Shown piece after piece: positions 1-64,000 of a DNA stretch of 64,000 nt. The first letter of the stretch is position 1. The number at the start of each line of letters is the position of its first letter. The notes under the pieces are model-generated. The model worked only from the letters and a program-made list of their open reading frames with translations. It did not search any database and was not told the DNA's origin. The stretch spans positions 22,783,001 to 22,847,000 of the forward strand of contig NC_058498.1 of NCBI RefSeq assembly GCF_020382885.2. Direction: 5' to 3'. The stretch is from Scatophagus argus (taxonomy: Eukaryota; Chordata; Actinopteri; Scatophagidae). Both the position numbers and the translations under genes were made by a program.

Positions 1-544
1 AGTCTCACTGAGTCACTTTCTAGTGTGTTTTCTCTATTTGTTCAAGGAACAAGGAGTGCAAGTTATCAATGCTGAACAATTGTTGGGCACATAGAGAAAA
101 TGTTTTTATTGCTTAACAGCACATTTACTGTGTTCTACTGTGACTTTAAGACATGGTGTTCTTGTTGCATGAGAAACTGTTCCTGATTCTTCTAGGAACT
201 TATGTTTGTGCAGAGAATTAATTGCAACTGTGCAGGCTCTCCTCCCAGTAGTTCAGGGAGTGACGTAATGAGCTGGTTAAAGCAAACCATTGTATCCTGG
301 AAGTGGGAATTGTGAAACAGGAGTCCGTTAGGTTGGGCCACAGCTTTTACGCACATTGAGTCAATTCCAGATTAAGTCAACTGTCACTTCTGGTAAGTTG
401 CACAGCCATGGACATCAGACATTTGTGCAGTAACTTCACTTCTTATAATTTCTGCAATGTTGTGCAATGCTGTTCATTCATTAAACAAAGTGCTGCAACT
501 TAAAAAGCAGCTCTGATTATTTTTTTCATTATCTATATTTTTAT
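1..544. other. Intergenic, nothing recognised
   Basis: I see no open reading frame with family features, no splice-bounded exon and no clear repeat here. If gng12 has 5' untranslated exons they could lie in or left of this stretch, but nothing in the sequence shows it. Confidence 0.5.
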
Positions 545-731
545 TAGCCATTCAACTGGATAGAAGATCTTTATTGATCCCACTGTGGGGAAATTCACTT
601 GTCGTGGCAGCTCACAAGAACAGAAAAGAGTGCAAAAAGCAAAAAGTGTGCAAAAACAATTACAAAAAAAATTATAGAGGTAATAAATTAACAATTTACC
701 AGTACAGTAAACACAGTGCAATATACAGCTA

Positions 732-2360
732 CAGTGGCTTGTGAAACTATTTGGCCCCCTTGAACTTTGTGACCTTTTGACACATTTCAGGCTTCAAACA
801 TAAAGATATAAAATTGTAATTTTTTGTGAAGAAACAACAACAAGTGGGACACAATCATGAAGTGGAACAAAATTTATTGGATATTTTTAACTTTTTTAAC
901 AAATAAAAAATGAAAAATTGGGTGTGCAAAATCATTCAGCCCCATTGAGTTAATACTTTGTAGCGCCACCTTTTGCTGCGATTACAGCTGCAAGTCGCTT
1001 GGGGTATGTCTCTATCAGTTTTGCACATCGAGAAACTGATATTTGTGCCCATTCCTCCTTGCAAAACAGCTCGAGCTCAGTGAGGTTGGATGGAGAGCGT
1101 TTGTGAACAGCAGTTTTCAGTTCTTTCCACAGATTCTCAATTGGATTGAGGTCTGGACTTTGACTTGGCCATTCTAACACCTTGATATGTTTTTTGGTGA
1201 ACCATTCCATTGTAGCTTTTGCTTTATGTTTTGGATCATTGTCTTGTTGGAAGACAAATCTCCGTCCCAGTCTCAGGTCTTTTGCGGACTCCATCAGGTT
1301 TTCTTCCAGAATGGTCCTGTATTTGGCTCCATCCATCTTCCCATCAATTTTAACCATCTTCCCTGTCCCTGCTGAAGAAAAGCAGGCCCAAACCATGATG
1401 CTGCCACCACCATGTTTGACAGTGGGGATGGTGTGTTGAGGGTGATGAGCTGTGCTGCTTTTACGCCAAACATAACTTCTTGCATTGTTGCCAAAAAGTT
1501 CGATTTTGGTCTCATCTGACCAGAGCACCTTCTTCCACATGTTTGGTGTGTCTCCCAGGTGGCTTGTGGCAAACTTTAAACGACACTTTTTATGGATATC
1601 TTTAAGAAATGGCTTCCTTCTTGCCACTCTTCCATAAAGGCCAGATTTGTGCAGTATACGACTGATTGTTGTCCTATGGACAGATTCTCCCACCTCAGCT
1701 GTAGACCTCTGCAGTTCATCCAGAGTGATCATGGGCCTCTTGGCTGCATCTCTGATCAGTCTTCTCCTTGTATGAGCTGAAAGTTTAGGGGGACGGCCAG
1801 ATCTTGGTAGATTTGCAGTGGTCTGATACTCCTTCCATTTCAATATTATTGCTTGCACAGTGCTCCTTGGGATGTTTAAAGCTTGGGAAATCTTTTTGTA
1901 TCCAAATCCAGCTTTAAACTTCTCCACAACAGTATCTCGGACCTGCCTGGTGTGTTCCTTGTTCTTCATGATGCTCTCTGCGCTTTAAACAGACCTCTGA
2001 GACTTTCACAGTGCAGGTGCATTTATACAGAGACTTGATTACACACAGGCGGATTCCATTTATCATCGTTAGTCATTTAGGTCAACATTGAATCATTCAG
2101 AGATCCTCACTGAACTTCTGGACAGAGTTTGCTGCACTGAAAGTAAAGGGGCTGAATAATTTTGCACGCCCAATTTTTCGTTTTTTTATTTGTTAAAAAA
2201 GTTTAAAATATCCAATAAAGTGTGTTCCACTTCATGATTGTGTCCCACTTGTTGTTGATTCTTCACAAGAAATTACAGTTTTATATCTTTATGTTTGAAG
2301 CCTGAAATGTGGAAAAAGGTCACAAAGTTCAAGGGGGCCAAATAGTTTCGCAAGCCACTG
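732..2360 (-). mobile_element. Tc1/mariner transposon with long terminal inverted repeats
   Basis: The 1629-bp element begins CAGTGGCTTG and ends with the reverse complement of nearly the same sequence. It is flanked by TA dinucleotides at 730-731 and 2361-2362, the standard Tc1/mariner target duplication. The inverted repeats run about 212 bp (732-943 and 2148-2360) and differ at only a modest number of positions. The long arms, with further conserved blocks near their inner ends, suggest the IR/DR arrangement known from fish Tc1 elements such as Sleeping Beauty. One uninterrupted transposase frame lies between them on the minus strand. The element has landed inside an older LINE. Confidence 0.93.
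950..1969 (-). CDS. Tc1-type transposase, intact 339-aa frame
   Basis: This enzyme cuts and pastes its own element by binding the inverted repeats and catalysing DNA strand transfer in the nucleus. The N-terminal ~110 residues form the paired-type helix-turn-helix DNA-binding region (KISQALNIPRSTVQ) followed by a GRPPK hook and a second helical domain. The catalytic DDE residues are all visible: the first Asp in VLWSDETK, the second in FQQDNDPKH, and the Glu in PDLNPIENLW. Thirty-four residues separate the second Asp from the Glu, which gives DD34E. The length of 339 matches full-length Tc1 transposases, and no stop or frameshift interrupts it. Whether the protein is active cannot be judged by eye. 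A poorly conserved but important position could still be mutated. Confidence 0.93.
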   Translation of the reverse strand: MKNKEHTRQVRDTVVEKFKAGFGYKKISQALNIPRSTVQAIILKWKEYQTTANLPRSGRPPKLSAHTRRRLIRDAAKRPMITLDELQRSTAEVGESVHRTTISRILHKSGLYGRVARRKPFLKDIHKKCRLKFATSHLGDTPNMWKKVLWSDETKIELFGNNARSYVWRKSSTAHHPQHTIPTVKHGGGSIMVWACFSSAGTGKMVKIDGKMDGAKYRTILEENLMESAKDLRLGRRFVFQQDNDPKHKAKATMEWFTKKHIKVLEWPSQSPDLNPIENLWKELKTAVHKRSPSNLTELELFCKEEWAQISVSRCAKLIETYPKRLAAVIAAKGGATKY

Positions 2361-2792
2361 TATATACAAGTCCTCATAAGGGAGGAAAAGAGGACTAGAC
2401 CATTGAATTATACAGTCTAACAGGAGTGGGAATGAAGGACCTGCTGTAGCTCCTTCCTACACTGAGGGTGTAGCAGTCTGCTGCTGAAGGAGCTGTTCAG
2501 AGCCTCCACTGTCTGATGCAGAGGGTGAGAGCTTGGCTACCATCCATCTCTCACCCACCTGCTCCAATGGGCAGCCCAGGACAGAGCTGGCCCTCCTAAC
2601 CAGCTTATTTAGTCTCTTTCTGTCCCGGTCCCCAACAGACCACAGCGTAGTGAACAGCAGAGGCTACCACAGATAAAAAGTCCTTAGGAGAGACCTGCAC
2701 ACTCCAAAGGACCTCAGTCTCCTCAGAAGGTGGAGGCGACTTTGGCCCTTCTTGTACAGGGCATCGGTGTTATGTGACCAGTCCAGTGAATA

Positions 2793-3003
2793 CTTTGGTT
2801 TATGACCAAATACTTAAACTAAACATACAGACATCAGCCTCAGCTGTACTCTTTCCTCAGTGCTAATTAACACATTTAGCTGAGTGACAGTGACAAACAT
2901 CATCTGCTAAACATGTTAGAATTGTTATTGTGATTATTTCATTATGCTGAGCTTAGTCTTCAGGTCAAGTGCCTCACAGAGATGCTAGGAGGATGTTAGA
3001 GTT
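2793..3003. repeat. Unclassified dispersed repeat (copy A)
   Basis: Starting at TACTTTGGTTTATGACCAAA, this stretch shares a recognisable core with positions 38462-38640 in sec16b intron 15, including the blocks around CAGCTGTACT and CTGCTAAACAT. It abuts the truncated 5' end of the LINE. I recognise the type as a common percomorph interspersed sequence but cannot assign it to a class. Confidence 0.5.
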
Positions 3004-3344
3004 TTGTTATAGATTTAAGTTTGATATATACATGGAAATATTAATCATAAAAGTGCCATTGCGTAAGGGCATTGATGTCAGCGATCAGCTACATCCAAGT
3101 ATTGGAGCTTTGCTTAATGGGAATATCTTATTCTCCTAGAATCTTGAGCTAGCTCACAACTGCATTGTCTTATCAACTCATTATAGCCATAGCTATTTGC
3201 TTTCTTGCCAGTGGTTGCAAAAAACAAATAGATTTAGCTATAGATTTTATATGATGTCACATTCAGTTGGCTAACTTCACAGGACGACTGTTGTGGCTGG
3301 TGGTGTAAAATCAAGCTTCCTTCCTTCCCTTCCTTCCTCTCAGT

Positions 3345-3500
3345 TATGGGGTGCCTCAGGGGTCTATCCCTGGACCCATAATTATTTACATTCTACATAA
3401 ATAACATTACTCCTACCAATCAGTACTTTAACTTTATCAATTGTATGCTGATGAGACAATTTTTTGTGCCCCTGGATCTACTGAAACCCAGTCAAGTAGT
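3345..3500 (+). pseudogene. Non-LTR retrotransposon reverse transcriptase fragment
   Basis: Two reverse-transcriptase motifs are visible in broken frames: GVPQGSIPGP (the fingers motif, usually VPQGSxLGP) at about 3348-3377, and YADETIF (the catalytic YADDT motif with the second Asp changed to Glu) at about 3444-3464. The spacing is shorter than in a full enzyme and stops intervene, so this is a relic. It is not obviously the same family as the LINE at 545-2786. Confidence 0.65.
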
Positions 3501-3997
3501 GTGTTAAGGTTTATTTTTAACAAATTTTATACTCTCACTCTGACTTAATGGTAGATATACTGCCTTATTAAAACTCTTCTTTTATAGACCTAGAGAACAT
3601 ATTACTGCATGACGTGTTCCATTAATTTGTTAACATTTATTATCTGATATGTACCAATGACCTTGGCAGAGTTTTTACAAAGGACATGTTGAATGAAATG
3701 AATTCCACACAGCTTTCAAGTTAGATTAAAAACTTCAAAATCTTGATGTTTGAATAAAGTTACTAGTTATTAATGTGAAATCAAAATCATATTCAGGTAA
3801 ACTAAGTAAACTATCTTAGTTGTTGATAGGATAAAATGATTTTGTTGACCACATATTGACAGTGATAACCTCAGCAGTATTAGCAACCTTTGTGTGTCAA
3901 AGCTCTTAGTGCTGGTTTTGTTTATGCAAATACTAAGTGCATCACTATATCCCTGATTAATGTAAGTAAGTAAGAACCATTTTTTTCCCTACTCCAG
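3501..3997. other. Presumed intron upstream of gng12 exon 2
   Basis: No gene is visible. The stretch ends with a pyrimidine tract and a CAG acceptor at 3995-3997, so it is best read as the 3' end of a 5'-UTR intron of gng12. The upstream non-coding exon was not identified. Confidence 0.5.
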
Positions 3998-4025
3998 GAT
4001 TGAGCGCAGCTGTCCAGAGACTGCA

Positions 4026-4336
4026 ATGTCATCAAAAATGCAGAGCTCCAGTAGTATAGCTCAGGCGAAGCGGACAGTGCAGCAGCTAAGGATAGAAGCT
4101 GGCATTGAGAGGATAAAGGTACCTTTGTATTCACAGTCATTCATTCCACTCTGAGTGTTCTATTACTTGTATGCCAAGATAGATCAGTGTGTGGACTGAT
4201 TTCTTCACAGGTGTCCAAGGCTTCATCAGACCTGATGCGCTACTGTGGAGAACATGCCAAGAATGACCCGTTGCTCATGGGGATCCCTGCTTCAGAAAAC
4301 CCTTTCAAGGACAAGAAGCCTTGCACTGTTTTGTAG
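4026..4336 (+). CDS. gng12: G-protein gamma-12 subunit, two coding exons
   Basis: This encodes a 72-residue G-protein gamma subunit that pairs with G-beta at the inner face of the plasma membrane. Coding exons are 4026-4118 (31 residues, phase 0) and 4211-4336 (41 residues). The intron is bounded by GTACCT and a CAG acceptor, and a CAG acceptor at 3997 starts the first exon 28 bases before the ATG. The protein starts [15 protein letters not shown], continues through a gamma helix with [16 protein letters not shown], and ends with NPFKDKKP followed by the CAAX box CTVL. The terminal Leu predicts geranylgeranylation. The N-terminus, 72-residue length and NPFKDKK segment match GNG12 better than other gamma paralogues. 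In mammals GNG12 lies beside GADD45A, as here. A lineage-specific a/b suffix cannot be decided. Confidence 0.88.
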
Positions 4337-6345
4337 GGGAGTGCCTGATTTTTGATTCTTATGTGGAAACAGGCTGATAGTAACACTTTTCACAACTTAT
4401 CTTAAGGCCAGTGTACCCCCTAACCTTTTCACATGCCTGCTGCAGCTCAAGGAATGTATTGCTCTTTGCCTTGCAGTCAGATTACACCAAAGAACAGGCA
4501 AAAGTCTAAAGCTGTGGCCTCAGAAACACAGATGAGTAAATGTTTGTATCAATGTTTAGTGGTGACTTTTGTTTCTCTGCATTATCTGAAAGATGTAGAC
4601 GGTCACAGAAGGAACTGTGCCATGGACTGGAGAGTTCCTGATCGTCTAATTGTCACAGAGTCCATAAAGAAGTACCCTCATTTATTGGTCCAATTAGAAT
4701 TAGGCTTTCAGCTTTCACCTCATTCTTTCATCTGGCTTGCTTCAGGAAACAGTTGTTATAGTTTGAGTGCTACGATAAAGAGCCTGCGAGATAATGATTT
4801 CCTGTTGGTACATGAGAAAACTGTGCTCTCCATCACATGAGGATAAATGGAAAGGGCAGAGATCCATTGCCTTTCATGCACATTTCCTGCTTTATATTTT
4901 GCCATCTAGTCCTAGTCAGAAATGATAAGTTAAAATCTTTCTCATTAAATTGTTTCCAACTCTGTCTTAACATAGACACAACAGTCTAATTGGTTCAGAT
5001 TGTCCTGACGTGTGTGATTTATCCTTTGCAGAGACAAACTAATTTTTGGATGATGAAAATTTCTTTTGTCAGCGTTAGGATATAGTATAGTTCACTTTTT
5101 TGAATAAGTTGTCACTGAATTCTAGTTTTCTGTAATTTTCCTTTGAGCTCTTTGCATTCCTGTTATAATACAGACTTTCAGTAGTTGAATCCAATACGAA
5201 GCTAAAGAGAAGTTCCAATACCAGGTGGTGAGTTCTCTTGACAAAACGGTCGAGTCTCTTTTTCTTTTACTCATTTTGTTTGCATTTGCCTTAAAAATGA
5301 ATGTGAACCGTTCAGTCCAACCGGCTCTAGAAATGAAACATGTACAGATAAAAGTACCAGTATGAACTTTTGATATCACTGTACATGGTGCATGACCCTT
5401 TGCCTTTGCATGAGATAATATTTGACTTGTATAAATAAATATTCATTATGAGGCCATCATTGCTGAAAAGAGCATTTAAGACCAATCTGTGCCATCTTAT
5501 TGGAACTACCTTGTTAATATCAATATTAGACTTTCATTGTCCCAAAATATTTTTATTTGCTAGCAGTTTTCTGTTCTCCTTCTGCAGAGCTGGGGCTTAT
5601 TTCTGTATTATTCAGGCACTTTGAAACCTGTTAACACCGGATGACTGTTATACTCTTGAGTTTGAAACATTCCCTATTTACAACTGCTCTAAAACTTGTT
5701 TTTATTTTTATTATGAGAACGTGTCACTGAAAGTGTGTAGCAATGTCTCTATGTCATTTATGTGTAGGTGCTCATGCAAAACATAAGCAACTAATTTTTG
5801 CAATTTTACCAGCCAGGGCCTTAAAAATGAAGTGATCCGGCTTCAACCTCTTGACTACCTTTTAGTCACATAAGTGCTGTTGTCTAATACTGTGAATAAG
5901 AAAGGCCTTTAGGTGAAGGGAGCATATTGCACCATAGGCTATTGACTGCATGTATGACATAGTTCAAAATTACTCACATTCAGTAAGTTGCATTAAGATG
6001 TATCTCATATGTCCATAAATAATATGCATGTCCATGAGCCACACTGTGTGCTTGCTGTTTAATGTTCAGTGCTGTAAGATTGTACTGATTTGGTCAAAAT
6101 CTTAACTTTAAATTTCTGTTTTGCAACATTCATTCAGCACGTAAAGCTGAATGTGTTGTATGGATTAATGGTGTATTTGGCTGATTTTTACTAGTGAATA
6201 TTAATGTGTTTTTATTAGATAAACAGTCACAAAGTTTGTGGTTTCTCACATCTGGAGAGTGTAGGTAACAACCTATGTAATGTATGTGATGTTCTGCCTT
6301 TACCTGTTTGTGGTAAATGCAAATAAACTCATGGAAAAGAAGTAA
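4337..6345 (+). other. gng12: gng12 3' UTR with two candidate polyadenylation signals
   Basis: About 2 kb without a credible gene follows the stop codon. AATAAA hexamers at 5434-5439 and 6322-6327 are plausible poly(A) signals. The distal one is followed by a T-rich stretch at ~6354. A 135-codon open frame at 4433-4840 has no family features and is read as chance within the UTR. Mammalian GNG12 also has a very long 3' UTR. Confidence 0.6.
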
Positions 6346-9000
6346 TTCGTGTTATTTTTTTAACTAATGTAAAAGAAGAAAACTAAGCCTCATTAAATGC
6401 AGGTATTTTGACAGTCTTGGTTGCCAAGCCAGAATATCAGAATCGATGAGTTCATGTTCTGTCAGTTCCAAAAAAAATGATTAAGAGGGCTTTAGTCATC
6501 TGACTTTACTATTTTGGTTGACTCTCACTGCTCTCAGTACAGTTTCATCTTGTTGTTTCATGTTAACCTGCACTGATGTGAACAAGGTTCTTGTGGGTTA
6601 TCTTTCTTAAAGGGTTCATGCGAGTTTAGAGTTTGGTAAGGGTTCATATTTTTGCTTGTGATGCTCAAAGTGCCAAAGAAATACAAGTGAAAAACTCAAC
6701 AACAATAATCACAAGTGCACAGAAGAAAATGTGCATCTACTTATTGATGAGAGGCTTGTGTTCAGAGTGGGATGTTAACCATATGCTCCTCAGCTGAGCA
6801 GTAATGTTAGCTAGCTGAGTTAGATAGCCTTTCGTCCCTAACTAGATGCACATTTCACTCTGCGCTGTGAAAATGAAAGAAAATAGCTTCTACATGAAAC
6901 TGCTAACAGCAAGGTCTTTAGATGGTCTTGAGTAGCAAATCGTGGTTTCTGGAAAGAGTCATTGCAGTTGAGTTCTTCAAATGCACTTTGAGCAACACAA
7001 GTAAAGTGGGGTTTACCTCCATAATATTAAAGAGAAGATACACACCTCTACAGCTGACAAGTCCAAAACTCCACAGCTCACACCAACACAATCTAGATGA
7101 ATAAACTGTACTAAGAGGAAAAACATGTACTTTTGAGTTTGGAGTGAACTGAACCTTTAAGAGTCCTAACACTTGACTGCTGCGTGAACTGACCAAGAGA
7201 GACATATTGAGCATAATCTGCTCTCATTAACACAGTTAGTTGTTAAATAGGTCTGCCAACCAATTGTCGTTTCTCTGCCATTTTCAGACAACTGGTTAAG
7301 TGTCTCTGGTATCAGGTCAGGAGTACATAAACATTCTTGTTTGCTCCAATTTCTCATGAAGGTTTGTCTTTGCCCCTGAGTCATGACCAGCCTGTTATGC
7401 AATAATCTCTGCTCCTGCGAGGAGGTCTTTCTGTCCTCATTTCTCACTCTCATCAGGTGTGATGTTACATCTCCAATCAGGTCAGGCCATATTTGTTGGC
7501 CCACATTGATGTAACCCCCATTTAAGTCAGATGATGGATAGCACAGGCTTTGTAGCAGCGTTGTTTGCAGTGATCGTGTTACCTGTGAGTGCATTGGAGA
7601 AGCTAAGGATAGCCAATAATCCAGTATCTCCAGTATCTCATCTGCTTTCAGTAGCCCCCTCCCTGTGTGAAAGGAAGGCTCTGCTTGAGGAAAAGTGGTT
7701 CTTTCTTTTAGTGATCAAATTTACTTTCTGGTGTCATTTTACACTCATTATGCTCAGGTATTTGCGGAATTATTGTTTTACGTTCCAAGGAATAATCTCA
7801 GGTCTTTACTTCATTGTGTGTCTCATCCAGGGAAGCTGTTTCAGTTCTCCTGATTGTCGACAAAAGAAAAACGGCAGCAAAATCTCACTGTCATTGTCTT
7901 ACTGTAAGTGTAACTGGAGCATTCTGCCTTAGACTGTGGAAGCGAAGGGGATCCGCTCAGTGGAGTGCAGAACTGCCTGTTACGGCCTCTGTACACATTT
8001 TATCACATTTGCAAACTACATCCTGTAAATCCAGTCAATTTAACATGACCACAAACCCGCCAGCAGCTCGGTCACACCCCACACTCCTCCCCAGTCTTCC
8101 AGTTAGTCCTGCATTTTGACCCAGTTTTTTTTCCTCCCAATCTGCTGTCCAAAACCTGACAGGACCAAAAGAAAGGATTGCTGTCATCTTGACATCCTGT
8201 GGCTGCACACTGACATCTCTGCAGCAGGTCAGCCTCTCTGTGTACGCTTTAATTACAAGTGCTACTATTGTCGTTGGTCAGGGGTGACGAGTCTATTCAC
8301 AGGGCTATTTTTTGCCATGAAGCTAAAGTACTGTACAGCTCTGGCAATGGAGACCTGAATAGCCCTGACTCATGAATCTATGGTCTTGTGACACTCTGTG
8401 TAGCAGGCTTTGTCCCTCCCCATTCTGTAAAAGCACCAATAACTTCTGGGTTTCTCTTTTTGCTGTGTGGAATGGGTCTTCAACTGTTATTTTTTTTTTG
8501 TTTGTTTGTTTTTTATACTTCTCACCTCTTAGCTATTTTTAATCCAGTCAGCAGTAAATTTAGCTCTGATTGCGTAGATATAGAAGGCAGTGAATCATGA
8601 GCTGTCATGATGATCATGAGTCCCATCCCACACAGATTCATACTACAATGGGAATTCTCCTCCCCTCAGTGTAACTAGATCCTCATTTTGCTAGAGTTCC
8701 CATGCAGGAGTAAGGCTAATTTCAAGGAATTGTGTGCCAGCAGCAGATTTAGCCCAGAACAAGTTTCTATTTTAGGCTGGTAATATTTTTGTCTCCATGG
8801 TCAAGTAAAAAGGTGGAAATCTTGCTAGCTAGCTGCAGAAAAGGTTAGAAATGTGTTGAGTAAACACTTGCCCAGTGCCATGCCAGCTTTGTATGTGATG
8901 TGGGCACGACAGGCATGCACTGTTCCTCAGGACACTGTGTGACAAGCACGCAATAGGAAATCTGGAAATGATGAAGGCAAAACCACCCTGTGAACTGTTG
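6346..9000. other. Intergenic between gng12 and gadd45a
   Basis: I see no exon with matching splice sites or protein family features on either strand. A T-rich run lies at 8490-8515. The two flanking genes are transcribed toward each other, so this is the region between two 3' ends. Confidence 0.55.
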
Positions 9001-9008
9001 GTTCTTTG

Positions 9009-9014
9009 TTTATT
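9009..9014 (-). promoter_or_regulatory. gadd45a: Candidate gadd45a polyadenylation signal
   Basis: AATAAA on the minus strand lies about 665 bp downstream of the gadd45a stop, a plausible 3' UTR length. Other A/T-rich hexamers nearby could also serve. Confidence 0.4.
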
Positions 9015-9678
9015 TCGCTCAACGTAACAAGGCAGAACTCCATGAACTGTGCACAATAAATATAATTCATTAAATTAATAACAAATAAAAACATCAGTTA
9101 GTGGACAAGTCTAAACATTGCATTGCCCTCAAAATAATAAAAATAATAATAATAATGAACTGTGAAAACTTTCCCTTTATAGTTATCAAAGTGACTAGTC
9201 TTAAATACAATTAAATAAATGCTCCGTTAAAGAAATGCTGGGATTTGGTGGAACTTTCACGAGGAGTTATTCGTGCTCTGACTGGTCCAGTTCTTGGAGT
9301 TTTGTCAACTGAAGCACTCTGTCTGCTTTTCCTCCAATGCTGCTCTTGTGCTCACCACCACGTGTGCTTGTCCACTGACATGATTCAGTTTCCTGTAAGG
9401 GCGTCTTTCTCGGCAGAGAAAGGCGCAGTCATACGCTGGAAATCCTGGAACCCGGACTGCTGAGTCATGCTTCCTTGGCCTGCAAGTTCACCCTGACCTG
9501 GTAAATTTGTTGGAACGTCTGCCTTCCTTGTGCTCTCTTTTTTTCTGTCCTCCAGTCTCTTTCTCTCTCTTCCTCTCTCTGGGGCACTTTCCAAAGGAGT
9601 CCAACACAGACACTAACACAGGCCTTGTGCAGTTACTTTTTTCCAAATGCACACAATACATTAATATTCCATGAAGTT

Positions 9679-10978
9679 TCATCGGTCGGGCAGGTTGATA
9701 ACAGGCACCCACTGATCCAAACAACGGCTGTCTCTGCAGAATCTGTTCACCTTGCTCAGTGCGGGGTCCTTCCACAGTGACGACTGAGGATTCTGCAGAG
9801 GAGGGGACAAAGAAGTTGTTTATTTATGAACTGTGCAAACAAACTGAAATTATTCAGATTGCACAACCACTGCTAGCAACAGCTCCGTGCCAGTATTGAC
9901 AGTGATCTTGGCAATAAAACTGACACTGGCACAGCAAAGGCAAAACAACTCTCTTTATGGTCTGACGGGAAGTGAGCAATGTACAGCAGTGCAATAGTAA
10001 GCAGTCGCGAGTAATGACACTTACAGTAACTAGAATACAGTGCAGGTCCATGGGCTCTCCTCCAGGTTTCACTCCTCCCAGTATTTCTGCCAGACGCCTC
10101 ATGTTGCTCACCCGAAGGATGTTGATGTCATTTTCACAGCAGAATGCCTGAATTAAAGTGAAGTGAATCTGCAGAGCCACATCCTCCTCCTCGTCTGTGG
10201 CTAGTAGACACAACACCACATTGTCTGGATCCCTGCAAGAAACAGTAAGAGAAAAGTGTTAGGAAATGGGACTTACGCTTATCCTACGCAGACGCACTAG
10301 AGCTAACGCTACAGTGGTTATCTTAGTATCGACTTACGCATTTAGTGACTTGGCTGCCTCATAGACTCCAACAGTGATGCAACCCTGAGGTAATGCAGAG
10401 CTCAGGACCTCTTCCAATGCTTTAGCCACCGATTCCATCCTGAAGAAAGACACATTTATACACATTTATATATGTATACCCAAATTATCCAGTCGAGTTA
10501 TTCACGAGGATGATAATAGCTAATAATGAAACATTGAAACACAACACGACGCGTATCAAGACATAACATGATGAACCTTTCTGATTACCATAAATGCATA
10601 TTTGGCCTGAAATGGTGAACGCGTAACGTTAACACTGGCTAAAACAGTATAAAAACGTTAGCATGTACGTTAGCTGACCGTTGCACTTTTATTAGCTGAC
10701 GTTACATTACATGAAAGCAAAGTTTCGCTAAATGACAGTCAGAGCTGACAGTATGAGAGAAGCTTTACTTGACACAGAAAATGCAATAATGTCCCGGATA
10801 AAGTATTTGTCAAAGTTCTTCCACCCAAAAGTTTTCAAAGCGGTGTCGGTCGGGAAGTTAAAATTGAAAACATGTTCCAGCCAAAGTAAAATCAGAGCGA
10901 GAAATGTGCAAAAAGTAAAAAAAGAAAACAAGCTGACCTTTCTGAAGAATTATCTCCACTGGTTTCTTCAAAAGTCAT
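9679..10978 (-). CDS. gadd45a: Growth arrest and DNA-damage-inducible protein 45 alpha, four exons
   Basis: This encodes Gadd45a, a small acidic stress sensor that binds PCNA, p21, CDK1 and MTK1/MEKK4 and has been linked to DNA repair and demethylation. Coding exons, in minus-strand order, are 10978-10938, 10439-10338, 10232-10025 and 9792-9679. They total 465 bases or 154 residues, with GT donors and AG acceptors and consistent phases. The start reads [18 protein letters not shown], matching the mammalian N-terminus in layout. The L7Ae-like core is clear in [20 protein letters not shown] and ILRVSN, with an acidic DEEED just before it. The C-terminus ends [12 protein letters not shown]. The 102-bp second exon equals the mammalian size. 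The protein is about ten residues shorter than the human one, mainly in the loop after the RLAEIL segment. The gene faces gng12, as in mammals. The family call is firm; the a versus b fish paralogue is not resolved. Confidence 0.95.
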
Positions 10979-11112
10979 ATTGCACATCCGAGCGGTTTGG
11001 TGTCCTACAATATCCAGAGCGAAATCTGACTGCTTCTGTGCGCCGCTAAGATTCTCACTGTGTGCCCGGCGTATCCAACGTCTTCAGTAGTGAAGCGTCT
11101 GTCTCACGGCTT

Positions 11113-11120
11113 ATTTGCAT
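11113..11120 (-). promoter_or_regulatory. gadd45a: Octamer (OCT-1) element upstream of gadd45a
   Basis: A perfect octamer, ATGCAAAT on the minus strand, lies 135 bp upstream of the gadd45a start codon. Mammalian GADD45A promoters use OCT-1 octamer sites close to the start site for p53-independent induction, so position and sequence agree with a conserved control element. The function here is inferred. No TATA box is obvious, apart from an A/T run overlapping the octamer. Confidence 0.55.
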
Positions 11121-11182
11121 AAACCGGTCCCACAGGTCACATGGACAAACAGCTTTCCTGTTCGTCTTGTCTTTGTGAATGT

Positions 11183-11197
11183 AGCGACACCTCGTGG
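11183..11197 (-). promoter_or_regulatory. CTCF-like motif near the gadd45a promoter
   Basis: The minus strand reads CCACGAGGTGTCGCT, matching 13 of 15 positions of the consensus CCASYAGRKGGCRSY. It lies about 205 bp upstream of the gadd45a start codon. This is a motif match only. Confidence 0.3.
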
Positions 11198-11640
11198 CTA
11201 TGACAGGAAATTGCTAGCGGGAAAAGCAGGAAACGAACCTTTATATTTTTATCACAGAGTAAAGCAGGGTACATGTGAGCACCAGCAGCATACACAAAGA
11301 CAAATGGCTGAATTCTGTTTAGATGCTTCGGATTCAGTTGAATATAACAGATAAGCCATCGTTAATGTTGTAGTAACACCTGTGCTTTACCTACTATGCA
11401 AGTCAAAACGTGTAATGTGAAAAAGACCTTTATGGCACATCTAAATCCAGCTTATTTTGCACTTAGGTAAATAATATGAGCTTATCTGTTACAAGTAAAA
11501 TTCATGCATTTAAATTTTTTCTTGCATTTATCTACTAGCATCAAAATATACTTTAATTATAATCCAAACATATAGTACACAATATTCTGAAATATGTCTT
11601 TCTGCATAACCAGTACTCTTACTTTTGTAATAATGCACTG
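11198..11640. other. Intergenic, nothing recognised
   Basis: This A/T-rich stretch between the gadd45a promoter and a LINE remnant holds no gene or motif I can support. Confidence 0.5.
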
Positions 11641-11915
11641 ATGTACACTGTTGTAATGATGCACCCCAGAGCGACACAGGAAATCATTCCTGCCTGTCGC
11701 CATAAACTCTGCACTGTGACGGACACACATACTTTTATGTATACAATGTATATATGTACACATGTAAATACCTATATTTTTAGATTTATACTTATCTTGT
11801 TTTTTTTATTCTATTTTATATCTTTCACTTTCTTTCTTGGTCGGGAAAACTGCAAGTGCAATGTCTGTACGAAAACACGGTGATAAATAAAGGAATTTTG
11901 ATTCTGATGTAATGT
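11641..11915 (+). mobile_element. LINE 3'-end remnant at the left edge of the sec16b array
   Basis: The plus strand at about 11650-11715 encodes HPRATQEIIPACRHKL, which resembles the extreme C-terminus of fish L2-type LINE polymerases. It is followed by a non-coding tail ending in AATAAAGGAATTTTGATTCTG near 11885-11905. The distal half of this tail, from ~11811, is present in all five tandem units, so the proximal breakpoint of the duplication lies within this LINE tail. The class is from recognition only. Confidence 0.55.
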
Positions 11916-12029
11916 AATAATGTGGACGTTGCTTAAAGCGGTTTAACTATTATATCTAGTTTATTTTCCGGTTTAGCTTGTGACTATTACCTCGGGAAAC
12001 AGAAAAATGTTAAAACTTTTTGTTTTATT

Positions 12030-12211
12030 GACGCTCAGACCTGGGGGCAATGTAGAGTAGCCAATTAGCCTAACGTGCATGTTTTTGGAATTGTGGGACA
12101 GGCACAGGGAGAACATACAAACTCCACATAGAAGGGCCCAGACCGGGATTCGAACCTGGAACCCTCTTGCTATGAGGCGACAGTGATAACCACTGCACCA
12201 CTGTGCCGCCC
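12030..12211 (-). mobile_element. tRNA-derived SINE, unit 1
   Basis: On the minus strand the element starts GGGCGGCACAGTGGTGCAGT and has an A-box-like TGGTGCAGTGG and a perfect B box GGTTCGAATCC, the internal Pol III promoter of tRNA-derived SINEs. A 3' body follows with the conserved fish segment AACATGCACGTTAGG. It is not a tRNA gene: there is no cloverleaf acceptor stem. Copies recur in every array unit because of the tandem duplication. Confidence 0.75.
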
Positions 12212-12473
12212 AGAATTTGTTGGTCATACTTTTTATTATATTATTATTATTATTATTATGATTATTATGATTATGATTACTATTAAATAAACTACCTGAC
12301 TAAATGTAATTAGTCACTTACCATCATTGGAAACCAAAACAAAAAAACTCAAGAACCGATATAAAATGAAAGCAAAAAACTGACTAATCGAGTGTACCCA
12401 CAGGTCAGTCAGACGGTGGGAGAGAGTACATTTGCAAACCAGGATGAGTTTTCATCAGTATATAGTGTGTTAG

Positions 12474-12488
12474 AGCGCCTCTGGTGGA
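12474..12488 (-). promoter_or_regulatory. CTCF-like motif, unit 1
   Basis: The minus strand reads TCCACCAGAGGCGCT, close to the vertebrate CTCF core (CCACCAG, then a GG-rich block, then GCGCT). It lies about 800 bp upstream of the exon 1 ATG in this unit and recurs at 15314, 18132, 27818 and 30671. Binding is inferred only. Confidence 0.4.
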
Positions 12489-13275
12489 GACATAACCTAA
12501 CAAAAAACGTTCAGCGTTGAAATCGTCCCCGCTGACATGGGGCCAGTTGTTTTGCGCCGAGAGCTCACAGAGACGCCATGAAAACTGACCGGAGACCAGC
12601 TCAAGCAACGGCAGCAACTGTGCATCTTCCCTACCGGCAACGTGGCAAGACTTAACACAAAGTTGTACTTTTTTCTCACGCGTAAACTACAATCCGAGGG
12701 CACCGTCAGTCATGTGGAAATGACTCAGAAAATGTTCATAGGATCTTTGTCGTTGTTGTTGTTCGAATGAGCCTGAGGATGGACGTGATTTCCTCTTCTC
12801 CAGGTTCGCATCTGTCAGACTCCTCGGGGCGTGCTCCACTGTTTACGGTCAGCTCACTGAGAACTCACAGGCGGGGATATACAGTGCAAACATAACGGAC
12901 ATGACGGGTTGTGCACATTCAGAATCTGAATTGTGTCCACTTTTTTGTTCTCTCTCTGGGATATTTTTACTCTTTCATTAGCACCGCTTCCTGTGCAGTA
13001 ACAACAGTTCAGGTATTTTGTGAACTGTATCCTCTTGTTATCACGCTCACTTGTTATCAGCTCATGTTGTGACTTTTCTGTGAAATGATGTGGCAGCTGT
13101 GGACGTACTTTGACTGCGTCTGGCGTGTGTGAGCTGGAAGAGCCTAAACACAAACTGAACACATTCATTTGTACGGATTTTACTTCGGAATAAGAAATAG
13201 GCCTTGCAAAGTTCCTTCTTCCATTTACTCGTCGTAAGTGTTAAAAGTAGGCTGATCTTGTGTGACGGGGCCATC

Positions 13276-14649
13276 ATGGATCACAGAGGTCACGCCCGGC
13301 AAGACTCTGTCCGTCAGTCCCACAGAAAGAAAGACAGAGAGGAGTGCTACAGGCATTTTCAGCAGGACAGGGACCAGAGCTACCTACCACCGAACCACAG
13401 AGAGAGGGACAGGTATTGGGCTCATGCTGATGCCTACTACCAGACTCATTTCAACAGTCCTCCTGCCAGACCGGACCGGTATTCTTACAGCACGCAGCAG
13501 TATGCTTATGGCCATGGTCGCCCAGAACACGGAAGACCCCAGTCCAGGTGTGTATGCTCAGGGCACAATGCATGATGTTCCTTATCGATGCCTATGGTTT
13601 GTGTCAAAGTGACCCCCAACTAAATAATGGGAAGAGGTTAATAATAATTTTAGTGTTTGTAATCATGCAGTGCAGGACAATAAAACCAGACATAGCACTG
13701 CTTTGGGGACAGCTCAGGGTCAGGTACCTAAACCACTGGGTCAAGTGCTTGACTTCTTGCTGTTTAGCGCATACTGGTACTCACCACACACCTGTCACCA
13801 TGAAAAGGATTACAGGAAGAGGTGGGAAAGCTGAAGCCACCAGTAAATTTCTTCTTTTAAATTCTGTATGTCAGTGTTTCTGCACATTATGCCTGCTCCA
13901 GGGTGTCAAAAATGAATGAATGCATTGGTGAAGCCCTTTATTTCTAGGCATGGTTATGACTATCCAGCACACTGGGACTACAGAGACAGCTATGGATATT
14001 ATGACTACTACAGAGGACAGCATGAACGACAGGGTACGGTGATAGCCCATGAGACAACTAAGCTCTTTTTTATTATCAGTATACGACACTCAGTGTCTTG
14101 GTAAAAAAACAAATAAAATAGTACTTACGTGTTAATCTTATAAAGATACTAATCAGTGGGGTCCGCAAGAGGCCTGGAGGATGGAGCGCCACCCAGACAC
14201 AGCATACAAGCAGGAACATTCAGGGAGCTCCTACACTGAGGAGTACAGGTGAGCAGCGAGATTCCATTTCTATTAAAGTCATTTCTATTAAAGTTGATTT
14301 GATTTGTAAGAGAGAGAGAAGAAAGATGGTGGATTTGAGTTTAAAAAAAAATATATTTTGGAAAGATTATTGTGGATGTGCAGTCTTTGCTATGGTTGTT
14401 TGCCTGTTTTGGCACCACTCTGTTCAAAGAAGACTTTTTAATCACATTTTGTTATTTCTACATTTGTGTACTAAAATGTTATGTATCACTGGAATAAGAA
14501 TAATAATTTTGTCATTTGTATATCTGTATTTCAAAATGAGTGTAAACAAACAGAGTTGATATATCTCTATGAAAATGCAATTTATTGTTGCTTTAACTCT
14601 TTCAGGTGTGACCAAGCGAGGGAGAGCTCCCAGCATTACCTCAATGACT
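13276..14649 (+). pseudogene. sec16b: sec16b exons 1-3 and partial exon 4, copy 1
   Basis: This copy carries exon 1 (13276-13547), exon 2 (13948-14033), exon 3 (14146-14248) and a truncated exon 4 (14606-14649). Splice donors and acceptors of exons 1-3 are intact and frames are open. The copy differs from the others by Val instead of Gly at residue 12. Exon 4 breaks off after the codons for HYLND and reads into foreign sequence, with an in-frame stop after about 22 codons. As a self-contained gene it is truncated, but its exons 1-3 could still splice to the intact exon 4 at 32787. Hence it is either a pseudo-exon block or an alternative first-exon module; the sequence cannot decide which. Confidence 0.8.
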
Positions 14650-14872
14650 TATCCTATTTTCTATCTTTCACTTTCTTTCTTGGTCGGGAAAACTGCAAGT
14701 GCAATGTCTGTACGAAAACACGGTGATAAATAAAGGAATTTTGATTCTGATGTAATGTAATAATGTGGACGTTGCTTAAAGCGGTTTAACTATTATATCT
14801 AGTTTATTTTCCGGTTTAGCTTGTGACTATTACCTCGGGAAACAGAAAAATGTTAAAACTTTTTGTTTTATT

Positions 14873-15054
14873 GACGCTCAGACCTGGGGGCAATGTAGAG
14901 TAGCCAATTAGCCTAACGTGCATGTTTTTGGAATTGTGGGACAGGCACAGGGAGAACATACAAACTCCACATAGAAGGGCCCAGACCGGGATTCGAACCT
15001 GGAACCCTCTTGCTATGAGGCGACAGTGATAACCACTGCACCACTGTGCCGCCC
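14873..15054 (-). mobile_element. tRNA-derived SINE, unit 2
   Basis: This is the unit 2 copy of the SINE at 12030-12211, with the B box GGTTCGAATCC preserved. Confidence 0.75.
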
Positions 15055-15313
15055 AGAATTCGTTGGTCATATTTTTTATTATATTATTATTATTATTATG
15101 ATTATTATGATTATGATTACTATTAAATAAACTACCTGACTAAATGTAATTAGTCACTTACCATCATTGGAAACCAAAACAAAAAAACTCAAGAACCGAT
15201 ATAAAATGAAAGCAAAAAACTGACTAATCGAGTGTACCCACAGGTCAGTCAGACGGTGGGAGAGAGTACATTTGCAAACCAGGATGAGTTTTCATCAGTA
15301 TATAGTGTGTTAG

Positions 15314-15328
15314 AGCGCCTCTGGTGGA
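15314..15328 (-). promoter_or_regulatory. CTCF-like motif, unit 2
   Basis: Same 15-bp motif and relative position as in unit 1. Confidence 0.4.
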
Positions 15329-16087
15329 GACATAACCTAACAAAAAACGTTCAGCGTTGAAATCGTCCCCGCTGACATGGGGCCAGTTGTTTTGCGCCGA
15401 GAGCTCACAGAGACGCCATGAAAACTGACCGGAGACCAGCTCAAGCCGGCAACGTGGCAAGACTTAACACAAAGTTGTACTTTTTTCTCACGCGTAAACT
15501 ACAATCCGAGGGCACCGTCAGTCATGTGGAAATGACTCAGAAAATGTTCATAGGATCTTTGTCGTTGTTGTTGTTCGAATGAGCCTGAAGATGGACGTGA
15601 TTTCCTCTTCTCCAGGTTCGCATCTGTCAGACTCCTCGGGGCGTGCTCCACTGTTTACGGTCAGCTCACTGAGAACTCACAGGCGGGGATATACAGTGCA
15701 AACATAACGGACATGACGGGTTGTGCACATTCAGAATCTGAATTGTGTCCACTTTTTTGTTCTCTCTCTGGGATATTTTTACTCTTTCATTAGCACCGCT
15801 TCCTGTGCAGTAACAACAGTTCAGGTATTTTGTGAACTGTATCCTCTTGTTATCACGCTCACTTGTTATCAGCTCATGTTGTGACTTTTCTGTGAAATGA
15901 TGTGGCAGCTGTGGACGTACTTTGACTGCGTCTGGCGTGTGTGAGCTGGAAGAGCCTAAACACAAACTGAACACATTCATTTGTACGGATTTTACTTCGG
16001 AATAAGAAATAGGCCTTGCAAAGTTCCTTCTTCCATTTACTCGTCGTAAGTGTTAAAAGTAGGCTGATCTTGTGTGACGGGGCCATC

Positions 16088-17461
16088 ATGGATCACGGAG
16101 GTCACGCCCGGCAAGACTCTGGCCGTCAGTCCCACAGAAAGAAAGACAGAGAGGAGTGCTACAGGCATTTTCAGCAGGACAGGGACCAGAGCTACCTACC
16201 ACCGAACCACAGAGAGAGGGACAGGTATTGGGCTCATGCTGATGCCTACTACCAGACTCATTTCAACAGTCCTCCTGCCAGACCGGACCGGTATTCTTAC
16301 AGCACGCAGCAGTATGCTTATGGCCATGGTCGCCCAGAACACCGAAGACCCCAGTCCAGGTGTGTATGCTCAGGGCACAATGCATGATGTTCCTTATCGA
16401 TGCCTGTGGTTTGTGTCAAAGTGACCCCCAACTAAATAATGGGAAGAGGTTAATAATAATTTTAGTGTTTGTAATCATGCAGTGCAGGACAATAAAACCA
16501 GACATAGCACTGCTTTGGGGACAGCTCAGGGTCAGGTACCTAAACCACTGGGTCAAGTGCTTGACTTCTTGCTGTTTAGCGCATACTGGTACTCACCACA
16601 CACCTGTCACCATGAAAAGGATTACAGGAAGAGGTGGGAAAGCTGAAGCCACCAGTAAATTTCTTCTTTTAAATTCTGTATGTCAGTGTTTCTGCACATT
16701 ATGCCTGCTCCAGGGTGTCAAAAATGAATGAATGCATTGGTGAAGCCCTTTATTTCTAGGCATGGTTATGACTATCCAGCACACTGGGACTACAGAGACA
16801 GCTATGGATATTATGACTACTACAGAGGACAGCATGAACGACAGGGTACGGTGATAGCCCATGAGACAACTAAGCTCTTTTTTATTATCAGTATACGACA
16901 CTCAGTGTCTTGGTAAAAAAACAAATAAAATAGTACTTACGTGTTAATCTTATAAAGATACTAATCAGTGGGGTCCGCAAGAGGCCTGGAGGATGGAGCG
17001 CCACCCAGACACAGCATACAAGCAGGAACATTCAGGGAGCTCCTACACTGAGGAGTACAGGTGAGCAGCGAGATTCCATTTCTATTAAAGTCATTTCTAT
17101 TAAAGTTGATTTGATTTGTAAGAGAGAGAGAAGAAAGATGGTGGATTTGAGTTTAAAAAAAAATATATTTTGGAAAGATTATTGTGGATGTGCAGTCTTT
17201 GCTATGGTTGTTTGCCTGTTTTGGCACCACTCTGTTCAAAGAAGACTTTTTAATCACATTTTGTTATTTCTACATTTGTGTACTAAAATGTTATGTATCA
17301 CTGGAATAAGAATAATAATTTTGTCATTTGTATATCTGTATTTCAAAATGAGTGTAAACAAACAGAGTTGATATATCTCTATGAAAATGCAATTTATTGT
17401 TGCTTTAACTCTTTCAGGTGTGACCAAGCGAGGGAAAGCTCCCAGCATTACCTCAATGACT
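16088..17461 (+). pseudogene. sec16b: sec16b exons 1-3 and partial exon 4, copy 2
   Basis: The exons correspond to copy 1, with the ATG at 16088. This copy has Gly at residue 4, Gly at 12, Ser at 15 and a unique Arg in place of Gly at residue 86. The donor of exon 3 (GTGAGC) is intact. Exon 4 is truncated at 17461 and reads into the next unit. Its functional status is as uncertain as that of copy 1. Confidence 0.8.
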
Positions 17462-17684
17462 TATCCTATTTTCTATCTTTCACTTTCTTTCTTGGTCGGG
17501 AAAACTGCAAGTGCAATGTCTGTACGAAAACACGGTGATAAATAAAGGAATTTTGATTCTGATGTAATGTAATAATGTGGACGTTGCTTAAAGCGGTTTA
17601 ACTATTATATCTAGTTTATTTTCCGGTTTAGCTTGTGACTATTACCTCGGGAAACAGAAAAATTTTAAAACTTTTTGTTTTATT

Positions 17685-17866
17685 GACGCTCAGACCTGGG
17701 GGCAATGTAGAGTAGCCAATTAGCCTAACGTGCATGTTTTTGGAATTGTGGGACAGGCACAGGGAGAACATACAAACTCCACATAGAAGGGCCCAGACCG
17801 GGATTCGAACCTGGAACCCTCTTGCTATGAGGCGACAGTGATAACCACTGCACCACTGTGCCGCCC
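17685..17866 (-). mobile_element. tRNA-derived SINE, unit 3
   Basis: This is the unit 3 copy of the array SINE, with A-box-like and B-box sequences preserved. Confidence 0.75.
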
Positions 17867-18131
17867 AGAATTTGTTGGTCATACTTTTTATTATATTATT
17901 ATTATTATTATTATTATGATTATTATGATTATGATTACTATTAAATAAACTACCTGACTAAATGTAATTAGTCACTTACCATCATTGGAAACCAAAACAA
18001 AAAAACTCAAGAACCGATATAAAATGAAAGCAAAAAACTGACTAATCGAGTGTACCCACAGGTCAGTCAGACGGTGGGAGAGAGTACATTTGCAAACCAG
18101 GATGAGTTTTCATCAGTATATAGTGTGTTAG

Positions 18132-18146
18132 AGCGCCTCTGGTGGA
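18132..18146 (-). promoter_or_regulatory. CTCF-like motif, unit 3
   Basis: Same 15-bp motif and relative position as in unit 1. Confidence 0.4.
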
Positions 18147-18933
18147 GACATAACCTAACAAAAAACGTTCAGCGTTGAAATCGTCCCCGCTGACATGGGG
18201 CCAGTTGTTTTGCGCCGAGAGCTCACAGAGACGCCATGAAAACTGACCGGAGACCAGCTCAAGCAACGGCAGCAACTGTGCATCTTCCCTACCGGCAACG
18301 TGGCAAGACTTAACACAAAGTTGTACTTTTTTCTCACGCGTAAACTACAATCCGAGGGCACCGTCAGTCATGTGGAAATGACTCAGAAAATGTTCATAGG
18401 ATCTTTGTCGTTGTTGTTGTTCGAATGAGCCTGAAGATGGACGTGATTTCCTCTTCTCCAGGTTCGCATCTGTCAGACTCCTCGGGGCGTGCTCCACTGT
18501 TTACGGTCAGCTCACTGAGAACTCACAGGCGGGGATATACAGTGCAAACATAACGGACATGACGGGTTATGCACATTCAGAATCTGAATTGTGTCCACTT
18601 TTTTGTTCTCTCTCTGGGATATTTTTACTCTTTCATTAGCACCGCTTCCTGTGCAGTAACAACAGTTCAGGTATTTTGTGAACTGTATCCTCTTGTTATC
18701 ACGCTCACTTGTTATCAGCTCATGTTGTGACTTTTCTGTGAAATGATGTGGCAGCTGTGGACGTACTTTGACTGCGTCTGGCGTGTGTGAGCTGGAAGAG
18801 CCTAAACACAAACTGAACACATTCATTTGTACGGATTTTACTTCGGAATAAGAAATAGGCCTTGCAAAGTTCCTTCTTCCATTTACTCGTCGTAAGTGTT
18901 AAAAGTAGGCTGATCTTGTGTGACGGGGCCATC

Positions 18934-20306
18934 ATGGATCACAGAGGTCACGCCCGGCAAGACTCTGGCCGTCAGCCCCACAGAAAGAAAGACAGAGAGG
19001 AGTGCTACAGGCATTTTCAGCAGGACAGGGACCAGAGCTACCTACCACCGAACCACAGAGAGAGGGACAGGTATTGGGCTCATGCTGATGCCTACTACCA
19101 GACTCATTTCAACAGTCCTCCTGCCAGACCGGACCGGTATTCTTACAGCACGCAGCAGTATGCTTATGGCCATGGTCGCCCAGAACACGGAAGACCCCAG
19201 TCCAGGTGTGTATGCTCAGGGCACAATGCATGATGTTCCTTATCGATGCCTATGGTTTGTGTCAAAGTGACCCCCAACTAAATAATGGGAAGAGGTTAAT
19301 AATAATTTTAGTGTTTGTAATCATGCAGTGCAGGACAATAAAACCAGACATAGCACTGCTTTGGGGACAGCTCAGGGTCAGGTACCTAAACCACTGGGTC
19401 AAGTGCTTGACTTCTTGCTGTTTAGCGCATACTGGTACTCACCACACACCTGTCACCATGAAAAGGATTACAGGAAGAGGTGGGAAAGCTGAAGCCACCA
19501 GTAAATTTCTTCTTTTAAATTCTGTATGTCAGTGTTTCTGCACATTATGCCTGCTCCAGGGTGTCAAAAATGAATGAATGCATTGGTGAAGCCCTTTATT
19601 TCTAGGCATGGTTATGACTATCCAGCACACTGGGACTACAGAGACAGCTATGGATATTATGACTACTACAGAGGACAGCATGAACGACAGGGTACGGTGA
19701 TAGCCCATGAGACAACTAAGCTCTTTTTTATTATCAGTATACGACACTCAGTGTCTTGGTAAAAAAACAAATAAAATAGTACTTACGTGTTAATCTTATA
19801 AAGATACTAATCAGTGGGGTCCGCAAGAGGCCTGGAGGATGGAGCGCCACCCAGACACAGCATACAAGCAGGAACATTCAGGGAGCTCCTACACTGAGGA
19901 GTACAGGTGAGCAGCGAGATTCCATTTCTATTAAAGTCATTTCTATTAAAGTTGATTTGATTTGTAAGAGAGAGAGAAGAAAGATGGTGGATTTGAGTTT
20001 AAAAAAAAAATATTTTGGAAAGATTATTGTGGATGTGCAGTCTTTGCTATGGTTGTTTGCCTGTTTTGGCACCACTCTGTTCAAAGAAGACTTTTTAATC
20101 ACATGTTGTTATTTCTACATTTGTGTACTAAAATGTTATGTATCACTGGAATAAGAATAATAATTTTGTCATTTGTATATCTGTATTTCAAAATGAGTGT
20201 AAACAAACAGAGTTGATATATCTCTATGAAAATGCAATTTATTGTTGCTTTAACTCTTTCAGGTGTGACCAAGCGAGGGAGAGCTCCCAGCATTACCTCA
20301 ATGACT
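18934..20306 (+). pseudogene. sec16b: sec16b exons 1-3 and partial exon 4, copy 3
   Basis: The ATG is at 18934. This copy has Arg at residue 4 and Pro at residue 15, a combination distinct from copies 1, 2, 4 and 5. Splice sites of exons 1-3 are intact. Exon 4 is cut after 44 bases. Confidence 0.8.
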
Positions 20307-20530
20307 TATCCTATTTTCTATCTTTCACTTTCTTTCTTGGTCGGGAAAACTGCAAGTGCAATGTCTGTACGAAAACACGGTGATAAATAAAGGAATTTTG
20401 ATTCTGATGTAATGTAATAATGTGGACGTTGCTTAAAGCGGTTTAACTATTATATCTAGTTTATTTTCCGGTTTAGCTTGTGACTATTACCTCGGGAAAC
20501 AGAAAAATTTTTAAAACTTTTTGTTTTATT

Positions 20531-20712
20531 GACGCTCAGACCTGGGGGCAATGTAGAGTAGCCAATTAGCCTAACGTGCATGTTTTTGGAATTGTGGGTC
20601 AGGCACAGGGAGAACATACAAACTCCACATAGAAGGGCCCAGACCGGGATTCGAACCTGGAACCCTCTTGCTATGAGGCGACAGTGATAACCACTGCACC
20701 ACTGTGCCGCCC
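20531..20712 (-). mobile_element. tRNA-derived SINE, unit 4
   Basis: This is the unit 4 copy of the array SINE; it ends about 40 bp before the BEL insertion. Confidence 0.75.
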
Positions 20713-20754
20713 AGAATTCGTTGGTCATATTTTTTATTATATTATTATTATTAT

Positions 20755-21199
20755 TGTAGCTGACGCTCGCAATATGGCTATGTTACCATGGCAATGTCAG
20801 AAGTTAAGGTGCAATCATCACATTGCAGTTCTGATTGTTTATTTGTTTACATAGATTGTGGTGAAACATCCTGAATTATGATCCATGATTGTTGTGGGAT
20901 CTTGCGGAAATGTTTAGTTTTATTGTGAAAAGGTCACTTCCTGTGTAGCTTAAGCCGGAAGTTGTGAGCGGGAATTGAGAAAGAGATGACTGTCTACTAC
21001 TGGCTAACCAGGCGTACACGGTAATCATTTTTAAATACTGAAATCCATGTACTTGTGTGAAAGAGAATAATAGAAAATGATGTATATGGAAATATGTTCT
21101 TGTTCCAGTTTTCACGGTGTTCCTTAACCACGACGAAAGACAATAAAAAGGTTGTGGACATCAGTAAGAAGCGTAGTTCTTGTTGCCATAGTAGATACA
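20755..21199 (+). repeat. BEL 5' LTR
   Basis: This 445-bp repeat begins TGTAGCTGACGCTCGC and ends CATAGTAGATACA. I found no difference from the 3' LTR by eye. An AATAAA-type hexamer at ~21140 near its end fits an LTR poly(A) signal. A 79-codon minus-strand open frame recurs in both LTRs and is not considered a gene. Confidence 0.95.
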
Positions 21200-21949
21200 G
21201 TGAAAACGTGGCCTAATCCATCCACGAGGCTTCATAGTGCAACGTCGCTTCACGTCCTGCGGCAAGCCGAAGGCTACAAGCTACGAAGAGCGGCGGTGCT
21301 CCTCGTCCTGCAACAAGCAACGGGCCAGGGGCTAAGACGAGCGGAGGTGTTTCATCCTGCGGCAAGCTGAAGGCTACAAGCTACGAAGAGCGGCGGTGCT
21401 CCTCGTCCTGCAACGAGCTACGGGTCAGGTGGCTAAGACGAGCGGAGGTGTTTCATCCTGCGGCAAGCTGAAGGCTACAAGCTACGACGAGCGGCGGTGC
21501 TTCACGTCCTGCAACAAGCTACAGTTTTGAGGTGAACAGCGGTATCGCTGCTACACATCCGACGGCAAGCTACGGGTTTCAGCGGACACTCCGTGGAGCG
21601 GTTGCGGGCTGCAGCGTAGGTCCTCAGGTTGGGCGATTATTATGCCTCAGGAAGTTGATGGATAGAACATAAGCTACCGTTTAATCATAATAAGCAAGAC
21701 ATTAAAGGGATTTTGGACAATCAAAAATCTGTTGAACGTTCTGATAATAATTGCTATAGTGTTGTCTTGCTGAGGACCCTTACATTTATTTGACTTCAGT
21801 AAGTTGAGAAAGTAATCTCAGGTGCTGATAATTATTAAGGGTGTCATTTTTGTGTTATTTGGCTACTCACTGCCAATTATAGCCACAATATATCCTTGTA
21901 ACTTACCCTACTTACCTTGCTTGCTCCATTTAAGCATTGAAGGTTCAAA
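21200..21949 (+). other. BEL leader with ~100-bp tandem repeats
   Basis: Between the 5' LTR and the gag start, units beginning TGCGGCAAGC recur at 21258, 21358 and 21459, about 100-101 bp apart, and decay toward 21570. The repeats are G/C-rich compared with the rest of the element. The primer-binding site should lie just after 21199; a TGG at 21209-21211 is a candidate, but I cannot assign a tRNA. Confidence 0.7.
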
Positions 21950-23665
21950 ATGTCTCAAAGTGGTGATAGTCAGTCTGATATGTTGCATTCACAAGATATT
22001 GGGGAGCTAGATGAGGGAAAAGTAAGAAAATCCTCTCGTGAAAGACGGCTAACACCAAAAATGCAAGAACTGAAGGAGCAAGAGTTAATTCAAAAGGAGA
22101 AAAGGTTTAAAACAACATATGAGAAATGGAAAAATGGAGTAAGAGGTATTCGTACAAGGCTGAAGCAAGAGTGCTCTGAAGGTGACATGTACGACATGAT
22201 GGATGAGGCTGAGATGCTTGACTCCGAATTAAAGGAGCTGTATGATAGCATCCGACTCCAAAGTACACCAAGTCAGGAAATTCGGCGGAAAGTTGATGCA
22301 TGCTCAGCTGTCACAGCAGACTTACTGCAGTTGATGAGAGTGCGCCTCACTGAAAGCGGAGGTGATTTCGACGCTGAGGCAGAAGGATCAAGATTACGCA
22401 TGCTACTTGATAATGAATATGCTAGGTCCATATATGGATCCACGGTTTCCAGAGTTGCTGCACGCAGCTGCCACCATTCAGACCATCTCTCAGAATCACC
22501 TAGTATTTCTGCTATGAGGGCAGAAACAGCTGCTCTGTTGGCTGCAAAGAGAGCTGAAATTGATATGGAAGCTGCCATTGAAGCTCAACGTCAACAGTTG
22601 AAAAAACTCGAAAATCAGAGAGACATTGATGTTATTCAAGCAAAACTAAATGTTTATGCTGAAGAAGAGACAAAGGGAAGGGATGGATCATGCAGTCCTC
22701 TATGTAACAAAGTTAATGATACAAACTCATTCACTCACCCCATACCAGGTCAAGAACAACAGGCTGTAAAAAATGAGACATCCTTAGTACAAGCATTACA
22801 AGAATCCTTAGCTCTCACTCGCCTTCCAACCCCAGAGCCTACCCTATTCTCAGGAGATCCTCTGAAGTTCACAGAATGGAGCACAAGCTTTAAAGCACTC
22901 ATAGAAAGGCGATGCTCTAATCCAGCGGATAGGCTGTTCTACCTGCAAAAGTACATAACAGGGGAAGCAAAATCTTTTCTTGAGGGTAGTTTCTACAGGA
23001 AAGACGAAGAAGCCTATCAACTAGCATGGAATAGGTTGAATGCTAGATATGGACATTCCTTTGTAGTACAACGGGCCCTCAGAGAGAAGCTAAATGCATG
23101 GCCAAAGATTGGTGGAAAAGAGTATATCAAGCTGAGAGAATTCAGTGATTTCCTCCAAACATGTAGTAATGCCATGTCTCATATAAAGGGTTTACAGGTT
23201 CTGAATGACTGCGAGGAGAACCAGAAAATGCTGGTCAAGCTTCCTGAATGGGTGACAACCAGGTGGAACCGCTGCGTCTCAGAGCAGCTGGATCAAGGCT
23301 ATGATTATCCAAGCTTTCATGAGTTTGCTTCGTTTATCGCTAAAGAGGCACGTATTGCATGTAATCCAGTGTCATCCTTACATGCTTTAAAGCACTCTGC
23401 AGAGACACCGGTAAGAGAGATGAAGCGCTCAAAAGCAAACACATTTGCCACAAATGTGAAGGATCCAGTTTCATCAAGCTCCACATTCAAACCAGACCTC
23501 GATGAAATCTGGCCGAGAGATTCTGAAAGAGTAAAGAAACGGAGCACATCATTACAGAACTCAAACACAGGCAAGTGTATCTGCTGTGGAGAAAACCACT
23601 CCATACATAAATGCAAAAAAACTAACAGAAATGTCCGCAGAAGAAAAGAAATTGTGTATACATGA
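21950..23665 (+). CDS. BEL gag-like protein, 571 aa
   Basis: The frame begins MSQSGDSQSDMLHSQD and is predicted to make the structural protein of the retrotransposon particle. The first ~270 residues are charged and probably coiled-coil, with long Glu/Lys/Arg helices around residues 30-120 and 180-240. Residues ~290-450 resemble the DUF1759 region of BEL/Pao gag (LFSGDPLKFTEWSTSF, then YLQKYITGEA). Near the C-terminus is an incomplete CCHC-like knuckle, CICCGENHSIHKC. The frame stops at 23665 while the next frame, offset by one base, overlaps from 23586. A run of seven A bases lies in the overlap. Confidence 0.85.
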   Translation: MSQSGDSQSDMLHSQDIGELDEGKVRKSSRERRLTPKMQELKEQELIQKEKRFKTTYEKWKNGVRGIRTRLKQECSEGDMYDMMDEAEMLDSELKELYDSIRLQSTPSQEIRRKVDACSAVTADLLQLMRVRLTESGGDFDAEAEGSRLRMLLDNEYARSIYGSTVSRVAARSCHHSDHLSESPSISAMRAETAALLAAKRAEIDMEAAIEAQRQQLKKLENQRDIDVIQAKLNVYAEEETKGRDGSCSPLCNKVNDTNSFTHPIPGQEQQAVKNETSLVQALQESLALTRLPTPEPTLFSGDPLKFTEWSTSFKALIERRCSNPADRLFYLQKYITGEAKSFLEGSFYRKDEEAYQLAWNRLNARYGHSFVVQRALREKLNAWPKIGGKEYIKLREFSDFLQTCSNAMSHIKGLQVLNDCEENQKMLVKLPEWVTTRWNRCVSEQLDQGYDYPSFHEFASFIAKEARIACNPVSSLHALKHSAETPVREMKRSKANTFATNVKDPVSSSSTFKPDLDEIWPRDSERVKKRSTSLQNSNTGKCICCGENHSIHKCKKTNRNVRRRKEIVYT

Positions 23666-26600
23666 GAACAAGTTGTGTTTTGCATGTCTGAGGAAAGGTC
23701 ACAACTCTAGAGACTGTAGAAACAGAGCCATGTGTGGCATATGCAGAAAGAGTCACCCAACTCCATTGCATGAAAATCGTTTCCCAGCAGTTTCTAAGCA
23801 AAGTGCAGTTGAGGAAAGCACATCCTCATTGTCGTGCAGTGTGAAGGGAGGAGAAGGTGGTAGCACTTCAATGATTGTACCAGTGTGGATTTCAGCACCT
23901 AACGCTCCTGATAAGGAAACCTTAGCATATGCCCTACTCGACACACAAAGTAGTCACACTTTTGTTGATCAAGAGGTGTGTGAAAAACTTCAGGCAGTGT
24001 CGCAGCCAGTAAAATTGAAGCTCTCCACCATGATGGGGAAAGATTCAATTGTGGAGAGTCAAAGAGTATGTGATCTCAAAGTCAGAGGTTTCTCCTCAAA
24101 CATTTCCATCAACTTACCTCCAGCCTACACGAGAGACTTTATTCCTCTTGACCGTGCACATATCCCCACCTGTCAAACAGCCAACAAATGGAAACACCTT
24201 AACAACATAGGCCAAGAGATACCCCCATTAATGGACTGTGGTGTTGGATTATTGATTGGCTATGACTGCTCGAGAGCGTTAATCCCGAGAAAAGTCATCA
24301 CTGGGGGTGACTATGAACCCTACGCCATTAAAACTGATCTCGGTTGGAGCATTGTGGGAAGTGTGCCTCAGCATGTGAATGCTAAAGATGTGACTGGTCT
24401 TTGTCATCGGGTGTCTGTCAGAGAACTGCCACCTATAACGCCACCTTCGGTCATTAAGGCTCTTGAGTCTGATTTTGCAGACACAAAATCATGTGACAAA
24501 AGCATATCTCAAGAAGATATTTGCTTCTTGCAGATCTTAAGAGGAGGAGTTCAGCAAAACGAGCATGGTCACCTTGAGATGCCTCTCCCCTTTAAGGTAC
24601 GTCCTCACCTTCCAGACAATAAAAAGTTGGCTTTAGCTCGCCTGAAGCACCTTAAAAGAAAGCTGGACAGAGATCCCAAGTTCAAAAGGGACTATGTAAG
24701 GTTCATGGAAGGTGTGTTCAAGGATGATGAGGCAGAGAAAGTAGACACCCAACCAGAGCCTGGAAAAACCTGGTATATCCCACATCAGGGGGTTTACCAC
24801 CCCAGGAAACCAGACAAGATCCGGGTGGTTTTTGATTGCTCTGCAAAGTATGAAGGCACCTCATTAAATGATCATTTGTTAACAGGACCTGACCTTACAA
24901 ATGGTCTCACAGCTGTACTATGCCGTTTCCGTAAACATCCCATTGCAGTCATGTGTGATGTGGAAAAGATGTTCCACCGGTTTCATGTCAGCAAAGAAGA
25001 TAGGGACTATTTGCGGTTTCTCTGGTGGGAAAATGGGGACACAAACTCAGAACCCACAGAATACCGCATGAAAGTGCACCTGTTTGGAGCATCATCTTCC
25101 CCTGGCTGTGCAAATTATGGCATGAAACATCTTGCCAGTCAGAGTGAGAAAGAATGCCCCTCTGCAGCTAGCTTCATCAAGAAGCATTTTTACGTTGATG
25201 ATGGCCTCATAAGTGTGCAATCAGTTGGCGAAGCAATTAAGTTAGTGAAGGAAGCCCAAGCTGTGTGTGCTAAAGGAAAGTTGCACCTTCACAAATTTCT
25301 TTCCAACAACCGAGAAGTACTTGATTCCATCAGCATTGCAGAACGCGCTGAGGAGGTAAAAAATGTTGATCTCAGTCACGATGACTTACCAGTGCAAAGA
25401 GTGTTAGGTATAAGATGGAACATTGAAAGTGACAACTTCACCTTCAAGGTGACACCTGATGAGAAGCCAGCGACACGGCGAGGGATTCTCTCAGTCGTGG
25501 CCTCTTTATACGATCCTTTAGGGTTTCTAGCTCCATTTATTCTTGAAGGAAAAAGAGTGCTGCAGGAGATGTGTCAGAGAGGTACTGGGTGGGACGAACC
25601 ACTACCCAGGGACTTGAAGTTCAGGTGGGAGACTTGGATGAAGGATTTGGAAAACCTTGAGAAGATCGAGATTCCAAGATGCTTCATACCTGACAGCTTT
25701 GGTGAGGTCCAGAGAGTTGAGCTACATCATTTTTCTGATGCAAGCAGTCAAGGGTATGGTCAGTGCTCTTACATCAGATTGTTGAGCAAAGAGAAAGTGC
25801 ACTGCTCCTTGGTCATGGGCAAAGCAAGAGTTGCACCAACTAAAATAGTCACTATACCAAGGTTGGAGCTAACTGCTGCAGTAATCTCAGCAGCCATGAG
25901 CAACATGTTAAAGGAGGAGCTAGAGCTCAAGATCGATGAGGAATATTATTGGACAGACTCTCAAGTGGTTCTCGGCTACATCAGTAATGAAGCACGAAGG
26001 TTTCATATCTTTGTTGCAAACCGTGTCCAGAGAATTCGAGAAACCACTGACACAAGACAATGGCACTACGTTGAAACAGGGGAAAACCCTGCCGACCACG
26101 CCTCCAGAGGTCTCAAGGTAGCTGACCTCATTAACTCAAACTGGTTCTCTGGTCCTAAATTTTTATGGAAGAGAGAGATAGCCACAAACCAGGTTACATC
26201 AGAGCTACTGGTGGGAGATCCGGAGGTGAGGATTACACAGGTGCTGAAAACAGAGGCTGCAAGGCAATTTGATGTTCAAGGACACCTGTCACGGTTCTCA
26301 AGATGGACCACAGCGATCAATGTCATTGCCCGTATCAAGCGATTAGCTAATAGGGTAAAGACCACAGATCCTTTAAATGTGAAAGAGAGAAAGCAAGCTG
26401 CACTGACTCTTATCAAGCTTGCACAACAAGATGCTTTCCAAGAGCCGTTGAGCATGCTCAACCAGAAATCAGGAAAGCTACCTTACAACCACCAACTCTA
26501 TCAGCTTGACCCGTTCCTTCAAGATGGTATAATGAGAGTGGGAGGAAGACTGAGAAAGGCTTCTGTGCCTTTTGAGCTGAGACACCCAGTAATCCTTCCC

Positions 26601-26699
26601 AAAGATGGCGCTGTCACAAACCTTATCATTGCTCATCACCATGACAAAATACAACACCAAGGCAGAGGACGTCCCTCGCAACGAGTGGAAACTTGCTAA
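23586..26699 (+). CDS. BEL pol: knuckle, protease, reverse transcriptase, RNase H
   Basis: This 1037-residue frame starts inside the gag end and is in a different phase. The first ATG may not be a true start, because BEL elements usually make one gag-pol product. In order it shows a CCHC knuckle (CFACLRKGHNSRDC), a retropepsin-like site DTQSSHTF, reverse transcriptase motifs with a YVDD active site at ~residues 535-540, RNase H features (FSDASSQGYG, YYWTDSQVVL), and the start of the integrase zinc domain (AHHHDKIQH). There the frame jumps to unrelated-phase sequence and ends. The integrase catalytic domain, normally several hundred residues, is absent. This is why I consider the copy non-autonomous. 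Confidence 0.9.
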   Translation: MEKTTPYINAKKLTEMSAEEKKLCIHENKLCFACLRKGHNSRDCRNRAMCGICRKSHPTPLHENRFPAVSKQSAVEESTSSLSCSVKGGEGGSTSMIVPVWISAPNAPDKETLAYALLDTQSSHTFVDQEVCEKLQAVSQPVKLKLSTMMGKDSIVESQRVCDLKVRGFSSNISINLPPAYTRDFIPLDRAHIPTCQTANKWKHLNNIGQEIPPLMDCGVGLLIGYDCSRALIPRKVITGGDYEPYAIKTDLGWSIVGSVPQHVNAKDVTGLCHRVSVRELPPITPPSVIKALESDFADTKSCDKSISQEDICFLQILRGGVQQNEHGHLEMPLPFKVRPHLPDNKKLALARLKHLKRKLDRDPKFKRDYVRFMEGVFKDDEAEKVDTQPEPGKTWYIPHQGVYHPRKPDKIRVVFDCSAKYEGTSLNDHLLTGPDLTNGLTAVLCRFRKHPIAVMCDVEKMFHRFHVSKEDRDYLRFLWWENGDTNSEPTEYRMKVHLFGASSSPGCANYGMKHLASQSEKECPSAASFIKKHFYVDDGLISVQSVGEAIKLVKEAQAVCAKGKLHLHKFLSNNREVLDSISIAERAEEVKNVDLSHDDLPVQRVLGIRWNIESDNFTFKVTPDEKPATRRGILSVVASLYDPLGFLAPFILEGKRVLQEMCQRGTGWDEPLPRDLKFRWETWMKDLENLEKIEIPRCFIPDSFGEVQRVELHHFSDASSQGYGQCSYIRLLSKEKVHCSLVMGKARVAPTKIVTIPRLELTAAVISAAMSNMLKEELELKIDEEYYWTDSQVVLGYISNEARRFHIFVANRVQRIRETTDTRQWHYVETGENPADHASRGLKVADLINSNWFSGPKFLWKREIATNQVTSELLVGDPEVRITQVLKTEAARQFDVQGHLSRFSRWTTAINVIARIKRLANRVKTTDPLNVKERKQAALTLIKLAQQDAFQEPLSMLNQKSGKLPYNHQLYQLDPFLQDGIMRVGGRLRKASVPFELRHPVILPKDGAVTNLIIAHHHDKIQHQGRGRPSQRVETC

Positions 26700-26832
26700 G
26701 GTTGTTGAAGCACATGAGGATGACGATGGACTGGTGCGAAAAGTGACGGTGCAGATTGGAGAGCGGAAGTTAGGAAAAAAGGGTGAGCGCCTCAGCCAGC
26801 CATCCATCGTTCAAAGACCCATTCAGAAGTAA
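26650..26832 (+). pseudogene. BEL pol C-terminal (DUF5641-like) remnant
   Basis: Just after the deletion junction, a different frame encodes DVPRNEWKLAKVVEAHEDDD and later RPIQK. This is the pattern of the DUF5641 domain that closes BEL/Pao pol proteins. It shows that the deletion removed the middle of the integrase region while leaving the far end of pol. Confidence 0.75.
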
Positions 26833-27138
26833 GTGGTTCTAGTTAAGAGTAGCTAAAGAAGGGAAAGTCATTGTTTAAATGTCTCCTTTTAAGCTAAAAG
26901 TGGTTGTTATACTAACGTTTATCCTTAATTGGATATTCAGTACATGTTGAGATGTGAATTATACTGGTGACCTGTGTTTTTGAATTTTGTGTAGGAAATC
27001 ATATGTTCAATTTCCAGATGTCAGAGTGTTACACGAAACAACATACCAGTGCTTGGAAATTACTGTTGATTATTTAATGAAGAGCATAAGTGTATTGCAC
27101 ATCTTCATTTGTGTTAATCAAAGGTAATTTGGTGGGAG

Positions 27139-27583
27139 TGTAGCTGACGCTCGCAATATGGCTATGTTACCATGGCAATGTCAGAAGTTAAGGTGCAATC
27201 ATCACATTGCAGTTCTGATTGTTTATTTGTTTACATAGATTGTGGTGAAACATCCTGAATTATGATCCATGATTGTTGTGGGATCTTGCGGAAATGTTTA
27301 GTTTTATTGTGAAAAGGTCACTTCCTGTGTAGCTTAAGCCGGAAGTTGTGAGCGGGAATTGAGAAAGAGATGACTGTCTACTACTGGCTAACCAGGCGTA
27401 CACGGTAATCATTTTTAAATACTGAAATCCATGTACTTGTGTGAAAGAGAATAATAGAAAATGATGTATATGGAAATATGTTCTTGTTCCAGTTTTCACG
27501 GTGTTCCTTAACCACGACGAAAGACAATAAAAAGGTTGTGGACATCAGTAAGAAGCGTAGTTCTTGTTGCCATAGTAGATACA
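27139..27583 (+). repeat. BEL 3' LTR
   Basis: This 445-bp direct repeat of 20755-21199 is preceded by a short purine-rich GGTGGGAG that may be the polypurine tract. Confidence 0.95.
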
Positions 27584-27817
27584 ATTATTATCATTATTAT
27601 TATTATGATTATTATTATTATTACTATTAAATAAACTACCTGACTAAATGTAATTAGTCACTTACCATCATTGGAAACCAAAACAAAAAAACTCAAGAAC
27701 CGATATAAAATGAAAGCAAAAAACTGACTAATCGAGTGTACCCACAGGTCAGTCAGACGGTGGGAGAGAGTACATTTGCAAACCAGGATGAGTTTTCATC
27801 AGTATATAGTGTGTTAG

Positions 27818-27832
27818 AGCGCCTCTGGTGGA
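27818..27832 (-). promoter_or_regulatory. CTCF-like motif, unit 4
   Basis: Same 15-bp motif and relative position to exon 1 as in unit 1. It now lies about 235 bp downstream of the BEL 3' LTR. Confidence 0.4.
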
Positions 27833-28619
27833 GACATAACCTAACAAAAAACGTTCAGCGTTGAAATCGTCCCCGCTGACATGGGGCCAGTTGTTTTGCG
27901 CCGAGAGCTCACAGAGACGCCATGAAAACTGACCGGAGACCAGCTCAAGCAACGGCAGCAACTGTGCATCTTCCCTACCGGCAACGTGGCAAGACTTAAC
28001 ACAAAGTTGTACTTTTTTCTCACGCGTAAACTACAATCCGAGGGCACCGTCAGTCATGTGGAAATGACTCAGAAAATGTTCATAGGATCTTTGTCGTTGT
28101 TGTTGTTCGAATGAGCCTGAAGATGGACGTGATTTCCTCTTCTCCAGGTTCGCATCTGTCAGACTCCTCGGGGCGTGCTCCACTGTTTACGGTCAGCTCA
28201 CTGAGAACTCACAGGCGGGGATATACAGTGCAAACATAACGGACATGACGGGTTATGCACATTCAGAATCTGAATTGTGTCCACTTTTTTGTTCTCTCTC
28301 TGGGACATTTTTACTCTTTCATTAGCACCGCTTCCTGTGCAGTAACAACAGTTCAGGTATTTTGTGAACTTTATCCTCTTGTTATCACGCTCACTTGTTA
28401 TCAGCTCATGTTGTGACTTTTCTGTGAAATGATGTGGCAGCTGTGGACGTACTTTGACTGCGTCTGGCGTGTGTGAGCTGGAAGAGCCTAAACACAAACT
28501 GAACACATTCATTTGTACGGATTTTACTTCGGAATAAGAAATAGGCCTTGCAAAGTTCCTTCTTCCATTTACTCGTCGTAAGTGTTAAAAGTAGGCTGAT
28601 CTTGTGTGACGGGGCCATC

Positions 28620-29993
28620 ATGGATCACAGAGGTCACGCCCGGCAAGACTCTGGCCGTCAGTCCCACAGAAAGAAAGACAGAGAGGAGTGCTACAGGCAT
28701 TTTCAGCAGGACAGGGACCAGAGCTACCTACCACCGAACCACAGAGAGAGGGACAGGTATTGGGCTCATGCTGATGCCTACTACCAGACTCATTTCAACA
28801 GTCCTCCTGCCAGACCGGACCGGTATTCTTACAGCACGCAGCAGTATGCTTATGGCCATGGTCGCCCAGAACACGGAAGACCCCAGTCCAGGTGTGTATG
28901 CTCAGGGCACAATGCATGATGTTCCTTATCGATGCCTATGGTTTGTGTCAAAGTGACCCCCAACTAAATAATGGGAAGAGGTTAATAATAATTTTAGTGT
29001 TTGTAATCATGCAGTGCAGGACAATAAAACCAGACATAGCACTGCTTTGGGGACAGCTCAGGGTCAGGTACCTAAACCACTGGGTCAAGTGCTTGACTTC
29101 TTGCTGTTTAGCGCATACTGGTACTCACCACACACCTGTCACCATGAAAAGGATTACAGGAAGAGGTGGGAAAGCTGAAGCCACCAGTAAATTGCTTCTT
29201 TTAAATTCTGTATGTCAGTGTTTCTGCACATTATGCCTGCTCCAGGGTGTCAAAAATGAATGAATGCATTGGTGAAGCCCTTTATTTCTAGGCATGGTTA
29301 TGACTATCCAGCACACTGGGACTACAGAGACAGCTATGGATATTATGACTACTACAGAGGACAGCATGAACGACAGGGTACGGTGATAGCCCATGAGACA
29401 ACTAAGCTCTTTTTTATTATCAGTATACGACACTCAGTGTCTTGGTAAAAAAACAAATAAAATAGTACTTACGTGTTAATCTTATAAAGATACTAATCAG
29501 TGGGGTCCGCAAGAGGCCTGGAGGATGGAGCGCCACCCAGACACAGCATACAAGCAGGAACATTCAGGGAGCTCCTACACTGAGGAGTACAGCTGAGCAG
29601 CGAGATTCCATTTCTATTAAAGTCATTTCTATTAAAGTTGATTTGATTTGTAAGAGAGAGAGAAGAAAGATGGTGGATTTGAGTTTAAAAAAAAAAATAT
29701 TTTGGAAAGATTATTGTGGATGTGCAGTCTTTGCTATGGTTGTTTGCCTGTTTTGGCACCACTCTGTTCAAAGAAGACTTTTTAATCACATGTTGTTATT
29801 TCTACATTTGTGTACTAAAATGTTATGTATCACTGGAATAAGAATAATAATTTTGTCATTTGTATATCTGTATTTCAAAATGAGTGTAAACAAACAGAGT
29901 TGATATATCTCTATGAAAATGCAATTTATTGTTGCTTTAACTCTTTCAGGTGTGACCAAGCGAGGGAGAGCTCCCAGCATTACCTCAATGACT
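28620..29993 (+). pseudogene. sec16b: sec16b exons 1-3 and partial exon 4, copy 4, broken exon 3 donor
   Basis: The ATG is at 28620; residues 4, 12 and 15 are Arg, Gly and Ser. The exon 3 donor that reads GTGAGC in the other four copies is CTGAGC here (at about 29592), so normal splicing out of exon 3 should fail. Together with the upstream BEL insertion, this makes copy 4 the one most likely to be non-functional. Confidence 0.82.
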
Positions 29994-30217
29994 TATCCTA
30001 TTTTCTATCTTTCACTTTCTTTCTTGGTCGGGAAAACTGCAAGTGCAATGTCTGTACGAAAACACGGTGATAAATAAAGGAATTTTGATTCTGATGTAAT
30101 GTAATAATGTGGACGTTGCTTAAAGCGGTTTAACTATTATATCTAGTTTATTTTCCGGTTTAGCTTGTGACTATTACTTCGGGAAACAGAAAAATTTTAA
30201 AAACTTTTTGCTTTATT

Positions 30218-30399
30218 GACGCTCAGACCTGGGGGCAATGTAGAGTAGCCAATTAGCCTAACGTGCATGTTTTTGGAATTGTGGGTCAGGCACAGGGAGA
30301 ACATACAAACTCCACATAGAAGGGCCCAGACCGGGATTCGAACCTGGAACCCTCTTGCTATGAGGCGACAGTGATAACCACTGCACCACTGTGCCGCCC
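30218..30399 (-). mobile_element. tRNA-derived SINE, unit 5
   Basis: This is the unit 5 copy of the array SINE, with the B box GGTTCGAATCC preserved. Confidence 0.75.
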
Positions 30400-30670
30400 A
30401 GAATTCGTTGGTCATATTTTTTATTATATTATTATTATTATTATGATTATTATTATTATGATTATTATTATTATTACTATTAAATAAACTACCTGACTAA
30501 ATGTAATTAGTCACTTACCATCATTGGAAACCAAAACAAAAAAACTCAAGAACCGATATAAAATGAAAGCAAAAAACTGACTAATCGAGTGTACCCACAG
30601 GTCAGTCAGACGGTGGGAGAGAGTACATTTGCAAACCAGGATGAGTTTTCATCAGTATATAGTGTGTTAG

Positions 30671-30685
30671 AGCGCCTCTGGTGGA
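30671..30685 (-). promoter_or_regulatory. CTCF-like motif, unit 5
   Basis: Same 15-bp motif and relative position as in unit 1, here upstream of the exon set that is contiguous with the full gene. Confidence 0.4.
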
Positions 30686-31472
30686 GACATAACCTAACAA
30701 AAAACGTTCAGCGTTGAAATCGTCCCCGCTGACATGGGGCCAGTTGTTTTGCGCCGAGAGCTCACAGAGACGCCATGAAAACTGACCGGAGACCAGCTCA
30801 AGCAACGGCAGCAACTGTGCATCTTCCCTACCGGCAACGTGGCAAGACTTAACACAAAGTTGTACTTTTTTCTCACGCGTAAACTACAATCCGAGGGCAC
30901 CGTCAGTCATGTGGAAATGACTCAGAAAATGTTCATAGGATCTTTGTCGTTGTTGTTGTTCGAATGAGCCTGAGGATGGACGTGATTTCCTCTTCTCCAG
31001 GTTCGCATCTGTCAGACTCCTCGGGGCGTGCTCCACTGTTTACGGTCAGCTCACTGAGAACTCACAGGCGGGGATATACAGTGCAAACATAACGGACATG
31101 ACGGGTTATGCACATTCAGAATCTGAATTGTGTCCACTTTTTTGTTCTCTCTCTGGGACATTTTTACTCTTTCATTAGCACCGCTTCCTGTGCAGTAACA
31201 ACAGTTCAGGTATTTTGTGAACTTTATCCTCTTGTTATCACGCTCACTTGTTATCAGCTCATGTTGTGACTTTTCTGTGAAATGATGTGGCAGCTGTGGA
31301 CGTACTTTGACTGCGTCTGGCGTGTGTGAGCTGGAAGAGCCTAAACACAAACTGAACACATTCATTTGTACGGATTTTACTTCGGAATAAGAAATAGGCC
31401 TTGCAAAGTTCCTTCTTCCATTTACTCGTCATAAGTGTTAAAAGTAGGCTGATCTTGTGTGACGGGGCCATC

Positions 31473-34400
31473 ATGGATCACGGAGGTCACGCCCGGCAAG
31501 ACTCTGGCCGTCAGCCCCACAGAAAGAAAGACAGAGAGGAGTGCTACAGGCATTTTCAGCAGGACAGGGACCAGAGCTACCTACCACCGAACCACAGAGA
31601 GAGGGACAGGTATTGGGCTCATGCTGATGCCTACTACCAGACTCATTTCAACAGTCCTCCTGCCAGACCGGACCGGTATTCTTACAGCACGCAGCAGTAT
31701 GCTTATGGCCATGGTCGCCCAGAACACGGAAGACCCCAGTCCAGGTGTGTATGCTCAGGGCACAATGCATGATGTTCCTTATCGATGCCTATGGTTTGTG
31801 TCAAAGTGACCCCCAACTAAATAATGGGAAGAGGTTAATAATAATTTTAGTGTTTGTAATCATGCAGTGCAGGACAATAAAACCAGACATAGCACTGCTT
31901 TGGGGACAGCTCAGGGTCAGGTACCTAAACCACTGGGTCAAGTGCTTGACTTCTTGCTGTTTAGCGCATACTGGTACTCACCACACACCTGTCACCATGA
32001 AAAGGATTACAGGAAGAGGTGGGAAAGCTGAAGCCACCAGTAAATTTCTTCTTTTAAATTCTGTATGTCAGTGTTTCTGCACATTATGCCTGCTCCAGGG
32101 TGTCAAAAATGAATGAATGCATTGGTGAAGCCCTTTATTTCTAGGCATGGTTATGACTATCCAGCACACTGGGACTACAGAGACAGCTATGGATATTATG
32201 ACTACTACAGAGGACAGCATGAACGACAGGGTACGGTGATAGCCCATGAGACAACTAAGCTCTTTTTTATTATCAGTATACGACACTCAGTGTCTTGGTA
32301 AAAAAACAAATAAAATAGTACTTACGTGTTAATCTTATAAAGATACTAATCAGTGGGGTCCGCAAGAGGCCTGGAGGATGGAGCGCCACCCAGACACAGC
32401 ATACAAGCAGGAACATTCAGGGAGCTCCTACACTGAGGAGTACAGGTGAGCAGCAAGATTCCATTTCTATTAAAGTTGATTTGATTTGTAAGAGAGAGAG
32501 AAGAAAGATGGTGGATTTGAGTTTAAAAAAAAAATATTTTGGAAAGATTATTGTGGATGTGCAGTCTTTGCTATGGTTGTTTGCCTGTTTTGGCACCACT
32601 CTGTTCAAAGAAGACTTTTTAATCACATGTTGTTATTTCTACATTTGTGTACTAAAATGTTATGTATCACTGGAATAAGAATAATAATTTTGTCATTTGT
32701 ATATCTGTATTTCAAAATGAGTGTAAACAAACAGAGTTGATATATCTCTATGAAAATGCAATTTATTGTTGCTTTAACTCTTTCAGGTGTGACCAAGCGA
32801 GGGAGAGCTCCCAGCATTACCTCAATGACTACGAGGATAATCCCTCCAGAGACAACGAAGAGGTTTCCTCTTATTATGTGGGGACACTAGAAAGTTCCAA
32901 AAACTCAGGGTTGTCCTCCAGCAGCTATGAGCTCAGTCAGTACATTAACGGAGCTGAACACAGTGAGCCTGTTCACAGTGCTGTTGCAGGTGAGTGTGCA
33001 GTTAAAGCTCTTTTCTCTTGGCTCCACTTTCATCATGACACATGGTTTTTTCTCCTCAGAGCACAGCACTTTGCATCAGGTGTCAGATCCTCTGAAGTAC
33101 TCAGTCCCTCATGCAGTTGTCAGCTTTGGGCCTGCAGGCCAGCTGATACGAGTCACTCCAGGACTGTCCACACAGGACAATGTCAGCCAGCTGGAAATCC
33201 ACAGTCTGGAGGTACGTTCAACAGTAGCCTTTGCTGAGAACATCATTAGACTTTCTTCTTTTTATCCACTGTCATATTAGACAATGGATAAAAGATGAAT
33301 TCTGCCTGTATGTCTACACAGGTCATAATGAGTGACACCCAGGAGCAGCAGGAGATGAGGACATTCCCAGGACCTTTAACCAGGTGTTGCTTTGTCATTT
33401 GTCACACAATTCTGAGTGTGAATGTTCACCACAAGGATTGGTGTGTCACCATCAGAATGCATTCTGCTCAGCGTCACACCTTAAATTATTATAGATAGAT
33501 AGATAGATAGATATACTTTACAGATATACTATATAGATCTTTTTTATTGATCTTTATTGGTATTATTATTATTATTATTATCATCATTATTATGATAATT
33601 ATTATGAGATTTTTTTAAAAATCCAGCATCTGAATGTTCAAAGTACTTGATATTTTTTTCATGTTTTTGAAGGGAAGACTTGCACAAAGTAGATGCTATA
33701 GAGTTTGCCCACCAGAGGGCAGGAGCCTGCATGAGGGGTGACCACAAGCTCCACGATAGGACTTCTGCTGCCCTCTTGTGGAATCTACTGATACTGCTCT
33801 GCAGACAGAATGGAGTAAGCAAATCGTGGCTCGCTATTACGTGTGGAAGTAGTACACACTGGCTTTACCGTAACAGTAAATGTTACATTTTTCTCTCTTA
33901 TAAAATTATCACTAAACTTTCATTGTTGCAGCAAATTGTTGGCTCGGATATTGCAGAGCTGCTGATGCAGGGCTCACATTCCGATGGAAGCTTGGAGTCA
34001 GATGCTCCCACACTCATCGACTTCAGCGAGAGCACGACTGCTGAAGCGCCACCTCGCAAAGGAGATGACCTTCTCACAGGAAACTCGAGCAGCTTCAGCT
34101 CTGAGACCTCTGAGAAGGCCCTGCAGAGCTACACCCAACTGTTGTTGGCTGGCAGAAAGAAGGTTTCTACCTTTCTAACTCTGTTCAGCCGATGTTTATC
34201 ACGTCTCTAGTTGTATGTGATATAATGTGTAATAATGTAATACATGTTTTTCTTGAAATTCTTGAAAAGTCTCCAGTGAGTGGGGCATGACACATAATGT
34301 TTCTCTGCGAAATGTGGTGCGGTAGAAGTATAGAGTAGCATAAAATAGAAATACTCAAATTAAGTGTTAAGTACTGCAAAACTGTACTCACAGTGCTGGT

Positions 34401-37400
34401 ACAGTAAAGGAATCCACTCATAATCTCAGCATCAACTCCAACTGTCACTCTACTCTACTTTACTAATCTGATTTATTCTGGTATTTGTAAGGATACATTC
34501 TTTGACTGAGTGGCCTAAGCTTTGCCTTATGTCTTTATAGTAGTTGATGTACTGTGCTTGGGTCTGAGTGTTTGTCACCCATATTCTTTTCAGGAGGCCT
34601 TGGAGTCAGCTATGGGCAACGGCCTGTGGGGGCATGCACTTTTTCTGGCCAGCAAAATGGACAACAGGTCCTATACCACTGTGCTGAACAGGTGAGAAAG
34701 ACCATGAGCATTCCAAGAAATCAGTGAACACCTCCACACACAAATGGTTAACTGTGAAGAAATGTGAAGACAGTTCAGTAATGGAGAAGAGAATAGAACA
34801 GAACAGAATAAGCACTGAACACCTATAGCCTTTGGCTTCTGTCAGGACTAAGGGAGGAAGACTCACCGATGCGATACTTGTGACTTGTGTAACACATGAT
34901 AGGGAACAAGAGAGGACATCTATTCTATCCAATGTGTCCCATGTCTTTCCCACAGTCCCATGTCCAAAAATAATGACCTTTATTTAGAATTTGTGGAAGG
35001 TAATTATAGTTATGAAAACAAGAAGAGATCAGATTTCTTCATTCCTATTTGAAAATGGTAAAAAAAAGAAAAAAGAAGTTTTATATCTTTGCATAAGACA
35101 ATATGTTATGTAGTGTGTTCACAGGAGCTATAGTTAATCAGAACTGTGGAAGCCTTTTTGATGAGGGGTGAAAAGTCGTCACTTTTAAACCAAAGTCCAG
35201 TTGCCACAACTTAAGCTATTCTATGCTTAGTCAAAGGTGGGGAGCTTATTAATAAAGCAATAATGATTAATTATTTCTTTGAACTTACCGAATTTCATTA
35301 TTTCCTAATTTGATGTCTCCACATCAACGATAGCTAATACAGCTGACAAAATTTCACAGAAATATCTAATAGGATAAAATGATGAAGCCATGAGATTTTA
35401 TATCCAAAAGTTTAAAGGTCAACTTCACATTTGGTCAGATACTGAATTGTGACACCAATCATGGATGTCCACCTTGAAACTGTGCTGATTGTAGAGATCT
35501 TCTTCATTGTCAATATATTGTTGACATGCATCACCAAAAAATAATGACTTTTTCTAAATTCCTTTAAAGTCTCACATGTCATACATGTATATTATAAATC
35601 TGGACAGACATAGATGTAAACTGCAACTTGACTAGTAAATGTGAGGTGGTAATTCTAGTTAGGAGGGTAGTCGTATTACAGTACATATCAGACTATTAAC
35701 ACTTTCGCGGAGAGCATAAATAATCTGGGCTTGACATACAATAAACTCAATTGATACATTTTACTCTCTGCATCAGTCACAGAGAACTGATTCATTTTCA
35801 GCAGCAAAACTGTGCTGAGTGAGGAAATGTTTGTGCCATATCACTGCAGTTTCTGCAAACTATTTATCACGTAACCCGATCCATTTTTACAGACTATTCC
35901 TGCCCCACCAGTATGTCCCACTCAGCATATGTTCTTTAGTGACACTAGAGGAATGTCTGGGTGGGGGCCAACAGATAGCCAGTCTGATTTTTACTTGTAA
36001 TTGACAGGAGAGGCAAAATTTGAGCTGTTAGCATCCGGGATGCTGTTGAAATGTGATGTCTCTTTTTTGGACAGTAGTTCTGCTGCTAGCATGTGATGAA
36101 GCCTCTGTTTAAGATGTGCAATGACTTTAAGTGCTCTCTGGCAGGTTTACAAGCCAGCTAATGGCCAGTGATCCCCTCCAGACTATCTTTCAGTTGCTGT
36201 CTGGCAGAATCCCTGCTGTAGTGACGGTAAAACATCCAGAACATGAATCGTCACAGTTTCTATCACTGTAATCTAAAATGTCAGTCTATTCTGTAAGAGT
36301 TTTGATTGTGATGTTTGTGTCCAGTGCTGTGGAAATGAAAAATGGGGGGACTGGAGACCCCATCTGGCCGTTATGCTCTCCAATGAGACAGGAGATCCTG
36401 CTGTCCAACACAAGGCCATCGTCACCATGGGAGATACTCTTGGTACAGCTGCACTGACTAAAGAACATCTCGTGAAGTTGCTTCTGCACAGATATCCAGG
36501 ATGATTGTTTTGTGTTGCTCTTGCCCATGCAGCCTCCAAAGGCCTCTTACATGCTGCCCACGTGTGCTACCTGACGGCCAGTGTTCCCTTTGGGGTGTTC
36601 ACACAGAAGTCAGAGAGGCTGGTGCTTCTTGGCAGCAGCCACAGGTGGGCTGCACTCGCTGCTTGATGTAATTCATCAGCTGAGTCAGCTGGAGATGTAG
36701 AAAAGAAAGCAGCAACATCATTTCTGCTATTTCTATAAAAAGAAATTCTAAGAAACTGCTTTTCTGCAAGGCAATAGGTAAATGTCTTTCATTGCTGGTA
36801 TGTGTCCTCTCTTTTAGGCAACCCTTTCAAAATTTTGCCACAAATGCTGCCATCCAGTGCACTGAGTTGTATGAGTACTGCCAGACACTCGGGGGCAAAT
36901 TCTTTTCAATACCATCCTTTCAGGTAGCTCCTGTTTACTCCAGATCTCACTGCCTTCTACACATAGTTTTATTAATAATTCACTTCTCATTTGCAGTCAT
37001 ATTTATACAAATGTGATAAAGGGGCATGTGATGCTGAATGTTGCTGTATTCAGGTGTACAAGTTCCTGTACGCCAGTCGACTGCTGGACTGTGGGCTGGC
37101 ATCTCTGGCCTTTCATTACTGTGAGGTGGTAGGACAGGCAATCCTCAGACAGAGGGAGCCTTTCTTTGTGCTGACAGGAGAGGTCATCAAGGTGTTCGCA
37201 CGCCCTCCTATACACACATACCTATTACATTACATTTGAGTACTGTAATCAAGGTGTGCATCAGTTAAGTTCCACGTGTATGTATGTGTCCTTTGTCCTG
37301 CAGCTCTCAGACAGGCTGAGACACTCTGAAGGTCAGTTCAGTGAAACGGGGGTTGGCGGAGGCGGGCAGGAGCCAGACTGGCTGAAACAGCTGCGTGTAA

Positions 37401-40400
37401 AGTACCACAGTTTACAGGTGAGCTCTCCAGACCAGCTTCTCAGTGGTTTTCACTTCAGAAGAAATCAGATATAAGAGATATAGCTGATCAGATTCAGTTT
37501 TAACTGTAATTTTCAACAAGTATACCCAAAAATGAAAATTCAGTCATTATCTTCTCTCTTACATACCAGGAAGTCAGATTTAGTTTCTTAGTCCACAAAA
37601 CTTCTCTGAATCTTCACAGCAGAACAGTATTGCAAAATTAAAAACCAAGAAACAAAGTGGTGTATAGATTCATACAGCTTGTTTGGCAAAGTCCAAGTCT
37701 CTGAAACTCCCAGGCTCCCAAACTGATGTGAGAAGATGTTATTCACACCCTTTTAAAGCTGAAATCTTTGCTGTAGCTGCTAGGCTAAAAGTATCAGCAT
37801 GCACCCATTGCATGCTGATACTTTTAGCCTAGCAGCTACTGCTGCTGTTTCCGTTGGAAAGCTGCTGGGTAGAAGCTTACATTTCTTATTCTGTTGTTGT
37901 TGTTGTTCTGTCTGTACAGAGCCCCCCAGGTATTGTGTCATCTCTGCACAAAAACTCAAAAAGTCTTTTGTAGCCAGAACGAGTAATTTGTACCCTCACA
38001 TTTACAATAAAAATCCCACCATTCAGTATAAACAGTAGATAACATTTTTGTTTAGCTTCTATGAGAAAAAAATATTTTTCTTTCCTTTTATTTTCTAAGC
38101 ATCAAAACATCCTTTATGAATACAAGTTAGCTGCATGGCATTAAAGATGGCAATTTCAGCCTGATAAACTGAAATATCTCAACAGCTGCTGGGTGAGTTG
38201 ACATGAAATTTTGTATAGACATTCTCATTCCCCAGATGACAAATCCTACTGTCTCTGGCAGTCCCCTTACTTGTCCCCTAGTGCCACCGCGAGGTTGACA
38301 CTTGTGGTTTTGAGTGAGATGTCTCCAGAACTGATACATGGAATGCCCTGAAATTTGGTACAAAATTCGTATTACTTTCAGGCTGAACTGTAACAACTTT
38401 GGCACTCATTTAACTTTTTCATCTAGTGCCATCATGAGGTCAAAATTTCAGTTTGTCCAATTACTTTGGTTTACGACCAAATTCCTGCAAAATTAATTAC
38501 ATTCTTTCTAGTGTCAGCTGTACTTTGCCTTTGGTGTTAACCCGTTAATGCAAGCAAGCTAAACTAGATGGTGAACATGGGTAAACATTGTACCTGCTAA
38601 ACATCAGCGATGTCACTGCAGGACTTTGCTTGCCTTGTTGAGACATTGAATCTATTAGGGATGAGAGAGTACACTGTTATCTGTATCTGTATGTGTTCAG
38701 CTGACTAAATTATCTGTATCTGAGTCTGAACTGGAAATGGACACAGCTTAAAATGACACTGGGTTGGACTGACCAGAAGATTTTCATTTTGGTCTGAAAT
38801 TGATACAGGTTCATCAGAAGTTGCATTATTTATCATTTATTAGAAAACTGACTGACTGACAGAAGAGCCTCAGAACGGAACAACTTGTTAATAAACTTGA
38901 ATGACGAAACTTCAGTTGCCTGCCCAATAAGGATTGTCTTCATCACGAGTACAAATACTGACACATTTCACTTGGATGAGTAAAACAAAGTAGATTATCT
39001 GTGATGGATATCCATTTCGACAGAGTACTCACTATGAAAGCACCCGCTCAACCCTATACACTGACTCTTCTAACTTAAGTCTAAATGTGTTATCTTACTC
39101 AGACGGGGAGTTACGACTGTACTGAAACATACCAGCCACCTCCTGAGGAAAGTGCGCTGACCTATGAGGATAGAAAAGTGTGCTTAGGTAATTTTTAATC
39201 CTCTCATTACCTCCAGTGATACTCTTGTGTGGCTTGTTTCTCATGAGAGAGCAGTGTCCACAGCCTCAGACTGTTCATCTGCTAATGAATACACTTATAA
39301 ATGTTATTGCCATTTTTATTTGTCTACAGAGTCAGACTTGGATGCCCTAAGCTGTGGCAACCAGAGTCCAGAGCCTGAGCTCCTTTATTACAGAGGCGCT
39401 GAGGATCAAGAAAGCCTCGAGCATCAATTTGATGGGAACACTGAAGAAACGACAGCGTTGTCATGGGACACCACCAGAGCTCAGGACTGGTATAAAATGT
39501 TCACGTTTTATTTACTTCAACCACACAGATGAAAATTCTTATATGTGATATCTTGTCCTAATGAACCCTGTTATGTCACCCGTCTCCCCCTGTTGCTATG
39601 TCTAGGCCACATGCCAATTATCCAATGCCAGGAACAGTGGTTTACGCTCCCCCAGCGCCTGCGGTGGATGTGAGCCAAGACTTCAGTTATCATAACACAG
39701 ATAGTGCTGAAGTCAGAACCGCCATGCCACATTGTCCTCCAAGTCATCTGCCATCAGCAGCAGAGGGTGAGAAGCCCTAATGTTAAGACAGCATTCATTC
39801 CTTTGTCCATTCAAAGATTTGCTACGGACTCAGAGGAGTCAGCTTGTGTGTGATATTTTATTTCATTGTTCATACAGGGACTGGGTTGTCCTCTGGAGCA
39901 GGCACAGTGAGTAATGTTTGTAATATTCCGTACTGATAAAAACAGCAGGGAACACAAAGATAATCACCGTCTGGTTTGATTTCAAATGTTTTCTAGCTTT
40001 ATATTGCTGAAACTGAAGTGTTTTACTACTGTAAGCGTACTGTGTGATAGTAAAAGTATCCAAAAAGTCACCTGGATGTATCCTGCTGCTTGCATTTGCC
40101 TGTGAAGATGGGGGGTCAGATGCTGGAAACTGGCATCATTCAGCAGCAGGGCCAAAGCCAGCATAGCATTCCGCCAGGATTAGAGGCCTCGGGGCAGAAC
40201 AACGAGCCTCCTAAACAGGTGGGTGGAGCCCACATCCTATCACCACCTATTAAACCACATTACATTCGTGGTTTGACACGTATCCCCTTTTCTCTGTGAT
40301 TAATGCAGAGCACGAAGGCAGGGTGGTTCAGTGGCTGGTTCAAATCAAAAGCCAAAGAAGTTCAAAAGGACAAGGAGAGTCCAGAGCAGGGAAGCCCAGC

Positions 40401-40881
40401 TCAGACAGTAAGAAATGATATACATCACAGTGTTCAGTTCTCATCAAGGTTTCAGTGTGGTGATGGTGTGTTTGTTTTCTCAGGAACTCCCACCTACTAC
40501 AGGCTTCTTTCCTCCTCCACCGCCTGCCGTCTCCTCCCCTGGCACATTTCCGTCCCAGTCTTTCTCTGCAGGGATCAATCCCTTTTCAAGGAAATCAGGT
40601 GAATTAAAAAGTGATTCTAATGCTGTTCATTTTTGATTTCAGCCATCCATTTCTGAGGTCACTGACCCCTTCACGGGAGCTGTGTCTCTTCTGGACCAGC
40701 GTGTCCAGTTTCATATTTTGGCTGAAGCAAATGACATGGAGCTTGCATTTTTTTTAGCCCTGAAACATAAAACACTGGCAGTAGTTAGGCTTCCACTGGT
40801 GACATTTTACCTAAATTAAGCTATGCACATATGTTTTCTATAAATATCCATTCCTTCTCCTTAGGCCAGCAGCTGGGGTAG
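31473..40881 (+). CDS. sec16b: Sec16B, ER exit-site scaffold, 23 coding exons
   Basis: This encodes a Sec16B homologue of about 930 residues, which organises ER exit sites and COPII budding with Sec13. Exons: 31473-31744, 32145-32230, 32343-32445, 32787-32989, 33060-33211, 33322-33383, 33673-33814, 33932-34162, 34594-34691, 36145-36226, 36325-36442, 36533-36644, 36818-36923, 37054-37191, 37304-37417, 39103-39187, 39330-39489, 39606-39766, 39878-39906, 40108-40218, 40309-40407, 40484-40598, 40865-40881. They sum to 2796 bases, 931 residues, all phases consistent. An alternative exon 2/3 boundary (32235 and 32354) also keeps frame and gives 929. Residues 1-220 are Tyr/Arg/His-rich and disordered. 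Residues ~225-673 are the Sec16 central conserved region with the ACE1 domain ([41 protein letters not shown]). The C-terminus is proline-rich with [23 protein letters not shown] and the exon plan favour Sec16B over Sec16A. Confidence 0.9.
33494..33515. repeat. GATA microsatellite in sec16b intron 6
   Basis: A short run of five to six ATAG units is followed at 33562-33580 by an ATT run. Both lie in intron 6 near a LINE-tail-like TTTATTGATC. Confidence 0.85.
33709..33781. promoter_or_regulatory. Two convergent CTCF-like motifs inside sec16b exon 7
   Basis: The plus strand at 33709-33723 reads CCACCAGAGGGCAGG and the minus strand at 33781-33767 reads CCACAAGAGGGCAGC. Each matches 14 of 15 positions of CCASYAGRKGGCRSY, and they face each other about 43 bp apart within coding sequence. 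This is a motif match only; part of the similarity could be coding constraint. Confidence 0.4.
34692..36144 (+). other. sec16b intron 9
   Basis: This 1.45-kb A/T-rich intron holds no gene, repeat family or motif that I recognise. Confidence 0.7.
37773..37839. repeat. Perfect 31-bp inverted repeat in sec16b intron 15
   Basis: The left arm 37773-37803 (starting GTAGCTGCTAGGCTA) is the exact reverse complement of the right arm 37809-37839, with a five-base loop CCCAT. No similar sequence is seen in the exons. It could be a fold-back mobile element end or a hairpin-forming RNA. Confidence 0.9.
38110..38640. repeat. Unclassified dispersed repeat (copy B) in sec16b intron 15
   Basis: The right part (38462-38640) shares its core with 2793-3003, including TACTTTGGTTTACGACCAAA and CTGCTAAACATCAGC. 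The left part has the character of the same interspersed family (GATGTCTCCAGAACTGAT, CAACTTTGGCACTCAT). The class is unknown. Confidence 0.5.
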
Positions 40882-41950
40882 ACACCACTAGCCAGTATTG
40901 CAGGTAAAGTAAGCCACTTAAAAATAAGCATAAATGTACCATATTTCAGATTATTAAAGGATTACTTTTAATTAATTTTAAATATGTTTGTTTGTGTTTG
41001 TAGGATCATTGATGACACTAAAACCAAAGCAAGGACATAACACCACATGCTATTAACAGTGCCTTTTGGTTGTTAATGAGAGATTCACCTGAGCTTGGAT
41101 GAACACCAAGCACAGCACTGCCCACATTTCTTTTTTAAGGATGCCCTTTCAACCCCCCCCTCCCCCGGCTTGCCCACCAACATGTTGTATATTAGATACA
41201 GGAATACTTCGGGATGGACTGGCACAGTAACTCATGTTGCAGCGACTGAAACAGCTGGGGTGTGCTTCCTAAAAGCTGACTACGGGGAACTTACCAATGG
41301 ATGCAGGACATTTTTGGGGGAAGGGATATCTTAATTGACCCCAATAACCATTTGCGTAGGAAGAATTTGACCTGGAGCTTGAACCAGTAACCATGACCAC
41401 TTCAAAACTGTCCTCACACGTGATGTCATTACGTCACCCCCAGATTATCTTTACCATCTGTTAAGTGTTTTAGTTTTAATTAGTTTTAACCAGGGGGAGA
41501 AAAGGAAAGAATGTATTCTCATGTTGTCTTGCTGTCAAGATGGATGATACCACATGGTGAGGGAAGGGAGGGGGAATGAGTAAGATCTCTACCAGGCAAA
41601 CAGCCAACACGCCCTACACCCCCAGCGAGCAGATTCTTACAAGATCAAACTGTTTATCTGCTGATAATATCTGTAATGCTTTCATCTGATAAAGGGCTAT
41701 ATTAATATTTCTGTTCTATAAATGTTTGTGTGACGACAGCTGCCTAGAGGAGGCTCTTTAAAATTTATGTGAAACACACAGTAAGAATCTACTCTTGAAA
41801 TACATCTTTACAATCTTTTAGACTGACTGTGTCACATTTTGATGTAATTGAGATTTTTTTTTTTTAACTTGTGTCATATGGTTTATGTATTATGTCAGCG
41901 CTCTTTTTGTACATATGTACCAGCACAATAAATGTATCAATTACCTGTTC
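40882..41950 (+). other. sec16b: sec16b 3' UTR and polyadenylation signal
   Basis: After the stop codon the exon continues to a GTAAAG donor-like site at 40905, and a downstream acceptor near 41003 suggests a spliced UTR. AATAAA at 41927-41932 is the best poly(A) signal, with a second AATAAA near 41968. In another frame the short exon at 40865 and the one at 41004 would be open, so an alternative C-terminus is possible but needs a different upstream splice. Confidence 0.6.
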
Positions 41951-41989
41951 ATTAGTCATAATTTTTGAATAAATACATCTTGCTAAGAA

Positions 41990-43392
41990 ATAGCTGGGAT
42001 TCCAAATGAGGCCACTCACTTAATGTAGAGCGAGTGACAACACGGCAGGTGCCGTCTCCTTTTACCATTAGTCTGCATTTGCCAAGTGTGAATGGGACCC
42101 ACTGGCCAGGAATTAAGCACAACCAGGATTACCACCAACCACTGCTTACTGCCTGCCAATAACATGTCAGGACGTAAACACATTCAGAATGGATGGCTTT
42201 ATGAGAGACAGCTTTCAATGGCATCCGAAAAATCTTGGCCTGTGCCTCTTTTGGCAAATATGGAATTTCTTGCCAAGTCATTAACCTAATTCTAACTTCA
42301 AACATTATTGTTGCATAAATTTGATATGTTCTTATTGTTTGAAATGATTCCTTAGAGAGAAATGATTCTTATTAGTAAAAAAAAAAAAAAAGAGGGGGTG
42401 CTGATAACAATTTTGAAATTCCCATTTAATGAAAAACAAAAAACTCATTCAGTGAGCTTCATCTTTAAAGCTTAAAGTTTTTTACCACTACAGGTTAGGA
42501 AGGGGAAACACATTGCTTGGCCACAGCATGATCTCCTACATGTTCAAGTATGAAAAGCCCTGTTACAAATCCAACATGCTTGTTGTGTGTATATGTTTAT
42601 TATTATTATTATTACAACTGACATGACATGCATTCTGAAATGATGAAAAAATAACACATTTAAAGATGTGATGCTGTGCTGTTGTAGTAACTCACCTATG
42701 CAGACAGTCACAGCCTCTGGGCAACTACTACCTGAAACTGAGTGTTGAAATCTTCTGTGTAGTGAAGTGATGAACCTTCTGGAAATGTTTTGTAATTTGG
42801 TTTATACCCACAGTTTCTGTACAGTTGCAGATTAGGCTGCACTAATGTGACTATTATATGTAGAATATAATTTCACTTTCCACTTTCCAAAAAAGAGTGT
42901 TGTAAAGTCCAAAAGGCAAAATTTGTTAAAAATCATCTTGTTTTGGGACTAACGCTGTTCACCTTTCCAGCAGCTGAGAAACAACACATGGGAACTTCAC
43001 TTAGAATTTGCAGCCTTTATTTACTGACAAACTCTAACCTGCACTATACACTTACTGCTAAACTGTCAACTTGCTGCTTACTCTTTTCATCCTGCTCTGC
43101 TAACGTTCATTGCCAATCTCTTTCAGCTTGCTCTCTCTTGCTCAACCACACACTACCCTCTTCTTTAAAGGAGTACTAAGCTATTCTTAGTAATAGTAAA
43201 TAGGAAATTCCTTAAGTCATTACCACCTACCTAAATCACTACCTGCAATTGCAAAAACATACCTTAACATTGTGAATTGAATGGATCTGATGTGTCTGGA
43301 ACCTTATATTTGCATTCAGATATAAAGTTGCAAATTGGGTGAATAATACCAAGACAGTGATGGATGTTTACAGTACCTGTCTTTAAACTGAT
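41990..43392. other. Intergenic between sec16b and znf648
   Basis: A poly-A run lies near 42378-42392 and a short ATT run near 42597-42613. I see no gene. The two flanking genes converge here, so part of this is likely znf648 3' UTR. Confidence 0.5.
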
Positions 43393-44874
43393 TCAGACAC
43401 TCTTGTCCCTGTGGCTCAGCATATGCTTTGAAAGCTTTGCAGCACACTGGAATGATTTGTTACACTCCATACAGACAAAGATCCTCCCAGCACAGGTTTG
43501 CTCCTGGTGAAGATTCAGCGTGGCTAGGTGGCTAAAGTTCTTGCTGCAGCCTGTGCAGCTGTGAGGTTTCTCTTTACTGTGGACATACTGGTGTCGAATG
43601 AGGCGGGAAGCCATGGCAAATGCCACGCCACACTCTGTGCACTTATGGGGCCGCACTCCGCTGTGAATGGCCTCGTGTTCGGTCAAGTTGGAGGACTTTG
43701 TGAAACACTTGGAACACACTGAGCAGATGTAGGGACGCACTCCTGTGTGGATCTTTTGGTGCTCTGCCATACGACTGGCAAGAGCAAAAGCCTTCCCACA
43801 GTCGGGACAGGAGAAAGGTTTCTCACCCAAGTGCTTACGCTCATGACGCTTCAGTGAGAGGGGTTTATTAAAGGTTTTGCCACAGTGCGTGCATGGGAAG
43901 GGCTTGTTATTGGTGTGCATGTTCCGCTCATGCTTTCGCAGGTCAGAGGAGCGGATGAAATCTTTGCCACAAGTGTCACAGACGTAGGGCTTTTCACCAG
44001 TGTGTGTGCGGATATGCTTGCGGTAATCTGAGGACCAGATATAGGTCTTGACACAGAAGGGGCAGTGATATGGCCTTTCACCTGTGTGTAGACGCTTGTG
44101 CTGCTGCAGCGTGCCCTGGTGAGAGTAAGCCTTGCCACATATATCACACACATGTGGCTTGAGACCTGTGTGTGTTTGTAAGTGACTCTGTAGGTTGCAG
44201 AACTTCTTGAAAGCCCAGTCGCAGTGTGTGCACTTGAAGGGACGGTGCTCTGTGTCAACTTCGTTACGTTTTTTCATTGCTACCAAAAGTCGAGACATCT
44301 TGTTGTCTTCACGCTTTTTAAGGGATTTCTTAACCGGACGGCTCTTCTTTTTGGTATTAGTCCCACCTCCACCTGGAGAATATTCCTCAAGATTGATCTC
44401 TTTGAGCTTACATGCCCTCTGTTTGACTGAGGCATCACTTTGTATCTTATGGCTCTTGAGTTTTTTAGAGTTCCTTTCTGTCTTTTGCGCAGCATCCAAG
44501 AGGACTTCATTAGATCCGTTTATTTTATTGCTCACAATATATTTAGTGCACTGTACCAATCCTCGATTACTGCAGTCTCGGTCATCATTAAGTCCGGTAT
44601 CGTCTCTGGGTGAAAGCTCAGCAAACCCCTCCACCAGGGACCAGTTTGGTGCTTGGGGGTTCAGATAAAGGATTTCAGTCTCACTACTTTCTGAAAGTAG
44701 GTTCACACCTACACAGACACTGCCAAGTGAAGAGTCAGCCTTGGTGCTGTGAGTGTTGATTAAGATCTGTCCATCTGGGGAAGAAGCAGTGACACAATGC
44801 CTTTCTTGATGTTTCTTTTTACTTTTCTTTCCAACAACTTGCAATAGCATCCCTGGGGAGATTTCATCAGCCAT
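43393..44874 (-). CDS. znf648: Ten-finger C2H2 zinc-finger protein, probably Znf648
   Basis: This is a predicted nuclear DNA-binding protein with ten tandem C2H2 fingers filling residues ~215-490, joined by TGEKPY-type linkers (HTGERPY, HTGEKPY, HLGEKPF). The first finger starts FKCTHCDWAF and the last ends HMLSHRD. Finger nine has Cys in place of the last His (HQEQTC). The N-terminal ~200 residues are acidic and Ser-rich, then Lys-rich (KKKSRPVKKSLKK), with no KRAB or BTB domain. I chose the ATG at 44874 because its context ACCATGG is strong; an in-frame ATG at 44910 adds twelve residues in a weak context. The coding region lies in one exon whose acceptor is at about 44958. The name rests on ten fingers and on the position between sec16b and glul, where mammals have ZNF648. 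Confidence 0.82.
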   Translation of the reverse strand: MADEISPGMLLQVVGKKSKKKHQERHCVTASSPDGQILINTHSTKADSSLGSVCVGVNLLSESSETEILYLNPQAPNWSLVEGFAELSPRDDTGLNDDRDCSNRGLVQCTKYIVSNKINGSNEVLLDAAQKTERNSKKLKSHKIQSDASVKQRACKLKEINLEEYSPGGGGTNTKKKSRPVKKSLKKREDNKMSRLLVAMKKRNEVDTEHRPFKCTHCDWAFKKFCNLQSHLQTHTGLKPHVCDICGKAYSHQGTLQQHKRLHTGERPYHCPFCVKTYIWSSDYRKHIRTHTGEKPYVCDTCGKDFIRSSDLRKHERNMHTNNKPFPCTHCGKTFNKPLSLKRHERKHLGEKPFSCPDCGKAFALASRMAEHQKIHTGVRPYICSVCSKCFTKSSNLTEHEAIHSGVRPHKCTECGVAFAMASRLIRHQYVHSKEKPHSCTGCSKNFSHLATLNLHQEQTCAGRIFVCMECNKSFQCAAKLSKHMLSHRDKSV

Positions 44875-45301
44875 GGTCACTTGTGCAGTGAGGCATAAAA
44901 TCATCTGCATGAGATTTAAACTGTTCAGGGAATTTTTGTTGCCCTTCTTAAAAAGACCTGAAGAAATAAAATACAGAGCATGTTATAACCATCCCCATTT
45001 AAGCCAAATAAAACCTTATCATAGCCTCAAATAATTTCTGAATATCACATAATTGGATGTAATTCTTTCATAGTAAGCCTATTGCTGTGACCATAAAGAC
45101 CTCCTTTGCTGCTGCGTTCACCAGTATCTTGGGAATATCCCTCAAATAACCTCACACTTTGTCACATGAATCGTCAAACTTCGACATACTGTATGTTCCT
45201 CCATTGTTTTTATATTTCCATAAAAAAAAAAATCAAACGCACCTAGTCGACCTCATGAATTTAACTTCACAAACTGAAAACATTTCAGTGCAGCTACTTA
45301 C

Positions 45302-45480
45302 CCTGCGCTCTCTTTCCGTGCAGGTCGATTGCAGGAGATGCCAGAGATGTGGTAGCTTCGGGTCTAGTATAACTTTATGGGAGATGTCCAGTGGTGTTAA
45401 CGGGGAGATTTGGCAGCAGCCCACTCTGGGTCAGCATCTATCCTGCTAGTCAGCACAGCAGTGATATCTCCACGGCCTGG
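45302..45480 (-). other. Probable znf648 5' UTR exon
   Basis: A strong donor on the minus strand (AGG then GTAAGT at 45301-45296) pairs with the TTTCTTCAG acceptor at about 44959, giving a ~340-bp intron. The upstream sequence has an in-frame stop before the ATG of the next exon, so it would be untranslated. Its 5' end is not defined. Confidence 0.5.
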
Positions 45481-46462
45481 CTCAGCTTACTTTTCACTGA
45501 CTGAGCTCACCCACCACCCGTTTGTATGAAGCTCCATGAGGGAGCGAGTCAGTCAGTATCAGAGGCTGACAATTAGAAATTCGCCTTACGCAGTCGAAAG
45601 ATAAAAAAACGTCACTTTTAAGTATATTTAATATTATTTAGTATGTAATATTTAGTAATATACTAACTTTTTTATTTTTCTCACTTTTGGCAACGTTGGC
45701 ATTGATATTTTAATCTACTAGTAGGTTGTGAGGATACACGCACGCTAACGAACAATACTGAATATCTGCCAATGTGTTTTCGCTTTAACTGTATTGTACT
45801 GCTTATAATTTTTGGAAGATGTCTCTTTGTGAGGTCTGTTTACATTTATAAGAACACCCATGATGCATTTCAGATCAAGTTCATGAGATTAAGTTCACGT
45901 GTATTTTCTTACAAAAGCCGCAATATATCGCTGTTCTTCTTATTCAACCAACAAATGAATCACAGACTGTGGAAAATCACTTGCAACAAAATAACCTCAG
46001 AGGAAACCTTATCTTAGAATACATCTTATTGTGGACATGTGTGTACAATAACAGAATGTCCTCAATTTAACTTTCAGAAGGGAGTGAAAAGGGTGTATAT
46101 CGGTCTTTGTCTTTCCGTGGAAACAGAGGGTTTTAAAATAACCAGTTATTGAATAAGGTTAATTATTTGTGTACAGTAGGCTATTTTTTCCAAAGATCTA
46201 AATGGGGAATGGGTTTCATTTGGTGGTGCTTCGGTTTTGAGAACACAGAGTGCAGCTTTGATAATAAATAAGCTGAAATTCTGCTTTCCATCAGTAGATG
46301 GCGTCGTACCTCTTTGGGAACCGCTCAAAATAAAGCTTAAAGCCTTCAGTGAGAAGGATGGAAATAGTGGGAATGAACTGATAGTATATTTAATCTTTAC
46401 TGGTACTACATTTGATCTCAGTACCAAGCTATATTTTCATTAGTTTCTGAATGTTTTGGGTT

Positions 46463-46565
46463 GTGAAGAGGTTTCACATTACTAGGAATTTGTCTTGGTG
46501 ATTGGTACATTCTATGTATGCACCAATCACCAAGACAAATTCCTAGTAATGTGAAACCTCTTCAC
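46463..46565. repeat. Perfect 44-bp inverted repeat with 15-base loop
   Basis: The arm 46463-46506 (starting GTGAAGAGGTTTCACATTAC) and the arm 46522-46565 are exact reverse complements, separated by 15 bases. Immediately after the right arm is GGCAATAAAGTCTTTTCTGA, which looks like a LINE/SINE 3' tail, so the hairpin may be an inverted duplication of a retroelement end. Confidence 0.92.
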
Positions 46566-46609
46566 TTACATGGCAATAAAGTCTTTTCTGATTCTGGTTC
46601 TTTTCTGAT

Positions 46610-48890
46610 ATTGCTTCTTTCCTTCTTAATTTCTCCTAGAGTTGCTAACCGGACACAGTTGTTATGTACTTGGCATGCTGATCATTGGCCCGAAAGCAGA
46701 GTGGATGTGGTTTCCTTTCTTCAGACAAGACAGTGGCCTTCTCTTTTACACTGTGGAGACAGACCAGCTAGCATGTGTTAAGTAATTGAGAATCTCGTGA
46801 ACCTAATGTTATAATTAAATGGACAGTGCTGGTCTGCACTCATTTCATTTTCCCGGAGGAGCAGACTGAAATTGGATACTTAACAAATCACTTTTATAAA
46901 GATCTGTTTTAAACTGAGATGCACTTTGTTCACCTGCACATATCAAGTTATAATCTCTGTGGAATTTTTCCTGTGAACAGTTTCCCACACAGTAACACCA
47001 CATACATGGTGGTAAATTTCCTAAAATAAGCTTCCAGTCAGATTGGAAGTTGAGCTGAAACACGGGATTAAACTCCTTTAGATCACATCCACACTGTGCC
47101 TCTGTTTAGCAATATATGCTAAAATAAATATTGCAAAATCATACTCATACCAAAATCCAATATTTTTTCCCCTATAAAACAAAATATGAAGTGTACGAAT
47201 AAGCCCGAATCGACTCGAATTTGTCGATTCAACAAATTTGCAATCAACATCCACCCATCAATCAATCTTCAACTTTTAGTTGCAGTAGTGTTAAGATTTC
47301 ATAATAAGGCCGTAAGGCTGTTGCCAGAGCAGAGGAACTTTATAACTTTGTTCCCTTATTTTGAAACTGGATCATATTTTATGGAGAATTTTCAGTGGCC
47401 TCATCAGGCCACCCCAATGAAATAATTTTGGGGGGGCACCACTGTCTCTTGTATTAGGTCATGAGTTGTACAACAGTTTGTCAGTTTGTAGCTCCAACTT
47501 AAGTCAAAACTTTAAAAATCAAAATTATAGCTCCAAGGTTTGTACCTTACGTTAAGCTTCCAAAAGTGAACCTCAGGTCAAGTCACCAAAGTCACAGAAG
47601 TTGACAAAAAGCAAAAATCATTCAAAGCGATATGAAACTGAAGCGGATCAGAGGAAGTCTGTGTTTGTAACCTGGAAGCTGTCACAACAAAGCTGTGGTT
47701 GATGTTACATAAGTGTCTTTTGTAGTGACGCAATGAATGAACCCGGATGCCGAAGCTGTACTAACATCTAGCTTAAGGAGCATCACCCAGGAAATCCCTG
47801 TTGGGATTTAAAAGATTGCGGTTTGTTAGTTTACTGGGTGTTTATGTTTTTTTCAGACCCCCCATAAAGGAAAGTGTTTTTCCCTCATGAGTACTTCAAA
47901 GAAATAAAGGAGAAAACAAATGCAAGCTTTCTTCCACTGACTTTGAGAAGTCTAATCTAGAAATATTGTTGCCTCTTTTTTTTCCGTACTTAACTCGCTA
48001 TGAATGTGATCTTGTAATCTCTAAGGACTAAATACACATAGATTTGAAGAAGTTAAATATGCTCTGCCTGAAAGTTAGACATGAATGAATATTTCTTTGA
48101 TATATAGGCTGCATAACACTCTGGCGCATGGCACAGAAAAAGTGCAGAGTCATTCTGGAGGTGGTTCTTGAATTTCACGGTTTACTGAACTCCCTCAGTT
48201 GAGAACATACTTAATCTTGGAATTTTCCACAGAACTCCATTCTGCCAGTGAGAGTGATTGAATTTGCTTCGCTCTGCATCCTGTTGCACAAGTTGTACTC
48301 TACAGGACATCAACTCATATCGTACTTATTAGTGCAGGCTTGAAGAAGTTACACCATACAGTATATTTTTCATAAATTTGGCTTTTTAGGCCAAGTGTTT
48401 GTTGTTTTAATCGGTTTTCTGTCATTGCTCAAATTGTACATTGTACATCTATTAGCAACATATTGTGTCCAGTAAAAGTGGATAAGATGGACAAAATAAT
48501 ACAAATCCTTTACAATAGCGCTACTAAAAACTTCTGAATAGCGTTAAACATGATCATAGGCGTTGAATTAATGTCTCCATGACACACAAAGACAGTGAGA
48601 GACGGCAAAAGGTGTGTGTGTGTGTGGGGGGGCAAACTGTATAGACACTGTCTTAATGATCAATGTAATCACTTGTAATCAAGGGTTATCTTGATCTACT
48701 CAGACAATAAGCATCAGGCCTCGACCCACTTTTTCTTTCACACTGCCTTATCAAACACATTGTGAAAATGAGAGAGTAAGTACGTTGTTAACTGTCTGTA
48801 TAAGTGATTACCAGCTTACAGAAACACTGGTCCGATCTTGAACTGGGGCATCGTAGTTGATGGATAGTCTGTCTCTTCAAAATGCCACCT
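46610..48890. other. Intergenic, nothing recognised
   Basis: Only short low-complexity runs are seen, such as GT repeats near 48610-48625. I support no exon or repeat family here. Confidence 0.5.
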
Positions 48891-48894
48891 TGTT

Positions 48895-48895
<1 letters not shown>

Positions 48896-48931
<36 letters not shown>
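48896..48931. repeat. CT microsatellite
   Basis: An uninterrupted run of about 18 CT units. Confidence 0.97.
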
Positions 48932-48935
<4 letters not shown>

Positions 48936-48956
48936 GAATGTGTCTCGGTCTAAGTT

Positions 48957-49347
48957 TGTTTTCACACTTGGTCCCTTTTCGCAGTCCAAACAAACTCAGA
49001 GCATTTAGTCAGCATTTTTTGAAAAGAACTGAACCGAACTGAGTCCACTTCCAGAAGTGGTAGTTTCAAGCTTGCTTCAGGTCCACAGGGCGGTTCACTT
49101 AAATGTGCAATGTGAACAAAAAAAGCTCCAGATTTGCTTTGCTTTCTTCTTCTTTCTATGAACAGAAAGAGGACTTAAGCCTCATCAGAGCCGAAGAGGA
49201 CCAGAAAGAGTACTGGACCCGATTTCAAATGAACTCGCAGTGTGAAAGCAAAAAGATCTGAGTTCCTTTTCTGTTGGTTCACTTGTTGGTCCACTTTAAG
49301 GAGACTGACTATGGTTCGTTTAAAAGGGGCTATGTGTGAAAACACCC
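48957..49347. mobile_element. MITE-like element with imperfect terminal inverted repeats
   Basis: The left end TGTTTTCACACTTGGTCCC and the right end (reverse complement TGTTTTCACACATAGCCCC) pair as imperfect terminal repeats around ~390 bp without coding capacity. Internal blocks such as AGTCCACTT and AGTGGACC also pair across the element. Target duplications are unclear, so the superfamily is not assigned. Confidence 0.5.
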
Positions 49348-50570
49348 TAAATCACCTTTGATTGTTATTTCAATCTGCAGCTGGCAATCAATTGTTACAA
49401 ATAGAGTTGTAGTTGACAAGAATCAGTTTTAGTACCTTCAAAGGAAAGCCACTAATATATCCCATATTTTTTGCTTTTAACAGAATGACACCTTTTGCAA
49501 CTGTGGCCCCTAAACTTAAGAACACTGCTGTTCCCGAATCTGTTGACTCTGCTGATGAATCTACTGAAATTTTTACAAGTTGTTATCTTTAAAAAGTGCC
49601 ACACAAATGGATAGAAGCATTGCAAATACACAACATTTCAAGCAGGACTACATCACAAGTTTGCAAAACCAAAGGAAGTGTTAAATCATTCTGTCTTCAG
49701 CTGACCCCAAGTTCCAAGGCAAACAGGAACAACCTACATTTGTTTCAGGCTAGTTCTCTTAGCCCGGGATAGCATCTGGTCCAGTAAAGATTAGTGTGTA
49801 GAAGATGACACAAATATTAACACGATTACCATCTGTAACAGTACCTGCTGACTGAGGTGTTTTCATGTTGTCCTATTTACGGACGACCCACAGGCATGGC
49901 TTTGTCTGGTTTTGTGCACCCTGTGCTTACTTCGTGACCTTTGTAAAATTCCATTATCTTTGAGACTGGGGGATGGGAGTGGTGTTAGCTTCAATGGTTC
50001 CTGAAGGTCTTGGAATGGGGGGGGGGTTGTAAACTGCACGGAGGGATTTGACTATGGGGGAGGAGAAAACATGACTAGATGACCAGTGAAGGAAATAGCC
50101 TGGAAAGAAAGTTCAAGTAAAGAAATCACTTAACACACTTGTTTCATTATATTCAAATAAAGTATAAAATAATTAATGATTCTGCAAGGTGAACCCAAAT
50201 GCAAGACAGAGACACGTGTAATCTGTCATGGAAAAATTATTGTAGGAAAAAGGGGGAATGAGGGTGGAGAGGCAATAACTTAGGTGAAACAGAGGACGGA
50301 GATGATGGTGGAAAGCAGAGCTAGGCCAAGCTGGACAGACAGATGGGTTAATGGAGTGGGCTGGAGGCTGGAGTAGGGGGTTAACAGGCAGGCAAGTAGG
50401 CATGAGATGATACACTGTGGAACAGAATCTCTGAGAGTGAAGTGAAAGCTCTTGTGAGGAGCAAGGATAGAAATACTGTTGTGCTAGTAGATGGATAACA
50501 GGTAGGGAGGTTCAGCAGGTGTGTGCAAGGAATCCAGGACAAACTGACATAGAAGGACTCCTACTCCTAT
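49348..50570. other. Intergenic; possible old dispersed repeat at 50180-50560
   Basis: No gene is visible. The A/G-rich stretch 50180-50560 with GGCAGGCAAG motifs resembles interspersed fish sequence, but I cannot name a family. Confidence 0.4.
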
Positions 50571-50574
50571 ATAT

Positions 50575-50727
50575 CCCACCTCAATTGTACATGTTTTTCA
50601 AGGCACGACCTTGTTTAACTTTTAAACTTTTTAACTATTTATTGTTATGTGGTGCTGTTACACCAGGTCAAATTTCTGTGTACATTGTACATTTGGCGAA
50701 TAAAGAGATTCGGATTCTGATTCTGAT
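50575..50727 (+). mobile_element. LINE 3'-tail remnant
   Basis: A non-coding stretch ends in AATAAAGAGATTCGGATTCT followed by a repeated GATTCTGATTCTG tail. This is the usual end of several fish LINE families, and no coding part remains. Confidence 0.55.
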
Positions 50728-51039
50728 GTGTACCTTAGTGAGTCTGTTGAGAATGACCCCATGGGTAGTCGCACAAAACTTAACATTGACATGACACACA
50801 TAACAAAGTATGTGGTCACTAAAGGCAGAGTCATACATATGCACAATCAACACTGGCAAATATCTACCTCCCGTCCACATCCATTACATGTAAGTGAAGG
50901 GATGAGTAATTTGAGAAAGGCTCAAAGAGAGACAAACAGGAGCACAAGAGACACATGGAAGGTGGAAACACAAGGAAACTGAGAATGTATACTCACTGTG
51001 TGTGTGTATATATATATATACAGTATAAACTTTAGATAG

Positions 51040-51096
51040 ATAGTGAAATAGACAGATAGATAGATAAATATGTTATTGATCCCGAGGGAAATTCAA
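51040..51096 (-). mobile_element. Short LINE 3'-tail remnant with GATA repeats
   Basis: On the minus strand the sequence reads AATTTCCCTCGGGATCAATA followed by ATCT repeats. The GGATCAATA core is also seen in the LINE tail at 545-731. Confidence 0.5.
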
Positions 51097-54000
51097 GCAA
51101 TTTTATTGTTATTAAAACCATTTGGTGATTTGGTGTCTAGCTAAAGTCTTTCAAAAGTATGTTAAAATTGTAAGATTTTCCCAAAGAACAGAATTCAACT
51201 TGCAGACGTATGAACATGCATAGAAACAAAAACAAAAACAAAAAAAAAAACAGAGAGAACTTTTTGTGCCAGCAGTGCATTAGTAACTTGACACCCAGGA
51301 GTTCAGCAAAACAGGACAAGAAGTAAAAAAGTTTAAGGGAAGAAATATCCAGCCTGGTCTTGTCAGCCAAATGCCAAAGAGGAAAACATGTGAAGCTCTG
51401 ATTTATGTTTACATCTTCTCATGTTTGCAATGACTCATACAGTCAGGCCAGCTGACTGTATATGCTACTCAAGCATCTTGAGTGTCTCTTCTGTGTATAT
51501 ACATACAAATGTTTGTACCAGAGTGAGTATTTTCACAAAGAGGCGACTTGATGACATAGAAAACCCACCCAACATTTTTTGTAGAAACTGCAGAATCTGC
51601 TAAATATGAAACTAGATCCAGCAGCCACTTGACATAGCTTAGCATAAAACTGTTTCAAGACTGTCTAAAGGCAAGAATAATCACTTACCAGTACCTCTGA
51701 AGCTCACTCATTGACATGTTAAATCTCATGTGTCAAGGTAAAATGACTGGTGAATAAGAGGATTTTGTACAGCTAAAAGTTAAACAGAGGTTCGGGTTAG
51801 GGTTCTATTCGCTGACCAGTTGGCAGTAGCTTGAAACTTAACAGAAACGAGTGTAGCAGCTGTAGATGTTCTCATCTCTCTCTGTCAACTCTTGTCGAGA
51901 GACCAAATATCATTTCCTAATCCTTCAAATATTAATCTACAGCCAAGCTGCGGTTAGTTTAGTTTAGAATTAAGATTAAATGAGCTAGGTGGCTTGGTTG
52001 TGTGTAAAGTTAAACACAAAAGGAAAGAATGCAAATAAGTGTATTTCCCAAAATGTAGAACTACAACAAGGTCGACTTATTTTTTCTATTTCCAGGTCTG
52101 AAATATGCATCATGATCATTTAAATGAAAAGAAAACCTGATCATTTAATTATCCTATGGATCCTATGAATTGAAAAGTGTGGCTGTTTATGTGTTCTTTT
52201 TGTATGTTAACATACACTGAGCTTATTCTTAGGCCAGTCACTTGGTTTTCTGCTCTCTCATGTTTCCTATTGCCGGGTCAGCTGTGGTGCACGCGCAGCA
52301 GGACTGCCAAACTTGATAGGACATGCACACAAGCACACAAAGAATTTCGTTGTCTTTGTCATTACTGGGGTTTTGTGCTGAATTAGGATTTAACCTGAAT
52401 TGAACCTTCGGGGCAAAGTATTTTAGTAAATATTCAACCTACTAGTCACAGATAAGAATCATGGTCAGATTTAATTATGGCAGTCGGGACAGTTTATAAC
52501 TGACCATATAACTGCGATATGTTTACTTAAAATGCTGATGACGTCAGTCACAAATTGTGGTGGGCTGATCTCCATCCATGCTCCTCAATTCTAGGTTCTC
52601 TAACCTCTGTCTGGCTGTGCAGTTCTGCTTTCACAGCTGCTCAAGTTTCCAACCATCAGGGCAGTCATGCTGCGACAGTTTTCACGACATGTCCCCAAAC
52701 CCGCCAATGTGGGGGAGGAGGTTCTGGAGGGGTTGTGGAGGCGGGGGGGCTGAAAAGATAGTCAGTCTGTTGTCACCAGAGATAGCTAGGGCTGAAGGGC
52801 CTCCAAAACAGAAGAAACTACAATCATGTGATGAGATTAGAGTTAACGCAGCAAAGGATGGTGCTTCATTTGCTGTTTTGACAGAAGATATCTGATTAAG
52901 TCTGGAGCCTCTGACTGAACTACAGTTCAGATGCCTCTTTATTTATGGTGTATACTGCGTGCTGTGTGATGAATAGGACAATGTGCGATAATGCAGAATC
53001 TTAATATATGATACTACACTGACCTTTCTGGACAGTTGTGGTTTCTAAATTATGCTCTTTGTTTAGTGCACTATACATAATATTGACCTGTCTGTTCTTA
53101 TGTAACAGCCTGGTATGGAGCCCCACCCCCGCTTCTCCTCCACACACCAGATTGCCTGAGTTTAGACTCTGGCTGCCATGGAAACAAGGCTCTAGGTGTT
53201 TTTCTTCATGAAAGCTCCTCTTGAACTAGTTTAGCTGACCAGGTTATCTGCATCTGAAATATATGTTTATTATCATATTCTCATAAAGTGATTTATTCAG
53301 ACACTTCTACACCTGTCTGAAGAGACAGTACAATGAGGTCAGATGACATGGCAGGAGCAGAGACGGGGTTCCACAATGCAAGAGGTTCATTTCAATAGTT
53401 TGTGCAACAGTAAATATCACAGTACAATACACGCACACACAAGAAAAAGCATTTAAATTGGATGTCTACATCCTCAGGGAGGCATCAGTACAGTACGTTC
53501 TGAAAGCTTAGCGTTTGTTTGTACTAAAAGTGACTCTCTTATCTTGTCTCTCGATTGTTCAAAAAAAAGATACAAAATACACCACTGACTGCATACCTTC
53601 ATCTGGCAATAAACTCCGAGCCAAATCGAATTTGGTGTGTCTTAAATACATCGCTGTAAGCAAATACCACTGCACGCACTGTGACTCCAGTTTTTTTTTA
53701 AGGCCATCCATGCTAAATCAACAAGATGAAGTGATATGGAGTCATTCTAGAACTGTTAAACATGTGTGGAAGAAAACTGAACCTAGTTTAGCCAGACTAG
53801 TATAACCAGACTTTGAACATTACTGTGATAATAACAGAACTTAGTTGCAAACCGGGCATCTTATTTTCTCAAATTAGCATGCTGCCAATTAAATTTTCTG
53901 TTATGTAACTGAAGCAAATATTTACCCTAATGTCTAAATGATATTAGTTGCTTAGACTTTTTTTAAGTAGCTGATAATGAGTTTGAAATATCCTGTATGA

Positions 54001-54530
54001 CTAACTTCTCCAAATGAACTCTTTAGTCTTTAGAAGGTTTTTGGAAGTGACTCCATCCTGCCTTTACTTTCCTGGCCTACTTTAAGAACTTGTCCATAGG
54101 TTATTGAGGCTTGTGTCAAAACAACATACCAGAAAGACAGTAACACAATATATTCATACTGAGCATGCCCAGGGTAGTCGGCATACTCACATGGATGGAT
54201 GGTTGTCACCACCTTTACTGTGAATGATAAATCTGTCGAAACTCTTTTGTTTGACATCATACCGATTTTCTAGTTAAGGCAGTCTCGCAGTCTGTTTAGA
54301 TGTTTGAATAAGTAAGAGGATATGAATGTTCCCTTATCTTAATTAACCACCATTTGTTCAACATTACAGTTCATTTTCCCTTAATGCTGGTCACGTTTCA
54401 AAGATTCTTATCAGCTGATAACCAGCTGTAAGAAACAGGTTTGTGTTAGAATATGACTTGAGGCAAACAGGACACATATGTGTCTTAAACCAAAATGTAC
54501 AGTCAAATGTAAAAATGTTAGCTGTTTATT
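51097..54530. other. Intergenic upstream of the glul 3' end
   Basis: I see no supported gene. A 10-bp-arm palindromic hairpin lies at 51437-51461 and a perfect 14-bp palindrome TTATCAGCTGATAA at 54408-54421. A TA/GT run precedes this region at 50998-51020. Confidence 0.5.
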
Positions 54531-54534
54531 TAAG

Positions 54535-54540
54535 TCTGTT
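54535..54540 (-). promoter_or_regulatory. glul: Candidate glul polyadenylation signal
   Basis: AATAAA on the minus strand lies about 485 bp after the glul stop codon, a plausible 3' UTR end. Confidence 0.5.
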
Positions 54541-55022
54541 TCCATGTGACAATTACAAGTGAAAAAACAGAACAGACATGCATTCATTTTAAAAAACATA
54601 CAAAAGATTTACAAGACTTCATCCTTCCACAACATGATAAAAATCACTATTGTGACAGAGACCAAGACTGATAAAAACATTCAAATGCCTTTAGGATCCT
54701 TTGGGTCAGTTACAAGATCTACAGCAAAATCCTGCTGCACTTGGACAGTTTTTCATTATTAGTACAAGTGAAACACATTATATCACAATGTAATTCTATA
54801 CAAATTACCAGCTATCTTGACAACATGACTAAATGTGTTGGCTAAAAGGCAGTGCCTGAGGTAAAGACTTGCTGCATACATCTAAATGCACAAACAATGC
54901 AGGTATACCTCATTATTTCATCTGTCAAGTAAAAAATTCATAAAGGTTAAGATCAATCTATTAAGTCTTGAAACAGACAAGGCTAAATACAGTACTTGCA
55001 ATGACACTTGCTCTTAGACTGT

Positions 55023-56662
<1,640 letters not shown>

Positions 56663-57085
56663 TTTCTTGACCCCAAAACCTGCAGAGTGAAGAGGGCAGA
56701 TGATAAGACTCAGCCACTGGAGCTGCTGTGTCTATTCATGTAAAATGGATGCAAGAATGTCATGAAAAAGCATATAAGGCAACTACATGTTACTGAAAAG
56801 GACATATGTCCATTATCTGCATTATGACCCATTACAGAACAGGACCATCAGTGATTCAGTCAACAAGCTGTCTGATAATCTGTTGCTCTGACACACATGG
56901 TTGATATATACAATGTCATATGAGTCGGGGGAAGACGGAAAAAAAATTAACACATATTGAAATTACACATCATTTATATTTGATATATTTTTGTCAACAT
57001 GCAAACACTAAAATAACAGGTTAAAACGCAGGGAAAGGTCAAATTTCGCCTCATACAAACAAGCACGCGACAGGAAATCCCTTAC

Positions 57086-57240
57086 CTTATGTTAAGTGTT
57101 GAAAAATATCAAGAGATTAAAACAGTCCGTTGACGTGTAGTCGATGTCTAGGTTTGTATTGTTTTTCATTCCTGCTTCCTTCACTGACTCCACGCTGGAT
57201 TTATAGCACTGCCCAGTATCTTCCCCGGCCTGTCATTGGA
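57086..57240 (-). promoter_or_regulatory. glul: glul promoter and first non-coding exon
   Basis: On the minus strand a CCAAT box (57235-57239) and a TATAAA box (57205-57200) are followed by a likely start near 57173. A GTAAGG donor at 57085-57080 pairs with the CTGCAG acceptor before the first coding exon, making a 57086 to ~57173 untranslated exon and an intron of about 400 bp. The spacing between boxes is typical of a TATA promoter. Confidence 0.65.
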
Positions 57241-57485
57241 CGAACGAAAACGTGATCAGCCCGTGATGAAGAGAGGCTGGTCGCTCTTTCTTTGTGCTGA
57301 AAAAACAAAGGGAGACACCCCACAGAGAGGCTTTTTACTCTTTTTTATCAATACAGCCTATGTGAAGCGTGAACAAATAGCGAGAAAAATTAAAATTAAA
57401 TTAAAAAATTAAACAATTTAAAGTTTTAAAGGCATACAAAGAGACAGAGACACATTTCGACTGCTGATTTACTATAAACAAGTGT

Positions 57486-57500
57486 TGCGCCCTCTAGTGA
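57486..57500 (-). promoter_or_regulatory. CTCF-like motif upstream of glul
   Basis: The minus strand reads TCACTAGAGGGCGCA, 13 of 15 positions of CCASYAGRKGGCRSY, about 310 bp upstream of the presumed glul start. Motif match only. Confidence 0.35.
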
Positions 57501-60025
57501 CCCTGAGATTGATTCTTACGTACAAAAAAATGTGTTCCCAGAGGTTCAAAATGTTTATTTCAGCCATATCTAGTATTCAGATATCAATTAAATATCGGCC
57601 TGTGTTTTACCCACGTAGCCCCGTACAGCCACTAATGCCTCCTGCTGTAGCCTGTCACAGTGTTTCACTTTGAATTGTAATGAGGTGGAAAGAGGAAGAA
57701 GAAGAAAAAACTCAAGCAAAGTATACTTAACTCAGAAAGTTGAGTGAATGTGCAGTTACTTTTCATCACTGTATTATGTTAACTATGCTTATGACAAAAC
57801 AATTTCTATTGTACACATTAACAACATGGTGTTTGCAAGCAGATATTTGTTGTAATTATTTACTACTGGATGTATTTGACACATGCTGTGTTCATGTGGT
57901 GAGAGTGAAAAGAAAAGAAAAAAAGAAATAAAAAAAAAAGAACTTGGCTGAGAGATTTCTATGCAGAGAACTAGCTCCCTAAAACAAGTTTGTCAAGAAG
58001 CTGGTTGAACAACTGTAACTCGATAAGTTGATAGGAAGACTTATTGTCAATGCGCACAAAGAGGTCTTAACTTAAGTTTACGGTCTTGCAAACAAACAGT
58101 GAGAGACTCTAAAAAGATTGCATGTTAAGATATGTTTTCACTTGTCTCCCTGCTCAGGAACACGAGGATTTGTATGCTCGAGGATGATTAAGCAGGGCAG
58201 AGCTGAGGTGTTTTGGACATTGTCTTGTGCTGAAATCACACAGAGGTTATTTTCTGACTGAGAATGACAGGCCGATACAGATACCAGCCGAAGAGAGACG
58301 CCTATGGAGTCATCATGTGAAAGGTCATCATGAGCCTCCGCAACTGAATCCTGATTATTTAATTTAACCACTACTAATGAATTTATGGTGAAATGTCAAC
58401 AACCCTGAAAACCATCAGTCTGAATTTACGTGATCTGATATGATTCCTCTTTCTGAAATTTCCATAAGGTAATTTTAAGTCGTTACATTTTGTAAAGTGA
58501 TACTAAAAATTCGTGAGATAAAGGCTAAAAATTCCACAAAGTGTATGTTTCAAATTTATTACTATTACAGTTTTTCTGACCTGAGAAAGGTGAGAAAGGT
58601 ATTTCTCTCATTATTTTAACATCAAAAAATAACCACTCAACACTGATGAAAAGGAAGAATGAACAAACTTGAACACCAGTGCATTTCAGGGAAATTTTAT
58701 ACACCAAACATAAAGCACTTCAAGGTGCTGCAGTAAGACAAAAGAGTGGCCCTAATGGTGTATACCAAGCAAAGCCTTAACCATGGAGTCAAAGCTGATC
58801 TGATCTGTTGGGAGACCCCCTCAACTCCCTCCCAGAAGTTAAAATTTTCCCTTTATTAACAAAGTCACAAAATAGAGAGAGTGTAGCCTACACTACTACA
58901 CTATTTGACATAGCCTGTATCACAGCCGTTGAACAACACCTTCTGCAGAGTTGTAGCAGCACCACTTGGACACTTTGACAAACCAGCTGCGGTACACGTT
59001 AATACTAGTACCAGTAGTTCAGTTAAGTTTTGATAATGCAACGATTTCATTTTTAAAGGATTATTTCAGATGGAAGTGTGTGGTTGCTTGACATAGCATA
59101 TCATATTTCATACAAATATATTGGGGATGGGCTGCATTTTGAGGTTATTTGAGTGCTTGTGGGATGTTTTAATGACTGCCTTGATACCAAGCTACAGAAA
59201 ACTAATCATGAAGGAACAATATTATAGTGCTCTTTCAAAGGGATTGCTAAAGCCCCAAATTATTGTTTTTTTTTTTGCTTGTTTTTTTTTTAGGATTGGC
59301 TTGTGTAGTCAGACTGGCACATAGCTGAATTGGATAAGCTCACATACAGAGAGACAGATTTAAGCTTGCAGAGGAGGACTGAGCCCCCTGGTAATGCCAC
59401 AGATCTGTAAAGAAACCAGGACACTTACTGTTCAGGGAAAAGCAGCTACACAAAAAAAGGACAAATGAATGAAGAATTCAAAAGTAAACAAGTGTAACTC
59501 TGCTGATGTAAAATGGAAGTGAAGTAAAACCTATAGAACAGCTGATTTCAGGGGCTGTGATACCACACACTTGTATCAAGATATTATTTGGTCATGGTCA
59601 TTTTAACGTTTTAGCAGCAAGAACACCTATGGTGACATGCAGATTGCCAGCTTCTTATGTGTGTCCTTGTTGACTGGAGGCCTCACTGCAGCTGCTGACC
59701 TTTTGGCAGGCGCTCCCAGAGAGTTTCACAGTCCGTCACAAGGGAGTCCATGTCTGTACATTTCCTCTAACACAAGCTGTAGGGTCGTGCACACAGTACA
59801 GTGTTCTCCTAGGGTGGTGGAAAGGCCAAGACTACCACTCAGCTCTGACAAGAGATATTTCATAAGTAGACCTTTGATTGTATTACGCTTTTTGTGACAC
59901 AAAGATAGACAAGATACGATTATTTAAAACTATAAAACCTTTCAACCTCTTTACACCAGAAGTTCACTGGAGAACGTTCTCTAAGCTCTTTATTAGCCTC
60001 AGCAACAAAAGATCTGTGGTCAGGC
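57501..60025. other. Intergenic, nothing recognised
   Basis: No exon, RNA gene or repeat family can be supported. A/T-rich runs occur at 57905-57945 and 59265-59295. Confidence 0.5.
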
Positions 60026-60040
60026 AGCGACATCTAGTGG
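60026..60040 (-). promoter_or_regulatory. CTCF-like motif
   Basis: The minus strand reads CCACTAGATGTCGCT, 14 of 15 positions of CCASYAGRKGGCRSY. No promoter is seen nearby, so a boundary role is only a possibility. The same word can also ride on transposons. Confidence 0.3.
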
Positions 60041-60769
60041 CTGAAATGCAGAACAGGAATCGTTTGCTTCTTGTGCTGTTCAGAAGTTGTTAAAAATATC
60101 AGACCAATTTCAATCATTATCTGTATTGTTAAACAATTTTGCAGCGTTAAATACAATCCGACAATGTCATCCATGAGTCTGTGTTGAACAGTTGGTGAGT
60201 AAGTTCACAGCAACCTTAACAAAGCTCAGTGTTCAAAAGACTGACACAAAGAAGTATAAAATTTCCATCAGACCTTAATGCATTATCTTCTGCTTGAGAC
60301 ATGTCAGTGTGATCAGACATAGAGGTCTTCAGTTGTCTGATCTCACACGTTCATACATTGCCAGATCTGCTACAGCTCATTTACATAATTTAAACAAAAG
60401 AAGATGTATTAAGAGATAAAAGATAACACTCATCCCAGCCACTGCAGTTCACCCTGCTGTCATCTGAATCAGTGGTTCCAAAAATATCCACTACTGTGCC
60501 TCCAGACGGCCGAGCCACTTCTTAACTTAACATTTATTCATCCATTTATATATTTTTTTGTTTTATTAGTGGCTTAAAAGGAGTGCTATTGTTAAAGAAT
60601 GATATTATAATTATATAATATAATTATAATTATAATTATAAAATCATATTGAGGTGGTAGCAAAAGTGAAACTAAACAGTTGAGATTTTGTTTTGCTTAT
60701 CTTTTTAGTAATGTCAATTCTCATGTTGTTAATTGCTTTCCTGCCTGTACAACATCCATTGCACGTCTG

Positions 60770-60976
60770 CCCGTCCTGGGTGAGGGATCCCTCCTCTGTT
60801 GCTCACCCTGAGGTTTCTTCCATTTTTTCCTGTTAAAGGTTTTTCTGGGAGTTTTTCCTTAGTCGATGTGAGGGTCGAAGGGCAGAGGATGTTGCTGATG
60901 TTATGTTAAGCCCTTTGAGACAAACTGCTTGTAAAAATGGGCTATACAAATAAAGTTGACTTGACTTGACTTGACT
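60770..60976 (+). mobile_element. Common teleost retroposon 3' tail with TTGAC repeats
   Basis: The stretch contains the words GAGGTTTCTTCCATTTTTTC, GGGAGTTTTTCCTTAGTCGA and GGGCTATACAAATAAAGTTG and ends in ACTTGACTTGACTTGACT. I recognise this as a very frequent fish interspersed sequence. It has no coding capacity; whether it is SINE or LINE tail is not decided. Confidence 0.7.
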
Positions 60977-63900
60977 ATTATCGATGAAAGAATGGTAAAA
61001 TATATTCAGATGTCACTGCGCTGTTGCTGTACTTGCAAACTTTCTGTTTCTCATGGGAACAAAAAACATTGCAAAACCATTTGTTTTTACCAGATCAGCT
61101 TCAGCAGACCTTGGAGATATTATACAGAACTTTGTTTGAAAAAGCATTTTTCAGTGTTTTAGTTCAGTTATTCAGACTTTTCATGTGAAAGGTACTTTTA
61201 AAGGTGCAGGTAAACTTTGTGTCAGTCCTTTTCACATTTTCAAGGATGAATCTAAAATACTCAGATAGTTGCATCATAAAAATTACGAAATTTTGCTCAG
61301 CCAAGTCATTAAATTCTGCCAAAATCCTTATCACAAAATGTGGTCCTGTATAAAACTACCGTATGCAAACATTTTTGACAAACCATATTTATTTTCTCAG
61401 ATTTTTGGTCATCAAACAGTGGAGCATTTAGGGAAACAGGCAACTTCAAATACCAATTTGCTTCTTCTCATGTGGTTTTTGCCCTAGAAATCTTCAGTTT
61501 CTTTGTTAAAAAAAATTCAAACCTTCTCATTCATTAAATAATCTATCATTATGCGAAGAAGTTTGCGCACAATATGCTGCCGACATCACAGAAAGGGCCA
61601 GTCCCAAGTGTACTTCCGAAATGATACGTATAAGCCACATATTTGATCTCAACTGACTCTAAACTAGTTATGTGTCACAAAATCCTGTTGCCACGTCCAC
61701 AAGTTAAACTAAGATTAAAGTTGAGACTTAACAGGGAAACTTTCCTCCTTCAGGATATATTGATAGGGCAGCATAATTTTGAGTCAACCTTGAGTCAAGT
61801 TATTGATGATTATTGATTGAATTTATTCACTGCATGAGGCTAAATAAAGTCCCCTTCTTTCACCACAGGGTGGCATAATTACACCACTGATGGTCGTTCT
61901 CAAAGACTGATGACAACCAAGAAGAACACATACACCAGTTTCATCTTTTATTGTGCATAATAAATCTTGTGTTGTTAGTATTTAAAGTCGCAGTCGATCT
62001 AGATGTTGAAACCCAACATGTAGAAAGCTTTTTGTGCCAACATGCATCCTATGACATGAGAGATGATAAACAAGTTTGTCATTTGGAGGAGTTTTAAAAG
62101 ATCACGTATTTTATTTGCTTTACAACATATCTACAAATATAGAGAGACAGAGACAGAAAATGTTGCACCATGAAAGACAATTTCCTTTATGTTTGTAGTG
62201 CTATAACACTTCATGTTTGAGGACTGATATATTGGCCTGGTAATTTGCTGCCTGTCTCTCTTTTGGCTTGGAATACTAAATATTTGAGGGTGTGGGGGCA
62301 GGAGGGTTTAAAAACCATTAAGTGGGCCACATAAAAGAGAACCAGGCGCAGTGATGGTCATTTCACCCCTCAAACAGAAATGGTAATTGGCTAATTTCTG
62401 TTCTAACGTGTGGCATAAAAGCCCTGCCAACCCTTTTAATTACGCCTCCATGAAAAGACTTGCTTTGCACAATAAAAAATGGTGTCAATTAGTATGCAGA
62501 ACAATGTTTAACATATCAGAAAATTAATCTACACAGCACTTTGAATTAAAAGTTTCTGTCTGGAATAACTAGGGCAGGCCAGCTGAGAATGCTATTGTAT
62601 GTGGTCTAAATTACTCCTTTGTTACCGCTGTTGAAAAGCAATTAAAATAGGAATTCGAGTGTGGTCGTATTCTCCACAAACCTGTCAGTATTATATACTA
62701 GAAATAAAAAAAGCTCTATGTCTACTATCTGTTCAAACTGAAGCTTGGGCTCATTTATGTTGAGCCTTGAAGTGAATTGGAAAAGATAGAGGATAAAGTG
62801 AAAGGAGAAATTGGAAGCTTTAACAGAGAGTCTGGGATGATTCTTGCAAAAGGAAGTCCTGTTTACTCGTGTTATTGTTATGGAAGAGATGAGCTTATCT
62901 GATACCTTGTGCTTATTAACGATGAAGGACTGCGCGCTTTGAATTTTAAAGCTGCCTGAGGCCATGTTTTTATGCGACTGGACTTTATTTCTCCTCCATA
63001 CATCCTCCAGTTTTCTCATGGCTGTTTTACAGCATCATACTTTAATACTTAAGATGTTTTTTCATTATAAAAAAATACAAACTAGCATATTTTATTTGTT
63101 GCTTTTAATATTTAATAGGAGGTCGCCATTTATATTGTCTCTTTATTTATATATATTTAGATAAAATACTAATTAGGTGGACATGGCCAAAAACAATATC
63201 TAATGCAATAACTAATTAATTAATTTATTTTCCAAGTCTCAGGTCTGTCACCCAGCTTCTCCATCTAAATGCCAGCAGCCCACTTTCTGGTGAGAACCTC
63301 CCCAGAGGTGGTCAACAGCAGCTCATTTCCTTAAAACACACTCTTTTAATTAAACAAACGAGCATAATAAAGGAGAAAAAAAAAGAAAAGGAGATGCTTC
63401 AGCTATTCTCGTGTGAGGAGAAGTTCATCAATATTTAGAGACCCTGTGGGCTTCCAGGCATTTTCTGCCGCTCTGCTCAGCTTGTACTAGTAATAAGGTG
63501 GCAAGGTACAGGCAGCATGCTGTTGCCACAGTGCTTTAAATGACTGTACCTCTTGTTAAAGGTAGACTAACTGCACACACGCTGAACAGATCATCCTGAA
63601 TCCCTAATGCCAAGATGGTAATTATAATATATATTGTCGTGGGGGCAGGACACAAGACAAGAGAGCTTTAGATGTACTGGTCAGACCAGCCTGCCTCCAA
63701 GTGTTTTTGTTAAGCCAAGCTATCTCATATTTAATGGACAGATATGAGAATGGTTAAGTCTTCTATCTCTCTCAGCTAGAGACCTTTAAAATTTATAGCT
63801 TTGTTCCTAAATCATTAATGGTGCACCTCTATGGGCTCAAATAAATGAGATCAATAATTCTGGAACAACCCCAAAGCTTGCAGGAAAGGTTTGCGGTTGT

Positions 63901-64000
63901 AGAAAATATCTGAGAGTGTCTAAATAAAATTTTTGCACAAAATTACATTCTGAGAAATTATATTCTGAGAAAAACAAAACAAAACAAAACAATTCTCAGT
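60977..64000. other. Intergenic; possible conserved non-coding stretches
   Basis: No gene is visible. The A/T-rich sequence around 62290-62660 is rich in TAATT-type homeodomain core sites (GGTAATTGGC, TTTTAATTACG, GTCAATTAGT) and free of obvious repeats, which could mark an enhancer. This is suggestion, not evidence. A similar density recurs near 63200-63360. Confidence 0.35.

Follow-up and report, generated by a model that had tools for sequence, protein, structure and literature searches.

The 5' end of sec16b in Scatophagus argus is repeated in front of one gene body, and this raises the question of whether the copies act as a set of alternative gene starts or are the by-product of a recent duplication. 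We consider the by-product more likely. The window, by which we mean the whole stretch of DNA analysed, is 64 kb long and contains no N. No Rfam family (at gathering thresholds) and no tRNA was found in it, and its neighbouring genes are of the zinc-finger, glutamine synthetase and gadd45-like types.

The identification of the gene as sec16b held up, with fish Sec16B proteins matching along the full length of the query. Among the matches listed, the public protein nearest to it, at 99%, is P0001, a Sec16B-like model of Scatophagus argus that is identical to the window's gene residue for residue from exon 4 onward. It carries both the Sec16 central domain (PF12931, E 4.4e-44) and the Sec16 mid-region (PF12932, E 7.1e-07), and the gene is a sec16b orthologue. 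One solved relative was found, yeast Sec16 (3mzk, E 2.7e-05). The body occupies 32787-40881 on the + strand; it comprises exons 4-23 of the model and ends with a TAG at 40879-40881. An exon 2/3 boundary at 32235/32354, used in an initial model, was rejected, as fish proteins place it at 32230/32343; the residues there are QDTNQWG in P0001 and QDAGQWG in P0002, P0004 and P0005.

Self-BLAST and unit alignment confirmed five tandem copies of about 2.8 kb before this body. They lie head to tail over 11806-32830, all on the + strand, and measure 2.81-2.86 kb each when unit 4 is counted without its LTR element. The preliminary description had the right end correctly at 32830, 44 bases into exon 4, while its left edge of 11811 moves to 11806. 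Being of kilobase length and more than 98% identical in the self-BLAST, the repeats are far beyond chance.

Unit 1 (11806-14648, 2843 bp) comprises the upstream region, exons 1-3 (13276-13547, 13948-14033 and 14146-14248) and a chimeric exon 4 with its acceptor at 14606. Unit 2 (14649-17460, 2812 bp) has a 28-bp deletion within its upstream part, with exons at 16088-16359, 16760-16845 and 16958-17060 and the chimeric exon from 17418. In unit 3 (17461-20305, 2845 bp) the exons are at 18934-19205, 19606-19691 and 19804-19906, with the chimeric exon from 20263. Unit 4 (20306-29992) extends over 9687 bp, 6829 of which belong to the LTR element that splits it; its exons are at 28620-28891, 29292-29377 and 29490-29592, and its chimeric exon starts at 29950. 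Finally, unit 5 (29993-32830, 2838 bp), with a 15-bp deletion in intron 3, is the one joined to the intact gene: exons 1, 2 and 3 lie at 31473-31744, 32145-32230 and 32343-32445, and the unit ends with the first 44 nt of exon 4 (32787-32830).

The same junction occurs four times inside the array, and 60 bases on either side of it match except for one SNP in unit 2, which bears out the claim that units 2-5 have a common junction. Substitution divergence between units is 0.28-0.78%. In a four-gamete test 40 of the 105 informative site pairs failed, as expected when copies exchange sequence. Growth from a single event, probably by unequal crossing-over, had been proposed beforehand; the analysis supports a single founding join and subsequent exchange among the units.

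Substitutions fall on 5 of 505 exon columns and 25 of 2354 other columns of the unit alignment. There is therefore no depletion in exons, and nothing shows selection; four of the five exonic substitutions change an amino acid and one is silent. Exons 1-3 had been described as open, with their splice sites kept, in copies 1-3 and 5. This is correct, the frames being open in all five units and a splice site of these exons being lost in unit 4 alone. With divergence under 1%, however, intact exons say little, and the residues that vary among the five copies total four. SNPs at codons 4, 12, 15 and 86, all in exon 1, distinguish the units. We regard a neutral or nearly neutral array as most likely.

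What happens past each internal junction bears directly on the question. Units 1-4 end 44 nt into exon 4 of the 23-exon model, and are thus incomplete copies of a single parent gene. In unit 1 the chimeric terminal exon (14606-14734, + strand) holds 43 nt of exon 4 up to the junction, or 44 with the base common to both partners, followed by 25 recruited codons, a TGA ending at 14726 and an AATAAA at 14729-14734. Its equivalents are at 17418-17546, 20263-20391 and 29950-30078. The stop and the AATAAA, 123 nt from an intact acceptor, stand at the same place in all four units.

The recruited codons come from the start of the following unit, and their sequence has no other copy within the 64-kb window. 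The left end of the unit presumably resembles a LINE tail; a repeat origin is unproven, as within the window this sequence occurs in the array alone. The intact exon-4 acceptor of units 1-3 scores 9.2, equal to that of the true exon 4, on a crude scale built from textbook-style frequencies.

Since exon 4 runs at the join into the upstream end of the unit that follows, units 1-3 read as closed. Having their own acceptor, stop and AATAAA, they would by the nearest splice give a closed, truncated transcript and not feed the gene body. Going by structure, we read them as closed small genes, whose use we infer. Under the 32230/32343 boundary their predicted product has 193 aa, not 191 aa: Sec16B residues 1-168, which are Arg/Tyr-rich, plus the new 25-codon tail, without the Sec16 mid-region and central domain. 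The matches listed for a protein search with the 191-aa version as query include no truncated form from S. argus, so the predicted product itself is unsupported. The hexamer alone is weak evidence, given that AATAAA or ATTAAA occurs seven times on the + strand of unit 1, two of them in intron 3. Furthermore, the chimeric exon might be spliced onward, since 116 nt from its start, just 5' of the stop, it has a weak donor-like site (score 4.1).

As for the promoter region presumed in every copy, a CpG-rich stretch is indeed found in all five units, and its role as a promoter is putative. In unit 5 the candidate lies upstream of the ATG at 30593-31192 (+ strand), with a CpG observed/expected ratio of 0.70-0.91 per 200 bp against a window mean of 0.38. 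The peaks of the other units are at 12501, 15301, 18151 and 27851. No noncoding first exon was found outside the array. In unit 5 a donor-like site at 30600 (8.5 on the same crude scale) is followed by acceptor-like ones at 31001 (13.1) and 31179 (8.5), so the 5' UTR may be spliced.

Unit 4 differs from the others in two respects. Its exon-3 donor is dead (CAG|GT changed to CAG|CT), and it alone contains a BEL/Pao-like LTR element, at 20755-27583 (+ strand, 6829 bp). The two LTRs (20755-21199 and 27139-27583) are 445 bp long with 0 differences and have TG..CA ends, and the element has ATTAT on both sides, within an ATT repeat. The Pao peptidase (PF05380) is found at E 3.2e-50, and the reverse transcriptase (PF00078) scores 27.7 bits, under the 29.6 cut-off. 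The LTR nearer the exons, on the same strand, ends 1037 bp upstream of the unit 4 ATG. Neither the element nor the stop and hexamer past the junctions had been mentioned in the preliminary description.

We think it probable that units 1-4 are young gene fragments from a partial duplication with recruitment, multiplied by exchange and closed, with only unit 5 joined to the body. The founding event would have been a recent head-to-tail partial duplication that took in the sec16b upstream region, exons 1-3 and the first 44 nt of exon 4, joined once with at most 1 bp common to the partners. Unequal exchange, to which the mosaic pattern points, would then have raised the number to five. The identical LTRs of the element in unit 4 count in favour of this reading. 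Units 1-3 would each run from a promoter-like region through exons 1-3 and the acceptor of exon 4 to the 25 recruited codons with their stop and poly(A) hexamer, and any transcripts from them would encode 193 aa; unit 4 would be further disabled for its own splice from exon 3 to the chimeric exon. Among the matches listed in three protein searches (length ranges 105-334, 187-595 and 448-1426 aa), none exceeds 84% identity apart from the one named S. argus. In titles and abstract starts, no literature was found on sec16b with tandem duplication, and no report of duplication among the literature matches listed for sec16b in fish.

The main rival is that the units are alternative start modules: promoters in several units would be used, and transcripts begun in an upstream unit would skip the closed ends and carry its exon 1, or its exons 1-3, into the gene body, so that several units feed one protein. 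Here the in-frame joins stood: exon 1 of each of units 1-4 runs into exon 2 of unit 5, exon 3 and exon 4 in frame and without stops (4 of 4). Such use as the default was not supported, as units 1-3 carry an intact self-closing terminal exon. The dead donor would block that splice in unit 4, and it is unit 4 that P0001 resembles most: its first 155 aa have 0 mismatches to unit 4, 1 to units 1 and 3 and 2 to units 2 and 5, with 0 to gene exons 4-23. With unit 4's exon 1 and not unit 5's in this protein, an upstream unit could feed the gene, but the cause is ambiguous. P0001 may derive from a different haplotype, in which the unit next to the gene retains R4 and S15, likely ancestral residues that are both present in P0003-P0005, or it may be a gene model in which the exon was chosen for its best match to other fishes. 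The 90% cluster of P0001 has a single member, so further start isoforms are not on record there. On balance we regard alternative starts as unlikely. A narrower version, in which donor loss ended self-closing in unit 4 and its promoter, with the fresh LTR upstream of it, supplies the recorded sec16b protein while units 1-3 stay closed, is more doubtful still; if true, it would be a variable-first-exon cluster caught as its modules become connected.

An assembly error, either inflating the copy number or stringing together the units of two haplotypes, would suit copies more than 98% alike. It is nevertheless improbable, as each of the five copies has SNPs or indels of its own, which the two haplotypes of a diploid could not account for, and one repeated junction, an LTR element confined to one copy and the lack of N also speak against it. 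We give very little weight to a cassette array in which exon 3 of one unit is spliced to exon 2 of the next, so that every unit would lengthen the N-terminal region of Sec16B by 63 aa (189 nt, phase 2 to 2). Exons 2 and 3 do total 189 nt, and the path from exon 1 of unit 1 through exons 2-3 of units 1, 2, 3 and 5 to exon 4 is free of stops. Such splices, however, must bypass an acceptor that is intact and is followed by a stop and a poly(A) hexamer, exon 3 of unit 4 has no donor, and no expanded S. argus protein is among the 120 listed of 809 matches (search up to 1426 aa). Just as unlikely is an effect at the RNA level, by which truncated transcripts with the same 5' end as the sec16b mRNA would alter its stability or translation: the copy type is that of Makorin1-p1, a 5' partial duplicate of its parent (PMC3449122), but the units bear no sign of constraint.

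Closed fragments of a partial duplication, the reading we favour, have known counterparts. Partial gene duplicates with recruitment are a class described by Katju 2012, with Hun in Drosophila as an example (PMC3449122). There an incomplete copy of a single parent acquired a few new codons at its end from adjacent sequence, about 33 aa in Hun, and the incomplete sec16b copies would have done likewise with 25 codons. Unlike in that class, the sec16b parent remains as the last member of a head-to-tail array, what was recruited is the start of the following unit, and the join recurs four times. Makorin1-p1, for which an RNA-level effect was proposed in the same source, is likewise a short 5' copy of its parent, whereas the sec16b copies are in tandem with theirs.

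The variable-first-exon clusters Ugt1, Gcnt2 and clustered Pcdh (PMC1885805) also have tandem modules of promoter, putative in the case of sec16b, and 5'-coding sequence before one downstream exon set, in compatible frame. In contrast, the sec16b modules have three exons and a terminal exon with a stop and poly(A) hexamer, and they are near-identical, with no sign of selection. The diversified N-termini of such clusters are lacking across the five copies.

If the array is neutral, which we judge likelier, it is an ordinary but clean case of partial duplication with recruitment. Tandem alternative-first-exon clusters may arise from partial 5' duplications, and the young sec16b array shows an obstacle directly, namely that such a duplication can first yield closed, self-terminating fragments. 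The lost donor of unit 4 would be one escape route from self-closing. Lastly, mammalian SEC16B is described as a COPII modulator critical to APOB lipoprotein secretion (PMC13226660), and with this lipoprotein role a change in copy number of the 5' end in a fish may be relevant to lipid traits.

Self-comparison of the window bears out the five tandem copies of the preliminary description, with five head-to-tail units at 11806-32830. Each carries the upstream region, exons 1-3 of sec16b and 44 nt of exon 4, and only unit 5 (29993-32830) joins the intact gene body (exons 4-23, 32787-40881). Once the LTR element is removed from unit 4, the aligned units measure 2812-2858 bp and differ pairwise by substitutions at 0.28%-0.78% of aligned sites. 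The common junction claimed for the array also stands. Compared over 60 bases to either side, the four internal junctions match apart from one SNP in unit 2. At each, exon 4 is cut 43-44 bases in and continues into sequence equal to the start of unit 1 (11806), with at most one base common to both partners. Formation of the join may have brought small changes, because 2 of the first 13 columns separate unit 1 from units 2-5 (probability around 0.007 if the other columns set the rate).

The splice sites of exons 1-3 in units 1-3 had been described as intact. This holds for the exon-3 donors. The exon-4 acceptors are intact too, with a crude score equal to that of the real exon 4 (9.2), but the in-frame TGA and the AATAAA behind them had gone unmentioned. 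Past the acceptor there are 44 nt of exon 4, then 25 in-frame codons from the head of the next unit (LSYFLSFTFFLGRENCKCNVCTKTR) and the TGA, with AATAAA starting at the third base past it, 123 nt from the acceptor. With donor, acceptor, open codons, stop and AATAAA together, units 1-3 each hold the sequence parts of a putative short gene for a predicted 193-aa product, whose splice and poly(A) sites, we infer, would be used. Unit 4 has the same chimeric terminal exon, exon 4', but its exon-3 donor reads CAG/CT and scores 0.8 against 10.8. The weight of this layout is limited, since unit 1 has seven AATAAA or ATTAAA hexamers on its + strand (two in intron 3), a weak donor-like site (score 4.1) lies 116 nt inside exon 4', and an open run of 25 codons is no rarity under chance.

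In terms of CpG observed/expected, unit 5 reaches 0.70-0.91 in three 200-bp windows at 30593-31192 (whole-window mean 0.38), and a 200-bp window above 1.0 is found at the matching place in all five units (12501, 15301, 18151, 27851 and 30701). The 40 highest windows include some a short way upstream of where the gadd45-like (10.45-10.65 kb), zinc-finger (45.5-45.6 kb) and glutamine synthetase (56.9 kb) genes presumably begin, which supports this stretch as a candidate promoter. The sign is unspecific, as the unit heads, an AT-rich stretch at 30401, the LTR element, 47.05-47.1 kb and a glutamine synthetase coding stretch are also among the 40.

The gene model has 23 exons and, using exons 1-3 of unit 5, reads open as far as residue 931; its product matches Sec16 families in a profile search. 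Its best database match, at 99%, is P0001 from Scatophagus argus, 931 aa long and named “Sec16B-like”; the others of the best 120 (of 809) matches, 119 in number, have at most 83% identity, which places the window in S. argus or a very close relative. Nine codons directly before the ATG (31446-31472) read RLILCDGAI, similar to the RLILCEGVV before MDHRGH in the longer Siniperca isoform P0002, a likeness hinting at an alternative upstream start.

Past residue 155, P0001 is identical to the window gene through to the end. Its residues 1-155 are identical to unit 4 and differ from unit 5 at two (R4 and S15), which favours the upstream units serving as start modules spliced into the sec16b body, a reading we consider improbable. 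If P0001 was predicted on the same assembly, its exon 1 is that of unit 4, with that of unit 5 skipped. It may instead come from another fish or haplotype whose gene-adjacent unit keeps R4 and S15, the likely ancestral residues, also present in P0003-P0005 from other fishes. A homology-guided gene model preferring the exon of unit 4 could be another source of the match. Protein searches covered candidate lengths of 448-1426 aa (best 120 of 809 matches), 105-334 aa (all 5) and 187-595 aa (all 66). Among the matches listed in these ranges, there is no second entry named S. argus and none except P0001 above 84% identity; the cluster of P0001 has a single member. No truncated, extended or alternative-start S. 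argus protein is among the matches listed, and the predicted 193-aa product is thus without support from the protein database, absence from which is weak evidence.

All four combinations occur in 40 of 105 pairs of informative sites, pointing to sequence exchange among the copies. If a rate of 5e-9 substitutions per site per year is assumed, the divergence of 0.28-0.78% gives an age of roughly 0.3-0.8 million years. Substitution columns number 5/505 in exons (the 44 nt of exon 4 included) and 25/2354 elsewhere, small numbers with no sign of purifying selection among the units. Four of the five exonic substitutions change an amino acid (R4G, G12V, S15P, G86R), two of them in the gene-bearing unit 5 itself; the fifth is silent, in exon 4 of unit 2.

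Unit 4 alone contains a BEL/Pao-like LTR element (20755-27583), which looks very recent, with identical 445-bp LTRs. Its ORFs are a gag-side one with DUF1759 and a pol with Peptidase_A17; a scan of these two ORFs matched no integrase domain. The element is flanked on each side by ATTAT, which would suit a target-site duplication, a weak sign here because the insertion lies in an ATT repeat whose length varies (unit 4 has 5 nt more than unit 5 and 11-17 nt more than units 1-3). A Tc1/mariner-type element lies at 730-2362, with inverted repeats (730-946 and 2145-2362) 93.6% alike and a stop-free transposase frame of 344 aa (950-1984, - strand) with Sleeping Beauty-type HTH and DDE_3 domains.

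The neighbours are all on the - strand. To the left is a Ribosomal_L7Ae/Gadd45 domain match (9854-10258); just downstream of sec16b is a single-frame C2H2 zinc-finger gene (43393-44982, 529 aa stop to stop), and further on are glutamine synthetase pieces, Gln-synt_N (56161-56430, above cut-off) and Gln-synt_C (55023-55397, below cut-off).

In one study, mammalian SEC16B without its central domain formed abnormal COPII assemblies and inhibited export (PMC13226660). That mutant retains the C-terminal part, and in an inducible version the assemblies arose once the N- and C-terminal parts came together; for this reason the predicted 193-aa N-terminal piece would not be expected to act likewise. 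Among Sec16B-like models of other fishes, P0126 (338 aa, Periophthalmus) and P0129 (464 aa, Nematolebias) are without TPR_Sec16 in precomputed annotation, and by eye P0129 apparently joins N- and C-terminal parts. Their shortness could reflect assembly gaps or natural short forms.

Lastly, no paper on sec16b together with tandem duplication was found in the literature searched, nor is Sec16 named in the titles or abstract starts of the papers listed on tandem first-exon duplication. The earlier likening to a variable-first-exon cluster survives in layout only: the array resembles Ugt1- and Gcnt2-type clusters as outlined in PMC1885805, but not in diversified modules. By the description in PMC3449122, which requires a single-copy outgroup state, the array would probably count as a partial gene duplicate with recruitment, multiplied in tandem.
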